In this document: positions 1-64,000 of the stretch, in pieces
How the letters are laid out: the number at the start of each line of letters is the position of its first letter
How positions within the stretch are numbered: the stretch's first letter is position 1
DNA from: Catellatospora paridis
GTDB taxonomy: Bacteria > Actinomycetota > Actinomycetes > Mycobacteriales > Micromonosporaceae
DNA length: 64,000 nt
Direction of reading: 5' to 3'
NCBI RefSeq assembly: GCF_009720365.1
Contig: NZ_ML769321.1
Span: forward strand, 1-64,000
Notes under the pieces: generated by a model
What the model saw: the letters and a program-made list of their open reading frames with translations, nothing else
Databases searched by the model: none
What the model was told of the DNA's origin: nothing
Program-made: the position numbers and the translations under genes

Positions 1-108
1 GCGGGGGGCCCCGCCGCTCATATCCCGTTGCGCCGTCGTGGATCCGGTGCGATCATCGGCGCCATGATCTCCTCCGTACGAAAGGGCGTGCGCGCCCTCG
101 CGGCATGA
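1..108 (+). CDS. 3' end of an upstream gene (partial)
   Basis: The first reading frame is open from the window edge to a TGA at 106-108, giving a 35-residue C-terminal tail rich in Arg, Ala and Ile (ending VRKGVRALAA). The stop overlaps the ATG of the next gene as ATGA, the same coupling used by many real gene pairs in this window, which is the main reason to accept it. An internal ATG at 64 would give only 14 codons, so the true start must lie outside the window. No function can be assigned from the tail. Confidence 0.45.
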   Translation, partial: AGGPAAHIPLRRRGSGAIIGAMISSVRKGVRALAA

Positions 109-878
109 CCGCCCCGCGGCACGAACGTGCCGCCTTCTGGCAGCGAGCTGCCGCCGTCCGGGACGAATGGCTCGGCCACGGCACGGCCTGCGGGCCGACC
201 GGACAGGCAGTCGCCGAGCAGGCCATCACCGAGCTGTACCGGCGCATCGGCCGCCCCCGGCCCGAGTTCGTCTGGGTCCGCTCTCCTTGGGAAGCCCAGC
301 CGCTGGTCGGGCACCTGCCCACGCTGCAGGACCTCCACACCTGGGTGACTCGACCTCCGTCCGGCAGGCGACCTCCGCTGGCCAGTGACCTGGCCACTTC
401 CCTGGCCAGGATGCGCGGGGCCATGGACGAGCGGATAGACACGCCGCTGTTCGACCCCAAGCCGCCCAAACGCGACAAGGATCGGCCGTGGCCCGAGCTC
501 TCCGCGGAAGCGGCGCTGGCGTACGGCATCCCGTTCGTCGACATCGTGCGCCGCCACGTCCGCGACGCCCTCTACACCTCACTCGCCGGCGGGTTCTACC
601 TGCCCGGCAAGCGCCTGCTGGGCACACCCGGGCCGGTCTGCTGGTACGGCCAGCAGGAGGCGCACTGGATCGCCTACTACGAGGTGTGGCGACGGCTCGG
701 CCTGGCCGTCTACGGCTCCGCCCTGGACGCGGAACTGGACGGCTGGCAGGCCATCGCCCGCACGGCGGGCTGGTTCTGGCCTGACGAAAGGCGCTGCGTC
801 GTCTCGGCCCGCCCGGTCGCCGGAACGACCTTCGCCGACGGCTGGTCGATCACTCCATCCCCGGTCACCACCGGCTGA
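105..878 (+). CDS. DUF6745-like protein
   Basis: A 257-residue soluble protein without signal peptide or membrane segment. The N-terminal half carries a 'YRRIGRPRPEFVW...SPWEA' stretch and the C-terminal half a Trp/Tyr-rich stretch (WIAYYEVWRRLGL, then GWFWPDERRCVVSARP) that I associate with the DUF6745 family of actinobacterial proteins of unknown function. The start is the ATG that overlaps the TGA of the preceding frame; a nearby internal ATG would remove conserved-looking sequence. It is probably co-transcribed with the truncated upstream gene. No catalytic motif is evident, so no reaction is proposed. The family assignment is from memory of the pattern and is moderately secure. Confidence 0.7.
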   Translation: MTAPRHERAAFWQRAAAVRDEWLGHGTACGPTGQAVAEQAITELYRRIGRPRPEFVWVRSPWEAQPLVGHLPTLQDLHTWVTRPPSGRRPPLASDLATSLARMRGAMDERIDTPLFDPKPPKRDKDRPWPELSAEAALAYGIPFVDIVRRHVRDALYTSLAGGFYLPGKRLLGTPGPVCWYGQQEAHWIAYYEVWRRLGLAVYGSALDAELDGWQAIARTAGWFWPDERRCVVSARPVAGTTFADGWSITPSPVTTG

Positions 879-897
879 CCTCTGCCGCCGAGCACGT

Positions 898-933
898 GAC
901 GTGCCCGTCGCCACGGGGGCAGGTGGGCACGTC
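898..933 (+). terminator. possible terminator hairpin
   Basis: Nine-base arms GACGTGCCC (898-906) and GGGCACGTC (925-933) are perfectly complementary with an 18-base loop, 20 bases after the stop of the DUF6745-like gene. There is no T-run, as is usual in such GC-rich genomes. It separates that gene from the TetR operon. Confidence 0.4.
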
Positions 934-1014
934 ATCCCAGTTCACCGCCATGTTTCGGGACGCTCAAGCGTTCGGAAACGAGCACCGTTCGCCACCTGTC
1001 TCCGGGAGACGCTT

Positions 1015-1048
1015 GTCTACACCGTAGACATAGGTCTACGGTGTAGAC
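1015..1048 (+). promoter_or_regulatory. nested palindrome, likely TetR auto-operator
   Basis: GTCTACACCGTAGAC (1015-1029), ATAG, then GTCTACGGTGTAGAC (1034-1048): a perfect 15-bp inverted repeat with a 4-base spacer. Each arm is itself a palindrome (GTCTAC-3-GTAGAC), so the hexamer occurs four times in alternating orientation. The element ends on the base before the ATG of the TetR gene at 1049, so the mRNA would be leaderless or nearly so, and a bound repressor would cover the transcription start. Binding of two TetR dimers is the natural reading, by inference. Confidence 0.75.
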
Positions 1049-1624
1049 ATGAACGGTACTGCTGATCGTCTCGTGGAGATCGCCCGGGAGATCCTGCTCG
1101 CCGAGGGCGCGGAAGCGGTCAGCATGCGGCGGGTGGCGACGGCGGCCGGGGTCACCCCGATGACCATCTACCGGCACTTCGCCAACCGCGAAGCACTCCT
1201 GACGACCATCGCCGACGCCAGCCTCGCCGAGATCGGCGCACGCTGGGCCGCCCGCCCGGCCGCCGCCGACTTCGACAAGCGGGTGGCCGAGCTGCTGGAC
1301 GACCACCTCGACTTCGCCCTCGGGCAGCCGCACCTGTACGACTTCGTCTTCACCGATCCGCGCGAGGGCGCGCGGCGCTGGCCGGACGACTTCCGCGCGG
1401 GCGGCTCGCCCTCGATGAACCTCGTCGCCGACGCGCTGACCGCCGGTATCCGGCAGGACGTGCTGCGCGACCAGGATGTGTGGCCGCTGGCGCTGACCGT
1501 CGCCGCACTGATCCACGGCCTGGTCCAGCTGTTCCGGGGCAGCCGGATCGACCTGCCGGAACAGGACTTCCGGGCACTGGTACACCAACTCGTCGGGAAG
1601 GTGCTCGATGGCAACCGGGCTTGA
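1049..1624 (+). CDS. TetR/AcrR family transcriptional regulator
   Basis: 191 residues. An N-terminal TetR helix-turn-helix lies at about residues 24-57 (VSMRRVATAAGVTPMTIYRHFANREALL), followed by an all-helical ligand-binding/dimerisation domain of normal length. The ATG directly abuts a four-fold palindrome, so autoregulation is likely. The stop overlaps the next gene by 17 bases, so the regulator and the membrane hydrolase-like acyltransferase downstream form one transcript, and the regulator probably senses something connected with envelope or lipid status. The ligand is not predictable from sequence. Confidence 0.93.
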   Translation: MNGTADRLVEIAREILLAEGAEAVSMRRVATAAGVTPMTIYRHFANREALLTTIADASLAEIGARWAARPAAADFDKRVAELLDDHLDFALGQPHLYDFVFTDPREGARRWPDDFRAGGSPSMNLVADALTAGIRQDVLRDQDVWPLALTVAALIHGLVQLFRGSRIDLPEQDFRALVHQLVGKVLDGNRA

Positions 1625-3068
1625 GACCGTCGCGGAGCGCGCCGAGGCCGCGCCGGAAAAGCCAGCACATCATGCGGTACGCCGCATGGCGGTGCTCGCC
1701 GTGCTCGCGTCCGCGACGCTGGTGTGGTTCGGCACCGGACTCGCGCCGGTCCCGTGGCTGACCTGGCTGGCGCCGCTGCCGATGTTCCTCCTGGCAGCAC
1801 GGGTGCCGGGGCGGGCCGCCGTCGTGGCCGCGTTCCTCGCCTGGGCTGCCGGAAGCCTGAACATGTGGACCTACTACACGGTGACACTGGAGGTTCCGGC
1901 CGTCGTGGTCGTCGGCTTCCTGCTGTTGCAGGCGTCGGCCTTCGCCGGAGCCGTCGGGCTGTACCGTGCGCTGCTGCGACACGGCCGGCCCGTATCGGCC
2001 GCACTCGCCGCAGCGGCGGCCTGGGCCGGGGCCGAGTACCTGGTGTCGCTGTTCTCGCCAGGGGGCTCGTTCGCCGCCGTCGGCTACACGCAGGCGGAGG
2101 TGCTGCCGGTGGTCCAGGTGGTCTCGCTGACCGGGATCTGGGGCGTCGGCTTCCTGCTGATGGCGCTGCCCGCGCTCGCGGCCGCGGGGCTGGCTGATCG
2201 CACGGCCTGGAGACAGCTGCTGGCCGCGGCGGCCGTCCTCGCCGTCGGCACCGCCGGATACGGCCTGCTGCGGTTGCAGGGCTCGCCCACGGGTCCGGGC
2301 ACGACGGTCGCGCTGGTCGACGTGTGGCAGTCCGAGGACTCGCTGCCGGTCACGTCGCCCGAGGCCCGGCAGGTCCTGGCCGGCTACCTGGACCAGGCGT
2401 CGCGGGCCGCATCCGCCGGTGCCACCGTGCTGGTGCTGCCGGAGAAGGTGTTCAAGGTGACCGAGCCGGAGCTCGCCGACCTGGGCCGCAGCATCAGCGC
2501 CGTGGCCGCGGGCAGCCGGATCACCATCGTCGTCGGGCTCACGCTCAGGGACCAGGCCGGGGCGCACAACATCGCGATGGCGTACGACGGCGCGTCCGCG
2601 GTGCGCTACGACAAGCAGCGCCTGGTCACCGGGTGGGAGGACCACATGATCGCCGGGGACCGGCCGGTGTGGCTGCCCGGCACGCGCACGGGTCTGGTGA
2701 TCTGCAAGGACCTCGACCATCCCGAGCTGGGCCGGGCATACGGCACGCAGGACACGACCGTGCTGCTCGCGCCCGCGCTCGACTTCGACCGCGACGGCCG
2801 GCTGCACAGCCGCATCGCGGTGGTGCGCGGAGTCGAGAACGGCGGCACCGTGATCCGGTCGGCCGGGCGCGGCAGGCTCGTCGCGGCGGACTCCCGGGGC
2901 CGCCTCGCCGCCGACGCGGTCACGGGTGCGGGCACCACCAGCGCGCTCGTGTCGGTGCGGCCCGGGTCAGGTGCCACGCCGTACGCCCGGCTCGGCGACT
3001 GGTTCGCGTGGCTCTGCCTGGTGTTCATCGCCGGCTGTCTGATCCGGCTCCGTGTCGTTCGCCGCTGA
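1608..3068 (+). CDS. apolipoprotein N-acyltransferase-like membrane protein
   Basis: 486 residues. The first ~225 residues hold about six hydrophobic segments; the rest is a carbon-nitrogen hydrolase domain facing the outside, and a final hydrophobic helix lies near residues 462-480. The Glu-Lys-Cys catalytic triad of nitrilase-fold enzymes is visible: E279 (VLPEKVF), K336 (YDKQRLV) and C366 (VICKDLD). In the Lnt family this chemistry moves an acyl chain to the N-terminal cysteine of lipoproteins. The gene sits in an operon with a TetR regulator rather than with housekeeping genes, so it may be a conditional paralogue rather than the main Lnt. ATG at 1608 is kept because the overlap with the regulator implies translational coupling. 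Confidence 0.85.
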   Translation: MATGLETVAERAEAAPEKPAHHAVRRMAVLAVLASATLVWFGTGLAPVPWLTWLAPLPMFLLAARVPGRAAVVAAFLAWAAGSLNMWTYYTVTLEVPAVVVVGFLLLQASAFAGAVGLYRALLRHGRPVSAALAAAAAWAGAEYLVSLFSPGGSFAAVGYTQAEVLPVVQVVSLTGIWGVGFLLMALPALAAAGLADRTAWRQLLAAAAVLAVGTAGYGLLRLQGSPTGPGTTVALVDVWQSEDSLPVTSPEARQVLAGYLDQASRAASAGATVLVLPEKVFKVTEPELADLGRSISAVAAGSRITIVVGLTLRDQAGAHNIAMAYDGASAVRYDKQRLVTGWEDHMIAGDRPVWLPGTRTGLVICKDLDHPELGRAYGTQDTTVLLAPALDFDRDGRLHSRIAVVRGVENGGTVIRSAGRGRLVAADSRGRLAADAVTGAGTTSALVSVRPGSGATPYARLGDWFAWLCLVFIAGCLIRLRVVRR

Positions 3069-3103
3069 CGGCGGGCCTGGCGCGGCCCGCCTAGGCTGGG
3101 CAC

Positions 3104-3829
3104 ATGGCTGACGGGGCGCCTTCGCGGGCGGCGGCGGGACGCGAGGTCGTCCTGTCGCTGCCGTTCACGGGGCTTTGGCTGGCCCGCAACAGTCCGGCCC
3201 GGCGGGTGCCGAGCCACGGCACCGACCTGATGGGCGAGCGCTACGCCATCGACTTCGTCGGGGTGGACGAGCGCGGCCGCTCCGCCGGGCACCGGGACTG
3301 GCGGACGCTGCTGGCCACCGAGCCGCCCGACCGGTTCGTCGGCTTCGGACGCCCGATCCTCGCGCCCGGCGACGGGGTCGTCGTGGCGGCACACGACGGC
3401 GAACCCGACCACGAGGCGCGCCGGTCGCAGCTGGCGCTGGTGCCGTACATGTTCGGCCAGGTCGGACGGATCCGGCAGGGCGTCACGGCGATCGCCGGGA
3501 ACCACGTGGTCATCGAGCTGGCGCCGGGCCGGGCGTACGCCGCGCTCGTGCACCTGCGCGCCGGATCGCTGCGGGTCGCCGCCGGGAACCGGGTGACGGC
3601 GGGGCAGCAGCTCGCAGCGTGCGGCAACTCCGGCAACTCGACCCAGCCGCACGTGCACCTGCAGGTCATGGACAGCGCGGACCTGTCGGTGGCCCGCGGT
3701 GTGCCGATGGCGTTCCGGCACTTCCGGGAACGTCCCGCCGGTGCGGCCCAGTTCCTGATCAGACAGACCGGCGTGCCGGGGGAGAGCGCGATCGTCGAAC
3801 CGCTGCCCGCCGCCGACGTGAATCACTGA
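3104..3829 (+). CDS. M23 family metallopeptidase
   Basis: 241 residues. LytM/M23 zinc-site residues are visible: H38 and D41 (HGTDLMG) and the H183-V-H185 pair (QPHVHLQV), with a 'GNHVVIEL...ALVHLRAGSL' core between them. No signal peptide is obvious, although M23 enzymes normally cut peptidoglycan cross-links outside the membrane; it may act intracellularly or be exported another way. A TAGGCT box (3092-3097) lies six bases before the ATG, so translation is probably leaderless from this start. It is monocistronic or read with the small membrane protein after it. Confidence 0.85.
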   Translation: MADGAPSRAAAGREVVLSLPFTGLWLARNSPARRVPSHGTDLMGERYAIDFVGVDERGRSAGHRDWRTLLATEPPDRFVGFGRPILAPGDGVVVAAHDGEPDHEARRSQLALVPYMFGQVGRIRQGVTAIAGNHVVIELAPGRAYAALVHLRAGSLRVAAGNRVTAGQQLAACGNSGNSTQPHVHLQVMDSADLSVARGVPMAFRHFRERPAGAAQFLIRQTGVPGESAIVEPLPAADVNH

Positions 3830-3864
3830 CGCGTTCTCGCCGCGAAGTCAGTATCGTCGATGCG

Positions 3865-4371
3865 ATGACGGGCGACCTGACCTTGGATGTGTCCATTCTG
3901 GTCGCCGCGCAACTGCTCATCCTGCTGATTCCGGTGCTGACGCCGCACGTGGTCTACGTCGGCCACATCGACCCGGGCCGCTACGGCGAGCAGGCGGCCA
4001 CGGTCTATCGCGCCAGGATCCTGCTCGCGTTGCCCGCCACGGTGGCGCTGTGCTGGTTCGGCGCGACCCGGTGGCTGGACACCGGCCACGACGTCGTGAT
4101 CGTGGTGTACATCGCGCTGATCTGCCGCCTGGTCATGGCCGCGGCCCGGGCCGCCCGCGCCACCTGGCGGGGCCTGTCGTGGATCTTCACGGGGCTGGTC
4201 GGGCCGCTCGCGTCCTGCGCCGCGGCGTTGAGCGTGGCGGAGCGGGTGGCCTACGTCGATCCGTCGGCCGCGGCGTGGATCTTCGGTGGCCTGCTCGCCC
4301 TCGTCGGGCCACCCGCGCTGGTGCTGCTGGCAGGCAGGTTCGCCGGCCAGGGCCCGACCATCGTCGACTGA
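3865..4371 (+). CDS. small membrane protein, unknown function
   Basis: 168 residues with four or five hydrophobic segments (about 9-30, 47-68, 73-92, 103-125 and 134-156), a short acidic N-terminus and no recognisable family motif. The ATG at 3865 is preferred because a TATCGT box lies eight bases upstream, matching the leaderless pattern of the neighbours; an ATG five bases earlier is out of frame. The frame is open far upstream inside the M23 gene but that part has no membrane character and is not coding. No function is proposed. Confidence 0.7.
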   Translation: MTGDLTLDVSILVAAQLLILLIPVLTPHVVYVGHIDPGRYGEQAATVYRARILLALPATVALCWFGATRWLDTGHDVVIVVYIALICRLVMAAARAARATWRGLSWIFTGLVGPLASCAAALSVAERVAYVDPSAAAWIFGGLLALVGPPALVLLAGRFAGQGPTIVD

Positions 4372-4426
4372 TCGGGGGCCGCGCGCTCGGTCGATGGATG
4401 TCGGACGTGCGCGCTAGAGTGTCGCG

Positions 4427-5011
4427 ATGATCGACATCGATAAGCCTTGGGAGCCGCCGGCGGCCGGATCTGAGGTCGAGCACCTGGTCGGGGCCCTGGA
4501 ACGGCTGCGGACGGTCTTCCGGTGGAAGACCGACGACCTCGACGCGGACGGCCTGCGAGCCCGGGTCGGCGTCTCCACGCTGACCCTCGGCGGCCTGCTC
4601 AAGCATCTGGCGGCGATGGAGGACTACCAGTTCACGGTGAAGCTGCGCGGCGAGCCGCTGGGCGCGCCGTGGGACGCCACCGGCTGGGACGGCGACGACG
4701 ACTGGGAGTTCACCTCGGCCGCCGAGGACAGCCCTGAGCAGCTGTACGCGTACTGGGACGGCGCGGTGGAGCGCTCGCGTGCCCGGCTCGGCAAGGCGCT
4801 CGCCGACGGCGGGCTCGACCAGCTGGTGCACGCCGCCTGGCCCGACGGCCGCCGTGCCAGTCTGCGTCGGGTGGTCTGCGACCTGATCGAGGAGTACGGC
4901 CGCCACACCGGACAGGCCGACCTGCTGCGCGAGGCGGTCGACGGGCTTATCGGCGAGGACCCGCCGGCGGGCTGGCGGGCTCGGGCGGGGCACTACCGCC
5001 TGCCCGGCTGA
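4427..5011 (+). CDS. DinB/DUF664 family protein
   Basis: 194 residues. The N-terminal helix carries 'VEHLVGALERLRTVFRWK' and then 'LTLGGLLKHLAAMEDYQF', and near residue 155 there is 'VVCDLIEEYGRHTGQADLLRE'. These are the spaced helices and His residues of DUF664/DinB-fold proteins, some of which are mycothiol-dependent metal enzymes in actinomycetes. A TAGAGT box (4415-4420) six bases before the ATG supports a leaderless start. It converges on the pectate lyase gene with a strong hairpin between. A thiol transferase or isomerase role is a family-level guess only. Confidence 0.82.
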   Translation: MIDIDKPWEPPAAGSEVEHLVGALERLRTVFRWKTDDLDADGLRARVGVSTLTLGGLLKHLAAMEDYQFTVKLRGEPLGAPWDATGWDGDDDWEFTSAAEDSPEQLYAYWDGAVERSRARLGKALADGGLDQLVHAAWPDGRRASLRRVVCDLIEEYGRHTGQADLLREAVDGLIGEDPPAGWRARAGHYRLPG

Positions 5012-5022
5012 ACCTTGCGGAC

Positions 5023-5057
5023 GCCGCTGCCGGGACCACCAAGGTCCCGGCAGCGGC
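5023..5057. terminator. bidirectional terminator hairpin
   Basis: GCCGCTGCCGGGACC (5023-5037), loop ACCAA, GGTCCCGGCAGCGGC (5043-5057): a perfect 15-bp stem between the convergent stops at 5011 and 5064. It should stop transcription from both sides. Confidence 0.85.
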
Positions 5058-5063
5058 ACCGTG

Positions 5064-6467
5064 TCACTGCCAGCTGATGTCGCTGGCGCTGTAGAAGCAG
5101 TTCACGCCGTCCGCGCCGCTGCCGACGTGGGTGGGCTCGCTGCCCTTCGGGACACCGTTGAACTTGTCGCAGATGACGGTCTCGTGGCTCGAGTCGCCGA
5201 TCACGGTGATCCGGGTGAACCGCGCGGTGTCACCCCAGTTGATGTTGATGCCGGCGATGACGTCGCCGCTCTTGACCCGCACGTTGTCGATGACCACGTG
5301 CCGCTGGTACGACGAGCTGCAGTTGCCGCAGGCCCGGTAGAGCTTGCCGAAGTTCTCCGCGTAGAACCCGCTGATGTGCAGCGTGCCGGGTCCGTTGTGC
5401 TGGAAGATCTTGTCCGACGCCGCGCGGGCGCCGCCGCCGATCACGTAGTAGTTCGTGCCGCCGAGGAACGTCGCCGCGTCCTCGCCCACGTCCTCCCACC
5501 AGACGTTCTCGATGGTGCAGTTGCCCAGGCAGTGGATGCCGTCACCGGCGGGTGCGCCCAGGATCACGTTCTTGATGGTGGCGCCGGGCGCCAGCTCGAA
5601 CACGGGGTCCTGGCTCTCGCCCTGGCCGCCGTCGCCGATGCAGCAGTACCGCTTCATACCGCCGTCGAAGACTCCGCTGACCGCGATGGTGCCGTTGCTG
5701 ACCGGCGCGCTGCCGCTCGGCGTGGGCCAGCCGGTGGGCGGCGGGCTCACGGTCGGCGAGGCTGTCGGCGAGGCCGGAGTCGACGGTGACGACGACGGCC
5801 GCGGGCTCGTCGTCGCCGACGGGGCCGGGGTGGTGGGCGTCGTCGTGCCGCCGGTGTTGACCGCGATGTCGTCAAAGGACGCGTTGCTGTACGCGGTCTG
5901 CAGGCCGATGCGTCCGCCGGCGATCGCGGTGTTGGTGGCCGATGCGATCACGGTGCCGTCGACGAGGCCGCGGATGGTGCTGCCGTTGGCCTCGATGCCG
6001 AGGGTGTACCAGGTGCCGGTGGCCACGGTGCGGGTGACGCTGCCCAGCACGGTGACCGTGCTGCCGTTGACCGCCTGCAGCTGCACCGAGTTGCCCGGCC
6101 GCAGGGACAGCCGGTAGTAGACGGTCGCTCCGGTCGAGCGGGCCAGCAGGGAGACGTGGCCGTTGCTGCCGAAGCTCAGCGGCTTGACCCGGGCGGTGAC
6201 GGTGTACGCGGTCCAGCTGGTGGAGCCGGCGAACTGGCGGGCGTTGTCGGTGCCGGTGTTGCTCTGCTGCAGGGCCTTGGTGCCGTCGGTGACGACCGTC
6301 CAGGTGCCGCCGGACTTGGACCAGCCGTCGGCGGTGCCGTCCTCGAAGTTGTCGCTGAAGACGGTGGCGGCGAAGGCGTTCTGGCTGAGCGCGAACGCGC
6401 CGGTGGTGAGGGCGAGGACGAGCCCCGCGATGAGGGACCACGTTCGTGGTCGGGGACGGGGGAGCAT
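5064..6467 (-). CDS. secreted pectate lyase, polysaccharide lyase family 3
   Basis: 467 residues. A signal peptide (PRPRTWSLIAGLVLALTTGAFA, residues ~5-26) is followed by a jelly-roll module at about 35-200 (FSDNFEDGTADGWSKSGGTW onward) of the LamG/DUF1080 type, then a Pro/Thr/Ser linker, then a PL3 catalytic domain at about 255-467 with Cys-rich beta-helix repeats (CCIGDGGQGE, GDGIHCLGNCTIENVWWEDVGEDA, INWGDTARF). PL3 enzymes cleave de-esterified homogalacturonan by calcium-dependent beta-elimination. The ATG at 6467 is chosen because it starts the signal peptide; upstream in-frame codons look non-coding. A GGAAAGCGCTTCCC element upstream suggests LacI-type substrate induction. Confidence 0.9.
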   Translation of the reverse strand: MLPRPRPRTWSLIAGLVLALTTGAFALSQNAFAATVFSDNFEDGTADGWSKSGGTWTVVTDGTKALQQSNTGTDNARQFAGSTSWTAYTVTARVKPLSFGSNGHVSLLARSTGATVYYRLSLRPGNSVQLQAVNGSTVTVLGSVTRTVATGTWYTLGIEANGSTIRGLVDGTVIASATNTAIAGGRIGLQTAYSNASFDDIAVNTGGTTTPTTPAPSATTSPRPSSSPSTPASPTASPTVSPPPTGWPTPSGSAPVSNGTIAVSGVFDGGMKRYCCIGDGGQGESQDPVFELAPGATIKNVILGAPAGDGIHCLGNCTIENVWWEDVGEDAATFLGGTNYYVIGGGARAASDKIFQHNGPGTLHISGFYAENFGKLYRACGNCSSSYQRHVVIDNVRVKSGDVIAGININWGDTARFTRITVIGDSSHETVICDKFNGVPKGSEPTHVGSGADGVNCFYSASDISWQ

Positions 6468-6500
6468 ACGAGTTCCCACGGGTGCCTCCGGGTCGGGGGA

Positions 6501-6524
6501 CCGTGCCGTTGGGCGACGGCACGG
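6501..6524 (-). promoter_or_regulatory. 5'-UTR hairpin before the pectate lyase
   Basis: CCGTGCCGT (6501-6509), loop TGGGCG, ACGGCACGG (6516-6524): a perfect 9-bp stem 33 bases upstream of the lyase start and downstream of the putative operator. It may stabilise the leader or act as a regulator site. Confidence 0.4.
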
Positions 6525-6587
6525 GACGTGCGCGGTCCGATGGCGACAGTGCTGATCAGGCACTGGTGGACCGGTGTTTCCGGCTTT

Positions 6588-6601
6588 GGAAAGCGCTTCC
6601 C
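6588..6601 (-). promoter_or_regulatory. LacI-family operator candidate
   Basis: GGAAAGCGCTTCCC is a near-perfect palindrome around AAGCGCTT with one mismatched pair. It resembles the GCGC-centred boxes bound by LacI-family sugar regulators of actinomycetes and lies about 120 bases upstream of the pectate lyase, where a repressor would block transcription. The regulator itself is not in the window. Confidence 0.6.
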
Positions 6602-6788
6602 GAGTGCTGACCGTAGACCCGTTGCGATCTGCCGTCAACAGGCGGACTTCCATGCGGCGATCTGATCTCTGCGAGGGTTCGCCGGCCGGCTCCGGCGAAA
6701 CGGATACGGGCGGACGGCCGAACTAGCGGTCGCCCGGTAGTGTGCGGCTCGCGCCGAGACGCGGCTCGGCCTGACGGGAGGGCAGCTC

Positions 6789-7244
6789 GTGGCGGGTTCC
6801 CAGATCCGGCTCGGCGCGGTGTTGCTGGCCGTCGGGCTGGTCGCCGGTTGCGGCGCCGACCGCGACGTCAGCGCGGTCGAGGAGACGCTCGTCGAGGGGT
6901 ACCTCGACCCGCTGGCGGCAGCGGGGATCACGACCGCGGTGACCGACACCTGCAAGTACGCGGGCGGCACGAAGGAGCCCTGGCACCTCAGCATCGAACT
7001 ACGGCTCGCGGCACCCGAGGGGCAGGTCGCCGACGTGCTGGAGAGCGAGGGCATGGTCGTACGCCGCAACCGTGAACCGATGATCGTGCAGCAGGTGCCG
7101 GGCGCGCCCCGTGAGGGCTGGAACGGCGTCCTGGCCGGCGCGGCAGACGGCTCCGTGCTGAGTCTGGTGTTCAACAACGCCAACCACTCCGACTGGCGCG
7201 GTGCTGTCGGCTGGTCGGAGGTGTGCCCCACCCCGCAGAGCTGA
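6789..7244 (+). CDS. putative lipoprotein
   Basis: 151 residues from a GTG with the purine-rich box GGGAGG eight bases before it. The N-terminus is a type II signal peptide with lipobox LVAG-C21, so the mature protein should be lipid-anchored on the outer face of the membrane. The mature part is a small mixed alpha/beta domain of ~130 residues with two Cys (in DTCKYAG and EVCPTP) that could pair. No family recognised. A TAGTGT box at 6738-6743 may be the -10. It stands alone between the pectate lyase promoter region and a methyltransferase gene. Confidence 0.8.
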   Translation: MAGSQIRLGAVLLAVGLVAGCGADRDVSAVEETLVEGYLDPLAAAGITTAVTDTCKYAGGTKEPWHLSIELRLAAPEGQVADVLESEGMVVRRNREPMIVQQVPGAPREGWNGVLAGAADGSVLSLVFNNANHSDWRGAVGWSEVCPTPQS

Positions 7245-7304
7245 GGCCCGGGCGCCAACGCGGCCTGCTCCGGCCTTGCCGGGTCGGCCCGATACGGTGG
7301 GCGC

Positions 7305-8006
7305 GTGACCGATCAAGATCTCAAGCCGCTGTTCGCCGCGGCCGCCGCCAACCTCGTCTACAACGCGCCGCTGAGCGAGGAGCGGGTGGCAGACCTCGTC
7401 CGGCGGCTGGCCCCCGCGGGCTCGGATCGGCGCGTGCTGGACCTGGGCTGCGGCAGCGGCGAGCTGCTCCGGCGGCTGTGCCGTGCGCACGGCATCGGCG
7501 GCGACGGGGTGGAGTACGACCCCGCGATCGCCGAACGCGCCCGCGCGGCGGAGGTCGGCCTCGACCAGGTCACCTTCCACACCGCCGACGCGACCACCTG
7601 GACGCAGCCCGCCGACGTCGTCGTCAACGTCGGCGGAAGTCACATCTGGGACGGGACCGCGCCCGCGCTCGCCGCGCTGCACCGGCTCACGACGCCCGGT
7701 GGGCGGCTGCTGTTCGGCGAGGGCTTCTACCGGACCGAGCCCACCGGCCAGGTCCGCGAGGCGTTCGGTGACCTGCCCGATCTGGCCGGGCTCGCCCGCA
7801 TGGCGGTGGCCGCCGGGTTCCGGCCGCTGCACATCGCCGAGTCGACGCTCGCCGAGTGGGACGACTTCGAGTCCGACTGGCGGGCCGGGATCGAGCTGGT
7901 CGGCACGCCGCAGGCCCGGGCCTTCGCCGACCAGCGCCGCGAGGAGTACCTCGGCGGCTACCGCGGCGTGCTCGGCTTCGCCTGGCTGATCCTGTTGCCC
8001 GCCTGA
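7305..8006 (+). CDS. SAM-dependent methyltransferase
   Basis: 233 residues. Class I methyltransferase motif I is clear (VLDLGCGSGELL, ~44-55), followed by an acidic motif II region (GVEYDPAIAERARA) and 'TFHTADATTW'; the C-terminus has a 'SDWRAGIELV...RREEYLGGYRGVLGFAWLILLP' tail that I associate with class I methyltransferases acting on small molecules. The GTG start at 7305 is supported by a TACGGT box six bases upstream (leaderless). Substrate unknown. It converges on the MerR-type regulator gene. Confidence 0.88.
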   Translation: MTDQDLKPLFAAAAANLVYNAPLSEERVADLVRRLAPAGSDRRVLDLGCGSGELLRRLCRAHGIGGDGVEYDPAIAERARAAEVGLDQVTFHTADATTWTQPADVVVNVGGSHIWDGTAPALAALHRLTTPGGRLLFGEGFYRTEPTGQVREAFGDLPDLAGLARMAVAAGFRPLHIAESTLAEWDDFESDWRAGIELVGTPQARAFADQRREEYLGGYRGVLGFAWLILLPA

Positions 8007-8016
8007 ACCCGTCGTT

Positions 8017-8748
8017 TCAACCTCTCCCGCCGGGACTGCGTGTTCCGGTCCGTTCGCGCAGGTAGGCGTCCAGTTCGGCGGCGCCGGACAGCATCGCGCG
8101 GGCGCGTCCGGTGAGCCGGTCGTGCCAGTCTTCCAGCATCGCCTCCAGCGGCGCGACGCCGCCGGCCGTCCGTACCCGGTCCAGCAGGGGTGCGATCTGG
8201 TCCAGCAGGTAGCCGCCGCGCCGGAGTTGGTGCGCCAACCGGGCGTCGCGCACGTCGGCAGGGGAGTAGACGCGGTAGCCGGTCGACGGATCGCGCCGCG
8301 GGCGGACCACCCCGGCCTGCTCCCATTTGCGCAGCGTCGCCGGTTTGACGCCGAGCTGCCGGGCGAGCGGCCCGACGAAGGCACCCGCGGCTCGGGACAC
8401 CACGGGCTCGGTGCCGGCCAGGTCGCGTAGTGCCTGCTCGACCGCCGTGAGGGTGCGTCGGTCGTCGCGCAGCTGCAGGTGGCTGTCGTCGACGATGGCG
8501 AGCGCGACCTCGACGGCGTCCTCGTTGACCGCCCGCATGATCGCTGTCGCGGTCTGGTGGCCGTGTCCCGGTGCCAGGGCCGCGAACGCGCGCAGCGCCA
8601 TGACGTGCAGTCCGGTGTAGACGCGGTAGCCGGACGGGGTGCGGTCCGCGGGCGGGAGGATGCCCGCCTCCTCGTAGTTGCGGATCGCCTGGGTGGACAG
8701 CCCCTGTCCCCGGGCCAGGTCGACGGGCCGTAGCCGCGATTCGCTCAT
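8017..8748 (-). CDS. tandem MerR-domain regulator (TioE-like)
   Basis: 243 residues from the ATG at 8748; a TTG 14 codons upstream is an alternative. Two MerR-type winged-helix domains occur in one chain: residues ~5-45 (LRPVDLARGQGLSTQAIRNYEEAGILPP...GYRVY) and ~130-190 (LARQLGVKPATLRKWEQAGVVRP...GYRVYSPADVRDARL), joined by a helical region. This duplicated layout matches regulators annotated as TioE-like in actinomycetes. The gene is divergent from an erythromycin-esterase-like gene with a shared palindromic promoter region, so it most likely controls that gene and itself. The effector is unknown; an antibiotic-like inducer is plausible by inference. Confidence 0.85.
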   Translation of the reverse strand: MSESRLRPVDLARGQGLSTQAIRNYEEAGILPPADRTPSGYRVYTGLHVMALRAFAALAPGHGHQTATAIMRAVNEDAVEVALAIVDDSHLQLRDDRRTLTAVEQALRDLAGTEPVVSRAAGAFVGPLARQLGVKPATLRKWEQAGVVRPRRDPSTGYRVYSPADVRDARLAHQLRRGGYLLDQIAPLLDRVRTAGGVAPLEAMLEDWHDRLTGRARAMLSGAAELDAYLRERTGTRSPGGRG

Positions 8749-8807
8749 GAGGTGACCATCGTTTGAGGGTTTGAGGGCTGATGACGCCAAAGATCGAGAG
8801 AAAGTTT

Positions 8808-8840
8808 ACACCGTTGGTTCAACGATACGGTTGAAGGTGT
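8808..8840. promoter_or_regulatory. divergent operator/promoter of the MerR-esterase pair
   Basis: TTCAAC (8818-8823), spacer GATACG, GTTGAA (8830-8835) forms an inverted repeat, flanked by ACACC (8808-8812) and GGTGT (8836-8840). An AGTTTA (8803-8808), read as TAAACT on the minus strand, could be the regulator's -10 with an over-long spacer to TTCAAC, as is usual for MerR-controlled promoters. Confidence 0.55.
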
Positions 8841-8865
8841 CGACTCGTCGAGAGGATCACACCTG

Positions 8866-10128
8866 ATGACCATCCATTCCGCCCTGCCCGACGCCGGTTG
8901 GGCGTTCACCGACGATGCCGGGCCCGCCGTGACACGACTGCTCGACGCGCTGCCGGCTCGGCCGCGGCTGCTCGGCCTCGGCGAACCGATCCATGGGGAG
9001 GAGCTTTTCCTTCAGGTGCGCAACCGGCTGCTGCGCCATCTCGTGGAGCACGAGGGCTACCGGTCGATCGCGCTGGAGAGCGACTGCCTGGCCGGGCTGA
9101 CCGTGGACGCGTACGTCGCGGGCGGCCCGGGCTCGCTCGACGACGTGATGGCGCACGGCGTCAGTCACGGCTGGGGCGCGTTCGCGGGCAACCGGGAGCT
9201 GGTCGCCTGGATGCGGGAGCACAACCAGGGCCGTCCGGACGGCGACCGGCTGCGCTTCTACGGCTTCGACGCGCCGACGGAGATGATGTACGCCGCCAGC
9301 CCGCGCCACGCCCTCACCGAGGTGCGCGACCACGTGACGGCCTGGGGCGACCCGGGGCAGCTCCCGGACGACGCGGCCCTGATCGAGGAGCTCGCCGGCG
9401 GCGACGACCGGTGGACCGATGAGGCGGCGGCGATGGACCCGTCGCGGTCGGTCGGCTCGTCGCCGGAGGCGGTGCGGCTCCGGCTGCTCGCCGACGACCT
9501 GCAGGCGCTGCTCTTGGCGCAGGCACCGCGCCTGCTCGCCGCCGCGCCGGAGGAGGACCGGTGGCGGGCCCGGCTGCACGCGCGCGCGGCCGCGGGCCTG
9601 CTGCGCTACCACGCGGTCATGGCGGCCGCCTCCCCGTCGCGGTATGCCCGGCTCATGATCACGCGCGACACGATGATGGCCGAGAACCTGCTGGCGATCG
9701 AGTCGCGGGAGGCCGACCGGGGCCCGACGCTGGTGTTCGCGCACAACGCGCACCTGCAGCGCGAGGAGGGCCACTGGCAGTCCGACTACCTCAACCAGTC
9801 GCTGACCTGGTGGACCGCCGGCGCGATCGCCGCCGCCGGCCTCGGCGAGCGCTACGCCTTCGTGGCCACGGCGGTCGGCGCGATGCACCATCGCGGCCTC
9901 GGGGCACCGGCGGCCGACACCTTTGAGGGCGTGCTGTCGACGCTTCCGGACGACCGCTACCTGCTCGACGGCCGTTGCCTGGCGGCCGCGCTGCACGCCG
10001 CCGGGGTGGAGCCGGTGCGGCGCGCCGACAACACCGACGACCACGGCTACTTCCCGCGGGACCCCGCCCACGTCGCCGACAGCGACGGCATCCTGTTTCT
10101 GCGGGAGGTGCCCGCCGACAAGGGTTGA
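8866..10128 (+). CDS. erythromycin esterase family protein
   Basis: 420 residues. The Ere-fold signature is visible: 'LGLGEPIHGEELF' (conserved Glu and His), 'IALESDC' and 'FAHNAHLQREEG' with the third conserved His. EreA/EreB hydrolyse the macrolide lactone using a His-activated water; most actinomycete members are uncharacterised and some cleave other esters or succinoglycan-like substrates. No signal peptide, so it is cytoplasmic. GAGAGG lies ten bases before the ATG. Divergence from a tandem-MerR regulator suggests an inducible detoxification gene. Resistance to a macrolide is not shown by sequence alone. Confidence 0.85.
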   Translation: MTIHSALPDAGWAFTDDAGPAVTRLLDALPARPRLLGLGEPIHGEELFLQVRNRLLRHLVEHEGYRSIALESDCLAGLTVDAYVAGGPGSLDDVMAHGVSHGWGAFAGNRELVAWMREHNQGRPDGDRLRFYGFDAPTEMMYAASPRHALTEVRDHVTAWGDPGQLPDDAALIEELAGGDDRWTDEAAAMDPSRSVGSSPEAVRLRLLADDLQALLLAQAPRLLAAAPEEDRWRARLHARAAAGLLRYHAVMAAASPSRYARLMITRDTMMAENLLAIESREADRGPTLVFAHNAHLQREEGHWQSDYLNQSLTWWTAGAIAAAGLGERYAFVATAVGAMHHRGLGAPAADTFEGVLSTLPDDRYLLDGRCLAAALHAAGVEPVRRADNTDDHGYFPRDPAHVADSDGILFLREVPADKG

Positions 10129-10166
10129 GTTCGTGCCGGAGGTCCCCGCCGACCAGGGCTGAGCAG

Positions 10167-10200
10167 ACCGGTGCGGGAGGAGTCGCGCTCCCGCACCGGT
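10167..10200. terminator. bidirectional terminator hairpin
   Basis: ACCGGTGCGGGAG (10167-10179), 8-base loop, CTCCCGCACCGGT (10188-10200): a perfect 13-bp stem between the convergent esterase and ABC-2-like permease genes. Confidence 0.85.
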
Positions 10201-10206
10201 GGCTGC

Positions 10207-11760
10207 TCACCGCCAGTCGACCGGCGACGCGTCCGGCCGGTCCGGGGCGCGGCGCAGCGCGAACCCGAGCGCGAGCGCGGCGAACGCGCCCGTCACCGCG
10301 AGCCCGGCCCACCACGGCAGCGGAAAGTATCCGGCGTACGGCGCGTAATGCATGGTGACCTGGGGGTATGCCGTCAGCGTCTGCAGCACCGCGAATCCGG
10401 CGGCCGGGGTGAGCCGCAGCAGCCAGTCCGCGACGGCGTCGGGCAGCAGCGGCACGACCACCAGCAGGTACGGCAGCACGAGCCCGGCCAGCAGCACGGT
10501 CACCGCGAGCCAGGCCCGCCGCAGCAGCACGCCGAGCGCCAGGGCGAGCACGGCGACGAGCGCGAGCAGCACCGCTGTTCCGACGATGACGCGCAGTTCG
10601 GTCAGCGGGCCGGCCGAGACGACCGTGATGCCGCCGTCGCGCAGCAGTTTCGTGCCGAGCGGCACGGCCACCGCCACGGCGGCGAGCCCGGTCGCGAACA
10701 CGGCGCCGCCGAGCACCAGCGCCCGGGCCGCCAGTTGCCGTCCGCCGGGCGCGGCACCGGCGGAGGTGCGCGATGCCGCAAACCGGGCGGCGGTCACGAT
10801 CAGGATGATCACAGCCACGAACAGGCCGACCAGGGTGTCCTTGGACGTGCGGCCGCCCTCGGTGCCGACCGGGCCGATGTCGCCGGAGCCGGTCACGGTG
10901 AGCGTGCCGCCCTGCTCGACTAGCCCGGGCGCGCGGTGGAACTTCTCCCAGTCCGTGTGGCCGAGTTCGCCGACGGTGTCGGCGCGCCACGGGCCGGCCG
11001 CCACCCCGCCGGCCGTGGTGACGTTGTCGAAGGAGCCGACGGCCTGGGTGAAGCGCACCTGGCCGATGCTGCCGCCGAGGCCGACGGGGGCCAGGGTCAG
11101 GTCGCCCGGCGAGGTGGCGAACAGGCCGATCTGCACCGTTTCCGGCAGCCCGGCGAGCCGGATGGTGCCGACCGGCGTCCACGACGTGCCGCCGGCCGAC
11201 TCCTCGCCGGTGATGGTGTCGCCCGCGCGGGTCAGCCGCAGCCAGCGCGGCGACTGCGGGGACACGCCGCCGGGCCGGCCGGCCGTGTCGTGGGTGTAGT
11301 CGTGCTGCATACGCACCCCGTGCGCGCCGGTCATCAGCAGCGCGGCGTAGGAGGAGCCCTGCCCGAGGCCGTCCTTGATGATGATCCCGGTCTTCGCCCA
11401 CGGCACCACCCCGGAGACGATCTCGTCGTGGTCCGGCGGCGGGTAGGTGATGGTCCCGGTCATCGAGGTCAGCCGGACCGTGAGGCTGCCGTCGCCGGTC
11501 AGCGGCCGGTGCGCGAAGGAGAACAGGTCGGCGACGGGCCGGCCGTCCGGGTCCAGCGGATCGGTGGGGCAGGGCACCTCCACCGGGCCTTCGCTGCAGG
11601 AGCCGTGGGTGCTCAGTGCGGGCAGCACGGCGAGCGCGATGACGGCCAGCGCCGCCACGAGCAGGGCGGCCATCCGGCCGCGGCCGGACCGGAAGGCGGA
11701 CCACTCCGCCCGCGCCAGCGCCCGCGGGCCGATGACCGGGTTTTCGTCAGGGGTAGACAT
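10207..11760 (-). CDS. ABC-2-like permease with a large extracytoplasmic domain
   Basis: 517 residues. One membrane segment at ~31-50 is followed by ~270 residues that should be outside the membrane and look beta-rich with a DUF1349-like pattern (SPRWLRLTRAGDTITGEESAGGTSWTPVG), then about six membrane segments from ~330 to the C-terminus. The arrangement matches ABC-2 permeases with an inserted periplasmic domain. No ATP-binding subunit is adjacent, so a partner elsewhere is required or the protein works differently. The ATG at 11760 is chosen over one seven codons upstream because it begins the family-like cytoplasmic N-terminus. It is divergent from a two-component system that may regulate it. 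Confidence 0.65.
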   Translation of the reverse strand: MSTPDENPVIGPRALARAEWSAFRSGRGRMAALLVAALAVIALAVLPALSTHGSCSEGPVEVPCPTDPLDPDGRPVADLFSFAHRPLTGDGSLTVRLTSMTGTITYPPPDHDEIVSGVVPWAKTGIIIKDGLGQGSSYAALLMTGAHGVRMQHDYTHDTAGRPGGVSPQSPRWLRLTRAGDTITGEESAGGTSWTPVGTIRLAGLPETVQIGLFATSPGDLTLAPVGLGGSIGQVRFTQAVGSFDNVTTAGGVAAGPWRADTVGELGHTDWEKFHRAPGLVEQGGTLTVTGSGDIGPVGTEGGRTSKDTLVGLFVAVIILIVTAARFAASRTSAGAAPGGRQLAARALVLGGAVFATGLAAVAVAVPLGTKLLRDGGITVVSAGPLTELRVIVGTAVLLALVAVLALALGVLLRRAWLAVTVLLAGLVLPYLLVVVPLLPDAVADWLLRLTPAAGFAVLQTLTAYPQVTMHYAPYAGYFPLPWWAGLAVTGAFAALALGFALRRAPDRPDASPVDWR

Positions 11761-11870
11761 GCTCTCGGTTCTACGGAGCACGCCGTAACACGGGCCGAAC
11801 CGGCGCTGTCATGCCCCTGTTATGCCGGTAGCGGCATCCTGGAGACCGGCGACATGACGGGGAGGCGCTG

Positions 11871-13043
11871 ATGAGCGGGCGGCGATGGTCGGGCAGGACG
11901 GTGAGGCTGCGGTTCACGCTGCTCTACGCGGCGGTGTTCCTGCTGTCCGGGTGCGCGCTGCTGGTGCTCACCAACGTGCTGGCGTCGGTCAGCAACACCC
12001 AGCCCGCTCCCGGCCAGTTCCCATCCGCGCAGCAGACCGACCCCGCCCTGGCGCAGCAGCACATCCGCGAGCTGCAGACCCGGCTGGACGAACTCCAGAC
12101 CATGCAGTCGCGGCGGCTGCTGGTCGGCTCGGTGGTCGCGCTGGTGGTAATGGGGTTGGTGTCGCTGCTGCTGGGCAGGCTGATCTCGGGCCGGGTGCTG
12201 CGGCCGCTGCGTACGATCACCGCCGCGACCCGGCGCATCTCCGCCGAGAACCTGCACGAGCGCCTGGCCGTGGCCGGGCCACAGGACGAGGTCAAGGACC
12301 TGGCGGACACCGTCGACGGGCTGCTCGCCCGGCTGGAGGCGTCGTTCGCGGCGCAGCGGCGGTTCGTCGCCAACGCGTCGCACGAGCTGCGTACGCCACT
12401 GGCCACCATGCGGGCCTCGCTCGACGTCGCGCTCGCCAAGCCCGAGCCCGTGCCCGCGCAGACGGTCGCGCTCGCCGGACGGGTGCGCGTCGAGCTCGAC
12501 CGGGTCGACCGCCTGCTCGACGGATTCCTGATGCTGGCCCGCGCGCAGCACGGCGCGCTCGCCGACCAGGCGCCGATCGCGCTCGGCCGCCTCGCGGGAC
12601 AGGCCCTCGCCGCGCGGGCGGCGGACATCGACGCCAGGCGCCTGGCCGTCGACACGACCGGGGTCGCGGACACCGCCGTCGCCGAGGGCAGCGCCACGCT
12701 GCTGGCCCGGCTGGTGCAGAACCTCGTCGACAACGCGGTGGTGCACAACCAGGACGGCGGCTGGCTGCGGATCGCGACCACCGCCGCGGACGGCACGGTC
12801 GAGCTGGTCATCGAGTCCGGCGGGCCGGTGCTGGACCAGGCGCAGATCGACGGGCTCGCCCTGCCGTTCCGGCGGCTCGGCGCGGACCGCACCGGCTCCG
12901 ACGACGGCTCCGGCCTGGGGCTGTCGATCGTCGCCGCCGTCGCCGAGGCCCACGGCGGCCGGCTGGAGTTGCGGGCACGTCCGTCGGGCGGCCTGCGCGC
13001 CGCGGTGACGCTGCCGCAGGTTCGGCAGGGGGCCGCGGCGTGA
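11871..13043 (+). CDS. two-component sensor histidine kinase
   Basis: 390 residues. Two membrane segments (~12-38 and ~84-104) flank a ~45-residue extracellular loop that is helical and Gln-rich; HAMP follows at ~105-155, then HisKA with the phospho-acceptor H171 (NASHELRTPLAT) and HATPase with N box (NLVDNAVVHN) and G box (GSGLGLSIV). It is an OmpR-class partner kinase of normal length. GGGGAGG precedes the ATG. The response regulator gene overlaps its stop (GTGA), so the two are co-translated. The divergent ABC-2-like permease is the likeliest target. Confidence 0.95.
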   Translation: MSGRRWSGRTVRLRFTLLYAAVFLLSGCALLVLTNVLASVSNTQPAPGQFPSAQQTDPALAQQHIRELQTRLDELQTMQSRRLLVGSVVALVVMGLVSLLLGRLISGRVLRPLRTITAATRRISAENLHERLAVAGPQDEVKDLADTVDGLLARLEASFAAQRRFVANASHELRTPLATMRASLDVALAKPEPVPAQTVALAGRVRVELDRVDRLLDGFLMLARAQHGALADQAPIALGRLAGQALAARAADIDARRLAVDTTGVADTAVAEGSATLLARLVQNLVDNAVVHNQDGGWLRIATTAADGTVELVIESGGPVLDQAQIDGLALPFRRLGADRTGSDDGSGLGLSIVAAVAEAHGGRLELRARPSGGLRAAVTLPQVRQGAAA

Positions 13044-13708
13044 GGGTGCTCGTGGTCGAGGACGCGCGGACGCTCGCCGAGGTGCTGGCCGAGGGGCTGC
13101 GGGATCAGGGCATGGCCGTCGACGTGGCGCACGACGGCCTGGCCGCCGCGGCCAAACTCGACGTCAACGCGTACGAGGTGGTGGTCCTCGATCGTGATCT
13201 GCCCGGCATCCACGGCGACACGCTGTGCCAAATGATCACCGAACGGGACGACCGGCCCATGGTGCTGATGCTGACCGCCGCCGTCGCGCCAGGTGACCGG
13301 GTCAGCGGTCTCACCCTGGGCGCGGACGACTACCTCGGCAAGCCCTTCCACTTCCCGGAACTGGTGCTGCGAGTGCGCGCGCTGGCCCGCCGCCGTCCCA
13401 CGGCGCGGGCGCGGACGCTGCGCGCGGCGGGCGTCGAACTCGATCCGGTGCGCCGCACCGCCACCCGCGACGGTCGGCCGCTGGACCTGTCGGTGAAGGA
13501 GTTCGCCCTGCTGGAAGCGCTGCTGTCGGCGAGCCCAGCGTTCCTGAGCACGGAGGACCTGCTGGAGCGGGTCTGGGACGAGCACGCCGACCCGTTCACC
13601 AACACGGTCACTGTGACCGTCGGGCGGTTGCGCCGCAAGCTCGGCGGTCCGCCGGTCATCACGACCACGCCCGGCGTGGGCTACCGCATCGCCGATCCGG
13701 CGACCTGA
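13040..13708 (+). CDS. OmpR-family response regulator
   Basis: 222 residues from a GTG that overlaps the kinase stop. The receiver domain (1-115) has the acidic pocket (VVED), phospho-acceptor D51 (VVVLDRDLPG), Thr (MLTA) and Lys (YLGKPF); a Trans_reg_C winged helix occupies ~130-218 (VKEFALLEALL...LLERVWDEHADPFTNTVTVTVGRLRRKL). Phosphorylated by the kinase upstream, it should bind direct repeats in its target promoters. Confidence 0.95.
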   Translation: MRVLVVEDARTLAEVLAEGLRDQGMAVDVAHDGLAAAAKLDVNAYEVVVLDRDLPGIHGDTLCQMITERDDRPMVLMLTAAVAPGDRVSGLTLGADDYLGKPFHFPELVLRVRALARRRPTARARTLRAAGVELDPVRRTATRDGRPLDLSVKEFALLEALLSASPAFLSTEDLLERVWDEHADPFTNTVTVTVGRLRRKLGGPPVITTTPGVGYRIADPAT

Positions 13709-13724
13709 ACCGGCCGCGCCCCGG

Positions 13725-15332
<1,608 letters not shown>

Positions 15333-15401
15333 GGAACACCACCGACAAGATCGACTCTTCCGCCCGCCGGGCAGTGCCTCGGTCGCGGGCGCGGAAAGGT
15401 G

Positions 15402-15482
15402 TCAGTGGCTCACATCGCCGTCGACGGTACGTCGACTTCCGGTGATCGGCAAACGAATATCGGGGTCGGCGTGTCGGTACAT
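15402..15482 (-). CDS. candidate leader peptide for the ABC-F gene
   Basis: A 26-codon frame (begins MYRHADPDIRLPITG, ends at TGA) lies 69 bases before the ABC-F start on the same strand. Between it and that gene, TTCCGC-GCCCGC and GCGGGCGGAA (about 15346-15391) can pair as an imperfect GC-rich stem, which could be an attenuator. Drug-inducible ABC-F genes are often controlled by ribosome stalling on such leaders. No good Shine-Dalgarno precedes this ATG, so the call is tentative. Confidence 0.35.
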   Translation of the reverse strand: MYRHADPDIRLPITGSRRTVDGDVSH

Positions 15483-15553
15483 CGCCGCAGGTCGCGGCCT
15501 ATCCCGCCATCGGGCGAGTCATGATCTCGGCAACTGCCCTAGACTGCGCTGCC

Positions 15554-17527
15554 ATGGACGCTCAGCTCGCCGATCCCCTCCTCGGCACGCTCGTCGACGG
15601 TCGCCTGCGCATCCGCGGATGCGTGGCCCGCGGCGGCATGGCGACGGTCTACGCCGCAGTCGACGAGCGCCTGGGCCGCACCGTCGCGCTCAAGATGATC
15701 CACCCACCGCAGCCGCGCCGGGGCCAGGCCGCGGCCTTCCACCCGGACCGGTTCGCCGAGGAGGCGACGGGGCTGGCCCGGCTGACGCATCCGAACGTGG
15801 CCGCGTTCTACGGCCAGGGCATGCACGGCGGTGTGCCGTTCCTGGTGACCGAGTTCGTGCGCGGCCGCACGCTGCGCGACATCCTCGACGAACGCCGCCG
15901 GCTCAGCCCGACCGAGGCGCTGGCGGTGACCGAGCAGGTCCTGGCCGCGCTGGCCGCGGCGCACCGTACCGGGCTGGTGCACCGCGCGGTCAAGCCGGAG
16001 AACATCATGATCGCCGAGGCGCCCGGTGGCGGCCGCGACCTGACCGAAGCGGTGGTCAAGGTGACCGACCTCGGGCTCGCCGACGCCGTCGAGGCCGGCG
16101 GGGCGGAGCCGTCGATCAGCGCCGCGTACGTCGCGCCGGAGTTCGTGTCCGACGGCCGCGTCGACCCGCGCGGCGACGTGTACAGCACCGGGATCATGCT
16201 GTTCGAGCTGCTCACCGGCCGGGCGCCGTATCAGGGCGAGCGCCCGGTCGAGGTGGCCTGGCAGCACGTCCAGCAGGACGTGCCGGCGCCCTCGCAGGTG
16301 GTCGGCGGGCTGCCGCCGATGCTCGACGACCTCGTCGCCTCGGCCACCCGCCGCGCTCCGGGCGCCCGGTTCATGGACGCCGGCGCGATGCTGGCCGCGG
16401 TGCAGTCGGCCCGCCACGGCGTCGCCGACGCCACCACGCGGATGCGCCAGGTGGCGCAGGAGACCATGATGGTCAACCAGGTCCAGCCCACCGGCCGCCC
16501 CGCCTGGGCCCGGCTGCACGACGCGCCCGCCGAGCCGCGTACGCGCCCGCGCACCGAGAAGGTGTCGGCCTTCCCGGTGGCGGGCCTGCTGGAGCAGGCG
16601 AAGCAGCAGTACACGCGGCTGATGGGCGATCCGCGCGGGCGGATGGCGCTGACGGCGGGCGCGGTCGTGCTGGCGCTGCTGGTGCTGACCGGCGGCTATT
16701 ACGTCGCCTTCGGCCGGTACGACACCGCGCCGCAGCTGCTGAACCTCACCCGGGAGCAGGCCGAGGCCACGCTGCGCGGCGCAGGCCTGCAGTTCGCCTA
16801 CGCCAAGCCGCTGTTCCGCGAGGACGTGCCCAAGGACGTGGTGCTCGCGCAGGATCCGGCCGCCGGCGACGACGTGGTGAGCGGCGGCACGGTGACGCTG
16901 ACCCTGTCCGCCGGCCCCGAGCGTTACGTGGTGCCGGACGTGTCCGGCAAGCCGTGGGACCAGGCCGTCGCCGACCTGCAGGCCGACCCGCTGAAGCTGA
17001 GGCCGCAGAAGGCCGCGGAGAAGTACACCGACCTGGTCCCGAAGGGTTCGGTGCTGGAGACCGTGCCCAAGGCGGGTGACGAGGTCGAGGTCGGCGCCGA
17101 GATCCAGGTGGTCCTCAGCAAGGGCCGTGCCCCGGTGACCGTGCCCTCGGTGGAGGGCAAGCCGCTGGGCGAGGCCAGGTCCATCCTGGAGGGCCTGGGG
17201 TTGCGGGTCGAGGTCGAGCAGGTCGACTCGGACAAGCCCTTCGACACCGTGGTCAAGCAGGACCCCGTGCTGGGCACCGGCGTGGAGCGCAACACCGTCG
17301 TGAAGCTGCAGGTCAGTAAGAACGCCGACGGCACGGTCATGCCGGAGGTGGGCAACTGGGGCTGCGGCGACGCGGAGAACCACCTCACCGCGATGGGCCT
17401 GCGCGTCGAGCTGCGCGGGGTCCGCGGGGACAAGAACCAGTACCGGGTGGACCGGCAGTTCCCGAACGCGGGCAGCAAACTCCAGCCGGGCCAGCGCGTC
17501 GTGCTCAGGTGCGAGCCGCGGCGCTGA
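15554..17527 (+). CDS. PASTA-domain Ser/Thr protein kinase homologue, catalytic Asp missing
   Basis: 657 residues: kinase domain at ~16-275, Pro/Arg-rich juxtamembrane, one membrane helix (~364-386), then four extracellular PASTA repeats (~390-657). The Gly loop (GCVARGGMATVY), ATP-binding K47, D172 of DLG and the APE motif are present, but the catalytic loop reads H143-R144-A145-V-K-P-E-N, so the aspartate of HRD is alanine. PknB/StkP-type kinases sense peptidoglycan fragments through PASTA and control cell-wall growth; this one is predicted to be a pseudokinase or very weak enzyme. The ATG at 15554 is favoured by a TAGACT box eight bases upstream. Confidence 0.9.
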   Translation: MDAQLADPLLGTLVDGRLRIRGCVARGGMATVYAAVDERLGRTVALKMIHPPQPRRGQAAAFHPDRFAEEATGLARLTHPNVAAFYGQGMHGGVPFLVTEFVRGRTLRDILDERRRLSPTEALAVTEQVLAALAAAHRTGLVHRAVKPENIMIAEAPGGGRDLTEAVVKVTDLGLADAVEAGGAEPSISAAYVAPEFVSDGRVDPRGDVYSTGIMLFELLTGRAPYQGERPVEVAWQHVQQDVPAPSQVVGGLPPMLDDLVASATRRAPGARFMDAGAMLAAVQSARHGVADATTRMRQVAQETMMVNQVQPTGRPAWARLHDAPAEPRTRPRTEKVSAFPVAGLLEQAKQQYTRLMGDPRGRMALTAGAVVLALLVLTGGYYVAFGRYDTAPQLLNLTREQAEATLRGAGLQFAYAKPLFREDVPKDVVLAQDPAAGDDVVSGGTVTLTLSAGPERYVVPDVSGKPWDQAVADLQADPLKLRPQKAAEKYTDLVPKGSVLETVPKAGDEVEVGAEIQVVLSKGRAPVTVPSVEGKPLGEARSILEGLGLRVEVEQVDSDKPFDTVVKQDPVLGTGVERNTVVKLQVSKNADGTVMPEVGNWGCGDAENHLTAMGLRVELRGVRGDKNQYRVDRQFPNAGSKLQPGQRVVLRCEPRR

Positions 17528-17544
17528 GCGTCAGACCGGGCGCG

Positions 17545-17574
17545 GCCGGCGCGCGGCTCAGGCCGTGCGCCGGC
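17545..17574. terminator. terminator hairpin after the kinase gene
   Basis: GCCGGCGCGCGGC (17545-17557), TCAG, GCCGTGCGCCGGC (17562-17574): 13-bp arms with one mismatch. It overlaps the end of the broken ABC ATPase frame and serves convergent transcription. Confidence 0.65.
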
Positions 17575-17785
17575 GCACCAGCCCGAACATCGACACCGGG
17601 CCCTCGGTGGGCTTGAGCAGGCCGATGGCCAGCTGCAGCAGCGTGGTCTCGCCCGCGCCGTTCGCGCCGACCAGGCCGATGACGTGGCCCTGGGGCAAGT
17701 CGAGGGTGCAGTCGCGCAGCGCCCAGGCGCGCCGGCCGTAGCGCTTGCCGAGCCCGAGCAAGCGCAGCGCGGATACGCCGGTCAT
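17558..17785 (-). pseudogene. truncated ABC transporter ATP-binding gene
   Basis: Only 75 codons remain of an ABC ATPase: the N-terminal strand region, a Walker A motif reading GANGAGETT in which the essential Lys is Glu, and the sequence up to about 30 residues after it (LLKPTEGPVSMFG), followed by RRRTA and a stop. Signature, Walker B and switch motifs are absent, so it cannot hydrolyse ATP. The ATG overlaps the stop of the GntR gene (ATGA), the normal operon order of YtrA-type regulators with their ABC exporters. The rest of the ATPase and the permease appear to have been deleted. Confidence 0.75.
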
Positions 17786-18183
17786 GCCGCCTCCGCCCGG
17801 GCCGTGGTCCGCTCGTCGTCCAGCACCGTGGTGACCAGGGCGCGGACCTGCTCGGGGGCGAGGCCCGCCTCGTGCGCGGCCCGCACCCAGGCGCGCAGCC
17901 GGGCCGACAGCCTGGCGTGCACGGCGGGCGGCACCTGGTCGGCGCCGGCGATCACGAAGGTGCCCTGCCCGGCGCGGGGTGCGGCGAGCCCGGCGCGTTC
18001 GAGTTCGCGGTACGCCTTGGCGACGGTGTTCGGGTTCACGACCAGCGCCGCGGCGACCTCGCGTACGGTCGGCAGCTGCTCGCCGTCGACCAGGTACCCG
18101 AGCAGCAGCCCGCGGCGCACCTGCTCGACCAGTTGCAGGTACGTCGGCACTCCCGATCGGGAGTCAAGGCGGAAGGCGAACAC
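17782..18183 (-). CDS. GntR family regulator, YtrA subfamily
   Basis: 133 residues from the GTG at 18183, which has GAGGTGG seven bases upstream; a GTG five codons earlier lacks this. The GntR winged helix fills ~10-75 (VPTYLQLVEQVRRGLLLGYL...LPTVREVAAALVVNPNTVAKAYRELERAGL), followed by a short helical tail typical of YtrA proteins, which dimerise through it and repress ABC exporter operons. The co-transcribed ABC gene is broken, so only autoregulation or distant targets remain. A palindrome at 18208-18221 is the likely operator. Confidence 0.9.
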   Translation of the reverse strand: MFAFRLDSRSGVPTYLQLVEQVRRGLLLGYLVDGEQLPTVREVAAALVVNPNTVAKAYRELERAGLAAPRAGQGTFVIAGADQVPPAVHARLSARLRAWVRAAHEAGLAPEQVRALVTTVLDDERTTARAEAA

Positions 18184-18207
18184 GGCACCACCTCGCACGA
18201 CACGGTT

Positions 18208-18221
18208 ACTAATGTACTAGT
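18208..18221 (-). promoter_or_regulatory. probable YtrA-type operator
   Basis: ACTAATGTACTAGT is a 14-bp palindrome with matched ACTA/TAGT ends and an AT-rich sequence unlike the surroundings, 25 bases upstream of the GntR start. YtrA-type regulators bind such short palindromes over their own promoter. Confidence 0.55.
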
Positions 18222-18392
18222 GCGATAGGACACAGCAGATCTTGGCGCGCAAGAGCCGCCGGGACGGTGCTGCGGTTTTCGGGTCGAGGCCGGTACGCTC
18301 CCGCGCAGTCGTGCGCACAACTGACGCTCCGGCGTTCACAACGCGCGCGAACGAGCACCGCGCAAGCGTTTGGTGAGCGAAGGGGAAGCGAC

Positions 18393-19871
18393 ATGACGCA
18401 GCTCGACACCGACCTGGCCCTGCTGGCCGACACCGTGCTGCAGCCGGGCTTCGTCGGCACCGCCGCGCCGGACTGGGTGCGCCGACGCCTCGGCCGCGGC
18501 CTGGGCGGCGTCGCGCTCTACTCCCGCAACATCACCGATCGGGCGCAGGTCGCCGCGCTCACCGCGCAGTTGCGGGCGGAGAACCCAGACGTGGTCATCG
18601 CGGTCGACGAGGAGGCCGGGGACGTCACCCGGCTCGACGCGGGCACCGGCAGCGACCGGCCCGGCAACCTGGCCCTCGGCGCGGTCGACGACGCCGTGCT
18701 GACCGAGGCGGTGGCCCGCGACATCGGTGCCGACCTGGCCGCGGTCGGCGTCACGCTCAACTACGCGCCGACCGTCGACGTCAACTCGAGGCCGGAGAAC
18801 GTGGTCATCGGGGTGCGGTCCTTCGGCGCGGACCCGGCGCTGGTGGCCCGGCACAGCGCGGCCTGGGTGCGCGGCCTGCAGTCGGCCGGCGTCGCGGCCT
18901 GCGCCAAGCACTTCCCCGGCCACGGCGACACGGTCGAGGACTCCCACTACGACGCCGCCCGCGTCGACTCGTCCCGTGCGGAGCTGGCGGCGGTCGCGCT
19001 GCCGCCGTTCGCCGCGGCGATCCGAGCCGGGGTGCGTGCGGTGATGACCGGGCACCTGCTGGTGTCGGCGTACGACGCCGAGCTGCCCGCCACGCTCAGC
19101 CCCGCCCTGCTCGCCGGGCTGCTGCGCGAGGAGCTGGGCTTCGACGGGCTGATCGTCACCGACGGCATCGAGATGGCGGCGGTGGCCCGGCAGTGGGGCG
19201 TCGGCGGGGCGGCGGTGCGGGCGCTGGCCGCGGGTGCGGACGCGATCTGCGTCGGCGGCGAGTACAAGAACGAGGGCATCGTCGGGCTGCTGCGCAACTC
19301 GATCGTCACCGCGGTGCGCGAGGGCGTGCTGGCCGAGCAGCGGCTCGCCGACGCCGCGGCGCGGGTGCGCGAGCTGGCGGCGTGGCAGCGGGTGGCGTCG
19401 GCGGCGACCGTGCCGCGTACGCCCGAGGTGGGGTTGCGGGCGGCCCGGCGCGCCGTGCGGGTGACCGGGCCGGGCCTGCCACTGGCCGCGCCGCCGCACG
19501 TGGTGGAGCTGGACACCCCGACCGGCATCGCGGTGGACCAGGCCATGCCGTGGGGGGTGGCCGCGCCGCTCGGCGCTCGGTGGGCCGCGACGACCGCCGA
19601 GCGGGTGGCCGCCGACGCCGCACCGTCGTGGCTGGACGCGGCGCTGGCCGCTGCCGCCGGCCGCCCGCTGGTCGTGGTGGGACGCGACGTGCGGCAGCGC
19701 CCGTGGGCGGTGGCGGCCCGCGCGGCGCTGCTGGCCGCGCGGCCGGACGCGGTCGTGGTGGAGCTGGGCATGCCGGAACCGGCTCCGGTCGGCGCGACCT
19801 ATCTGGTCACCCACGGCGGCACCCGCGCGTGCGCGGTCGCGGCCGCCGAGGTCCTCACCGGACAGAGCTGA
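18393..19871 (+). CDS. glycoside hydrolase family 3, beta-N-acetylhexosaminidase (NagZ-like)
   Basis: 492 residues, no signal peptide. The GH3 TIM barrel covers ~1-330 with the NagZ-type signature KHFPGHGDTVEDSHYD (His-Asp/Asp-Ser-His loop that serves as acid/base in this subgroup) and the nucleophile region GLIVTDGIEMAAV. A C-terminal extension of ~150 residues is alpha/beta. NagZ enzymes remove GlcNAc from anhydro-muropeptides during cell-wall recycling; actinomycete relatives can be phosphorylases or hydrolases. GAAGGGGAAG just upstream of the ATG at 18393 fixes the start; earlier in-frame codons are Arg-rich and non-coding in character. Confidence 0.9.
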   Translation: MTQLDTDLALLADTVLQPGFVGTAAPDWVRRRLGRGLGGVALYSRNITDRAQVAALTAQLRAENPDVVIAVDEEAGDVTRLDAGTGSDRPGNLALGAVDDAVLTEAVARDIGADLAAVGVTLNYAPTVDVNSRPENVVIGVRSFGADPALVARHSAAWVRGLQSAGVAACAKHFPGHGDTVEDSHYDAARVDSSRAELAAVALPPFAAAIRAGVRAVMTGHLLVSAYDAELPATLSPALLAGLLREELGFDGLIVTDGIEMAAVARQWGVGGAAVRALAAGADAICVGGEYKNEGIVGLLRNSIVTAVREGVLAEQRLADAAARVRELAAWQRVASAATVPRTPEVGLRAARRAVRVTGPGLPLAAPPHVVELDTPTGIAVDQAMPWGVAAPLGARWAATTAERVAADAAPSWLDAALAAAAGRPLVVVGRDVRQRPWAVAARAALLAARPDAVVVELGMPEPAPVGATYLVTHGGTRACAVAAAEVLTGQS

Positions 19872-19922
19872 GGCCACCGCGCCCGGCCACCGCCGCCCGG
19901 GTCCGGACGGGCCCGTTTTGAG

Positions 19923-19987
19923 ATAGACGTTGGCCTATCTGGTCGAGCTTTCGAAGATCGAACTCGATCAGATAGGCCAACGTCTAT
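19923..19987. repeat. long 25-bp inverted repeat (hairpin)
   Basis: The 19872-20242 gap (371 bases) holds no gene. Its first feature is an inverted repeat with 25-base arms (19923-19947 and 19963-19987) that differ at one position, around a 15-base loop containing TTCGAA. The core ATAGACGTTGGCCTATCTG is less GC-rich than its surroundings. It could be the GH3 terminator, a regulator site for the NRPS operon, or the fused ends of a small mobile element. Confidence 0.7.
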
Positions 19988-20173
19988 GGAAGAGGGCGAC
20001 CGCCGCCCACGGTGACGTTGCGCGCCACTGGGACGAATCGACTCGCTCGATCGCCACGGCCACAAAACGGCATGCTGTCGATTGCGTCAGCCGGTTTGCA
20101 GGCCGGAGGCGGTAATGGGTCGAGGGGTGTCTATTCGCAGGCCACGGCTGTCGATGCGTCTCAGTTAAGAGTC

Positions 20174-20202
20174 TTGCCAATTACGGAAATGCACTTTACG
20201 GT
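20174..20202 (+). promoter_or_regulatory. sigma70-type promoter of the NRPS operon
   Basis: TTGCCA (20174-20179), 17-base spacer, TACGGT (20197-20202). The spacing is ideal and the region is the most AT-rich stretch before the NRPS start at 20243. Transcription would begin near 20209, inside the inverted repeat that follows. Confidence 0.6.
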
Positions 20203-20205
20203 GGC

Positions 20206-20228
20206 GTCCGAATCAATCGCATTCGGAC
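20206..20228 (+). promoter_or_regulatory. operator or leader hairpin at the NRPS transcription start
   Basis: GTCCGAAT (20206-20213), 7-base loop, ATTCGGAC (20221-20228): a perfect 8-bp inverted repeat spanning the predicted start of transcription and ending just before the GGGGGAGG ribosome site. It is well placed for a repressor. Confidence 0.55.
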
Positions 20229-20242
20229 GGCGGGGGAGGCGC

Positions 20243-23200
20243 ATGCCCGAGCCCGAGCACGGCCCGCTGACGGCGGCCCAGGAGCGACTGTGGTTCCTGG
20301 ACCGGCTCGACCCCGGCGACGCCGCGTACCACATCTCGACGACCAGCCGCCTGCGCGGCGAGCTGGACCGCGAGCTGCTGGCGCGGGCGTTCGACGACGC
20401 GACCCGCCGGCACGAGAGCCTGCGCACCCGCTTCGGCGACCACGACGGCGTGCCGTACCAGCAGATCCAGCCGCCCCGGCCGACGCCGATCGAGTACACC
20501 GACCTGACCGGCGAACCCGACCCGCAGGCCGCGGCACGTCAGCGGGTCGAGGAACTACTGGCCCGGCCGTTCGACCTGGCGCAGGGCCACCTGATCCGGG
20601 TCGGCCTGCTGCGGCTGGCCGCCGACGAGCACGTGCTGTGCATGGTGGTGCACCACATCGTCGGCGACGGCTGGTCGATGAACCTGCTCTACCGGCAGGT
20701 CACCGAGTCCTACCGCGGCATCGAGCCGACCCCGCCCGCGGTGCGCCACCTCGACCACGCCCGCGACCGGCGCACCGCCGACACCTCGGCGCTCGACTTC
20801 TGGACGGGTGTGTTCGCCGACCCGCCGACGCTGGACCTGCCGCTGGACCGGCCACGCCCCCCGGTGCGCACCTCGTCCGGCGGCGTGGTGCTGCGCGAGT
20901 TCCCGGGCGAGATCCAGCAGGCCGTGCAGGCCGCCGCCCGGCAGCTGCGCTGCACCCCGTTCATGCTGCTGGTGACGCTGTACGAGCTGACCCTGGCGCA
21001 GTTTGCCGGGCAGGACGACATCTGCGTGGGGACCCCGGTCGCGGGGCGTGACGACGTCGCGCTGGAGGCGGTCTTCGGCTACTTCAGCGGCATGCTGGTG
21101 CTGCGCGCCGACCTGTCCGGCGACGTGAGCTTCCGCGACCTGGTGCTGCGCACCCGCAAGTCGTTCATGGAGGCGTTCGCGCACCCGGAGATCCCGTTCG
21201 AGGACCTCACCGCGCGGCTGCACCTGCCCCGCGACCTGAGCCGCAACGCGCTTTTCCAGGCCACCTTCACCCTGCACACCACCATGAACATCTCGGCGAC
21301 GGCGACCGAGGGCTTCGGCGGCCTGGCCGCGGAGGCGTTCGACTCCGGCGCGCCGCACGTCAAGACCGACGTCGCGATGGACGTGCAGACCAGCGTGGAC
21401 GCGATGGACGTGGTGCTGACGTACAACAGCGACCTGTTCGACGCGGCGACCGCGCACGCGCTCGCCGACCGGTTCACCGCGCTGCTGCACGCCGTGCTCG
21501 CCGACCCCGACCTGCGGGTGCGCGAGCTGCCCCTGGTCGACGACGACACCGGGGCCGAGCTGCTGCGCCTGGCCACCGGCCCCGAACTGCCGCAGGCCGA
21601 GCCGCTGCTGTCCCGGATCGAGCACACCGTCGCGGCCACGCCCGACGCGGTCGCACTGATCAGTGGCGGCGAGCGGGTGTCCTACCGCGACCTGTGGATG
21701 CGGTCCGGCGAGCTGGCCGACGCGCTGCGGACCGCCGGGGTCGCCCCGGGCGGGCTGGTCGGGGTCAGCGTGCCGCGCGGGCCGGACCTGGTCGCATCGC
21801 TGCTGGCAGTGTGGCGGGCCGGGGCCGGTTACGTCCCGGTGGACCCGCAGCTGCCCGTCGCCCGCCGCGAGGAGATGACCGCGCAGGCCGCGCTCGCCGC
21901 GGTGCTCACCCCGCAGGGCGTCGCGCCGGGCGCGCCCGTCCCGGCCGCCGCACCCGGCGCGGCATACGTGCTGTTCACCTCCGGATCCACGGGTACGCCC
22001 AAAGCCGTGCTCGTCGGCCGCGCGGCCCTCGACGACCGCACCGCCTGGATGGCCGACGCCTACGCCCTGACCGCCGCCGACCGGGTCGTGCAGTTCGCGG
22101 GTATCGGTTTCGACACGCACGCCGAGGAGATCTGGCCGACCCTGGCCACCGGCGGCACCCTGGTGCTGCTGCCCGACGGCCCGCAGTCGCTGCCCGAGGT
22201 GCTCGCCGCCGACCCCGCCATCACCGTGCTCGACCTGCCCACCGCCTACTGGCAGGCGCTGCTGGACGTGGTGCCCGCCTGGCCCGCCGCGCTGCGCCTG
22301 GTCATCCTCGGCGGCGAGCAGGTCGACGCCGCCGCGGTCGCCGCCTGGCGCGACCGGCACGGCGACCGGATCCGCCTGGTCAACACGTACGGCCCGACCG
22401 AGGCGACGATCATCGCGACCGCCGCCGACCTCGGCCCCGCCGACACGACCCGCCGCCCGCCGATCGGCCGCCCGCTGGCCGGGGTGCGCGCCTACGTGCT
22501 CGACGCGGCCGGCCGCCTCGTGCCGCCGGGTGCGGCCGGCGAGTTGTGCCTGGCCGGGGCCGGGCTGGCCGACGGCTACCTGGGCCGACCCGACCTCACC
22601 GCCGAGCGTTTCGTGGCCGACCCGTACGGGCCGGGCCTGATGTACCGCACCGGCGACCGGGTCCGGCTGCTGCGCGGCGAAGGCACGCTGGAGTTCCTCG
22701 GCCGCGTCGACCGGCAGCTCAAGGTGCGCGGCGTACGCGTCGAGCCGGGCGAGGTCGAAGCCGTCCTCACCGGACACCCGCAGGTCGGGCAGGTGGCCGT
22801 GACCGCGGTCGGCGACACCCTGGTCGGTTACGTCACCGGTGCCGCGGGCGCGGACGAAGTGCGCGCGTACGCCGCATCGCGGCTGCCCGCGCTGCTCGTG
22901 CCCAGCGTGATCGTGGTGCTGCCCGAGCTGCCGCTGACCCGCAACGGCAAGGTCGACCTGCGGGCGCTGCCCCCGGTGACCGTCGGCGACGAGGTCCACG
23001 CCGCGTACGTCGCGCCGCGCACCGACGCCGAGGCGCTGGTCGCCGGGATCTTCACCGAGCTGCTGCCGGTGGACCGGGTCGGCGCGGGCGACGACTTCTT
23101 CGCCCTGGGCGGCCATTCACTGCTGGCCACCCGGGTGATCGCCCGGTTGCGGGCCGCCGTCGACCTGGATCTGCCCATCCGGGCGCTGTTCGACCGGCCC

Positions 23201-23314
23201 ACCGTCGCCGGGTTCGCCACCGCCGTCGAGGAGGCGCTCATCGCCGAGATCGACCGGCTCACCGAGGACGAGGCCGCGGCACAGCTCGCGGCGGCCGGAC
23301 AGGGAGCGCCGTGA
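20243..23314 (+). CDS. NRPS module C-A-PCP, substrate unassigned
   Basis: 1023 residues. Condensation domain ~1-440 with intact H137-HIVGDG; adenylation domain ~460-940 (FTSGSTGTPK near 578, NTYGPTE, GRVDRQLKVRG, NGKVDL); carrier domain with phosphopantetheine Ser959 (LGGHSLL). The specificity pocket read by alignment to GrsA is D-T-E-D-I-G-T-I-I-K; I do not know an exact match, and the acidic E/D pair loosely recalls codes for basic amino acids. The N-terminal C domain means the module receives an upstream acyl or peptidyl group. GGGGGAGG lies before the ATG. It is the first gene of the operon, and its stop overlaps the next start (GTGA). Confidence 0.95.
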   Translation: MPEPEHGPLTAAQERLWFLDRLDPGDAAYHISTTSRLRGELDRELLARAFDDATRRHESLRTRFGDHDGVPYQQIQPPRPTPIEYTDLTGEPDPQAAARQRVEELLARPFDLAQGHLIRVGLLRLAADEHVLCMVVHHIVGDGWSMNLLYRQVTESYRGIEPTPPAVRHLDHARDRRTADTSALDFWTGVFADPPTLDLPLDRPRPPVRTSSGGVVLREFPGEIQQAVQAAARQLRCTPFMLLVTLYELTLAQFAGQDDICVGTPVAGRDDVALEAVFGYFSGMLVLRADLSGDVSFRDLVLRTRKSFMEAFAHPEIPFEDLTARLHLPRDLSRNALFQATFTLHTTMNISATATEGFGGLAAEAFDSGAPHVKTDVAMDVQTSVDAMDVVLTYNSDLFDAATAHALADRFTALLHAVLADPDLRVRELPLVDDDTGAELLRLATGPELPQAEPLLSRIEHTVAATPDAVALISGGERVSYRDLWMRSGELADALRTAGVAPGGLVGVSVPRGPDLVASLLAVWRAGAGYVPVDPQLPVARREEMTAQAALAAVLTPQGVAPGAPVPAAAPGAAYVLFTSGSTGTPKAVLVGRAALDDRTAWMADAYALTAADRVVQFAGIGFDTHAEEIWPTLATGGTLVLLPDGPQSLPEVLAADPAITVLDLPTAYWQALLDVVPAWPAALRLVILGGEQVDAAAVAAWRDRHGDRIRLVNTYGPTEATIIATAADLGPADTTRRPPIGRPLAGVRAYVLDAAGRLVPPGAAGELCLAGAGLADGYLGRPDLTAERFVADPYGPGLMYRTGDRVRLLRGEGTLEFLGRVDRQLKVRGVRVEPGEVEAVLTGHPQVGQVAVTAVGDTLVGYVTGAAGADEVRAYAASRLPALLVPSVIVVLPELPLTRNGKVDLRALPPVTVGDEVHAAYVAPRTDAEALVAGIFTELLPVDRVGAGDDFFALGGHSLLATRVIARLRAAVDLDLPIRALFDRPTVAGFATAVEEALIAEIDRLTEDEAAAQLAAAGQGAP

Positions 23315-26300
23315 CCGACATCGCCGAGAACCCGCAGGCGGTCGCGCTGTCGGCGACGAAGCGCTCGCTGCTGGCCGCGCGGCTGAAGCAGAGCGCCGCC
23401 GCCCCGGCCGCGATCACGCCGCGGGCGGCGGGCGGGCCGGTGCCGCTGTCGCACGCCCAGGAGCGGCTGTGGTTCATGGAGCAGTTCGCGCCGGGCACGG
23501 CCGCGTACACGATCCCGGTGGTGCTGCGGGTGCGCGGTGCGCTGGACCCGGCGGTGCTGCGGGCGGCGCTGAACGCCGTCGCGGCCCGGCACGAGAGCCT
23601 GCGCATGCGGTTCGGTGCGACCGCCGATGGCGAGCCGGTGCTGCACCTCGACGACATCGTCGACGTCGACCTGCCGGTGCTCGACGTGGCCGGTGACGAC
23701 GCCGCCGAGCGCGAGGAGTTCGTGCACCGCGCCGTGCAGACCCGCCTCGCCGAGCCGTTCGACCTGGCCGCCGGCCCGCTGCTGCGCGCCGCCCTCTACC
23801 ACCTCGGCGCTGACGAGCACGTGCTGATGCTCGCCGTGCACCACATCGTCTGCGACGGCTGGTCCGTGGACGTCCTGGTCGGCGAGCTGGTCGCGTACTA
23901 CGACGCGCTTGCCACGGGCGCACCCGAGCCGCTGACGCCGCTGGCGGCGCAGTACGGCGACTTCGCGGTCTGGCAGCGTGCCCGCGTCGTCGACGGTGCG
24001 CACGAGCGGGACGTGGCGTTCTGGAAGGAGCGGCTGACCGGGGTGCCGCCGCTGGACCTGCCGACGGACTCGCCGCGCCCGGTCGAGCAGACGTTCGCCG
24101 GTGCGGCGCACGGCGTGACCCTCGACGGGGAGCTGGTCGGGGCGTTGCAGCGGCTGGCCCGCGAGCACGGGGCGACGCTGTACATGACGCTGCTGGCGGC
24201 GTACGCGGCGGTGCTGGCCCGGCATGCCCGTGCCGACGACTTCGCGATCGGCTCGCCGCAGGCCGGGCGCACCCACGCCGAGCTGGAGCCGCTCATCGGC
24301 ATGTTCGTCAACATGCTGGTCACCCGGATCGACGCGGCCGGCGACCCGACGTTCGCGCAGCTGCTGGGCCGGGTCCGGGAGGCCACCCTGGACGGCTACG
24401 CCCACCAGGACCTGTCGTTCGAGCAGCTGATCACCGAGCTGAACGTGGTCCGCGACGTCGGCCGCTCGGCGGTGTTCCAGGTGGTGTTCGCGCTGCAGAA
24501 CTACACCGCGCCGGGCCGGGCCTCGGCGACGGGGCTGAGCGTGTCGCCGTTCGGCTCCCGGGCCGTGGCGACCCGGTTCGACCTGGAGCTGTCGCTGCTG
24601 GAGGGCGTGGACGGGCTGTGGGGTTCGTTCACGTACAACACCGACCTGTTCACCGCCGACACCGTCGCCCGCCTGGCCGACAGCTTCGAGCAGCTGCTCA
24701 GCGCGGTCGTCGCCGACCCGCACCGGCCGCTGAGCCGCCTGTCGACCGTCACCGGCGCCGCCCGCGAGCAGGTGCTGACCGGCTGGAACGACACGGCCGC
24801 CGCGTTCCCCGACACCGCCACGCTGCACGGGCTGATCCAGCGGCAGGCCGCGGACACTCCGCACGCCCCGGCGCTGACCTTCGAGGGCGACACCCTCACC
24901 TACGCGCAGCTGCTGAGCCGGGCGCACCGCATCGCGCACCGGCTGCGCGAGCACGGCGCGGGACCGGGCCGCCTGGTCGCGGTGTGCGCCGAGCGCAGCC
25001 ACGACCTGGTGGCCGGGCTGCTCGGCGTGCTGATCTCGGGCGCGGCTTACCTGCCGCTGGACCCGGAGTATCCGGCCGAGCGGCTGGCGTTCATGCTCGA
25101 CGACGCCGACGTGGCCGCCGTGCTCACCGCGGGGGACGCCCGCACGGTGCTGCCGGACACGGACCGTCCCGTGCTCGCCCTCGACGACGCGGCCACCTGG
25201 GACGGCGTTCCCGAGACCGCGCCCGAGCCGCTCGCCGGGGCCGACGACGTCGCCTACGCCATCTACACGTCCGGCTCGACCGGCCGCCCGAAGGGCGTGC
25301 TCAACGGGCATCGCGGCATCGTCAACCGGCTGCACTGGATGCAGCGCCGCTACGGCCTGTCCGCCGCGGACACGGTGCTGCAGAAGACCCCGGCCGGGTT
25401 CGACGTGTCGGTGTGGGAGTTTTTCTGGCCGCTGCTGGCCGGAGCGCGGCTGGTGCTGGCCCGGCCCGGCGGCCACAAGGACGCGGCATACCTGCTTGAC
25501 CTGATCGTCGCCGAGGGTGTGACGACCCTGCACTTCGTGCCGTCGATGCTGGGCATGTTCCTGGCCGAGTCCGACGTGGACCGGTGCGGCTCGCTGCGGC
25601 TGATCGTGTGCAGCGGGGAGGAGCTGCCCGTCGACCTGGCGACCCGGACCCTGGCCGCGCTGCCCGGCGCGCAGCTGCACAACCTGTACGGGCCGACCGA
25701 GGCCGCGATCGACGTCACCGCGTACCACTGCACACCGCAGCACCTGGCCGGGCTGGCTCGGGTGCCGATCGGCGCGCCCATCGACAACATGGCCGTCTAC
25801 GTGCTCGACGAGCACGGCGAACCGCTGCCCGTCGGGGTGCCCGGCGAGCTGCACCTGGCCGGTGTCGGCCTGGCCCACGGCTACCTGAACCGGCCCGAGC
25901 TGACCGCGGAGAAGTTCGTCACCGGCCTGTCCGGGCGGCGCCTCTACCGCACCGGTGACCTGGCCCGGTGGCGGCCCGACGGCACGATCGACTTCCTCGG
26001 CCGCATCGACGGCCAGGTGAAGCTGCGCGGCCTGCGCATCGAGCTCGGCGAGATCGAGGCGGCGCTGCGCGACCAGCCCGGCGTCCGCGAGGCGGCCGTC
26101 GTGGTCCGCGAGGACTCACCCGGCGACAGGCGTCTGGCCGCCTACCTCGTGGTCGACGCCGAACCCGACACCGCCGAGGTGCGGGCGGCCCTCAAGCGGC
26201 GGCTGCCCGACTACATGGTGCCCACCGCATACGTGGTGCTCGACGCGCTCCCGCTGAGCCCGAGCGGCAAGCTGGATCGCCGGTCGCTGCCCGCGCCGCA

Positions 26301-28848
26301 GCGCGGCCGGGACGCCAACGCCGCGTTCGAGGCCCCGGCGACGCCGACCGAGGTGACCGTCGCCGCGATCTGGGCCGAGGTGCTCGACGTGCCGCAGGTC
26401 GGCCGCGACGACGACTTCTTCGACCTCGGCGGGCACTCGCTGCTCGCCACGCAGGTCATCGCGAAGCTGCGCCGGGCGGTCGGCGCGGGCGTGTCCGTGA
26501 TGGACCTGTTCAAGAACCGCACGGTACGCGAGCTGGCCCAGCTCATCGACGTGCCGGAAGACCAGCGCGGCCCGCGGGCCCTGGTGCACGAGCTGACCCG
26601 CCCGGTGCCGTCCGCGCAGCTGGTGCGCAGCCTGGTCTGCGTGCCCTACGGCGGCGGCAGCGCCGTGGTGTACCAGCCGCTCGCCGACGCGCTGCCCGCC
26701 GGGCACCGGCTGTTCTCGGTCGCCATCCCCGGCCACGACATCGGCCTCGACGAGGCGGCGCTGCCCTTCGACGAGCTGGCCGAACGCTGCACCGTCGAGA
26801 TCATGGAGAAGGTCGCCGGACCGGTCGCGCTGTACGGCCACTGCGGCGTCGGCTCCGCGCTGACCGTCGAGATCGCCCGGCGGCTCGAACAGCGCGGCCG
26901 CGACCTCGAAGCGGTCTACATCGGCGCGATCTTCCCGTTCGCCCGGCCGCAGAGCAAGGTGTGGATGGCCCTGTCGCGGATCACGAAGATGGAGTCGCTG
27001 CGCTCGGACAAGGCGTACGCCAACTGGCTGACCTCCATGGGCGTCGACATGAGCGACATCGAACCCGGCCAGGCCCGCCAGATCATCCGCAACATGCGCC
27101 GGGACTCCGACAGCGCCGAGGAGTACTTCACCGAGCTGATGCACAGCGGCGCGGAACGGCTGCGGGCCCCGATCATCGCGGTGGCGGGCGAACGCGACCC
27201 GGCGACCGAGTTCTACCCCGAGCGCTTCAAGGAGTGGCACTTCCTCACCGACCGGGCCGCGGTCGTCGTGCTCGACGAGGCCGGGCACTTCTTCCTCAAG
27301 TGGCGGGCCGACGAGCTGGCCGAGATCGTCACCACGGTCGACCCCGCGGTCACCGCCGAGCAGCCGCAGCCGCTGACCCGCCCGGAACGCGGCGAGCGGG
27401 CGAGCTGGTGGCTGCACGACACCTCGCAGGCCACGAGCCGCGTCGTCACCGCCGGTCCGCAGCCCAGCATGGGCCGCTTCCTCGCGGTCGCGTTCGCGCA
27501 GCTCATCTCCATCCTCGGCTCGACGCTGACCGACGTGGCGCTGCCGCTGTGGGTGCTGCAGCAGACCGGGTCGCTGCTCGACTTCTCGCTGCTCGCGGTC
27601 GCCGGGCTGGTGCCGGGCCTGATCGTGCTGCCGGTGGCCGGGGCGATCGTCGACCGGTACAGCAGACGGGCCGTCATGCTCTGCGGCGACGTCGGCGCGG
27701 GCGGCACCCAGCTCGTCCTGGGCCTGCTGCTGTGGACCGGATCGCTGCAGGTGTGGCACATCTACCCGCTGATCGTGCTGCTGTCGGTGTCGCTGACGTT
27801 CCAGCGCCTGGCCTACGGTTCGGCGATCCCGCAGCTCGTGCCCAAGCAGTACCTGGGCCACGCGAACGGCGTCGTGCAGATGATCGGCGGCGTGGCCACC
27901 ATCATGATGCCGATGCTGTCGGTGGCGCTGCTCGCCGTGATCGACCTCGGCGGCATCCTGATCATCGACGTGCTCAGCTACGCGGCCGCGATCGTCATCG
28001 TGCTGCTGGTGCGCTTCCCGCGCACGCTGGCCTGGCGGCGGCGGGAGAGCCTCGGCGCGGAGATCCGCGAGGGCTTCCGCTTCTCCTGGGGCAATCGCGG
28101 CTTCCGGGCCATGCTCGGGTTCTTCATGGGACTCAACGTGTTCCTGTCGCCGCTGTTCCTGATGATGACGCCGCTGGTGCTCGCGTTCGGCGGGCTCGAC
28201 CAGGTCGCGCAGGTGTCGGTGGCGGGCGGTGTCGGCGCGTTCCTCGGCGGCCTCACGATGAGCGTCTGGGGCGGCCCACGGCACCGGCGGCTGTTCACCG
28301 TGCTGTGCTGCACCCTGGTGCTGGCCGTGTTCTGCCTCGTCATCGGGCTGCGGCCGACGCTGTGGGTGATCGCGATCGGCTCGTTCGGCATCTCGATGTG
28401 GCTGGTGCTGCTCAACGGCGTCTACACCACGATCGTGCAGGTCAAGGTGCCGCAGCGGTTCCACGGCCGGGTGTTCGCGATCAACACGGTGATCGCCTGG
28501 TCGACGCTGCCGCTCGGCTGGACGCTGGTCGGGCCGGTCGGCTCCAGCATGCTGGAACCGCTGATGGCCGACGGCGGCGCGCTCGCGAGCACGGTGGGGC
28601 GGGTCATCGGCACCGGCGAGGGCCGCGGCATCGGCCTGCTCTACCTGATCCTCGCGGTCTGCATCGCGGCCGTGGTGCTGGTGTCCATGCGGATTCCGCG
28701 CATCGCCCGCTTCGACGACGAGGTCCCCGACGCCCGCCCCGACGACCAGGTCGGCCTGGAACTGCTACGCAGCCGCAATGCGCAGCAGGACGGTGGACCG
28801 GCTGCCGACGTGAGCCGGCCGCGGGACCGCGAGAAGGTGGCCGCGTGA
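23311..28848 (+). CDS. NRPS C-A(Ser)-PCP-TE fused to an MFS transporter
   Basis: 1845 residues. C domain ~35-480 with H177-HIVCDG; A domain ~500-980 whose pocket reads D-V-W-H-V-S-L-I-D-K, essentially the serine code; PCP Ser1043 (LGGHSLL); thioesterase ~1105-1360 with nucleophile elbow GHC1178GVG, so Cys replaces the usual Ser, and with the acidic (GERDP) and His (EAGHFF) members present. After a short linker an MFS-type domain with about 12 membrane segments runs from ~1387 to 1800. One chain therefore loads Ser, releases the product and probably exports it. GTG start overlaps the previous stop. NRPS-MFS fusions are known as an annotation class but their function is little studied. Confidence 0.93.
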   Translation: MTDIAENPQAVALSATKRSLLAARLKQSAAAPAAITPRAAGGPVPLSHAQERLWFMEQFAPGTAAYTIPVVLRVRGALDPAVLRAALNAVAARHESLRMRFGATADGEPVLHLDDIVDVDLPVLDVAGDDAAEREEFVHRAVQTRLAEPFDLAAGPLLRAALYHLGADEHVLMLAVHHIVCDGWSVDVLVGELVAYYDALATGAPEPLTPLAAQYGDFAVWQRARVVDGAHERDVAFWKERLTGVPPLDLPTDSPRPVEQTFAGAAHGVTLDGELVGALQRLAREHGATLYMTLLAAYAAVLARHARADDFAIGSPQAGRTHAELEPLIGMFVNMLVTRIDAAGDPTFAQLLGRVREATLDGYAHQDLSFEQLITELNVVRDVGRSAVFQVVFALQNYTAPGRASATGLSVSPFGSRAVATRFDLELSLLEGVDGLWGSFTYNTDLFTADTVARLADSFEQLLSAVVADPHRPLSRLSTVTGAAREQVLTGWNDTAAAFPDTATLHGLIQRQAADTPHAPALTFEGDTLTYAQLLSRAHRIAHRLREHGAGPGRLVAVCAERSHDLVAGLLGVLISGAAYLPLDPEYPAERLAFMLDDADVAAVLTAGDARTVLPDTDRPVLALDDAATWDGVPETAPEPLAGADDVAYAIYTSGSTGRPKGVLNGHRGIVNRLHWMQRRYGLSAADTVLQKTPAGFDVSVWEFFWPLLAGARLVLARPGGHKDAAYLLDLIVAEGVTTLHFVPSMLGMFLAESDVDRCGSLRLIVCSGEELPVDLATRTLAALPGAQLHNLYGPTEAAIDVTAYHCTPQHLAGLARVPIGAPIDNMAVYVLDEHGEPLPVGVPGELHLAGVGLAHGYLNRPELTAEKFVTGLSGRRLYRTGDLARWRPDGTIDFLGRIDGQVKLRGLRIELGEIEAALRDQPGVREAAVVVREDSPGDRRLAAYLVVDAEPDTAEVRAALKRRLPDYMVPTAYVVLDALPLSPSGKLDRRSLPAPQRGRDANAAFEAPATPTEVTVAAIWAEVLDVPQVGRDDDFFDLGGHSLLATQVIAKLRRAVGAGVSVMDLFKNRTVRELAQLIDVPEDQRGPRALVHELTRPVPSAQLVRSLVCVPYGGGSAVVYQPLADALPAGHRLFSVAIPGHDIGLDEAALPFDELAERCTVEIMEKVAGPVALYGHCGVGSALTVEIARRLEQRGRDLEAVYIGAIFPFARPQSKVWMALSRITKMESLRSDKAYANWLTSMGVDMSDIEPGQARQIIRNMRRDSDSAEEYFTELMHSGAERLRAPIIAVAGERDPATEFYPERFKEWHFLTDRAAVVVLDEAGHFFLKWRADELAEIVTTVDPAVTAEQPQPLTRPERGERASWWLHDTSQATSRVVTAGPQPSMGRFLAVAFAQLISILGSTLTDVALPLWVLQQTGSLLDFSLLAVAGLVPGLIVLPVAGAIVDRYSRRAVMLCGDVGAGGTQLVLGLLLWTGSLQVWHIYPLIVLLSVSLTFQRLAYGSAIPQLVPKQYLGHANGVVQMIGGVATIMMPMLSVALLAVIDLGGILIIDVLSYAAAIVIVLLVRFPRTLAWRRRESLGAEIREGFRFSWGNRGFRAMLGFFMGLNVFLSPLFLMMTPLVLAFGGLDQVAQVSVAGGVGAFLGGLTMSVWGGPRHRRLFTVLCCTLVLAVFCLVIGLRPTLWVIAIGSFGISMWLVLLNGVYTTIVQVKVPQRFHGRVFAINTVIAWSTLPLGWTLVGPVGSSMLEPLMADGGALASTVGRVIGTGEGRGIGLLYLILAVCIAAVVLVSMRIPRIARFDDEVPDARPDDQVGLELLRSRNAQQDGGPAADVSRPRDREKVAA

Positions 28849-28891
28849 ACGCGCGGGCGATGTGGGCTCAACGCGGCCGAGGGAGCGCGGC

Positions 28892-30418
28892 ATGAGCGCC
28901 CTCGCGGCCGCACGGGCCGCTCGTGCCGCGGGACGGGTCGCGCTGACCGTGCCGCAGTTGCTGGCGGCGCGAGCTGCCAAGCAGCCGGAACACGTGGCGG
29001 TCACGCAGGGCTCGGGCACGCTCGACCTGGCCACGTGGCAGCGGCGCACCCAGGCCGTCGCGGCCGGGCTGCGGGCGGCCGGGATCAGGCCCGGCGACCG
29101 GGTCGCGCTGGTGTACGGAGCCCGCGACTGGATCGCCTACGCGACGGCGTACACCGGAGTGCTCGCGGCCGGGGCCGTCGCGGTGCCGCTGTCGACCCGC
29201 AACGCCGCCGCCGAACTGGACTTCATGCTGCGGCACAGCGGCGCGGCCGCGGTGCTGCACGGCCCGGACGCGGTGCTGCCCGCGGTGCCGATCCCGCTGG
29301 TCTGGGCCCCGGCCGCGGTCGCCGCGCTGCCCGACGCCGAGCCGCTGCCCGGCCCCGGCCCGGCCGACCCGGCGCAGATCCTCTACACCTCCGGCACCAC
29401 CGGTCGGCCCAAAGGGGTCACCGCGGTGCACGCCAACCTCACCCACGGCTGCCGCATCGACCCGCCCCTGCGCAGGCTCGCCCACTCGAAGCAGTTCCTG
29501 CACGCGTTCCCGATCGGCACCAACGCCGGGCAGACGATGCTGCTCAACGCGCTGGACGCGCACGCCGGGATGCTGGCCACGGCCCGGTTCGCGGCCGCGC
29601 ACTTCGCCCGGCTCGTCGCCACGCACCAGGTGGGCAGCGTGTTCGTGGTGCCCGCGATGGCGATCGAGCTGCTGTACTCCGGGGCGCTGGGCGAGCACGA
29701 CACGTCCTGCGTGAAACTGTTCGGCTCCACCGCCGCCGCCCTGCCGCCCGCGATCGCGGCCGGGCTGGCCGCCGCGCTGCCGCAGGCCACCATCGTCAAC
29801 TACTACACCTCGACCGAGGCCGCGCCGACGCAGACCAGCATGGTCTTCCACCCCGACCGGCCCGGCGCGTTGGGCAAGGCGACCGGCGGCGGCGAGCTGC
29901 GCATCCTCGCCCCCGACGGCACGCCCAGCCCGCCCGGCGAGGTCGGCGAGGTGTGGCTGCGGGCCGCGGGCGCCGCCCGGTCCTACCACGACGATCCGGA
30001 CGCGACCCGGTCGGTGTTCCGCGACGGCTGGACCCGGATGGGCGACGTCGGCCGGCTCGACGCCGACGGTTACCTGTACCTCGCCGACCGGGAGAGCGAC
30101 GTCATCAAGAGCGGCGCGGACAAGGTGTCCACGGTCGCCGTCGAGGCCGCACTGCACGAGCACCCCGACATCGCCGACGCGGCCGTGCTGGGCCTGCCCG
30201 ACCCGGTGCTCGGCCGGGTGCCCGCCGCGGTCCTGGTGGCCACGCGGCCGCTGACCCTGGCGGAAGTGCGGGCCTTCCTCGCCACCCGGCTGGCCGCGCA
30301 CGAGCAGCCCAGCCGCCTCGCCCACGTCACCGAACTGCCCCGCAACGCCGGGGGCAAAGTCGTCAAGCACCGGCTCCGGGCGTTGTTCGACCGGCCCGAC
30401 CAGGAGGGGACCCCATGA
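28892..30418 (+). CDS. AMP-dependent acyl/aryl ligase
   Basis: 508 residues, a stand-alone adenylate-forming enzyme of class I: P-loop YTSGTTGRPKG (~167-177), YYTSTEAAP, a 'GDVGRLDADGYLYLADRESDVIKSGADKVS' hinge region and a C-terminal lysine (GGKVVKH). It resembles acyl-CoA/aryl ligases more than NRPS A domains. In this operon it most likely activates a carboxylic acid starter and passes it to the free carrier protein encoded at 33609. GAGGGAG precedes the ATG at 28892; the 43 bases after the NRPS-MFS gene are the only sizeable gap in the operon. The stop overlaps the next start (ATGA). Confidence 0.92.
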   Translation: MSALAAARAARAAGRVALTVPQLLAARAAKQPEHVAVTQGSGTLDLATWQRRTQAVAAGLRAAGIRPGDRVALVYGARDWIAYATAYTGVLAAGAVAVPLSTRNAAAELDFMLRHSGAAAVLHGPDAVLPAVPIPLVWAPAAVAALPDAEPLPGPGPADPAQILYTSGTTGRPKGVTAVHANLTHGCRIDPPLRRLAHSKQFLHAFPIGTNAGQTMLLNALDAHAGMLATARFAAAHFARLVATHQVGSVFVVPAMAIELLYSGALGEHDTSCVKLFGSTAAALPPAIAAGLAAALPQATIVNYYTSTEAAPTQTSMVFHPDRPGALGKATGGGELRILAPDGTPSPPGEVGEVWLRAAGAARSYHDDPDATRSVFRDGWTRMGDVGRLDADGYLYLADRESDVIKSGADKVSTVAVEAALHEHPDIADAAVLGLPDPVLGRVPAAVLVATRPLTLAEVRAFLATRLAAHEQPSRLAHVTELPRNAGGKVVKHRLRALFDRPDQEGTP

Positions 30419-33400
30419 CCCAGGCACTCGACGGCATCCCCGTCACCCTCGCCCAGCAGGGCATCTGGTTCACCGAACGGGTCGGTGACGCCGGCTCGGC
30501 ATACCGGCTGGCGGTCGCGGTGACCCTGCCCGGCACGGTGGACCGGCTGCGATGGGAGCAGGCGTGGGCCGAGGTCGTCGCCCGGCACCCGGCGCTCGCC
30601 GTCGCGGTGGCCGACGCGGACGGCGAACCGCTGCTGCGGCCCGTGCCGCCCGCGCCGGTCGAGCACCACGACGTCACCGGCAGCGCACGCCGCACCGACG
30701 CGGACGCCACCGTGGCCGGTGGGACGGCGCGGGCCGACGACGGGCTCGACGCGGCTGTCGCGCAGGTGCTGGCCAGCCCGTTCGACCTGGTCACCGGGCC
30801 GCTGGCCCGATGCGTCGCGCTGCACGCCGAGGGACGCACCGTCGTGCTCGTCGTCGCCCACCACCTGGTCTTCGACGGGGCGTCCAAGGACGTGCTGGTC
30901 GGTGACCTGCTCGCCGCGTACGACGGCCGCCCGCTGCCCTCCGGATCGCTGACCGCGCTCGGCGACGCCGCCCGCGCCCAGGCGGCGCGGATCGCCGAGG
31001 CCACCCCCGCGGCACGGGAGTTCTGGTCGGCGCGTCCGGCACCGGTCGACGAGCTGGTGCTGCCGTACGCGACGGGCGCGCCCACGGCCGCCGAACCCGA
31101 CGTGCGGGTGCCGTTCACGCTTGGCCGCGACCTCGACGCCGCGCTCACCGCGGCGGCGGACGCGCTGGGGCTGACCCGGTTCGAGCTGCTGCTGTCCGCC
31201 GTGCACACCGTGCTGGCCCGCTACGGCAACGCGATCACCTCGGTCGCCGTGGACCTCACCACCCGCACCCCGGAGCTGTCCGGCGAGATCGGCATGTGGG
31301 TCAACGAACTGCCGGTCACCGTGACCGGCGACCTGGCACTGCCCTGGGCCGAGTACGCCCGCGCCGTGCGCGCCGAGGCCCGTGCCGTGTACGCCCACCG
31401 CGAGGTCCCGTACGGCCGGGCCGTGCCCGGCCTGCTGCCCCGACTGTCGTTCGCCCCCGTGTCGATCAGCTACCGCCGCCGCACCCAGGCCACGGCGGAG
31501 GTGGACTGGCTGCTCACCCCGCCGGCGATCCGGACCGCGCTGCACCTGCACCTGGTCGACTCCGCCGACGGGCTCACCGGCTCGGTGCACGTGCCCGCTC
31601 GCCACGCGGCCACCGCCGACCGGTTCGCCGGGCACCTGCGCACCCTGCTGGCCGCGGCACTGGCCCACCCGCGGACCCCGGTCGGCGACCTGCCCCTGCT
31701 CACCGCCGCCGAGCAGGCCGAACTCGCCGCCGGCAACACCACCGCCCGCCCGCGCCCCGCCGCGACCGTGCTCGACCTGGTACGCGACCAGGCCGCGCGC
31801 ACCCCCGACGCGCTCGCGGTCACCGGCCCGGACGGCGAGCTGACCTACCGCGAGTTGGTCGACGCGGCCCACCGCATCGGCAACGGGCTGCGCTCGCGCG
31901 GCGTCGCCGACGGCGACCTGGTCGGCCTGTGCGCCCGTCGTGGCACGGAGCTGGTCGCCGGGGTGCTCGGCATCCTGGCCGCCGGCGCGGCATACCTGCC
32001 GCTGGACCCGGCGTACCCGGTCGCGCGGCTGGAGTTCATCGCCGCCGACGCGGGCGCGAAGGTGATCCTCGGGCACTCCGGCGGGCCGCTGGACGTGCTG
32101 GCGCTGGACAGGCTGGCCGCGTTCGCAGCCGAGCCGGTCGCCGCACCGGCCGTCGCCGCCGACCCCGACGCGCTCGCGTATGCGATCTACACCTCCGGTT
32201 CCACCGGCCGACCCAAGGGTGTCGAGATCGGACATGCCGCGCTGGCCAATCTGATCGCGGCGTTCGCTGAGCTGCTCGGCGCACGGCCGGAGCACCGCTG
32301 GCTCAATCTGACCTCGCTGTCGTTCGACATCAGCGGCCTGGAGCTGTTCCTGCCGCTGACCACCGGTGGGCAGGTGGTCGTCGCGTCCGACGCGGCCACC
32401 CGCGAGGGGGGCGCGCTCGACCGGCTCATCCGTGACAGCGGCGCCACCCACGTGCAGGCCACCCCGTCGACCTGGCGGATGCTGCTCGACGCCGGGTTCG
32501 CCGGTGCGCCGATCACCGCGCTGTGCGGCGGCGAGCCGCTGCCGCTGCCACTGGCCCAGCGCCTGCGCGCCCGCACCGGGCGGCTGCTCAACGTGTACGG
32601 CCCGACCGAGACCACGATCTGGTCCACCGCCGCGGAGATCCCGGCCGACCCGGCGCGGATCACCATCGGCGGCCCGCTGGCCAACACCACCCTGCACGTC
32701 CTCGACCCCGACCTGCGGCCGCTGCCGCCCGGCGTGCCCGGCGAGCTGTGCATCGGCGGGGTGGGCCTGGCCCGCGGCTACCGCGACCGGCCGGAGCTGA
32801 CCGCGCAGCGGTTCGTGGTGGACGCGGCCGGGCGGCGGCTCTACCGGACCGGTGACCTGGTGCGGCTGGCCGCCGACGGCGAGGTCGAGTTCCTGGGCCG
32901 GGTCGACGACCAGATCAAGCTGCGGGGCCACCGCATCGAGCTGGGCGAGATCGAGCAGACCCTGCTCGGCGCGCCCGGCGTCGGCCAGGCCGCAGTCGCG
33001 GTCCGCGGCTGCACCCTGGTGGCGTACCTGATCGGCGCGGGTGAGGTGCCCGAGATCCGCCGCCATCTCGCGGGCAGCCTGCCCCGCTACATGATGCCCG
33101 GCCAGTACGTGTGGCTGGACCGGCTGCCGCTGACCCCGAACGGCAAGCTCGACCGCAAGGCCCTGCCCGAGCCGCCCGGCCTCGCGGACGGCACGTCCGA
33201 CACGGACGCGCAGCTCGGGGAGCCCGTCGAGGACCTGCTCGACGGCATGGCGGACCTGTCCGCCCTCGACGGGGTGTGCGCCGCCGCACCGACGACCGCG
33301 CCGCGGACCCTCGCCGCGCCGTCGAGCGCGAGCGACGGCCCTGCGGTCGAGGAGCGGATGGCTGCCGGTGCGGGCGAGGCCGACCTGATCGCGGGCGTCA

Positions 33401-33612
33401 CGGCGATCTGGCGGGAGGTGCTGCGCATCGAGGACATCGCGCCCGACGACACCCTGTTCGACCTGGGCGGGCACTCGCTGACGATCATGCAGATCACGGC
33501 ACGCATCCGGGACGCGTACGGCGTCGAGGTGCCCTTCGACGTCTTCTTCGACACCCCGACGGTCGAGGGCATCGCCGACTCGATCGCAGAGCTCCGCGAG
33601 GAGGAGTCGTGA
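30415..33612 (+). CDS. NRPS module C-A(Gly)-PCP
   Basis: 1065 residues. C domain ~8-430 with H149-HLVFDG; A domain ~450-925 (YTSGSTGRPKG at ~592-602) with pocket D-I-L-Q-L-G-V-I-W-K, a glycine code like those of DhbF-type domains; PCP Ser1021 (LGGHSLT). Between A and PCP lies an unusually long linker, ~70 residues rich in Ala, Asp and Glu (about 925-995), which is normally ~20 residues. No thioesterase. Although encoded after the TE-bearing protein it must act before it, so assembly is not collinear. ATG overlaps the ligase stop; its own stop overlaps the carrier-protein GTG. Confidence 0.95.
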   Translation: MTQALDGIPVTLAQQGIWFTERVGDAGSAYRLAVAVTLPGTVDRLRWEQAWAEVVARHPALAVAVADADGEPLLRPVPPAPVEHHDVTGSARRTDADATVAGGTARADDGLDAAVAQVLASPFDLVTGPLARCVALHAEGRTVVLVVAHHLVFDGASKDVLVGDLLAAYDGRPLPSGSLTALGDAARAQAARIAEATPAAREFWSARPAPVDELVLPYATGAPTAAEPDVRVPFTLGRDLDAALTAAADALGLTRFELLLSAVHTVLARYGNAITSVAVDLTTRTPELSGEIGMWVNELPVTVTGDLALPWAEYARAVRAEARAVYAHREVPYGRAVPGLLPRLSFAPVSISYRRRTQATAEVDWLLTPPAIRTALHLHLVDSADGLTGSVHVPARHAATADRFAGHLRTLLAAALAHPRTPVGDLPLLTAAEQAELAAGNTTARPRPAATVLDLVRDQAARTPDALAVTGPDGELTYRELVDAAHRIGNGLRSRGVADGDLVGLCARRGTELVAGVLGILAAGAAYLPLDPAYPVARLEFIAADAGAKVILGHSGGPLDVLALDRLAAFAAEPVAAPAVAADPDALAYAIYTSGSTGRPKGVEIGHAALANLIAAFAELLGARPEHRWLNLTSLSFDISGLELFLPLTTGGQVVVASDAATREGGALDRLIRDSGATHVQATPSTWRMLLDAGFAGAPITALCGGEPLPLPLAQRLRARTGRLLNVYGPTETTIWSTAAEIPADPARITIGGPLANTTLHVLDPDLRPLPPGVPGELCIGGVGLARGYRDRPELTAQRFVVDAAGRRLYRTGDLVRLAADGEVEFLGRVDDQIKLRGHRIELGEIEQTLLGAPGVGQAAVAVRGCTLVAYLIGAGEVPEIRRHLAGSLPRYMMPGQYVWLDRLPLTPNGKLDRKALPEPPGLADGTSDTDAQLGEPVEDLLDGMADLSALDGVCAAAPTTAPRTLAAPSSASDGPAVEERMAAGAGEADLIAGVTAIWREVLRIEDIAPDDTLFDLGGHSLTIMQITARIRDAYGVEVPFDVFFDTPTVEGIADSIAELREEES

Positions 33613-33860
33613 CCGCAGCCACCCTCGAAGCCGACCTCGCCATGCTGGTCGCCCAGGCCAGCGAGGGCGTCATCACCGCCGCCGACGCGCTCGCCGAGCG
33701 GGAGTCGCTGGGCCTTCTCGGCCTGACGTCGCTGGGGTTCCTGCGTCTCATCCACGCAGTGGAGCGCGGCTACGGCGTCGTGCTCGACCTCGACGACGAC
33801 GTGTCGTTCATGGACACCGTCGCGAGCCTCGCCGCCCACCTGCGCGAGCAGGGCATCTGA
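33609..33860 (+). CDS. free-standing acyl/peptidyl carrier protein
   Basis: 83 residues with a single carrier-protein fold; the phosphopantetheine site is Ser41 in GLTSLGFLRLI, with Thr where Asp is usual (DSL). The acidic third helix (LDLDDDVSFMDTVASLAAHL) is typical. It should hold the starter acyl group loaded by the AMP ligase and present it to the stand-alone condensation protein or to an NRPS C domain. GTG start overlaps the NRPS stop; TGATG overlap with the next gene. Confidence 0.9.
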   Translation: MTAATLEADLAMLVAQASEGVITAADALAERESLGLLGLTSLGFLRLIHAVERGYGVVLDLDDDVSFMDTVASLAAHLREQGI

Positions 33861-35329
33861 TGCGCCGGGTCGCCGTACGCGGCACGCCGGTCGCCGACGG
33901 GCCGCTGACCTGGGGTCAGCACGCCATCTGGGCGGCGATCGGCCGGACCGCCCCGAACGACCACTACTTCAACCTGACCCGGGTGCTCACCCCACCGGAG
34001 CGCTGCCGCCCGCTGCCCGTCGACGACGCGCTGGACCGGCTCGGCGCGGCGCTGAGCCGCCATCCGACGCTGCGGACCCGGATCGTCGCGGACGCGGTGG
34101 CCGGGTCCGGAGATCCTGGCCGTAGCGATGACCGGTCCGAGGCGACCGTCCTCGCCCCGCGCACAGCCCCGGCGGGGCCGGTCGTGCCCGGCGAGCCGGT
34201 CCGGCAGGAGCTGCTCGCCGAGGTCCTGGTCACGGTGCATACGGTGGAAGCGGCTGACGAGTTTGATGCGGACCGGGCCGCGGACGGCCTCGCCGCGGAT
34301 CTGGCGGGCACCGCGTTCGGTTACCGGACCGAGCCGCCGGTGCGTATCGGGCTGGTGCTCGTCGGCGGCCTGGTGGCCAGGGTCGTGCTGGCGCTGTGTC
34401 ATCTGGCCACCGACGGCCACGGGGCCGATATCCTCCTGCGGGACGTCAGGCTGGCGCTGCTGGCCCGCACCGGGCCACCGCCCGGCGACCCGCTCGCCGT
34501 CGCCGTCGAGGAGGCGTCCGACGCGGGCCGGGCTCGCAGCGACGCCGTGATCGGCACCTGGCGCGAGGCTTACCGGGCGCTGCCGCCGAGCATGTTCACC
34601 ACCGAGCGCGCCGAGCCGCAGCCGGTGCGCTGGTGGGTCGGCCGGCTCACCTCGCCAGCCCTTGGCCTGGCCGCGGCCGCGCTCGCCGCCCGGCACCGGA
34701 CCAGCGTGTCGTCGGTGCTGCTGGCGGCCACCGCGGCACTGGTCGCGGCGGACGGCGGCGGGGACCGGGCGGCCGTGCTGACCATCGTCGGCAACCGCTA
34801 CGACCCGGCCCGGCGGGACCTGGTGGCGACGCTGTCCCAGGAAGGCCTGTTCACCCTGGACACGGCTGCCGCCGACTTCGCCAACCTGCTGCGGCCCGCG
34901 TGGCGGGAGAGCCTGCGGGCGTACCGGTCCGGCAGCTACGACCAGGCGGCGCTGGACGCCGCCCTGGCCGCGGTGAGCGCCGAGCGTGGCACGACTGTGC
35001 ACCCGATGTGCTGCTTCAACGACATGCGCCTGGTCGACCTGCCGCCCGGCGCTCCGCCGACGGCCGAGCAGGTCCGCACCGCCCGCGCCGACTCCGCGTT
35101 CGCGTGGGCGTCGCCGCAGCCGCAGGTCGCCTGCCGGTTCTGCGCGCACGTGACCGCCGACGGGCCCGCGCTGACCTACCAGGTCACCGGCGATACCCGG
35201 TTCCTGCCGCCGGCGCGGCTGGAGGCGTTCGTGCTGACCCTGGAGGACCTCGTGGTGTCGGCCGTGGACGGTCCCGCGCCCCTGGCGGCCCTGCCGGCGC
35301 GGCTCGGGTCTGCGGTGGTGGCGGCGTGA
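33860..35329 (+). CDS. stand-alone condensation-domain-like protein
   Basis: 489 residues with the C-domain fold pattern: an N-terminal 'LTWGQHAIWAAIGR' strand-helix, the active-site region C180-H181-L-A-T-D-G at mid-chain, and the latch region (TTVHPMCCFNDMRL). The first His of HHxxxDG is Cys, but the second, catalytic His is kept, so activity is possible. Free condensation proteins join carrier-bound substrates or transfer groups at the start or end of assembly; this one probably works with the carrier protein encoded just upstream. Start ATG is in the TGATG overlap. C180 makes the enzyme class somewhat uncertain (condensing, transferring or structural). Confidence 0.85.
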   Translation: MRRVAVRGTPVADGPLTWGQHAIWAAIGRTAPNDHYFNLTRVLTPPERCRPLPVDDALDRLGAALSRHPTLRTRIVADAVAGSGDPGRSDDRSEATVLAPRTAPAGPVVPGEPVRQELLAEVLVTVHTVEAADEFDADRAADGLAADLAGTAFGYRTEPPVRIGLVLVGGLVARVVLALCHLATDGHGADILLRDVRLALLARTGPPPGDPLAVAVEEASDAGRARSDAVIGTWREAYRALPPSMFTTERAEPQPVRWWVGRLTSPALGLAAAALAARHRTSVSSVLLAATAALVAADGGGDRAAVLTIVGNRYDPARRDLVATLSQEGLFTLDTAAADFANLLRPAWRESLRAYRSGSYDQAALDAALAAVSAERGTTVHPMCCFNDMRLVDLPPGAPPTAEQVRTARADSAFAWASPQPQVACRFCAHVTADGPALTYQVTGDTRFLPPARLEAFVLTLEDLVVSAVDGPAPLAALPARLGSAVVAA

Positions 35330-37203
35330 GGCTCACCGCGTACGCCCGGGCCTGCGCCGTCGACCCCGGCAAGACGCTCGGTTTCGTGGTCGGGGCCGCG
35401 GACGGCCACCCGGCCGGGCTGGTCACCGTCGTGGACGTGCCGACCGGCCGGGTCTTGGCCAGCGACACCGTCGACGGCCCGCACTGGACGCTCGACGTCC
35501 CCGAGGACTGGCCCAGCTCGCTGTACCGGGCCGCGTTCCGCGGCGACGGCAGCTCCGCCACGGCGACGGTCGCGGACGGGCCCGACGCCGACGCGCACTT
35601 CGTGGTACGCGGCAGCGGCGACGCGGACGTACTCGTGTCGGTGCCGTTCCTGACCTGGCAGGCCTACAACCGGGCGGGCGAGCCGGGGCACGGCCTCTAC
35701 TACGCCGAGGAGCCGACGCGGGCCGCCAGGGTCAGCTTCGACCGGCCCGGCGGCGGGCCACCGCCCCAGGAGTGGGAGCACGGGCTGCTGCGCTGGCTGC
35801 GGGGCAGCGGACACCGTGTCGAGTACTGCGCCAACCTGGATCTGCACGACCAGCCCGAGCTGCTGGCCCGCCACCGGCTGCTCGTGATCAACGGGCACGA
35901 CGAGTACTGGACCTGGGAGATGCGCGACCACGTCGAGGCGTACGTACGCGACGGCGGCAACCTGGCGATCTTCGCGGCGAACACGTGCTGGTGGCAGATC
36001 CGGCTGGAGGACGGCGGCCGCACCATGGTCTGCCACCGCGACGCCGTCACCGACCCGATGGCGGCCGTCGACCCGTCGCGCGTCACCGTCGAATGGTCCA
36101 GCGCCCCGGTGAACCGGCCCGAGAACGCGCTGACCGGGGTCAGCTACCGCCGCGGCGCGGGCACCTGGGGTGAGCACATGCCGAGGATGCGCGAGGAGGC
36201 CTACCGGGCCCGGTTCGCGGAGCACTGGGCGTTCGACGGCACCGGCCTGCACGACGGCGACGAGTTCGGCCGGGGCGCGCTCGGCTACGAGACCGACGCC
36301 GCCGACTTCACCGAGGTCGACGGTGTGCCGCGGGTGACCGGCCGGGACGGCACCCCGCCCGACTTCGTCATCCTGGCCACCGCCGACCTGCGCCACTGGC
36401 GGCACTACGGGCAGGGCGGCCATGCCACCATGGGCGTGCACCGGCTCGGCCAGGGCACGGTGTTCACCGCCGCGACCGTGAACTGGGGCAGCGCGCTCGG
36501 CGACCCGGTCGTGGACCGGATCACCCGCAACGTCCTGGACCGGCTCGGGCGGCCCGCGCCCGTCGAGTTCGAGCCGATCGGACCGGCGGTGTCGGGTGCC
36601 GCGCTGGCGGCCTGCGAGGGCCTGCTGTTCGCGGCGGCCGGCGGCGTGCTGCGGGTTCGCGAGCTGTGCGCGCAGAACCTGCCGTGGCGTGAGATCGACA
36701 CCGCTCCGGACCTGGTCGCGCTGGGTTCACCGCGGGAGGCGTACCGCGGCATGCCGTCGGGTCTGATCGGGGTGACCCGCGACGGCCAGGTGGTGTATCG
36801 CGACCCGGTGCCCGACAGAGGCGATTGGTCGGTGCTCGGTGACGCGCCCGCCGGGACGGTGGCGCTGGGCTGCGTCAACGCCACGTTCTTCGCGGTCGCG
36901 GACGGCGCACTGTGGTCGCGCACCGCGGCGTCGCTGGCCGACCGCATCGGCTCCTGGCAGGTCGTCGACGTGGCCGAGGGCGTCGTCGCGTTGACCGGCC
37001 TGGCCAGCAACCTGTTCGCCGCGACCGGCGACCGGCTGCTGTCGCGTCCGCCCGTGGACGGCCCAGCCCCGTGGACGGACCTTGGCCCGGCCGCGGACGT
37101 ACGGTCGCTGACCGGCGCGGCCGGCTGGCTGGTCGCGGGTGGTACGACCCTGCGCCGCCGCCCGGCCGTCAGTTCGGCGCCGGCCTGGTACGGCCATCGC
37201 TGA
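35326..37203 (+). CDS. N,N-dimethylformamidase large-subunit-like protein
   Basis: 625 residues. The N-terminal ~75 residues are an all-beta module; ~80-415 matches the core of the DMFase beta-subunit family (VPFLTWQAYNRAGEPGHGLYY, LLVINGHDEYWTWEMRDHVEAYVRDGGNLAIFAANTCWWQ, the 'GRDGTPPDFVILATADLRHW' segment and GQGTVFTAATVNWGSAL); ~425-625 looks like a short beta-propeller with repeated 'LFAAAGGVLRVRE' type blades. DMFase hydrolyses formamides at an iron centre bound by Tyr/Glu; the homologous ligands cannot be assigned here by eye. GTG overlaps the previous stop, so it belongs to the NRPS operon and may deformylate, hydrolyse or bind the product. Confidence 0.8.
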   Translation: MRLTAYARACAVDPGKTLGFVVGAADGHPAGLVTVVDVPTGRVLASDTVDGPHWTLDVPEDWPSSLYRAAFRGDGSSATATVADGPDADAHFVVRGSGDADVLVSVPFLTWQAYNRAGEPGHGLYYAEEPTRAARVSFDRPGGGPPPQEWEHGLLRWLRGSGHRVEYCANLDLHDQPELLARHRLLVINGHDEYWTWEMRDHVEAYVRDGGNLAIFAANTCWWQIRLEDGGRTMVCHRDAVTDPMAAVDPSRVTVEWSSAPVNRPENALTGVSYRRGAGTWGEHMPRMREEAYRARFAEHWAFDGTGLHDGDEFGRGALGYETDAADFTEVDGVPRVTGRDGTPPDFVILATADLRHWRHYGQGGHATMGVHRLGQGTVFTAATVNWGSALGDPVVDRITRNVLDRLGRPAPVEFEPIGPAVSGAALAACEGLLFAAAGGVLRVRELCAQNLPWREIDTAPDLVALGSPREAYRGMPSGLIGVTRDGQVVYRDPVPDRGDWSVLGDAPAGTVALGCVNATFFAVADGALWSRTAASLADRIGSWQVVDVAEGVVALTGLASNLFAATGDRLLSRPPVDGPAPWTDLGPAADVRSLTGAAGWLVAGGTTLRRRPAVSSAPAWYGHR

Positions 37204-37326
37204 GCACCATCCGGCACTGGGGTTTTCCCTAGGTCCTCGGGTACGCCATCCGGCCACACTGGACTGGCCGGGTGGTCGATCCGGTGCGTTGAGCTGCACT
37301 GATGCGCCGATCGAGGGCTGCCCGCG

Positions 37327-37350
37327 AGACCGTCGGAATCACGACGGTCT
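37327..37350 (+). terminator. hairpin between the NRPS operon and the three-gene operon
   Basis: AGACCGTCG (37327-37335), loop GAATCA, CGACGGTCT (37342-37350), a perfect 9-bp stem. It lies 124 bases after the DMFase-like stop and 36 bases before the next ATG, so it is either the NRPS terminator or a leader element of the following operon. The remaining 183-base gap shows nothing else. Confidence 0.5.
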
Positions 37351-37386
37351 ACGGAGGCGGAGCACAGTCCCGTCCAGACTCCAGCC

Positions 37387-39798
37387 ATGACTCAGCGTGT
37401 GACTTTCGGCGTGCCGGTGGAGGCCCTGCAAGGCGTCCCCGGATCCGGTGACCGATTCGTCTATTCCTATCGATATGCGGCATTGAGCAACACCGGCAGC
37501 AACGGCCGGCCGGTCCTCACCCGCGCGCAGTGGGTGTACCTGGCCAAGGCGGCCGGCCTCACCGGCGAGGCCACCGCCGAATGGGCCGAATGGCACGGCG
37601 GCACAGGCAAGATCATCGAGTCCGCCCAGGCGGCCCGGTCGGCCGGACCGGAGGGCGAGGCGACCATGCGGATGCGGCTGGCCCACGGCGTGCCCGGCGT
37701 CGACCCGGCCGAGGCGGCCGTGCCGGTTTCGCTGCTCAAGCTGGCCAGCCTGCTGCGGCCGGGAGCCAATGTGGCGACCACGGCAGTCGGCAAGGGCGCG
37801 GCCGGCGGCACTGGCAGCACCGGTGGTGGCTCGCACACCCACATGCCTCCGACCGGCAGCTCCGACGGCGGGACGCCCACCGGCACGGTGCTCGACCGCT
37901 CGCCCGAGCAGGTGCTGCTGGACCTGGCCCGATCCGAGATCGGCCTGCTGTTTTTGGACCGCACCCGGCTGCGGCCGGCCGGATTCGTCGTCGGCGAGCA
38001 CCTGCACACCATGGGCCTGGCCCCGGCCGAGGAGGTGGTGCTGGAGCAGCGCTCGTTCGTGCAGCGTGACACCCTGTCGGAGTCCAGCGGCGAGACCGAG
38101 GGCAGCACCGAGAGCGAGCAGTCGTCCACGACGACCATCGACCACGCCGAGGTGATCGCCGGCTCGCTGACCACCACCCGCACGGACGGCTTCACCGCCG
38201 GCGGCACGGTCGGCTTCGAGTACGGCATCAAGGCCCAGGTCAACGCCGGGGTGTCGGACACCACGACGCAAGCCGACAACGACACCCGCACCGACTCGGT
38301 GAAGGAGGTCGCCGCCCGCACCACGAAGAACGTGGCCAAGCTGCGCGACGTGCACAAGACCGTGTTCCGGGTGTCCGAGTCGGACCGCTTCGAGCGGGCG
38401 GCCCGCCGCACGATCCGCAACCCCAACCAGTTCACACCGATCGACCTGCACTTCTACAAGGTGCTCCAGCGGATCCGGTTCTCCCACGAGCGGTTCGGGG
38501 TGCGGCTGTGCTGGACGCCGTTCGTCCGGGACCCGGCGGGCGACTTCTACGCCGCCGAGACCGCGATGAAGGAGGAGATGCTCAAGGCGGCGCGGGACTC
38601 GATCCCGGCGGTGGCGCTGCCCGCGCAGCCGAACGTCGGGGAGGTGCCCGGTGCGCGCCTGGTCGGGCTGGACCCGCCGCTGACCGAGCTGACCCAGTGG
38701 GGCGGCTGGCCGGGCACCGACATGAGCGCCGACTACACCCTGCCTGTCAACGTGCCCCACGGGATGAAGTGGGACGGCGATGTGCCGGGCCTGCAGGGCA
38801 GTCTGCGCTCGACGCTCACCGGCGCGCCCCGCGGGCACGGTGTGCGCGTCGTCGGCGACCCGTGGGAGGTCATGAACTCGGCCGGCGACCGGACCGTCTT
38901 CCAGCTCATCCACTGCGGTGCGGGCTGGCGGCTGGCCGGCTCGTCGCAGATCTGGGTGTCCCTGTCGGCGCGGGTCATCCCGGACACCACGTCGCTGGGC
39001 CAGGAGCAGGCCGCCGCTACCGCCGCCTGGGAGGCGCAGTGCGCGACGCTGATCGCGGGGCGCGCGGCGAAGGTGGCCGCCGCCGAGGCGATCGCGCTGG
39101 CCGAGTTCGAGGCCTGGCGCATCGCGCACCGGGCGAGCCTGAACCCGGCGCAGGAGCTGATGCGCCGCTTCATCAACGCCATGTTCCCGGCCGACGCCCG
39201 CGACGAGATCGCCGAGCTGGACGTCTGGGAGCAGGTCTTCGACTGGGAACTGGCCGCCGCCCGCACCTACTCCGGCACCTGGAGCGGCGACGGCAGCCTG
39301 CGCGACCCGGCCCGGCCGGCCGGAGACTTCGTCAACGCCTCCTGGGCGCGGCTGTTCCTGCCGGTGCGCACCGGTTTCGAGGACATCGCGCTGCGCTGGA
39401 TCTTCCTGCGCTCGCAGCAGGGCACCGGCCCGGCCGGCATCGAGGAGCTGGTCCGCAAGGTGCTCAAGGAGCTGACCGACTGGCGGGTGACCCATCTGGG
39501 TGGACCGTCCGAGGTGGTGCTGACACCGGGCAACCCGTGTCCGGAGGTGGTTCAGAAGCACGTCTGCCTCGGCACCTGGGCGGAGGATCTGCCGACCGAC
39601 GGGGTGCACACCGAGGTGACGCTGGCCGGCACCACCGCGGCCGACCCGTTCACCGAGAGTGTGGCCCAGGGCGAGGCGGACCGTACGGCCGCCGCGTCGG
39701 CCGTGCTGCTCGCTCAGGGCAAGGTCGGCGAGGCCGTGGCGGCCAGTGGACTGGCGTCGGTGGATGTGGCGGTGCACCTCACCGAGCCGCGGCCGTGA
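37387..39798 (+). CDS. large Ser/Thr-rich protein of unknown function (first gene of three-gene operon)
   Basis: 803 codons including stop, 802-803 residues, no signal peptide or membrane helix. An N-terminal ~125-residue region (DRFVYSYRYAAL...) is followed by a Gly/Ser/Thr linker (~138-172), then ~180-400, which is polar and beta-rich: a Ser/Thr/Glu-dense strand (RDTLSESSGETEG), a Gly-rich segment and 'RTIRNPNQFTPIDLHFYKVLQRIR'. Similar 'NPN...LxFYxxL' beta domains occur in large uncharacterised bacterial structural or secretion-associated proteins, from memory. The C-terminal ~400 residues mix Trp-rich beta and Ala-rich helices. Stop overlaps the next GTG. Function unknown; it may deliver or scaffold the nuclease-like third product. 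Confidence 0.8.
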   Translation: MTQRVTFGVPVEALQGVPGSGDRFVYSYRYAALSNTGSNGRPVLTRAQWVYLAKAAGLTGEATAEWAEWHGGTGKIIESAQAARSAGPEGEATMRMRLAHGVPGVDPAEAAVPVSLLKLASLLRPGANVATTAVGKGAAGGTGSTGGGSHTHMPPTGSSDGGTPTGTVLDRSPEQVLLDLARSEIGLLFLDRTRLRPAGFVVGEHLHTMGLAPAEEVVLEQRSFVQRDTLSESSGETEGSTESEQSSTTTIDHAEVIAGSLTTTRTDGFTAGGTVGFEYGIKAQVNAGVSDTTTQADNDTRTDSVKEVAARTTKNVAKLRDVHKTVFRVSESDRFERAARRTIRNPNQFTPIDLHFYKVLQRIRFSHERFGVRLCWTPFVRDPAGDFYAAETAMKEEMLKAARDSIPAVALPAQPNVGEVPGARLVGLDPPLTELTQWGGWPGTDMSADYTLPVNVPHGMKWDGDVPGLQGSLRSTLTGAPRGHGVRVVGDPWEVMNSAGDRTVFQLIHCGAGWRLAGSSQIWVSLSARVIPDTTSLGQEQAAATAAWEAQCATLIAGRAAKVAAAEAIALAEFEAWRIAHRASLNPAQELMRRFINAMFPADARDEIAELDVWEQVFDWELAAARTYSGTWSGDGSLRDPARPAGDFVNASWARLFLPVRTGFEDIALRWIFLRSQQGTGPAGIEELVRKVLKELTDWRVTHLGGPSEVVLTPGNPCPEVVQKHVCLGTWAEDLPTDGVHTEVTLAGTTAADPFTESVAQGEADRTAAASAVLLAQGKVGEAVAASGLASVDVAVHLTEPRP

Positions 39799-40454
39799 CC
39801 GGCCTTTCCGGACAGCTCAGCGCCGTCGAGCAGACGGCGCTGAGCTCGGGCCTGATCCAGGCGGTGACCGCGCAGGCACCCGGGTCGGCCGGGGCCGACG
39901 TGGCGGCGTACCTGCGGATGGTCAGCGCCCCCGGGTATCCGATGCCGGCCACGGTCGGTTTCGTGGACGGCTTCGCCGACGGGTTCCTGGAAGGCGCCGC
40001 CGCCTGGAAGCACGACCTGCAGGCGCTGTTCAAGCTGGTCGGGGTCGGGGTCACGGTGAGCCTGGCCGAGTTCTTCTACCGGCCGGTCGTGGAGGAGGCC
40101 CCGCAGGGACTGTCCCCGCAGGTCATGGCGGAGCTGGAGACGCTGCGCGCGATGCAGCGCATGGGCGCGGTGTTCCGCTGGCTGGACGAGGTGGGGCCGG
40201 TCGATGCGGCGAAGGCACTGCGCGACATCATCCCCGACGCCGAGGACATCGCCACCATGATCGGCCGGGCCGGCTTCGAATGGTGGTCCGAACAGGTGGG
40301 CACCACGCCGGACGCCACGGCGTCCGGCCGGCACCTGGGCCGCCTGGTCGGCCGCATCGCGCTGGAGCTGGTCCGGGCGTTCTGCGAACCGGACAGCTTC
40401 TCCGTGGGCGAGGCGCTGGAAGTGTCCTACGACGAGGCGGAGGCGACGCCGTGA
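39795..40454 (+). CDS. helical protein of unknown function (second gene of three-gene operon)
   Basis: 219 residues from a GTG overlapping the previous stop (GTGA). Largely alpha-helical with one moderately hydrophobic stretch (~64-95: AAAWKHDLQALFKLVGVGVTVSLAEFF) that is probably amphipathic rather than a true membrane helix. The N-terminal ~20 residues repeat a 'LSAVEQTALSSGLIQAV' helix. No family recognised. Tight coupling on both sides implies that its product acts in a complex or pathway with its neighbours, perhaps as adaptor or immunity-type partner to the nuclease-like protein. Confidence 0.78.
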   Translation: MTGLSGQLSAVEQTALSSGLIQAVTAQAPGSAGADVAAYLRMVSAPGYPMPATVGFVDGFADGFLEGAAAWKHDLQALFKLVGVGVTVSLAEFFYRPVVEEAPQGLSPQVMAELETLRAMQRMGAVFRWLDEVGPVDAAKALRDIIPDAEDIATMIGRAGFEWWSEQVGTTPDATASGRHLGRLVGRIALELVRAFCEPDSFSVGEALEVSYDEAEATP

Positions 40455-41401
40455 GCAAGGTGGTGGCCCTGGTCCGGCTCGGGCACGGGACGAAGTTCGC
40501 CCGCCGCGTGAAACGGCTCAGCCTGCAGATCTTCGGCAAGGAGGTGGTCCGGTACGAGATCCGGGCCGCGCCGAGGGCGATCGCCGCCGCGGGCAGGCGC
40601 GACCTGGAGCGGCTGGTCAAACTGATCACCGGGGCGGTGGTGTCCGCGGCCCTGAAGCTCTACGACCGCTTCTACTCCGAATACTCGAAGACCATCCTCA
40701 AAAATATGGATCGGGTCACCTTCGCCGACATCGTGGCCCAGGCGATGAACCGCGGTGAGATGAGCACGCAGTCGCTGCGCGGCCTGATCGTCGAGCGGCT
40801 GGCCCGGTTCCGGCCGGAACTGACCGACATGATGGCGGCCCTGGACCGGGTGCGACTGCGGGCCTCGGAGAAGCTGGTCAAGAAGTGGGGCGACGTGCAA
40901 CTGGTCGGCGGGGTCGTCGACGGTCGGGGCAAGCAGCTCGGCGACCTGCTGGCTGTTTCGGTGCACCCGGACGGCCGCGTCTGGGTGCTGGCCGTGTTCG
41001 AATCCAAGTCGATCTCCAACGTGGACGACCTGACCCGGCTGAAGGACCTGCCGGTGGGCCAGCACCTTTGGGACTACGTGCGGGCCAAGGCGCATGGGGT
41101 GACCATCGAGGGCCGGCATTTCAAGCCGGAGAAGGTGGTGCTGGAACCGGTGCCGATCTCGGCCCGCACCGGCACGACGGCGGTGGTCGGGCCGAAGACC
41201 GCGGACCAGCGGCTGGCGGAGCTGAACGGCTACTACACCCAGTTCATCGGGTTCGTGCCCAAGGAGATGTCGAACAACCAGGCGCGGCGCATCTCCGCCC
41301 AGGGCATCCAGCTCGAGCTGTGGCGCTGGCCGTTCGACCTGAAGGAGTACGACCAGTTCCAGGAGGCGCTGATCAAAGCGCTGGACGCGAAGCTGAAATA
41401 G
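40451..41401 (+). CDS. PD-(D/E)XK nuclease-like protein (third gene of three-gene operon)
   Basis: 316 residues from GTG in a GTGA overlap. The basic N-terminus (~1-60) is followed by helices, then a strand-loop-strand with D165 (QLGDLLAVSV), and E184-S185-K186 (VLAVFESKS), the D-Xn-ExK geometry of PD-(D/E)XK phosphodiesterases, and further helices (PVGQHLWDYVRAKAHG). Codon use is close to the neighbours but the gene has more AT-rich codons around 40690-40710. If the fold is right the protein cuts nucleic acid; as part of a unit with an 802-residue partner it recalls effector or defence nucleases. Motif reading is by eye and not proven. Confidence 0.78.
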   Translation: MSKVVALVRLGHGTKFARRVKRLSLQIFGKEVVRYEIRAAPRAIAAAGRRDLERLVKLITGAVVSAALKLYDRFYSEYSKTILKNMDRVTFADIVAQAMNRGEMSTQSLRGLIVERLARFRPELTDMMAALDRVRLRASEKLVKKWGDVQLVGGVVDGRGKQLGDLLAVSVHPDGRVWVLAVFESKSISNVDDLTRLKDLPVGQHLWDYVRAKAHGVTIEGRHFKPEKVVLEPVPISARTGTTAVVGPKTADQRLAELNGYYTQFIGFVPKEMSNNQARRISAQGIQLELWRWPFDLKEYDQFQEALIKALDAKLK

Positions 41402-41417
41402 GCGGCGCGCTCCGTGA

Positions 41418-41450
41418 CGCCTGCCCGGCCGGGTGCGGTCAGGGCAGGCG
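41418..41450. terminator. bidirectional terminator hairpin
   Basis: CGCCTGCCC (41418-41426), 15-base loop, GGGCAGGCG (41442-41450) between the nuclease-like gene and the convergent oxidase gene. The right arm runs into the last codons of the oxidase. Confidence 0.65.
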
Positions 41451-42953
41451 CACGGACTGCGCGTGGCGGAACGTGTCCCGCGGATCCCAGCGGGCTTTGA
41501 CCTGCTGCAACGGCAGGTAGTTCGCGCCGAAGTACAGCTCGGTCCAGGGCGTGCCGGAGCTGTTCCAGTCCTGGTCGGACAGGTCCACGTCGGGGTAGTT
41601 CACGTAGCAGCCGTCCAGCTGCTCGCCGGGCACCGGCACGCCACCTCGGTCGGCGAACACGTCGCGGTACGACCGCCTGATCCAGGACAGGTGCCGCTCG
41701 TCGTCGGACCGGTCGGCCCAGTACACCTGCCACTGCGCCTTGAGCACGCTGTCGCGGTGCGGATACGCCGTCGCCCCAGGTGCGACGTCGTTGATCGCAC
41801 CGCCGAACGAGTCGAGCTGCAGCTGCGCGTCCGGGTGCGCATACTCCAGCGACGCCCAGATCGCCGCGCGCTGCGCCGGGGTGAACCCGCGCCGCAGGAA
41901 CGCCGACTTGTACTTGGCCCGCAGGCCCAGGTCGCTGCCCGCGGCGAGCTGGTTGGCCCACTGCCAGCGCAGCCGTCGCGGCGCGGCCGCCTCAGGCAGC
42001 GGGGCCATCTTGCCGCTGTCGCGGGTCGTCGGCCCGGCGGGCGTCACCCCCGCGCCGACCTCGGCGACGAAGGCGTGGAGCAGCTGCTCGGCATCGGGGA
42101 CGGTCGCGTCCATCGTGGTGCGCAGGCTGACGCCGGCCGCGGCGCGGGTCGGCACCAGCAGCGCGGCGGCCAGGCCCGCGTACGGGTCGTCGGAGGCGGC
42201 GTGCCGCTCGTGCCAGCTGCCGAAGTTGTCCAGCAGCCGGTCGAAGCCGTCGCGGTCGAGGCTCGCCCAGGGCCAGGTCACCGCGTGCAGCCAGACCTCG
42301 GCCGGAGGCGCGGGCAGCGCGCCGGCCGGGGTCGTGCCGCCCGACGCCGAGCGCAGCCAGAAGCGGGTGACCACGCCGAAGGTGCCGCCACCGCCGCCGG
42401 TGTGCGCCCACCACAGGTCGTGGTGCGGGTCGGCCGGATCACGGCTTGCGACGACCGCGCGGACCTCGCCGTCCGCGCCGACCACGACCACCTCGACCGC
42501 GTGCAGGTGGTCGACGGTGAGGCCGTGCCGCCGCGACAGCACGCCGTATCCGCCGCCGGTGAAGTGCCCGCCCACGCCGACGCTGTGGCAGGACCCGCCC
42601 GGGACCGTGACGCCCCAGTTCTTGAACAGTGCCCGGTAGACGCCGCCCAGGGTGGCCCCGGCTCCGATCGCGAACGCCCCGCGCGCCTCGTCCCACTCGA
42701 CCGAGGCCAGCCCGGACATGTCGAGCAGCACGGACACCTCGGGGTCGGCGACGAAACCCTCGTAGCAGTGGCCGCCGCCGCGCACCGCGATGCGGCGTCC
42801 GGTGTGCACCGCCCGCGCCACAGCCGCGACTACCTGGCCGGTGTCGTGCACCAGGTGCACCTCGTCCGGCTTGCCGGTGAAGCGGCGGTTGAGCGCCCGC
42901 ACCGGGTCGGCGTACGCGGGGTCGGCAGGTCCCAGGATCAGCGCTTCCGCCAT
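41439..42953 (-). CDS. FAD-linked oxidase, berberine-bridge-enzyme type
   Basis: 504 residues. PCMH FAD-binding domain ~35-210: His in RGGGHCYEGF and Cys in GGSCHSVGVGGH are the two residues that attach FAD covalently in bicovalent BBE-like oxidases; the substrate domain follows and the BBE C-terminal motif (DLSDQDWN...YFGANYLPLQQVKARWDPRDTFRHAQSV) closes the protein. Such enzymes oxidise sugars, alkaloids or tailoring substrates with oxygen. No signal peptide. TAGTGT seven bases before the ATG at 42953 supports a leaderless start, shorter than the maximal frame. It may be unrelated to the NRPS operon 4 kb away. Confidence 0.9.
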   Translation of the reverse strand: MAEALILGPADPAYADPVRALNRRFTGKPDEVHLVHDTGQVVAAVARAVHTGRRIAVRGGGHCYEGFVADPEVSVLLDMSGLASVEWDEARGAFAIGAGATLGGVYRALFKNWGVTVPGGSCHSVGVGGHFTGGGYGVLSRRHGLTVDHLHAVEVVVVGADGEVRAVVASRDPADPHHDLWWAHTGGGGGTFGVVTRFWLRSASGGTTPAGALPAPPAEVWLHAVTWPWASLDRDGFDRLLDNFGSWHERHAASDDPYAGLAAALLVPTRAAAGVSLRTTMDATVPDAEQLLHAFVAEVGAGVTPAGPTTRDSGKMAPLPEAAAPRRLRWQWANQLAAGSDLGLRAKYKSAFLRRGFTPAQRAAIWASLEYAHPDAQLQLDSFGGAINDVAPGATAYPHRDSVLKAQWQVYWADRSDDERHLSWIRRSYRDVFADRGGVPVPGEQLDGCYVNYPDVDLSDQDWNSSGTPWTELYFGANYLPLQQVKARWDPRDTFRHAQSVRLP

Positions 42954-43150
42954 GTCGAGCACACTACTAGAAACAAACCTAAATGTAGACCGCCTGCGGC
43001 TGGGTGCCCGGATGCGGACGGTCACCTCGTCAGGGCACCGTCAGGAATCCGGCTCCTGCCGTACGAAGTGCGTCAACGCGGGCAGGAAGGTCAGGTCCGG
43101 GGCGCGATCGTGGGTGCGCACACGCACCCGATCGACGGTTGGTGGACTCG

Positions 43151-43699
43151 ATGGACGCGCTCGGCGCGCTCGCCCTGGGACTGGTACTACTCGCGATGCT
43201 CGCCGCACGGGCGCGCTCCTGCCGGCCGACGGGGGAGGCCGTCACGTTCGACGGGGCCGCGCTGCGCATCCTCGCGGGCGCGGCGGCCGACGGCCGGCTC
43301 CGACTCATCGCCACCACGCCCGCACGTCGCGATCCCGCACCCGCGCCCGCCCGCCCGGCGTCACCGGAGCCGGCGGCCGCGATCTTCATCGAGGTGCTCG
43401 TCGACCCGGAACGGCGCGGCCCCATCGAGGTCCGCGGCGATCATCACCGCGGGTACTCGATCATGACGGTCCGCGGCCGCGCGGCGGGACCGGCGATCGC
43501 AGCCGCGCTGCTGAAGATCCGCGACATCACCGGGATCGTTCCGCGCGTCGACTTCGCCTGGCCGGAGCGCGGTCAGACCGGGCAGTTGCTGCGCTTCCTG
43601 CTGCTGGGCACCGGCCACGTCGCGGCGGTGACGCTGGAGGTCCTGCGCCGGGCCGAACCAGACCGGGACCGCCGCCCCCGCATCCACGTCGGACCATGA
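43151..43699 (+). CDS. membrane-anchored hypothetical protein upstream of kdp
   Basis: 182 residues from ATG 43151 (GTG 43142 is possible). An N-terminal hydrophobic helix (ALGALALGLVLLAMLAA) anchors it; the rest is soluble, with a Pro/Ala linker at ~58-72 and a C-terminal segment 'GQLLRFLLLGTGHVAAVTLEVLRRAEPDRDRRPRIHVG' that I recall from uncharacterised proteins next to potassium-transport or permease genes of actinomycetes. No enzymatic motif. Position 0.55 kb upstream of the kdp genes on the same strand suggests a link with potassium uptake, but this is inference. Confidence 0.6.
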   Translation: MDALGALALGLVLLAMLAARARSCRPTGEAVTFDGAALRILAGAAADGRLRLIATTPARRDPAPAPARPASPEPAAAIFIEVLVDPERRGPIEVRGDHHRGYSIMTVRGRAAGPAIAAALLKIRDITGIVPRVDFAWPERGQTGQLLRFLLLGTGHVAAVTLEVLRRAEPDRDRRPRIHVGP

Positions 43700-44076
43700 C
43701 CCGCTGCCGGGTGCCGCAGGCGGGTGTCAACGCGACATCCTCGGCCGGGCTCTGCGCCCCGGCGCGGCCCCCGCCGATCGCGCCGCCGCGTGCGCGCTCG
43801 TGATCGTCCAGGCGGTGCTGCTGCTGGCCTGCGTAGTGGGCGTGCTCGCCACCCTGTGGTGAGTTGTGCCTGCGGTGTATGTGCCCGGGCGGCGCTGCTC
43901 ACCGCGCTCATCGGCTTCCTGCTGTTCGACGGGTTCCTGGTGAATCAGTACGGCGCGCTCACCTGGAACGGTGCTGCGACGCTGTGGAACCTCGCCGTGT
44001 TCGGCCTCGGGCTGGGGCTGGGGCAGCGCTGGATACGGCACACGCTGGCGAGGGCCTCGGTCGAGGCGGCGCTCAC

Positions 44077-44130
44077 AGCCGCGTCAAAGCCGCGTCAAGA
44101 ACGTCCCGGCGTCCGTAGCGATGACGTCAA
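44077..44130 (+). promoter_or_regulatory. direct repeats in the kdp promoter region
   Basis: AGCCGCGTCAA occurs twice in tandem (44077-44087 and 44088-44098) and GACGTCAA recurs at 44123-44130. Eleven-base phasing of a GTCAA core is the way OmpR-family regulators bind, so these are candidate KdpE sites 120-170 bases upstream of the first kdp open frame. Confidence 0.4.
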
Positions 44131-44248
44131 GAGCGCTCAGGTGAGCCGTTTTCGGGAGTTTGATTGCGTCCGTTCCGATCACCGGCCGGTGCCGGGCGGA
44201 GCAGAATACGGGCAAATGCCGCAAACAACACTCGATAGGAGGCGCACG

Positions 44249-44332
44249 GTGGCTGACCTGGCTTACGTGCTGCTCACGGTGGGTCTGTTCGCAGTGCTCG
44301 CTCTCGTCGTACGAGGAGCGGAGCGACTGTGA
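44249..44332 (+). CDS. 27-residue membrane microprotein before kdpF
   Basis: GTG with AGGAGG six bases upstream, then one hydrophobic helix (VLLTVGLFAVLALVV) ending RGAERL. The stop overlaps the KdpF GTG. Small single-helix proteins of this look (ending in GAERL/GVERL) precede kdpF in other actinomycetes in my recollection. It may stabilise or regulate the Kdp complex, as KdpF does. The strong ribosome site is the main support. Confidence 0.6.
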   Translation: MADLAYVLLTVGLFAVLALVVRGAERL

Positions 44333-44415
44333 CTGCCAACCTGGTCGGCCTGGTGATCGCCTGCGCGCTGGCGGTCTTCCTGGTCTTCGCCCTGCTGTTC
44401 CCCGAGAAGTTCTGA
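44329..44415 (+). CDS. kdpF: KdpF, small subunit of the K+-transporting ATPase
   Basis: 28 residues: one membrane helix (LVGLVIACALAVFLVFALLF) and the conserved C-terminus PEKF. KdpF is a lipid-like stabiliser of the KdpA-KdpB complex. GTG start overlaps the microprotein stop; 21 bases separate its stop from kdpA. Confidence 0.85.
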   Translation: MTANLVGLVIACALAVFLVFALLFPEKF

Positions 44416-44436
44416 GATTCGGAGAGTTGTCCTCAG

Positions 44437-46107
44437 ATGAGTACGACAGCCGCGGGAGTGGTCTTCATCCTCTCGCTCATCGTGGCGCTGGCGGTCGCGT
44501 ACCGCTACCTCGGTGACTACATGTTCCGGGTGGTCGCCGCGGAGCGCCACGGCCGCGTCGAGCGCGGCATCTACAAGGTGCTCGGCGTCGATCCGAACGC
44601 CGAGCAGTCCTGGGGCGTGTACGCCCGCAGCGTGCTCGCGTTCTCGCTGATCTCGATCCTGTTCCTGTACGCCTTCCTGCGCCTGCAGGACCTGATCTTC
44701 AAGGTCCCGGACTTCGCGACCTCGATCGACGACCGGGTCTTCCCGCACCTGGCCTGGAACACGGCCGTCAGCTTCGTGACCAACACGAACTGGCAGGCCT
44801 ACTCGGGCGAGTCGACGATGACGCACTTCGTGCAGATGGCCGGTCTGGCGGTGCAGAACTTCGTCTCCGCGGCGGTGGGCATCGCGGTGGCGGTGGTCCT
44901 GGTGCGCGGGTTCGCCCGGCGCAAGTCCGAGCAGTTGGGCAACTTCTGGGTCGACCTGACCCGGATCACGCTGCGCATCCTGCTGCCGATCGCGGTGGTC
45001 GGGGCGGTTCTGCTGATCGTCGGTGGGGTGGTGCAGAACCTGACCGACGGCACGATGCTGTCGACCTTGACCGGTGCGCAGCAGCACATCACCGGCGGGC
45101 CGGTGGCCAGCCAGGAGGCGATCAAGGAGCTGGGTACCAACGGCGGCGGCTTCTACAACGTCAACTCCGCGCACCCGTTCGAGAACCCCACGACCTGGAC
45201 CAACTGGCTGCAGATCTTCCTGATCTTCTGCATCCCGTTCGCCATGCCGCGGGTCTTCGGCCGGATGGTCGGGGACAACCGGCAGGGCTACGCGATCCTG
45301 GCCGTGATGGGCATCATCGCCGTCGCCAGCATCGCGCTGACCAACGTGTTCGAGCTCGGCCACGCCGGCACGGTGCCGCAGGCGGTCGGGGCGGCCCTGG
45401 AAGGCAAGGACATCCGCTTCGGGGTGTCCGACTCGGCGACCTTCGCCGCGGCGACGACGCTCACCTCGACGGGCGCCGTGAACTCGTTCCACGACTCCTA
45501 CACCGCGCTCGGCGGCATGATGCCGATGATCAACATGATGCTCGGCGAGGTCGCGCCCGGCGGTGTCGGCGCGGGCCTCTACGGCATGCTGATCATCGCG
45601 GTGATCACGGTGTTCGTGGCGGGTCTGATGGTGGGCCGCACCCCCGAGTACGTCGGCAAGAAGATCGGCGCCCGCGAGATCAAGTTCGCTTCGCTGTACT
45701 TCCTGACGACCCCGGTGCTGGTGCTGGTCGGTGTCGCGGCGGCGATGGCGACGGGCAATTGGCAGACCCAGCTCAACGTGGGCCCGCACGGCTTCTCCGA
45801 GGTGGTGTACGCGTTCACGTCGGCGGCCAACAACAACGGCTCGGCCTTCGCGGGCATCACGGTCAACACGCCGTGGTGGGACACCGCACTGGGGCTGGCG
45901 ATGCTGCTAGGCCGGTTCCTGCCGATCATCTTCGTGCTGGGTCTGGCGGGTTCGCTGGCGCGGCAGAAGCCGGTGCCGGCGTCGGAGGGCACGCTGCCCA
46001 CGCACAAACCGCTGTTCATCGGCATGGTCGTCGGCGTCGTCGTGATCCTGATCGCCCTCACGTTCCTGCCCGCGCTCGCGCTCGGCCCGCTGGCCGAGGG
46101 CCTGTGA
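44437..46107 (+). CDS. kdpA: KdpA, K+-binding channel subunit
   Basis: 556 residues, about ten membrane helices. The four pore-loop segments of the KdpA/Ktr superfamily are visible, e.g. '[23 protein letters not shown]', '[22 protein letters not shown]' and '[14 protein letters not shown]'. KdpA binds K+ with micromolar affinity and passes it to KdpB. Length is normal for the family. Second structural gene in kdpFABC, 31 bases before kdpB. Confidence 0.97.
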
Positions 46108-46138
46108 ACCCGGCCGCAGAAACAGACAAGGACTAGAA

Positions 46139-48351
<2,213 letters not shown>

Positions 48352-48352
<1 letters not shown>

Positions 48353-49233
48353 TGCGCATTCCCAGTTGGATCTCCCAGCACCTGGCGGCCGTCCGCGCCG
48401 TGGTCCTCTTCACGGTGCTGACCGGACTGCTCTACCCGCTGCTCATCCTCGGCGTCGCCCAGATTCCCGGGCTGCGTGACAAGGCCGACGGCTCGCTCGT
48501 CAAGGCGAACGGGCAGACCGTGGGCAGCTCGCTCATCGGCCAGTCGTTCACCGACGCCGACGGCAACCCGGTGCCGAAGTACTTCCAGAGCCGCCCGTCG
48601 GCCTCCGGATACGACCCCGACGCCACCGCCGCCTCCAACCTCGGCCCGGAGAGCATGGAGGACACCCTCGGTGACCCCGCGCTCGACCCGAACTCCGAAG
48701 AGGGCAACGGCAGCAAGAACTCCTTGCTGACCGACGTCTGCTCGCGCAGCAAGGCCGTGGGCGAGCTGGAGGGTGTGGACGGCAGCCGGCCGTACTGCAC
48801 CGCCGACGGTCTCGGCGCCGTGCTGCGGGTGTTCTACAGCGACGGCGTGACCGGCAAGGTCACCCGGGCGGTCAGCGTCAACCAGGCCTGCCCCGCGACG
48901 CCGTTCATCGCCGGCTACCAGGGCGTGCCGGTCGAGTGCGGCAAGTTCGGTGAGGACTACAGCAAGGGCGTGCTCGTCCCCGTGCGGGGCAGCGCTCCCG
49001 AGCAGTCGGCCGTGCCCGCCGACGCGGTCACCGCCAGCGGCAGCTCGCTCGACCCGCACATCAGCGTCGAGTACGCCGAGCTGCAGGCCAAGCGCGTCGC
49101 GGCCGCACGCGGGGTGAGCGTCGACAAGGTCACCGCCCTGATCGGAGAGCACACCGACGGCAGAGCCCTCGGGTTCATGGGCGAACCCGCCGTCGACGTC
49201 CTGGCACTGAACCTGGCCCTGGACCGCATGTAG
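48352..49233 (+). CDS. kdpC: KdpC, enlarged K+-ATPase subunit
   Basis: 293 residues against ~190 in E. coli. One N-terminal membrane helix (VRAVVLFTVLTGLLYPLLILGVAQI) and the conserved 'IGQSFTD...YFQSRPSASGYDP' and 'VPADAVTASGSSLDPHIS' blocks frame an insert of roughly 110 residues (~105-215) with four Cys (VCSRS, PYCTA, QACPAT, VECGKF) that could form disulfides outside the cell. KdpC stabilises the complex and modulates ATP affinity. ATG in the TGATG overlap is preferred; GTG at 48349 is possible. Confidence 0.93.
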
Positions 49234-49238
49234 TGCAA

Positions 49239-49284
49239 GGAAGGGCACCTTCACAACGCCATGCGTAGAGGAAGGTGCCCTTCC
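49239..49284. repeat. palindromic intergenic element after kdpC
   Basis: GGAAGGGCACCTTC (49239-49252), 18-base loop, GAAGGTGCCCTTCC (49271-49284): a perfect 14-bp inverted repeat starting five bases after the kdpC stop. The layout (AAGG...CCTT arms with a GTAGAG in the loop) matches a dispersed repeat family I remember from Micromonospora-type genomes. It may end transcription of kdpFABC in part before the kdpD gene. Confidence 0.75.
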
Positions 49285-49316
49285 CAACCCCTTGGACCCG
49301 TCGAAGACAGGAAGCC

Positions 49317-51893
49317 ATGTCCCGAGGCCAGTTGAGGATCTATCTCGGCGCCGCCCCCGGCGTCGGCAAGACGTACGCCATGCTGGAGGAGGCGCACCGT
49401 CGCCGCGAGCGCGGCACCGACGTGGTGGTCGGCTTCGTGGAGACCCACGGCCGCAAGCACACCCTCGACATGATCGGCGACCTCGAACTGGTGCCGCGGC
49501 GCACCGTCGAGTACCGCGACGCCACGTTCACCGAGATGGACGTCGACGCCATCCTCGCCCGCCGGCCCGAGGTCGCGCTGGTGGACGAGCTGCCGCACAC
49601 CAACGTGCCGGGCTGCCGCAACGCCAAACGCTGGCAAGACATCCAGGAGCTGCTCGACGCCGGCATCCACGTCCTGTCGACCCTGAACATCCAGCACCTG
49701 GAGTCGCTCAACGACGTGGTGCAGACGATCACCGGCGTGCCGCAGCGGGAGACCGTGCCCGACGAGGTCGTCCGCCGCGCGGAGCAGGTCGAGCTGGTCG
49801 ACATGACGCCGGAGGCGCTGCGCCGCCGGATGGCGCACGGCAACGTCTACCGGCCGGAGAAGATCGACGCGGCGCTGGGCAACTACTTCCGGGTGGGCAA
49901 CCTTACGGCCCTGCGCGAGCTGGCCCTGCTGTGGCTGGCCGACAAGGTCGACGAGCAGCTCGACCGCTACCGCAACCAGCACCGGATCGAAGCGACGTGG
50001 GAGGCCCGGGAGCGCGTCGTCGTCGCGCTGACCGGCGGGCCCGAGGGCGAGACCCTGATCCGCCGCGCGGCCCGCATCGCCGACCGCGCCCGCGGCGCCG
50101 ACCTGCTGGCCGTGCACGTGGCCCGCAACGACGGCCTCGCCGGGGCCGACCCGGCGCTGCTGGCCAGGCAGCGCATTCTCGTCGAGAGCATGGGCGGCAC
50201 CTACCACCAGGTCATCGGCACCGACGTGCCCAAGGCGCTGCTGGACTTCGCCCGCGGCGTCAACGCCACCCAGCTGGTGCTCGGCGCCAGCAGGCGAGGA
50301 CGCTTCGCGCAGATCCTCTCCCAGGGCGTCGGTGTGTCCACCATCGTGGAGTCCGGCACGATCGACGTGCACCTGGTCACCCACGGCGAGGCCGGGCGGG
50401 GCCGGTTCGGCGGACCGGCCGGCACTGCGCTGTCGGCACACCGCCGCCTGGCCGGCTATGCCCTGGCCGCGCTGGGCCTGCCCCTGCTGACCCTGCTGCT
50501 CCACCAGTTCGGCGATCTCGACCTGGGCACCGACATCCTGCTGTTCCTCGCCGCCGTGGTGGGCGTCGCGCTGATCGGCGGCAAGTGGCCCGCCGTCGTC
50601 GCCGCGCTGGGCGGCTCCGGGCTGCTGAACTACTTCTTCGTCCCGCCGGTAGGGCGGTGGACCATCACCGACCGGGAGAACCTGCTGGCCCTGACGGTGT
50701 TCGTCGTCGTGGCGATCGCGGTCAGCGCGACCGTCGACGCCGCCGCCCGGCGCACCCGGGAGGCGGCGCTGGCCGGCGCGGAGGCGCAGACCCTGGCCAC
50801 CGTGGCGGGTTCCGTGCTGCGCGGTGACCGGCCGCTGACCGCGCTGCTGGAGCGGCTGCAGGAGACCTTCGGGCTGGAGTCGGTGACCCTGCTCGAAGCA
50901 CGCGAGGGCACCGGGCACGGCCCGGAGCGCCGCCATGAGGTGGGCTCGTGGCGAGTGGTCGCCACGATCGGCGGGCAGCCGTGCTTCGCACCCAACGAGG
51001 CCGACACCGACGTGCCCGTCAGCGACGACCTCACCCTGGTGCTGCGGGGGCAGCCGCTGGCCGCGGCCGACCGGCGCATCCTGGAGGCGTTCGCCTCGCA
51101 GGCCGCGCTGGCGCTGCGCCACGAGCGCCTCGCCGAGCAGGCGGCCGCCGCGCTGCCGCTGGCCGCGGCCGACCGGATGCGGACCGCGCTGCTCGCGGCG
51201 GTCAGCCACGACCTGCGTACGCCGCTGGCGTCGGCGAAGGCCGCGGTGGACAGCCTGGTCAGCGATGAGATCGACTTCGACGAGGCCGACCGGGTGGAGC
51301 TGCTGGCCACCGCCGCCGAGTCGCTGGACCGGCTGCATCGGCTCGTGGAGAACCTGCTCGACATGAGCCGCCTGCAGGCCGGCGTGCTCGGCGTCGCGCC
51401 GCGGCCGATGGGGTTCGAGGAGGTCGTGCCGCACGCGCTGGACGAGCTCGGCGACAGCGGCCGTACGGTCCGCATGCGCATCCCCGCCGACCTGCCCGCG
51501 GTCAGTGCCGACCCGGGGCTGCTGGAGCGGGTCCTGGTCAACGTGATCGGCAACGCGCTGCGCTACAGCCCGCCCGCCCGGCCGCCCCTGGTGAAGGCCA
51601 GCGCGCACGCCGGACGCGTGGAGCTGCGCATCGTCGACCACGGACCGGGCATTCCCGAGGCGGAGTGGGACCGGGTCTTCCTGCCGTTCCAGCGGTCCGG
51701 CGACCGCAGCAACGACACCGGTGTCGGGTTGGGACTGGCGCTGGCCAGGGGCCTGAGCGAGGCCATGGACGGTACGCTCGTCCCGGAGGTCACCCCCGGC
51801 GGCGGCCTGACCATGGTGCTGTCGCTGCCCGTGGCCCCGGCCCGTGCGGCGGTGCCGGAGGTCATGGCGGGGGAGGGGGCCGGAGCGGCATGA
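49317..51893 (+). CDS. kdpD: KdpD-type sensor kinase, first copy
   Basis: 858 residues. KdpD domain ~1-210 with Walker A GAAPGVGKT (10-18); USP-like ~220-360; four membrane helices of DUF4118 ~385-475; GAF-like ~495-610; HisKA with H631 (AVSHDLRTPLAS) and HATPase (NVIGNALRYSP, GVGLGLALARGL). Where most KdpD proteins, including the second copy here, read VDELAHTNVPGSRN, this copy reads VDELPHTNVPGCRN, a small divergence. KdpD senses low K+/turgor and phosphorylates KdpE. GACAGGAAG precedes the ATG. Stop overlaps kdpE (ATGA). Confidence 0.95.
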   Translation: MSRGQLRIYLGAAPGVGKTYAMLEEAHRRRERGTDVVVGFVETHGRKHTLDMIGDLELVPRRTVEYRDATFTEMDVDAILARRPEVALVDELPHTNVPGCRNAKRWQDIQELLDAGIHVLSTLNIQHLESLNDVVQTITGVPQRETVPDEVVRRAEQVELVDMTPEALRRRMAHGNVYRPEKIDAALGNYFRVGNLTALRELALLWLADKVDEQLDRYRNQHRIEATWEARERVVVALTGGPEGETLIRRAARIADRARGADLLAVHVARNDGLAGADPALLARQRILVESMGGTYHQVIGTDVPKALLDFARGVNATQLVLGASRRGRFAQILSQGVGVSTIVESGTIDVHLVTHGEAGRGRFGGPAGTALSAHRRLAGYALAALGLPLLTLLLHQFGDLDLGTDILLFLAAVVGVALIGGKWPAVVAALGGSGLLNYFFVPPVGRWTITDRENLLALTVFVVVAIAVSATVDAAARRTREAALAGAEAQTLATVAGSVLRGDRPLTALLERLQETFGLESVTLLEAREGTGHGPERRHEVGSWRVVATIGGQPCFAPNEADTDVPVSDDLTLVLRGQPLAAADRRILEAFASQAALALRHERLAEQAAAALPLAAADRMRTALLAAVSHDLRTPLASAKAAVDSLVSDEIDFDEADRVELLATAAESLDRLHRLVENLLDMSRLQAGVLGVAPRPMGFEEVVPHALDELGDSGRTVRMRIPADLPAVSADPGLLERVLVNVIGNALRYSPPARPPLVKASAHAGRVELRIVDHGPGIPEAEWDRVFLPFQRSGDRSNDTGVGLGLALARGLSEAMDGTLVPEVTPGGGLTMVLSLPVAPARAAVPEVMAGEGAGAA

Positions 51894-52591
51894 CGAAGAT
51901 CCTGATCGTGGACGACGAGCCGCAGATCCTGCGTGCCCTGCGGATCAACCTGCGCGCCCGCGGCTATGACGTGGAGCTGGCCCCGGACGGCGCGACCGCG
52001 CTGCGCGCCGCGGGGTCCTACCACCCCGACGTGGTGGTGCTCGACCTCGGCCTGCCCGACATGGACGGCGTCGAGGTGATCCGCGGCCTGCGCGGCTGGT
52101 CGGCGGCGCCGATCATCGTGTTGTCCGGGCGCACCGGCAGCGAGGACAAGGTGGAGGCGCTCGACGCCGGGGCCGACGACTACGTCACCAAGCCGTTCGG
52201 TGTCGACGAGCTGCTGGCGCGCATCCGCGCGGTGACCCGCCGGCACCCCGCGTCGCCGGACGCGCAGAGCGTGGTGCGCATCGGCCGGCACACCGTCGAC
52301 GTCGGCAACCATCAGGTCCGCCCGACGACCGGTGGCGGTGACGTGCGGCTGACCCCGACGGAGTGGCACCTGCTCAGCGCCCTGGTGCGCAATCCGGGCA
52401 AGCTGGTCAGTCAGCGGCAGCTGCTGCAGGAGGTGTGGGGACCGCAGTACGCCACCGAGACGAACTACCTGCGCCAGTACATGGCCCAGCTGCGGCGCAA
52501 GCTCGAGGACGACGCCGCGCACCCGCGCCAGCTGCTCACCGAACCCGGTATGGGCTACCGGTTCGTGCCGTACGACGAACCGGCGGTCTGA
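51890..52591 (+). CDS. kdpE: KdpE response regulator
   Basis: 233 residues: receiver domain with phospho-acceptor D52 (VVVLDLGLPDMDG), LSGR and Y-VTKPF, and a winged-helix effector domain (LTPTEWHLLSALVRNPGKLVSQRQLLQEVWGP...YLRQYMAQLRRKLE). It activates kdp transcription on K+ limitation, probably through repeats upstream of the operon. ATG lies in the overlap with the upstream kinase stop; a second KdpD-type gene follows after 56 bases, so either or both kinases may phosphorylate it. Confidence 0.95.
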   Translation: MTKILIVDDEPQILRALRINLRARGYDVELAPDGATALRAAGSYHPDVVVLDLGLPDMDGVEVIRGLRGWSAAPIIVLSGRTGSEDKVEALDAGADDYVTKPFGVDELLARIRAVTRRHPASPDAQSVVRIGRHTVDVGNHQVRPTTGGGDVRLTPTEWHLLSALVRNPGKLVSQRQLLQEVWGPQYATETNYLRQYMAQLRRKLEDDAAHPRQLLTEPGMGYRFVPYDEPAV

Positions 52592-52647
52592 GCGCGGCTT
52601 GGCGGTCACCGCCGACATACCGCCGCCGATGCGGGATGATCGCGGTT

Positions 52648-55278
52648 ATGGCACGTGGACAGCTGCGCATCTACCTGGGCGCCGCGCCCGGCGTCGGCAA
52701 GACGTACGCCATGCTGGAGGAGGCGCAGCGTCGTCGCGGCCGTGGCACCGACATCGTCGTGGGCTTCGTGGAGACCCACGGCCGGCAGCACACCGCCGAC
52801 ATGCTCGACGGCCTCGAGGTGGTGCCCCGCAGGCAGGTCGAGTATCGCGGGGCGTCCTTCACCGAGATGGACGTCGACGCGGTGGTGGCCCGCGCGCCGC
52901 AGGTGGTGGTGGTCGACGAGCTGGCCCACACCAACGTGCCCGGCAGCCGCAACGTCAAGCGCTGGCAGGACGTCCAGGAACTGCTCGACGCCGGGATCAC
53001 CGTCGTGTCCACGGTGAACATCCAGCACCTGGAGTCGCTCAACGACGTCGTCGAGCAGATCACCGGCGTCGCGCAGCGGGAGACCGTGCCCGACCAGGTC
53101 GTGCGCCGGGCCGACCAGGTCGAACTGGTCGACATGACGCCGGAGGCGCTGCGGCGGCGGATGGCCCACGGCAACGTCTACGGCGCGGAGAAGATCGACG
53201 CGGCGCTCGGCAACTACTTCCGCATCGGCAACCTCACCGCCCTGCGCGAGCTGGCGCTGCTGTGGCTGGCCGACAAGGTCGACGACCAGCTGGACCGCTA
53301 CCGCGCCGACCACGGCATCGCCAAGACCTGGGAGACGCGCGAGCGGGTGGTCGTCGCGGTGACCGGCGGACCCGAGGGCGAGACCCTGATCCGGCGGGCG
53401 GCCCGCATCGCCGGCCGCAGCAAGGGCGCCGACCTGCTCGCCCTGCACGTGGCGCGCTCCGACGGCCTCGCCGGGGCCGACCCGGCCCTGCTGGCCAAGC
53501 ACCGGCTGCTAGTGGAGAGCCTCGGCGGCACATACCACCAGGTGGTCGGCAGCGACATCCCGCGCGCGATGCTCGACTTCGCCCGCGGCGTCAACGCCAC
53601 CCAGCTCGTGCTGGGCGCCAGCCGCCGCGGCCGGTTCGCGCAGATCTTCTCGCCCGGTGTGGGGGTCACCGCGACCGCGCTGTCCGGGCCGATCGACGTG
53701 CACCTGGTGTCGCACGAGCGGATCGGCCGCGGCTGGCGGCCGGCTTTCGGCACCGGGATGTCGGCGCTGTCCCCGCGCCGCAGGACGGCGGGTTTCGCCC
53801 TGGCCGTGGCGGGGATGCCGCTGCTGACGCTCGTGCTCTTCAGCCTGCGCAACGACCTGTCACTGGCCAGCGACATCCTGCTGTACCTCGCGATGGTGAT
53901 CGCCGTCGCCCTGGTCGGCGGGCTGTGGCCGGCGCTGCTGGCCGCCGTGGCCGCCTCGGTGCTGCTGAACTTCTTCTTCACCCCGCCCGTACACACGTTC
54001 ACCATCGCCGAACGCGAGAACGTGCTGGCCCTGGCTGTGTTCATCCTGGTCGCCGCCGCGGTCAGCGCGGTGGTCGACCTGGCGGCGCGGCGCACCCGGG
54101 AGGCCGCCCGCGCCTCCGCCGACGCGGGCACGCTGGCCACGGTGGCGGGCAGCGTGCTGCGCGGCGCCCGCCCGCTGCAGGCGCTGCTGGAGAACCTGCG
54201 CGAGACCTTCCAGCTCGACGCGGTAACCGTGCTCGAACGCCGCGGGGACGGGCCGCCCGGCCCCAACTGCCAGGGCGACCCGACCGCCTGGCGGGTCGCC
54301 GCGACCGTCGGCGGCGAACCCTGCTTCACCCCGGCGCAGGGCGACACCGTCGTGCCCGTCGACGAGCAGGTCACGCTCGTGCTGCGCGGCCCGGCGCCGG
54401 TGGCGGCCGACCGGCGGATCATCGAGGCGTTCGCGGCCCAGGCGGCGGTCGCACTGCGCCAGGAGCGCCTCGCGGAGGAGGCGGCCAAGGCCAAGCCGCT
54501 GGAGGAGGCCGACAAGCTGCGTACGGCGCTGCTCGCCGCGGTCAGCCACGACCTGCGTACGCCGCTGGCCTCGGCGGTCGCCGCGGTGGCCGGGCTGCGC
54601 AGCCAGGACGTGGAGTTCAGCGAGGAGGACAAGCGGGAACTGCTGGCGACCGCCGCCGAGTCGCTGGACCGGCTCAGCCGGCTGGTCAGCAACCTGCTGG
54701 ACATGAGCCGGCTGCAGGCGGGCGCGCTGGGGGTCACGGCCGTCGACGTCTGGCTGGACGAGGCCGTCCCGTCGGCGCTGGACGAGCTCGGCCCGGCCGG
54801 TCGCGAGGTCGGCGTCCGGATACCCGACGACCTGTCGGCCGTGCGCGCCGACCCGGGCCTGCTGCAGCGGGTGCTGGTGAACGTGGTCAGCAACGCGCTG
54901 CGGTTCAGCCCGCCGGACCGGCCTCCGCTCGTCACCGCCAGCGAACACGGCGACCTGGTCGAACTCCGGGTGATCGACCACGGTCCAGGCATTCCCGAGG
55001 AGCAGCGTGATCAGGTCTTCCTGCCGTTCCAGCGGCTCGGCGACCGCAACAACGAGTCGGGCGTGGGGCTGGGGCTGGCCCTGTCCCGGGGTCTGGTCGA
55101 GGCGATGGGCGGGACGCTGCTGCCGGAGACGACTCCCGGCGGCGGGCTGACGATGGTGCTCAACCTGCCCGCGGTGCCACCGCCGCCGGGCCTGACCGCG
55201 GCGGAGGCCGCGGCCGCCGACCGCGCGTTCACCGAGGGGCTGCACCGCCCCGCACCGGACGGCCCCGACGAGCGCTGA
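52648..55278 (+). CDS. KdpD-type sensor kinase, second copy
   Basis: 876 residues, the same domain order as the copy at 49317 and very similar at DNA level: Walker A GAAPGVGKT (10-18), canonical VDELAHTNVPGSRN, USP-like domain, four membrane helices, GAF-like domain, HisKA with H634 and HATPase (NVVSNALRFSP, GVGLGLALSRGL). ATG 52648 starts MARGQLRIYL, equal to the start of the first copy; an upstream ATG at 52636 would add four residues. A clear tandem duplication on either side of kdpE. The two may sense different inputs, or form heterodimers. A 3' extension of ~25 residues is unique to this copy. Confidence 0.93.
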   Translation: MARGQLRIYLGAAPGVGKTYAMLEEAQRRRGRGTDIVVGFVETHGRQHTADMLDGLEVVPRRQVEYRGASFTEMDVDAVVARAPQVVVVDELAHTNVPGSRNVKRWQDVQELLDAGITVVSTVNIQHLESLNDVVEQITGVAQRETVPDQVVRRADQVELVDMTPEALRRRMAHGNVYGAEKIDAALGNYFRIGNLTALRELALLWLADKVDDQLDRYRADHGIAKTWETRERVVVAVTGGPEGETLIRRAARIAGRSKGADLLALHVARSDGLAGADPALLAKHRLLVESLGGTYHQVVGSDIPRAMLDFARGVNATQLVLGASRRGRFAQIFSPGVGVTATALSGPIDVHLVSHERIGRGWRPAFGTGMSALSPRRRTAGFALAVAGMPLLTLVLFSLRNDLSLASDILLYLAMVIAVALVGGLWPALLAAVAASVLLNFFFTPPVHTFTIAERENVLALAVFILVAAAVSAVVDLAARRTREAARASADAGTLATVAGSVLRGARPLQALLENLRETFQLDAVTVLERRGDGPPGPNCQGDPTAWRVAATVGGEPCFTPAQGDTVVPVDEQVTLVLRGPAPVAADRRIIEAFAAQAAVALRQERLAEEAAKAKPLEEADKLRTALLAAVSHDLRTPLASAVAAVAGLRSQDVEFSEEDKRELLATAAESLDRLSRLVSNLLDMSRLQAGALGVTAVDVWLDEAVPSALDELGPAGREVGVRIPDDLSAVRADPGLLQRVLVNVVSNALRFSPPDRPPLVTASEHGDLVELRVIDHGPGIPEEQRDQVFLPFQRLGDRNNESGVGLGLALSRGLVEAMGGTLLPETTPGGGLTMVLNLPAVPPPPGLTAAEAAAADRAFTEGLHRPAPDGPDER

Positions 55279-55354
55279 CCGCTCGGAGTGCGGGCGCAGG
55301 GCGGTCGTCAAGCCCCGAGTGGTCTTCACTACGAAATCCTGACGCTCCAGAACC

Positions 55355-55370
55355 TTCACGAAGTTGTGAA
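55355..55370 (+). promoter_or_regulatory. palindromic operator candidate of the ABC operon
   Basis: TTCACGAAGTTGTGAA (55355-55370), TTCAC...GTGAA arms with two central mismatches, 21 bases before the ATP-binding gene. The MarR/GbsR-type regulator encoded at the end of the operon is the natural ligand. Confidence 0.5.
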
Positions 55371-55390
55371 ATGAGCGTACGTTCCGAAGC

Positions 55391-56299
55391 ATGACTTACG
55401 CGATCTCCGCGACCGGTCTGACCAAGTCGTTCGGGCGCAGCCGCGCTCTCAACGGCCTGGACCTGACCGTCGCCACCGGCGAGGTGCACGGCCTGCTCGG
55501 GCCGAACGGCGCCGGGAAATCGACCACCATCCGGGTCCTGCTGGGCATGCTGCGCGCCGACGCGGGCGAGGTCCAGGTGCTTGGCGGGGACCCCTGGCGC
55601 GACGCCGTCGCCCTGCACCGCCGCCTGGCCTACGTGCCCGGTGACGTGAACCTGTGGCCCAACCTGACCGGCGGCGAGGCCATCGACCTGTTCGGCGACC
55701 TGCGCGGCGGGCTGAACCCCGCCCGCCGCAAGGAGCTCGAGGAACGCTTCCAGCTCGACCCGACCAAGCGCTGCCGCACCTACTCCAAGGGCAACCGGCA
55801 GAAGGTCGCGCTGGTCGCCGCCTTCTCCTCCGACGTCGAGCTGTTCGTGCTCGACGAGCCGACCTCGGGCCTGGACCCGCTCATGGAGGCCGCGTTCCAG
55901 CAGACCGTGCGCGAAGTGACCGCCAAGGGCGCCACGGTGCTGCTGTCCAGCCACATCTTCTCCGAGGTCGAGGCGCTGTGCTCGCGGGTGAGCATCATCC
56001 GCGAGGGCGTGACCGTCGAGTCCGGCACCCTGTCCGAGCTGCGCCACCTCACCCGGACCACGATCACGGTGGAGGCCGGCGAGCCGCTCACCGGCCTGGC
56101 CGGGCTGCCCGGCGTGCACGACCTGGAGGCCGACACCACCCGGGCCCGGTTCGACGTCGACTCGACGGCGCTGCCCGCCGTGCTCGCGCACCTCGCGACG
56201 TTCGACGTGCGGGCGCTGACCAGCCAGCCGCCGACGCTGGAGGAGCTGTTCATGCGCCACTACGGCCAGGAACCGGCCGAGATCGGGGCGTCCCGGTGA
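55391..56299 (+). CDS. ABC exporter ATP-binding protein
   Basis: 302 residues. Walker [10 protein letters not shown] (~38-46), Q-loop region ([20 protein letters not shown]), signature replaced by YSKGNRQK (as in CcmA-type exporters), Walker [13 protein letters not shown] and H-loop (SSH). The C-terminal ~80 residues are the domain of drug-exporter ATPases. It pairs with the permease encoded from the overlapping GTG (GTGA). Such pairs export peptides, polyketides or lipids; the annotation 'exporter of polyketide antibiotics' is common for the permease partner. Substrate unknown. Confidence 0.92.
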
Positions 56300-57921
56300 G
56301 CGCTTACGCGGGCACCGGCCGGCTGGTCCGCCTCGCCGCCCGGCGGGACCGGATCCAGCTGCCGATCTGGATCCTCGCGTCCGCCGCGATGATGTCGGCC
56401 GGCACGAGCGCGGTCGCCGACGAGTTCCCGACCGAAGCGTCGCGGATCACCGCTCTGCAGGGCGCGGGATCCAGCCCGGCCGTGCTGGTGATGCGCGGCG
56501 TGCCGGTCGGCTCCGACCTCGGCGCCCTGGTCAACTTCCGCAACCTCGCCTCGATCCTGGTGGTCGTGGCGCTGATGAGCACCTTCGCGGTGGTCCGGCA
56601 CACCCGGCAGAACGAGGAGACCGGCCGCGCCGAACTGATCGGGGCCGGCGCGGTGGGCCGCCACGCCCCGCTCACCGCCGCACTGGTCCTGGTCTTCGCC
56701 GCCAACGTGCTGTTCGGCGCGGCGATGACCGGCACCATCCTCGCCAGTGGCCTGCCGGCTGAGGGCGCGCTCGCGTTCGGGGCCGCGTGCGCCGTCACGG
56801 GGCTGGCCTTCGCCGGAATCGCCGGGGTCGCCGCGCAACTCTTCCAGGGCGCACGCGCCGCCAACGGCTTCGCGGCCTCCGCGGTCGGCGTCTTCTACCT
56901 GGTCCGCGGCATCGGCGACGCGCTCGGCGAGCGGTCGGCGGACGGCCTCACGGTCACCCCGTCCTGGCTGTCCTGGCTGTCGCCGCTGGGCTGGGGCGGG
57001 CTGGTCCGCCCGTACGGCCAGGAGCGCTGGTGGGTGCTGGCACTACCGCTGGTCCTGTTCGCGGTATGCGTGGCCGCCGCCTTCGCCCTGGTCGACCGCC
57101 GGGACCTGGGCGCGGGCCTGATCCCCGACCGGCCCGGACCGGCTCACGCCTCGCGTGGCCTGCTCAGCCCGCTGGGTCTGGCCTGGCGGCTCAACAGGGG
57201 CTCCACCATCGGCTGGGTGATCGGCGGCGCGGTGTTCGGCCTGGGCATCGGCTCGCTGGGCAAGACGGTGCAGGACGCGCTGGGCACGAACGCGGGTGTG
57301 GTCGAGATGATGGAGGGGCTTGCCGGCAGCGGCGGGCCGGATCTGGTCGCGATCTTCTTCGCCGCCATGATGAACACCTACGGCGCGCTCGCCGCGGGCT
57401 TCGTCATCCAGGCGCTGCTGCGGCTGCGCTCGGAGGAGGTCGGCGGCACGGCTGAGGCGGTGCTGGCCACGGCAGTCGGCCGGGTCCGCTGGGTGGGCTC
57501 GCACGTGGCATGCGCCGTGGCCGGCGCGGCGGTGATGCTGGTGCTGGCCGGCGCGTTCACCGGGCTCGCCGACGCCGCGTCCGGCGGCGACGTGGGTGTG
57601 CTGACGCTGGCCGGGGCCGGTCTCGCCCAGCTGCCCGCGGCCCTGGTCGTGGCGGGTGTCGTGGTGCTGGCGTTCGGTGGCCTGCCCCGGCTCGCGGTCG
57701 GCCTGGCCTGGGGGATGCTCGTGCTGAGCATCGCCTGCGGCCTGTTCGGCGACCTGTTCGGGCTGCCCCAGGTGGTCCGCGACCTGTCCCCGTTCACGCA
57801 CGTGCCGGCGATCCCGGCGGTCGACCCGTCGGCCACGCCGCTGCTGGCGCTGACAGCGGTCGCGGTCGCCCTGACGGCGGCCGGCATGGCCCTGTTCCGG
57901 CGGCGCGACCTGGCCACCTGA
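56296..57921 (+). CDS. ABC-2 type exporter permease
   Basis: 541 residues with about 12 hydrophobic segments in two six-helix halves, the duplicated layout of TipC/'exporter of polyketide antibiotics' permeases. Sequence landmarks are '[20 protein letters not shown]' at the N-terminus and the repeat '[23 protein letters not shown]' at ~285. GTG start is in the GTGA overlap with the ATPase. The regulator gene follows after 34 bases, so the three genes make one operon. Confidence 0.92.
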
Positions 57922-57955
57922 TCCTCAGGCGGCCTCGGTGATGGAGGATGTGCGG

Positions 57956-58429
57956 ATGGCAGAACGTGACGAGGAAGCCGTACGGCGGTTCGTCGAGCAC
58001 CTGGCGATGACGCTCAACGACCTCGGCTTCCCCCGGATGCCGGCGCGCGTGCTCGGCGCGCTGACGGTCGCCGAGGACGGCGTGCTTACCGCCGCCCAGC
58101 TCGGCGCATGGCTCGGGGTCAGTCCTGCCGCCGCCTCCGAGGCCGTGCGCTACCTGGTCCAGGTCGGACTGGTGCTGCGGGAGCCGGTGCCCGGTTCCCG
58201 CAGCACCCGCTACCGCGCGGTCGGCAACTCCTGGTACATGGCGAGCGTCGCCAAGGGCGGCGTCTACAAGCAGGTGGCCGACGTGATGGGCGAGGGTGTC
58301 GCGGCGGTCGGCGCGGACACCGCGGCGGGTGCCCGGATCACGGAGATGACCGAGTTCTTCCTCTTCCTGCAGGAGGAGATCGCCGCCCTTGTCGAGAAGT
58401 GGCAGGCCAAGCGGGCCGGCACGGCCTGA
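57956..58429 (+). CDS. GbsR/MarR-type transcriptional regulator
   Basis: 157 residues. A winged helix with MarR/GbsR pattern (~32-95: MPARVLGALTVAEDGVLTAAQLGAWLGVSPAAASEAVRYLVQVGLV) and a C-terminal helix pair (TEMTEFFLFLQEEIAALVEKWQ). The ATG at 57956 has GGAGG eight bases before it; in-frame ATG/GTG codons upstream lack this. It is the last gene of the ABC operon and probably represses it through the TTCAC-GTGAA palindrome upstream of the ATPase gene. Confidence 0.88.
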   Translation: MAERDEEAVRRFVEHLAMTLNDLGFPRMPARVLGALTVAEDGVLTAAQLGAWLGVSPAAASEAVRYLVQVGLVLREPVPGSRSTRYRAVGNSWYMASVAKGGVYKQVADVMGEGVAAVGADTAAGARITEMTEFFLFLQEEIAALVEKWQAKRAGTA

Positions 58430-58456
58430 GCCGGCCCTCGCCGGGCGCATGCACCG

Positions 58457-58495
58457 CGCCAGGGCCGACCGCGCGGACCGCGGTCGGCCTTGGCG
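58457..58495. terminator. bidirectional terminator hairpin
   Basis: 17-base arms at 58457-58473 and 58479-58495 (one mismatch) around a 5-base loop, between the convergent MarR-type and GH127 genes. Confidence 0.85.
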
Positions 58496-58504
58496 TCCGG
58501 CGGT

Positions 58505-61381
58505 TCAGCCGAGCAGCCGCCAGCGGTGGTCGGGGGTGCCGTTGTCCTCGAACTGCACGACCTGGGCGTTGTCCGCGGTGGACATGCCGGACACGCCGAG
58601 CACCAGGCCGCTGTTGAGGTTGCGGATGCGCAGCAGCCCGCCGCCGTCGCCGATCAGCTGCCAGTAGTGGTCGGCGCTGCCGTTGTCGGCGTACTGCTGC
58701 ACCAGCGCGCTGTTGGCCTTCGACATGCCGCTGACCGCGAGCACCTTGCCGCTGTGCTGGTTGACGATCAGGTACCAGTTGTTGCCGACGTGGTCGAAGC
58801 GCCAGTTGTGGTCGGCGCTGCCGTTGTCGCCGTACTGCACCACGTTGGCGCTGTCGGCCGTGGACATCCCGGACACGGCGAGCACCTTGCCGCTGTTGGC
58901 GTTCTGGACGCGATACCAGACCCCGGCCCGCACGACCGCGGGTGTGGCGGTGACCTTCCACTGCAGGATCCCGCCGGAGAAGCCGGGCTTGAGCTGGGCG
59001 ACGACCCGCAGCGCCGTCGTGGTCACGGCCGTGAAGGTCGTGTTGTTGTACGCGTTGAGCGCGGTCCCGTAGCCCGAGGCCCCCGACACGGCCTGCCAGG
59101 TACCGGTGGACGTCAGGTACTCGACCCGCCACGACGCGGGCACCCGGCACTGCCCGTTGCCGGTGTCGTCGTACCAGTACAGGCTCACCCCGGTCGCGGT
59201 GACCGGCGCGGCGTAGGTGTACTGCGCCCACTCGGACGTGCCGATGTGGTCCCACCACGTCATCCGCCGCCGGGCCTGGTCGAACGAGCTGGTCGGGTCG
59301 TAGTAGCTGTTCATCGCCGCCACGGTGTCGCCGCTGAAGCACCACGACGCCGACGGGGTCGCGGGCAGCTGCCAGGGGTTGCCGCCGCCGACGGTCGGGA
59401 ACGAGCTGATCCGCAGGCTCGCCGCGCCCATCGGGATGAGCCGCACGTTCTTGATCGGCTCGCTGGACGCGACCGGGCTGTTCTGCAGCGGGGTCACCAC
59501 GTTCTCGATGTCGGACTGCCAGTTGGGGATGGCACGCGCCTGCGCGGTCAGCGCGACCGGCGTGCCCGCGGCGGTGAACGGGTTGCCCGTGCCGCCGCCC
59601 GCGACCGGCGCGAACGTGCCCGGGATCAGCCCGTAGTTCCAGGCCGAGGTGGGCATGACCTGCCACTCCGGCCAGGCGTTGGCGGGGTCGTTGTAGCGCA
59701 GGAAGTTCTGCCCGATCTCCAGCGCGTAGGTGAGCGGCCCGTGGCTGACCGAGATCGCGTTGTGGTTGGCGTTCCAGGTGGTGGTGCGCGGCGTCATCGG
59801 CAGGGTGAGCACGATGGTGTCGCCGTTGTTCCAGGTCCGGTTGACCGCGACGTAGGCCGGGCCGGCCACGACGGGCCGGCTCGCGCCGTTGACGGTCAGC
59901 GACGGGTTCGGGCACCAGCCGGGGATGCGCACGTACAGCGGGAACGCGACCGCGCCCGGGGTGCTCAGGCGCAGCGTGACGGTGCCGCCGAACGGGTACG
60001 CGGTGTCCTGGGTGAGGGTCACCGTGGTGGCCGCCGACCCGACCTTCGCGGTGGTGGTGCTCGGCGCGAACATGGTGACCGCGAGCCCGCGGTCGGCGGT
60101 GGCCTGCACCAGGTTGTCGGTGAAGTAGCTCCAGCCCTGCCCGTAGTTGTGCGGGCAGCACCGGTACTGGTCCACGCCGAGCAGGAACGCCTGCATGGCG
60201 AACCCGTTCTGGTACTGGCCACGGGTCTTGGCCCGGTTGTCCAGCTGCACGCTGTTGGCGCTGACGACGTAGTGCAGCGAGCGGTGGGTCGGCTCGACGG
60301 CGGCGGGCAGCGAGTTGAAGGCCAGGTTCTCGCAGCCGTCGGCCCAGCTCGGGTCGCCGGTGAGCCGGGTCATCGACTCGAAGCTCTGCATGTACTCGAC
60401 GATGCCGCAGGTCTCGAAGCCCTGCCGGGGGTCGCGGTACTCGGACCGGATGTTCTCGTCGCCGGCGAACCCGCCCCCGGGGAACTGGCCCCAGTTCGAC
60501 TGGATGTTGGCGTAGTTGTTGTAGGACGCCTGGGTCAGCGCCGTGTTGCCGCGCAGCGCCATGAACGCGGGCTCGGTGAAGCCCTGCGCGAGGTCGACGT
60601 TGTGCATGGTGGGCAGGTTGTTCACATAGTTCTTGCTGTACTGATGGATCTTGTCGGCGAGCGAGAGCAGGAAGGTCTGCCCGGTGCGCGCGTACAACCA
60701 GTACACGGTGTCCAGGTTGGTCGCCCAGCGCACCGAGCCCCAGCTCTGGTTGAACACCGAGGCCCCGAACGTGTTCTGGTACTGCAGGAACTTCGTCAGC
60801 AGCGGGACGATCCGGGTGTCACCGGAGTACTCCTGGTAGGTGCGCAGCGCCTGCAGCATCGGCATGAACGGCCAGAAGTCCGGGCCGCCGCCGAGTGAGG
60901 TGCGCAGCGCGTTCGGGCCGAAGAAACCGTCGGCCTGCGCGGTGGCGACGATGCCGTTGACCCAGGTGGCGACCTTGCCGCGCAGCGCCGTGTCGCCGGT
61001 GACGGCCGCGATCGCGGCCAGCCCGCGCAGCCAGTACGGCAGCTCCTCCCAGCCGCCCTTGGTGCGGTCGGTCCAGCCGGTGTTCGCGTACACCAGGAAG
61101 TGTGAGACCTGGTCGTAGCTGCCGCCGATGCCGGACGCGTCCAGCGACAGCTGCTGGGACAGCCAGCCGGCCGGCCGGGTCGACCCGGCGGGCAGCTTGA
61201 GGAACGGGGTGCGGGTCAGGCCGGGGGAGTAGGGGAAGTAGATCCCGCCGGACGAGGTGTCGCCGACCAGGGTCACCGGCGTGCCGGTGCCCCCGGCCCA
61301 GGACTCGGTGACGGCCTGCCCGGCGAGGGCGAGCCCACCCGCCACGGCGAGGCCTCCACGCAGGACGGAGCGACGGTGCAT
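58505..61381 (-). CDS. secreted GH127 beta-L-arabinofuranosidase with ricin-B domain
   Basis: 958 residues. Tat signal (HRRSVLRGG then AVAGGLALAGQAV). GH127/DUF1680 catalytic domain ~45-700: E323-x-C325 (GFETCG) and C408-C409 (YRCCPHN) match the zinc-bound Cys/Glu centre of Bifidobacterium HypBA1 with the same spacing (E338, C340, C417/418 there). A beta module follows at ~715-825 and a ricin-type beta-trefoil with three repeats (GKVLAVSGMS...QYxDNGSADHxW) ends the protein. GH127 enzymes release L-arabinose from beta-linked arabinan or glycoproteins. GGGAGG precedes the ATG, which sits below a perfect LacI-type palindrome. Confidence 0.93.
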   Translation of the reverse strand: MHRRSVLRGGLAVAGGLALAGQAVTESWAGGTGTPVTLVGDTSSGGIYFPYSPGLTRTPFLKLPAGSTRPAGWLSQQLSLDASGIGGSYDQVSHFLVYANTGWTDRTKGGWEELPYWLRGLAAIAAVTGDTALRGKVATWVNGIVATAQADGFFGPNALRTSLGGGPDFWPFMPMLQALRTYQEYSGDTRIVPLLTKFLQYQNTFGASVFNQSWGSVRWATNLDTVYWLYARTGQTFLLSLADKIHQYSKNYVNNLPTMHNVDLAQGFTEPAFMALRGNTALTQASYNNYANIQSNWGQFPGGGFAGDENIRSEYRDPRQGFETCGIVEYMQSFESMTRLTGDPSWADGCENLAFNSLPAAVEPTHRSLHYVVSANSVQLDNRAKTRGQYQNGFAMQAFLLGVDQYRCCPHNYGQGWSYFTDNLVQATADRGLAVTMFAPSTTTAKVGSAATTVTLTQDTAYPFGGTVTLRLSTPGAVAFPLYVRIPGWCPNPSLTVNGASRPVVAGPAYVAVNRTWNNGDTIVLTLPMTPRTTTWNANHNAISVSHGPLTYALEIGQNFLRYNDPANAWPEWQVMPTSAWNYGLIPGTFAPVAGGGTGNPFTAAGTPVALTAQARAIPNWQSDIENVVTPLQNSPVASSEPIKNVRLIPMGAASLRISSFPTVGGGNPWQLPATPSASWCFSGDTVAAMNSYYDPTSSFDQARRRMTWWDHIGTSEWAQYTYAAPVTATGVSLYWYDDTGNGQCRVPASWRVEYLTSTGTWQAVSGASGYGTALNAYNNTTFTAVTTTALRVVAQLKPGFSGGILQWKVTATPAVVRAGVWYRVQNANSGKVLAVSGMSTADSANVVQYGDNGSADHNWRFDHVGNNWYLIVNQHSGKVLAVSGMSKANSALVQQYADNGSADHYWQLIGDGGGLLRIRNLNSGLVLGVSGMSTADNAQVVQFEDNGTPDHRWRLLG

Positions 61382-61396
61382 GACGCCTCCCGGAAG

Positions 61397-61447
61397 CTCT
61401 ATAACGTTATAGAGCAACAGGGTAAGTTCGATGAATGCAAATGTAAA
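61397..61447 (-). promoter_or_regulatory. GH127 promoter with LacI-type operator
   Basis: On the minus strand TTTACA (61442-61447) and TACCCT (61419-61424) are 17 bases apart, a good sigma70-type promoter. Immediately downstream, CTCTATAACGTTATAGAG (61397-61414, extended by a G-C pair on each side) is a perfect palindrome with central AACGTT, typical of LacI/GalR operators; it would cover the transcription start. Confidence 0.75.
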
Positions 61448-61476
61448 CAGGGTGTTTCCGGAGCCGGCCCGGTGAG

Positions 61477-62079
61477 TCAAGCCGGTCGGCGCAGCACCGT
61501 CACCGCGAAGTCGGCGTCCTCGCGCCACGGCCGCAGGTCCCACGTCGCGAAGCGGTGCTCCAGGACCAGGCCGGCGCCGGCGGCGTGGGCGTCGAAGTCG
61601 GCCAGGCCGTAGCCGCGCCCGGTGCCGAAGCCGACCACCACCGGGCCGTCGGGCCGCACGTGCGCGGCGACCTGGCGCAGCACCTCGGCCTCGGTGTCCG
61701 GGGCGAGGTAGAGCATGACGTTCCCGGCCAGGATCGCGGCGTCGAACAGCCGGGGCTGCCCGTGCGAGCGCAGGTCGAGTTCGGTGAGGTCGCCGACGAC
61801 CCACTCGACGTCCGGGAAGTCCTGGCGGGCGGCCTCGATCAGGGTCGGGTCGGCGTCGACGCCGAGCACGGTGTGGCCGCGCTCGGCCAGCGCCGCCCCG
61901 ACCCGCCCGCTGCCGCAGCCCGCGTCGAGCACGGTGGCACCGGGCGCGATCATCGCATCGAGCGTTCGCGCCTCACCCGCGAGGTCGTGACCCGCCGCCG
62001 CCATCTGCCGGAACCGGTCGGCCATCCGCTGCGCGTGGCCGCTCGCGGTCTCGGTCACCCACCGCGTCTGCCGTCCCAT
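61477..62079 (-). CDS. class I SAM-dependent methyltransferase
   Basis: 200 residues with motif I VLDAGCGSGRVG (~50-61), the acidic end of beta-2 (VLGVDADPTLIEAA), motif VGDLTELDL and a C-terminal 'EHRFATWDLRPW...DFAVTVLRRP' core. No signal peptide. The ATG at 62079 begins the only stretch with family-like N-terminal helices. It is divergent from the enolase-superfamily gene and downstream, on the same strand, lies GH127. Substrate unknown. Confidence 0.85.
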   Translation of the reverse strand: MGRQTRWVTETASGHAQRMADRFRQMAAAGHDLAGEARTLDAMIAPGATVLDAGCGSGRVGAALAERGHTVLGVDADPTLIEAARQDFPDVEWVVGDLTELDLRSHGQPRLFDAAILAGNVMLYLAPDTEAEVLRQVAAHVRPDGPVVVGFGTGRGYGLADFDAHAAGAGLVLEHRFATWDLRPWREDADFAVTVLRRPA

Positions 62080-62154
62080 GCCCGCCCCCACTCCATCCGT
62101 CCCGCCCAGCCTGCCACCTCCGCTCTGCCCCGCGTCGTCCGGGCGGCCCGCCCC

Positions 62155-62160
62155 TTGACA
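62155..62160 (+). promoter_or_regulatory. -35 box upstream of the enolase-superfamily gene
   Basis: TTGACA is a consensus -35; a weak GAGCAT lies 17 bases further on. The start at 62239 has AGAGGGCGG before it. The gap 62080-62238 otherwise carries no structure. Confidence 0.4.
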
Positions 62161-62238
62161 GCCGTGATCATCGTGCGGAGCATGGCGGAGTCCCACCCGG
62201 AGTCTCCGGCCCGAACGCGGGCAAGAGGGCGGTATCAC

Positions 62239-63327
62239 ATGAGTGCGGTCACACACGCGCAGGCTTACCTGGTCGACGTCGAGGTGGAGACGGTACGCAC
62301 CGACGCGGTGCAGGCGTTCCTCAAGCAGGAGACGGTGTTCGTCGAGATCACCACCGCCGACGGCGGCCACGGCACCGGTTACACCTACACCATCGGCACC
62401 GGCGGCACCGCCGTTCTGGCGATGCTGCGCGATCACCTGCTGCCCCGCCTCATCGGCGCCGACGCGCGGCGGGTCGAGGCGGTCTGGCACGACCTGTTCG
62501 CCGCCACCCGCGCGACCACCGTCGGCGCGATCACGTCGCTGGCGCTGGCGGCGGTCGACACCGCACTGTGGGACTGGCGGTGCCGCTCGGCGGGCCTGCC
62601 GCTGTGGGTGATGGCCGGTGGCGCGAAGGACCGCATCCCGCTCTACGACACCGAGGGCGGCTGGCTGCACCTGTCCACCGACGAGCTGGTCGACGGCGCG
62701 AAGCGGTCCCAGGCGGCCGGTCTGCCCGGCGTGAAGATCAAGATTGGGAAGCCGTCGGCGGCCGAGGACGTCGAGCGCGTCGCCGCGCTGCGCGCCGCGG
62801 TGGGCCCGGCGTTCGACGTGATGGTCGACGCGAACCAGTCGCTGACCGGGGCCGAGGCCGTCCGGCGGGCGCGCCTGCTCGAACCGTACGACCTGGCCTG
62901 GCTGGAGGAACCGCTGCCCGCCGATGACGTCGCCGGGCACGAGGCGCTGGCGAGGTCGACCTCGATCCCGGTCGCCGTCGGCGAATCGCTGTACTCCGTC
63001 GGCCAGTTCCGGGAGTACCTGCAGCGCCAGGCCGCCGGCATCGTGCAGGTCGACGTCGCCCGCATCGGCGGGATCACGCCGTGGCTCAAGGTCGCCCACC
63101 TGGCCGAGGCGTTCAACGTCGCGGTGTGCCCGCACTTCCTGATGGAGCTGCACGTCAGCCTGTGCTGCGCGGTGCCCGCCAGCCGCTACCTCGAGCACAT
63201 CCCGCAGCTGCGGGCGATCACCCGGGAGTCGATGGCCGTCGTCGACGGTCACGCCGTCGCCCCGAGCACCCCCGGCCTCGGCATCAGCTGGGACCGCGAT
63301 CAGATCGACAACCGCAGGGTCGCCTGA
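62239..63327 (+). CDS. enolase superfamily dehydratase, mandelate racemase subgroup
   Basis: 362 residues. Capping N-domain ~1-130, barrel ~130-340. The KxK pair K166-I-K168 (GVKIKIGK), metal ligand D197 (MVDANQS), E223 (WLEEPL), the third ligand Glu in VGES and the catalytic His of 'VAVCPHFLMELH' are all present, so it should be active. This subgroup dehydrates acid sugars or racemises mandelate; the galactarate/galactonate/talarate-type dehydratases are likeliest and would fit the pectin-degrading gene in this region. Substrate cannot be fixed from the pocket by eye. Confidence 0.9.
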   Translation: MSAVTHAQAYLVDVEVETVRTDAVQAFLKQETVFVEITTADGGHGTGYTYTIGTGGTAVLAMLRDHLLPRLIGADARRVEAVWHDLFAATRATTVGAITSLALAAVDTALWDWRCRSAGLPLWVMAGGAKDRIPLYDTEGGWLHLSTDELVDGAKRSQAAGLPGVKIKIGKPSAAEDVERVAALRAAVGPAFDVMVDANQSLTGAEAVRRARLLEPYDLAWLEEPLPADDVAGHEALARSTSIPVAVGESLYSVGQFREYLQRQAAGIVQVDVARIGGITPWLKVAHLAEAFNVAVCPHFLMELHVSLCCAVPASRYLEHIPQLRAITRESMAVVDGHAVAPSTPGLGISWDRDQIDNRRVA

Positions 63328-63342
63328 CGGCACGTGCCCGCC

Positions 63343-64000
63343 TCACGGCGCGGCCGGCTTGCCCCGCCGGGTCTCGTACACGCGCTCGGCGGCCGCGACG
63401 ATGACGCAGTAGTTGCCGATGGCCCGGTTGGCGCGGTGGTTGCGGGGCAGGTCCCTGGCGTGGAGCGCGCGCATCGCCTCGCCGCCCAGCGCCCGCAGCA
63501 CGGCGTCGTCGGCGGACGCCGCGGTGACCGCCCCGGTGGACAGCCGGGACAGCCAGACGGTGTTCAGCTCGGTCAGGCCCACCCCGTAGGAGAGGTTGCT
63601 GCTGTACGCGCAGGCGGTCGGCCGGGTGATGCTGCCCGGCCGGATCGCCGCCGCGTAGCGGTCCAGCTCGGCGACCTGAGCGTCGTCGAACCTGGTGAAG
63701 GAGTCGGTGCTCGCGACGAACGTCCCGGTGCCGGTCCACACGAGCGCGGCGACCGACAGCAGCGCGGGCAGCAGCGCCGCGGCGACCAGCGCCGGCGGCC
63801 GCCGGAATGGCTCGTCGGTGCGGGTGCGCCGGTGCACCGCCAGCGCTCCCGCGGCGGCACACAGCGCGGCCAGCGCCGTCGCCACCGACGCGAGCGCGAG
63901 GATCGCCCCGCCCAGCCCGGTGGTCTGCGGCACCGGCATCCGGGACAGGCACTGCGACAGGGTGTCCGTCGGGCAGCCCAGCACGGCCAGGTGGGCGAGC
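63343..64000 (-). CDS. membrane protein of unknown function (5' end outside window)
   Basis: A frame open from the window edge to the stop at 63343, ~214 residues visible. A GTG at 63984 and a later ATG could be starts, but the frame runs on to base 64000 and the true start may lie beyond. Two hydrophobic helices (AILALASVATALAALCAAAGALAV and LVAAALLPALLSVAALVWTG) are followed by a soluble region with two Cys (TACAYSS, NYCVIV) and basic helices. It is convergent with the enolase-superfamily gene. No family recognised. Confidence 0.6.
   Translation of the reverse strand, partial: LAHLAVLGCPTDTLSQCLSRMPVPQTTGLGGAILALASVATALAALCAAAGALAVHRRTRTDEPFRRPPALVAAALLPALLSVAALVWTGTGTFVASTDSFTRFDDAQVAELDRYAAAIRPGSITRPTACAYSSNLSYGVGLTELNTVWLSRLSTGAVTAASADDAVLRALGGEAMRALHARDLPRNHRANRAIGNYCVIVAAAERVYETRRGKPAAP

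Follow-up and report, generated by a model that had tools for sequence, protein, structure and literature searches.

A seven-gene nonribosomal peptide synthetase operon of Catellatospora with a proposed route to a short acylated peptide

Operon organization

The window (the whole analysed stretch of 64,000 nucleotides from Catellatospora paridis) contains seven co-directional genes, g1 to g7, at positions 20243-37203 of the forward strand (Table 1); their coordinates were confirmed and a coding signal is present. The gene set and its tight packing, as described in an earlier note on this DNA, are borne out. Five of the six junctions overlap (by 4, 4, 4, 1 and 4 bp); at the g2/g3 junction the gap is 43 bp with the ATG start of g3 at 28892, or 13 bp when counted from the GTG at 28862. 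A scan for promoters and terminators gave no more signals than shuffled sequence. Domains, motif residues, conservation, gene order, and the predicted folds of g6 and g7 were computed in this analysis.

Three C-A-PCP modules are encoded (Pfam), one of which also carries a TE and an MFS domain in the same protein, as read before; the remaining genes code for a ligase (g3), a carrier (g5) and a C-like protein (g6), both free-standing, and a hydrolase of the DMFA2 fold (g7; Pfam and fold). The C, A and PCP modules with retained motifs and a terminating TE identify the operon as an NRPS cluster, and the C, PCP and TE motifs are conserved both here and across nine relatives. Pfam gave no match to an MbtH, methyltransferase or epimerase domain within the seven genes, in agreement with the earlier note; a single MbtH gene is found outside the operon in the same genome (G000:C2:562533).

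Table 1. Genes and sub-gene features of the Catellatospora operon
Feature	Position	Strand	Basis or remark
g1, NRPS C-A-PCP	20243..23314	+	Pfam; code read-out DTEDIGTIIK
g2, NRPS C-A(Ser)-PCP-TE fused to MFS exporter	23311..28848	+	Pfam; code DVWHVSLIDK
g2, TE	26629-27327	+	presumed nucleophile Cys1178 at 26842-26844
g2, MFS	27478-28581	+	Pfam
g3, free-standing AMP-forming acyl/aryl acid ligase	28892..30418 (alternative start GTG 28862)	+	Pfam; structure search
g4, NRPS C-A(Gly)-PCP, proposed initiation module	30415..33612	+	Pfam; code DILQLGVIWK; C-domain clade
g4, long A-PCP linker	33148-33396	+	
g5, free acyl carrier protein	33609..33860	+	Pfam; candidate phosphopantetheine Ser41 in LTSLGF
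g6, free-standing condensation-fold enzyme	33860..35329	+	weak Pfam; Foldseek; CHxxxDG with His181
g7, DMFA2_C-fold amidohydrolase-like protein	35326..37203	+	Pfam; Foldseek
g7, DMFA2_C domain	35479-36501	+	amidohydrolase-like
g7, C-terminal part resembling beta-propellers	36559-37200	+	

Adenylation codes

The codes of g4 and g2 read as Gly and Ser, respectively, as the earlier note had proposed; the Gly assignment relies on codes that we take to be specific for this residue, and the g2 code differs at two positions from DVWHFSLVDK, the Ser code of characterised synthetases (PMC3795760, available text). The g1 code has acidic residues at positions 239 and 278, and because of this acidic pocket its residue X, which had been left without an assignment, is now narrowed to a basic amino acid, probably. 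This code is identical or near-identical in g1 of nine relatives and in four clusters of Kitasatospora/Streptomyces; code read-outs from ligase matches were disregarded as spurious, and no g1 code was obtained for col6. A literature search for the g1 code gave no match, and the g1 A domain matched many NRPS among the solved structures, none of them informative on specificity.

An acidic code (DSDDGGLVDK) is also found in the Orn module for turnerbactin, which has the composition DHB-Orn-Ser (PMC3795760, available text), and the C-A-PCP part of g2 with part of its TE matches the EntF model. The latter match is weak, since its 595 bits lie under the cut-off of 2400 and below the scores of other NRPS models. 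A pathway to an enterobactin-like siderophore, in which an aryl starter would be placed on Gly-basic-Ser, the TE would trimerise the chain and the MFS domain would export it, appears very unlikely: no member of an isochorismate or dihydroxybenzoate family turned up in the operon or among the flanking genes scanned, and the solved structures nearest to g3 are a fatty-acyl-CoA synthase (8weu) and a feruloyl-CoA synthetase (8wev), then FadD13, with salicylate- and dihydroxybenzoate-AMP ligases far lower.

Module order and initiation

A non-collinear order, starter to Gly (g4) to X (g1) to Ser (g2), is supported by the sequence comparisons and upholds the earlier note in that g4 likely initiates, even though it lies downstream. 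In a C-domain tree built without reference starter C domains, the C domain of g4 clusters together with the A-less C-PCP proteins (support 1.0), separate from the elongation C domains (support 0.993). Furthermore, the Gly and X codes occur in a single open frame, Gly first, in eight of the 80 loci retrieved with g6; the C domain of the Gly module in these fused proteins is of the elongation type in the tree, and this module is therefore not an exact counterpart of g4. Nine more loci with E1-alpha show the Gly code, with the X code not in view. The C-terminal tail of g1 and the N-terminal tail of g2 resemble paired linkers, as judged by what we take to be the linker motif.

The free ligase and free carrier lie beside the proposed initiation module, as for a lipopeptide starter. 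The ligase and ACP genes of the daptomycin type are presumably those named DptE/DptF. Initiation of this type (PMC9113097, available text) likewise relies on a ligase (AMP-forming) and a carrier that are both free, together with a first module whose C domain is divergent; the Catellatospora operon differs in having three residues only, an extra free C enzyme and the TE-MFS fusion.

Thioesterase-exporter fusion

TE and MFS share one stop-free frame in 39 of 42 loci, and the presumed nucleophile of the TE is a Cys in all 42 as well as in 10/10 sequences of the operon and its relatives, with the Asp and His also conserved across the 42 loci. A genome search at 1e-60 returned 23 of 394 genomes, two of which (G380 and G439) match only the MFS part; a literature search on NRPS and thioesterase domains combined with an MFS domain gave no match. 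In obafluorin and sulfazecin biosynthesis a Cys-TE forms a strained ring, and with a conserved triad the TE of g2 might similarly close a beta-lactone or small lactone on the terminal Ser rather than hydrolyse; we consider this rather improbable, because the same Cys is present in loci with an Asp-like last module, which has no side-chain hydroxyl for such a ring, and because a Cys-TE may simply hydrolyse.

Distribution and gene context

The same seven genes in the same order were found in five of the ten other genomes of the genus, which provides the conservation in relatives on which the earlier note had made its reading depend. In total, 80 loci were retrieved with g6, of which 66 have full flanks; a ligase is present in 70 and a DMFA2-like hydrolase in 69 of the 80, and both together in 55 of the 66. 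The gene set had been called unusual; it is not rare in nature, and similar sets occur in many actinomycete genera, by their names presumably of the Micromonosporaceae, Streptomycetaceae and Streptosporangiaceae. Ligase, carrier, free C enzyme and hydrolase co-occur among the g6 loci, with weak matches for g5 (30 bits and up). The g3 of G089 was recovered as a 368-aa fragment. An MbtH-like gene was seen in 36 of the 80 loci (three of three tested were confirmed by Pfam); none was found in the remaining 44, some of which have short flanks.

The distances of five proteins are correlated (rho 0.60-0.84, including shared species history; none of 500 permutations reached each value). These distances and the motif conservation in g6 and g7 were computed from the window, the 80 loci, and the genomes G003, G009, G089, G088 and G070, with matches under preset bit scores dropped.

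Neighbouring genes were considered as further members. Three uncharacterised genes at 37387-41401, which adjoin the operon here as well as in G003 and G001, were set aside; no such neighbours were found in G009, G010 or G005 (the contig of G005 ends 2.4 kb past g7). The GH3 gene at 18267-19871 was also set aside: the sequence retrieved on either side of the operon in G053, G089, G088 and G070 gave no GH3 match. Copies of it (at least 83% identity) are present in all six same-genus genomes with the operon and none of the five without; this pattern was discounted because an FAD oxidase gene shows the same (at least 78% in the six; a relative at 44% is present in G006, one of the five).

In three Streptosporangiaceae clusters, g4 is replaced by an A-less C-PCP gene beside E1/E2 genes, and the code of the last module is Asp-like. 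Counts of C-PCP genes over the 80 loci were disregarded, since they take in matches to g4. Priming of carriers by pyruvate-dehydrogenase-like E1/E2 proteins is described for pepteridine and for the glycolyl unit of naphthyridinomycin (PMC5384830, available text), and these systems resemble the Streptosporangiaceae relatives in having E1/E2 genes beside C-PCP genes; unlike them, the Catellatospora operon has no E1/E2 genes.

Free-standing condensation enzyme

SgcC5 and CmnI act as stand-alone condensation enzymes. Their structures (4znm and 9uay) are the best fold matches to g6, both within the top three Foldseek matches, and the match to SgcC5 is clear (E 2.6e-19); the Pfam Condensation score of g6 is 21.7 bits, under the cut-off of 30.6. 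Identity to SgcC5 and CmnI is 16-18%, and g6 has a Cys in place of the first His of the motif. The resulting CHxxxDG is present in 81 of 83 g6 sequences, the other two having CHLAADY and SHVAADG. With its stand-alone C fold, catalytic His and DG, g6 has the features of a free-standing condensation enzyme. Its role is hard to place, since a starter C domain in g4 would make it a second acyl-using C enzyme. Amide formation by a ligase, a carrier and a C domain that are all free-standing is described for the Oaa fatty-acid-amide pathway (PMC13142362, available text); ligase, ACP and free condensation enzyme are separate proteins in both systems, and in the present operon the triad is accompanied by the three NRPS modules, the TE and the hydrolase.

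DMFA2-fold hydrolase

The g7 protein matches DMFA2_C with 252.3 bits (Pfam cut-off 27), and the Foldseek matches of its model include dimethylformamidase (DMFase; 6lve/6lvb) and N-acetyl-(R)-beta-phenylalanine acylase (8huy). The DMFA2_C domain is shared with the DMFase large subunit and the acylase (6lvb, 8huy), and g7 has putative equivalents of Y399, H519 and E521 (numbering of PMC7686228, available text). DMFase has an iron site of two Tyr and one Glu along with a catalytic His. By alignment, H191 and E193 of g7 fall on H519 and E521, while Y114 is paired with Y399 in a segment that scores low; Y125 would correspond to Y440, in a weakly modelled region (pLDDT below 50 at 118-132). These four putative active-site residues (Y114, Y125, H191, E193) are invariant in all 74 sequences compared. 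Conversely, g7 has 625 aa with a propeller-like end against approximately 775 aa, and overall TM-scores are low. The DMFase large subunit is inactive alone (PMC7686228, available text), and no small subunit was found by Pfam among the seven genes. A literature search for dimethylformamidase with an NRPS gene cluster gave no match.

The g7 model matches the acylase in addition to DMFase, and it is conceivable, at a lower probability than the pathway proposed below, that g3 and g5, with the C domain of g4 or with g6, add a removable N-acyl group while the chain is being assembled, which g7 takes off to leave a free peptide of the Gly-X-Ser type as the active form. The conserved putative active-site residues and the frequent pairing of ligase and hydrolase would agree with such a prodrug logic. 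No signal peptide was seen by eye at the N-terminus of g7, so that the removal would have to be intracellular, before export, and g7 is absent from eight of the 66 full-flank loci (L129-L131 of these also lack g3); a relative of the same family, G070, keeps g1 to g6 without g7. Hydrolysis can therefore not be essential to every variant. These absences and the position of g7 at the operon end could instead indicate that g7 takes no part in biosynthesis and inactivates the product, serving self-protection or catabolism; G088 has a similar hydrolase (54% identity) on another contig, and in G089 g7 is oriented against the other genes. We regard this as unlikely, given the 4-bp overlap of g7 with g6 in the window and the correlation of its distances with those of g6 (rho 0.76) and g3 (rho 0.77).

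Proposed pathway

The operon is probably a biosynthetic pathway for a short acylated peptide, on the favoured reading an acyl tripeptide, with acylation (g3, g5 and g6) kept apart from amide hydrolysis by g7. The g3 ligase would activate a carboxylic acid and load it onto g5, and the initiating C domain of g4 would join the acyl group to Gly; the chain would then move to g1 (X, probably basic) and to g2 (Ser), where the Cys-nucleophile TE would release acyl-Gly-X-Ser, either as the free acid or as an ester or small lactone, for export by the MFS domain fused to it. The SgcC5/CmnI-type g6 may transfer the carrier-bound acyl group to a second nucleophile or help in starter transfer, and g7, a probable iron-dependent amide hydrolase, may trim an acyl or amide group. 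The identities of the starter and of X, the acceptor to which g6 would transfer, what g7 cleaves and with which metal, and the form in which the chain leaves the TE are inferred.

No product of such an operon was found in the literature searched, which did not cover MIBiG, and within that scope the remark in the earlier note that no described pathway with this combination is known was not refuted; for Catellatospora and nonribosomal peptides, the genus name appeared only in reference lists in the available parts of the sources. A further-reaching reading is doubtful, namely that the loci represent an undescribed, widespread short-peptide family, the initiation unit being either Gly, loaded by the A domain of g4, or one delivered by a dedicated E1/E2 dehydrogenase to an A-less C-PCP (possibly glycolate, so that an ester would replace the amide), in which an iron-dependent amidase of the DMFase fold takes off an acyl or amide group added by ligase, carrier and free C enzyme, and the TE-exporter fusion couples release and export.

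A compact operon kept across three families should make a small molecule of general role, and the acylated-peptide pathway proposed here is small enough to be cloned and expressed as a whole. It would bring an enzyme of the dimethylformamidase fold into secondary metabolism, and it lets one ask the reason for a thioesterase-exporter fusion. Its relatives offer a natural experiment, in which a dehydrogenase-linked module takes the place of the Gly-loaded one and an Asp-like code that of Ser.

Operon layout and adenylation specificity

The seven genes g1 to g7 are real and tightly packed, as described in the earlier note, with overlaps of 1 or 4 bp at five of six junctions and a 43-bp gap between g2 and g3 (counted from the better g3 start). 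The interpretation offered there, a loaded starter extended by Gly, a further residue and Ser, was judged sensible.

Features of the operon, its surroundings and one variant locus
Feature	Position	Strand	Content
g1-g7	window 20243-37203	+	seven co-directional genes
g1			C-A-PCP (Pfam)
g2			C-A-PCP-TE-MFS (Pfam)
g3			ligase (Pfam)
g4			C-A-PCP (Pfam)
g5			PCP (Pfam)
g6			C match below Pfam threshold
g7			DMFA2_C (Pfam)
GH3 (NagZ-like) gene	window 18267-19871		extra paralogue, directly upstream of operon
Three co-directional genes	window 37387-41401		803, 219 and 316 aa
FAD oxidase gene	window 41439-43025
kdp region	window 49275-55278		two KdpD-type sensor kinases flanking response regulator
E1-alpha, E1-beta, E2 (pyruvate-dehydrogenase-like)	locus L102:18225-21074; also L099, L143-L144	- (L102)	beside A-less C-PCP gene

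The adenylation code of g4, DILQLGVIWK, presumably specifies Gly. That of g2, DVWHVSLIDK, matches DVWHFSLVDK, the code quoted for Ser in enterobactin synthetase (available portion of PMC3795760), at all but two positions. The g1 code, DTEDIGTIIK, is acidic at positions 239 and 278, as is the turnerbactin Orn module (DSDDGGLVDK; same portion of PMC3795760), and residue X of g1 is therefore likely to be a basic amino acid, judged from this code. In genome G070, g1 has two modules of this acidic-code type within a single protein.

Thioesterase, g6 and g7

Cys occupies the TE nucleophile position in the window and nine relatives (10/10), and in all 42 loci with a TE among the best 80 of 133 g6 relatives. 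The TE and MFS matches share a stop-free frame in 39 of these 42; the remaining three have one stop between the match ends. A TE-MFS query matched 23 of 394 genomes (12 of 138 genera, drawn evenly within the class), two of the matches spanning the MFS part alone.

Shallow alignments, of 8 sequences for g6 and 10 for g7, underlie the AlphaFold models (mean pLDDT 78.1 for g6, 75.1 for g7). In structure comparison the g6 model resembles SgcC5, CmnI and NRPS C domains; the g7 model resembles DMFase as well as N-acetyl-(R)-beta-phenylalanine acylase, with a beta-propeller resemblance in its C-terminal third. The g7 fold matches have low TM-scores (0.34-0.39 by query length; rmsd 8-10 A), so the sequence match weighs as much as the fold match. 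E193 and H191 of g7 align with DMFase E521 and catalytic H519 (numbering from the available portion of PMC7686228), and Y114 aligns with Y399 in a segment scoring just 1.5 bits; Y125, where model pLDDT is <50, is a putative fourth active-site residue. None of the four varies among the 74 sequences compared. The DMFase class was not assigned to g7: the operon lacks a small-subunit gene, and the metal site is putative.

Conservation and neighbouring genes

Orthologues of g6 (76-88% identity) occur in five of ten other same-genus genomes, and these five keep all seven genes in order. More distant versions were found in genomes G053, G088, G089 and G070; g7 is absent from G070 and on the opposite strand in G089, and g5 of G053 and G088 gives weak matches only. 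Among the best 80 of 133 g6 loci, g3 is present in 70, g7 in 69, and TE and MFS in 42 each; the 66 with complete flanks have g3 in 60, g7 in 58, both in 55, and TE in 39, some absent g2 genes lying outside the retrieved flank (e.g. Streptosporangium cluster).

Eight clusters were extended, five from Kitasatospora/Streptomyces and those of Streptosporangium, Herbidospora and Nonomuraea. The order g1-g2-g3-g4-g5-g6 is kept in all five of the former. Three of these also have g7, with an MbtH gene (Pfam) inserted between g4 and g5; the other two (CB01249a and col6) have an MbtH match and no g7. One Streptomyces genome (G204:C1, loci L137-L140) carries two operon copies, one with and one without g7.

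Within the genus, a GH3 copy (at least 83% identity) accompanies the operon in all six genomes that carry it and is missing from the five that lack the operon, a pattern matched by the FAD oxidase gene. A role of GH3 in self-protection is possible; clade history explains its distribution equally well. The 803-, 219- and 316-aa products have no Pfam match; of six same-genus loci, those of the window, G003 and G001 have the corresponding genes next to the operon.

Module order and the E1/E2 variant

In the three extended Streptosporangiaceae clusters, g4 is replaced by an A-less C-PCP (split into two ORFs in one), adjoined by E1-alpha, E1-beta and E2 genes; at L102 the E1/E2 proteins score far under housekeeping model cut-offs. 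The last module's code here is DFTKIGHVGK, which we take to be Asp-like. Two of the three have a fused Gly-X dimodule, and Gly and X codes stand in a single frame, Gly first, in eight of the best 80 of 133 g6 loci (seven Streptosporangiaceae, one Streptacidiphilus); in nine others of the 80, with E1-alpha, the Gly code is seen and the X code is not in view. E1-alpha occurs in 36 of the 66 full-flank loci.

In a tree of 38 C domains three groups separate: one of g4 and C-PCP domains (support 1.0), one of elongation domains (0.993) and one formed by g6 (1.0). This grouping, with the Gly-X fusion, supports a predicted assembly order of starter, g4, g1, g2. Counting against a simple reading of this order, the Gly module of the fused proteins has an elongation-type C domain; those chains would therefore carry the C-PCP unit, then Gly.

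Compared with the earlier note, the new points are this evidence for g4 as initiation point, the wide conservation, the MbtH- and E1/E2-bearing relatives, the Cys-TE and the resemblance of g7 to amidases. The available portion of PMC5384830 proposes that E1/E2 prime a carrier protein, and also cites the naphthyridinomycin glycolyl unit; Gly and glycolyl may be exchanged between the operon variants.
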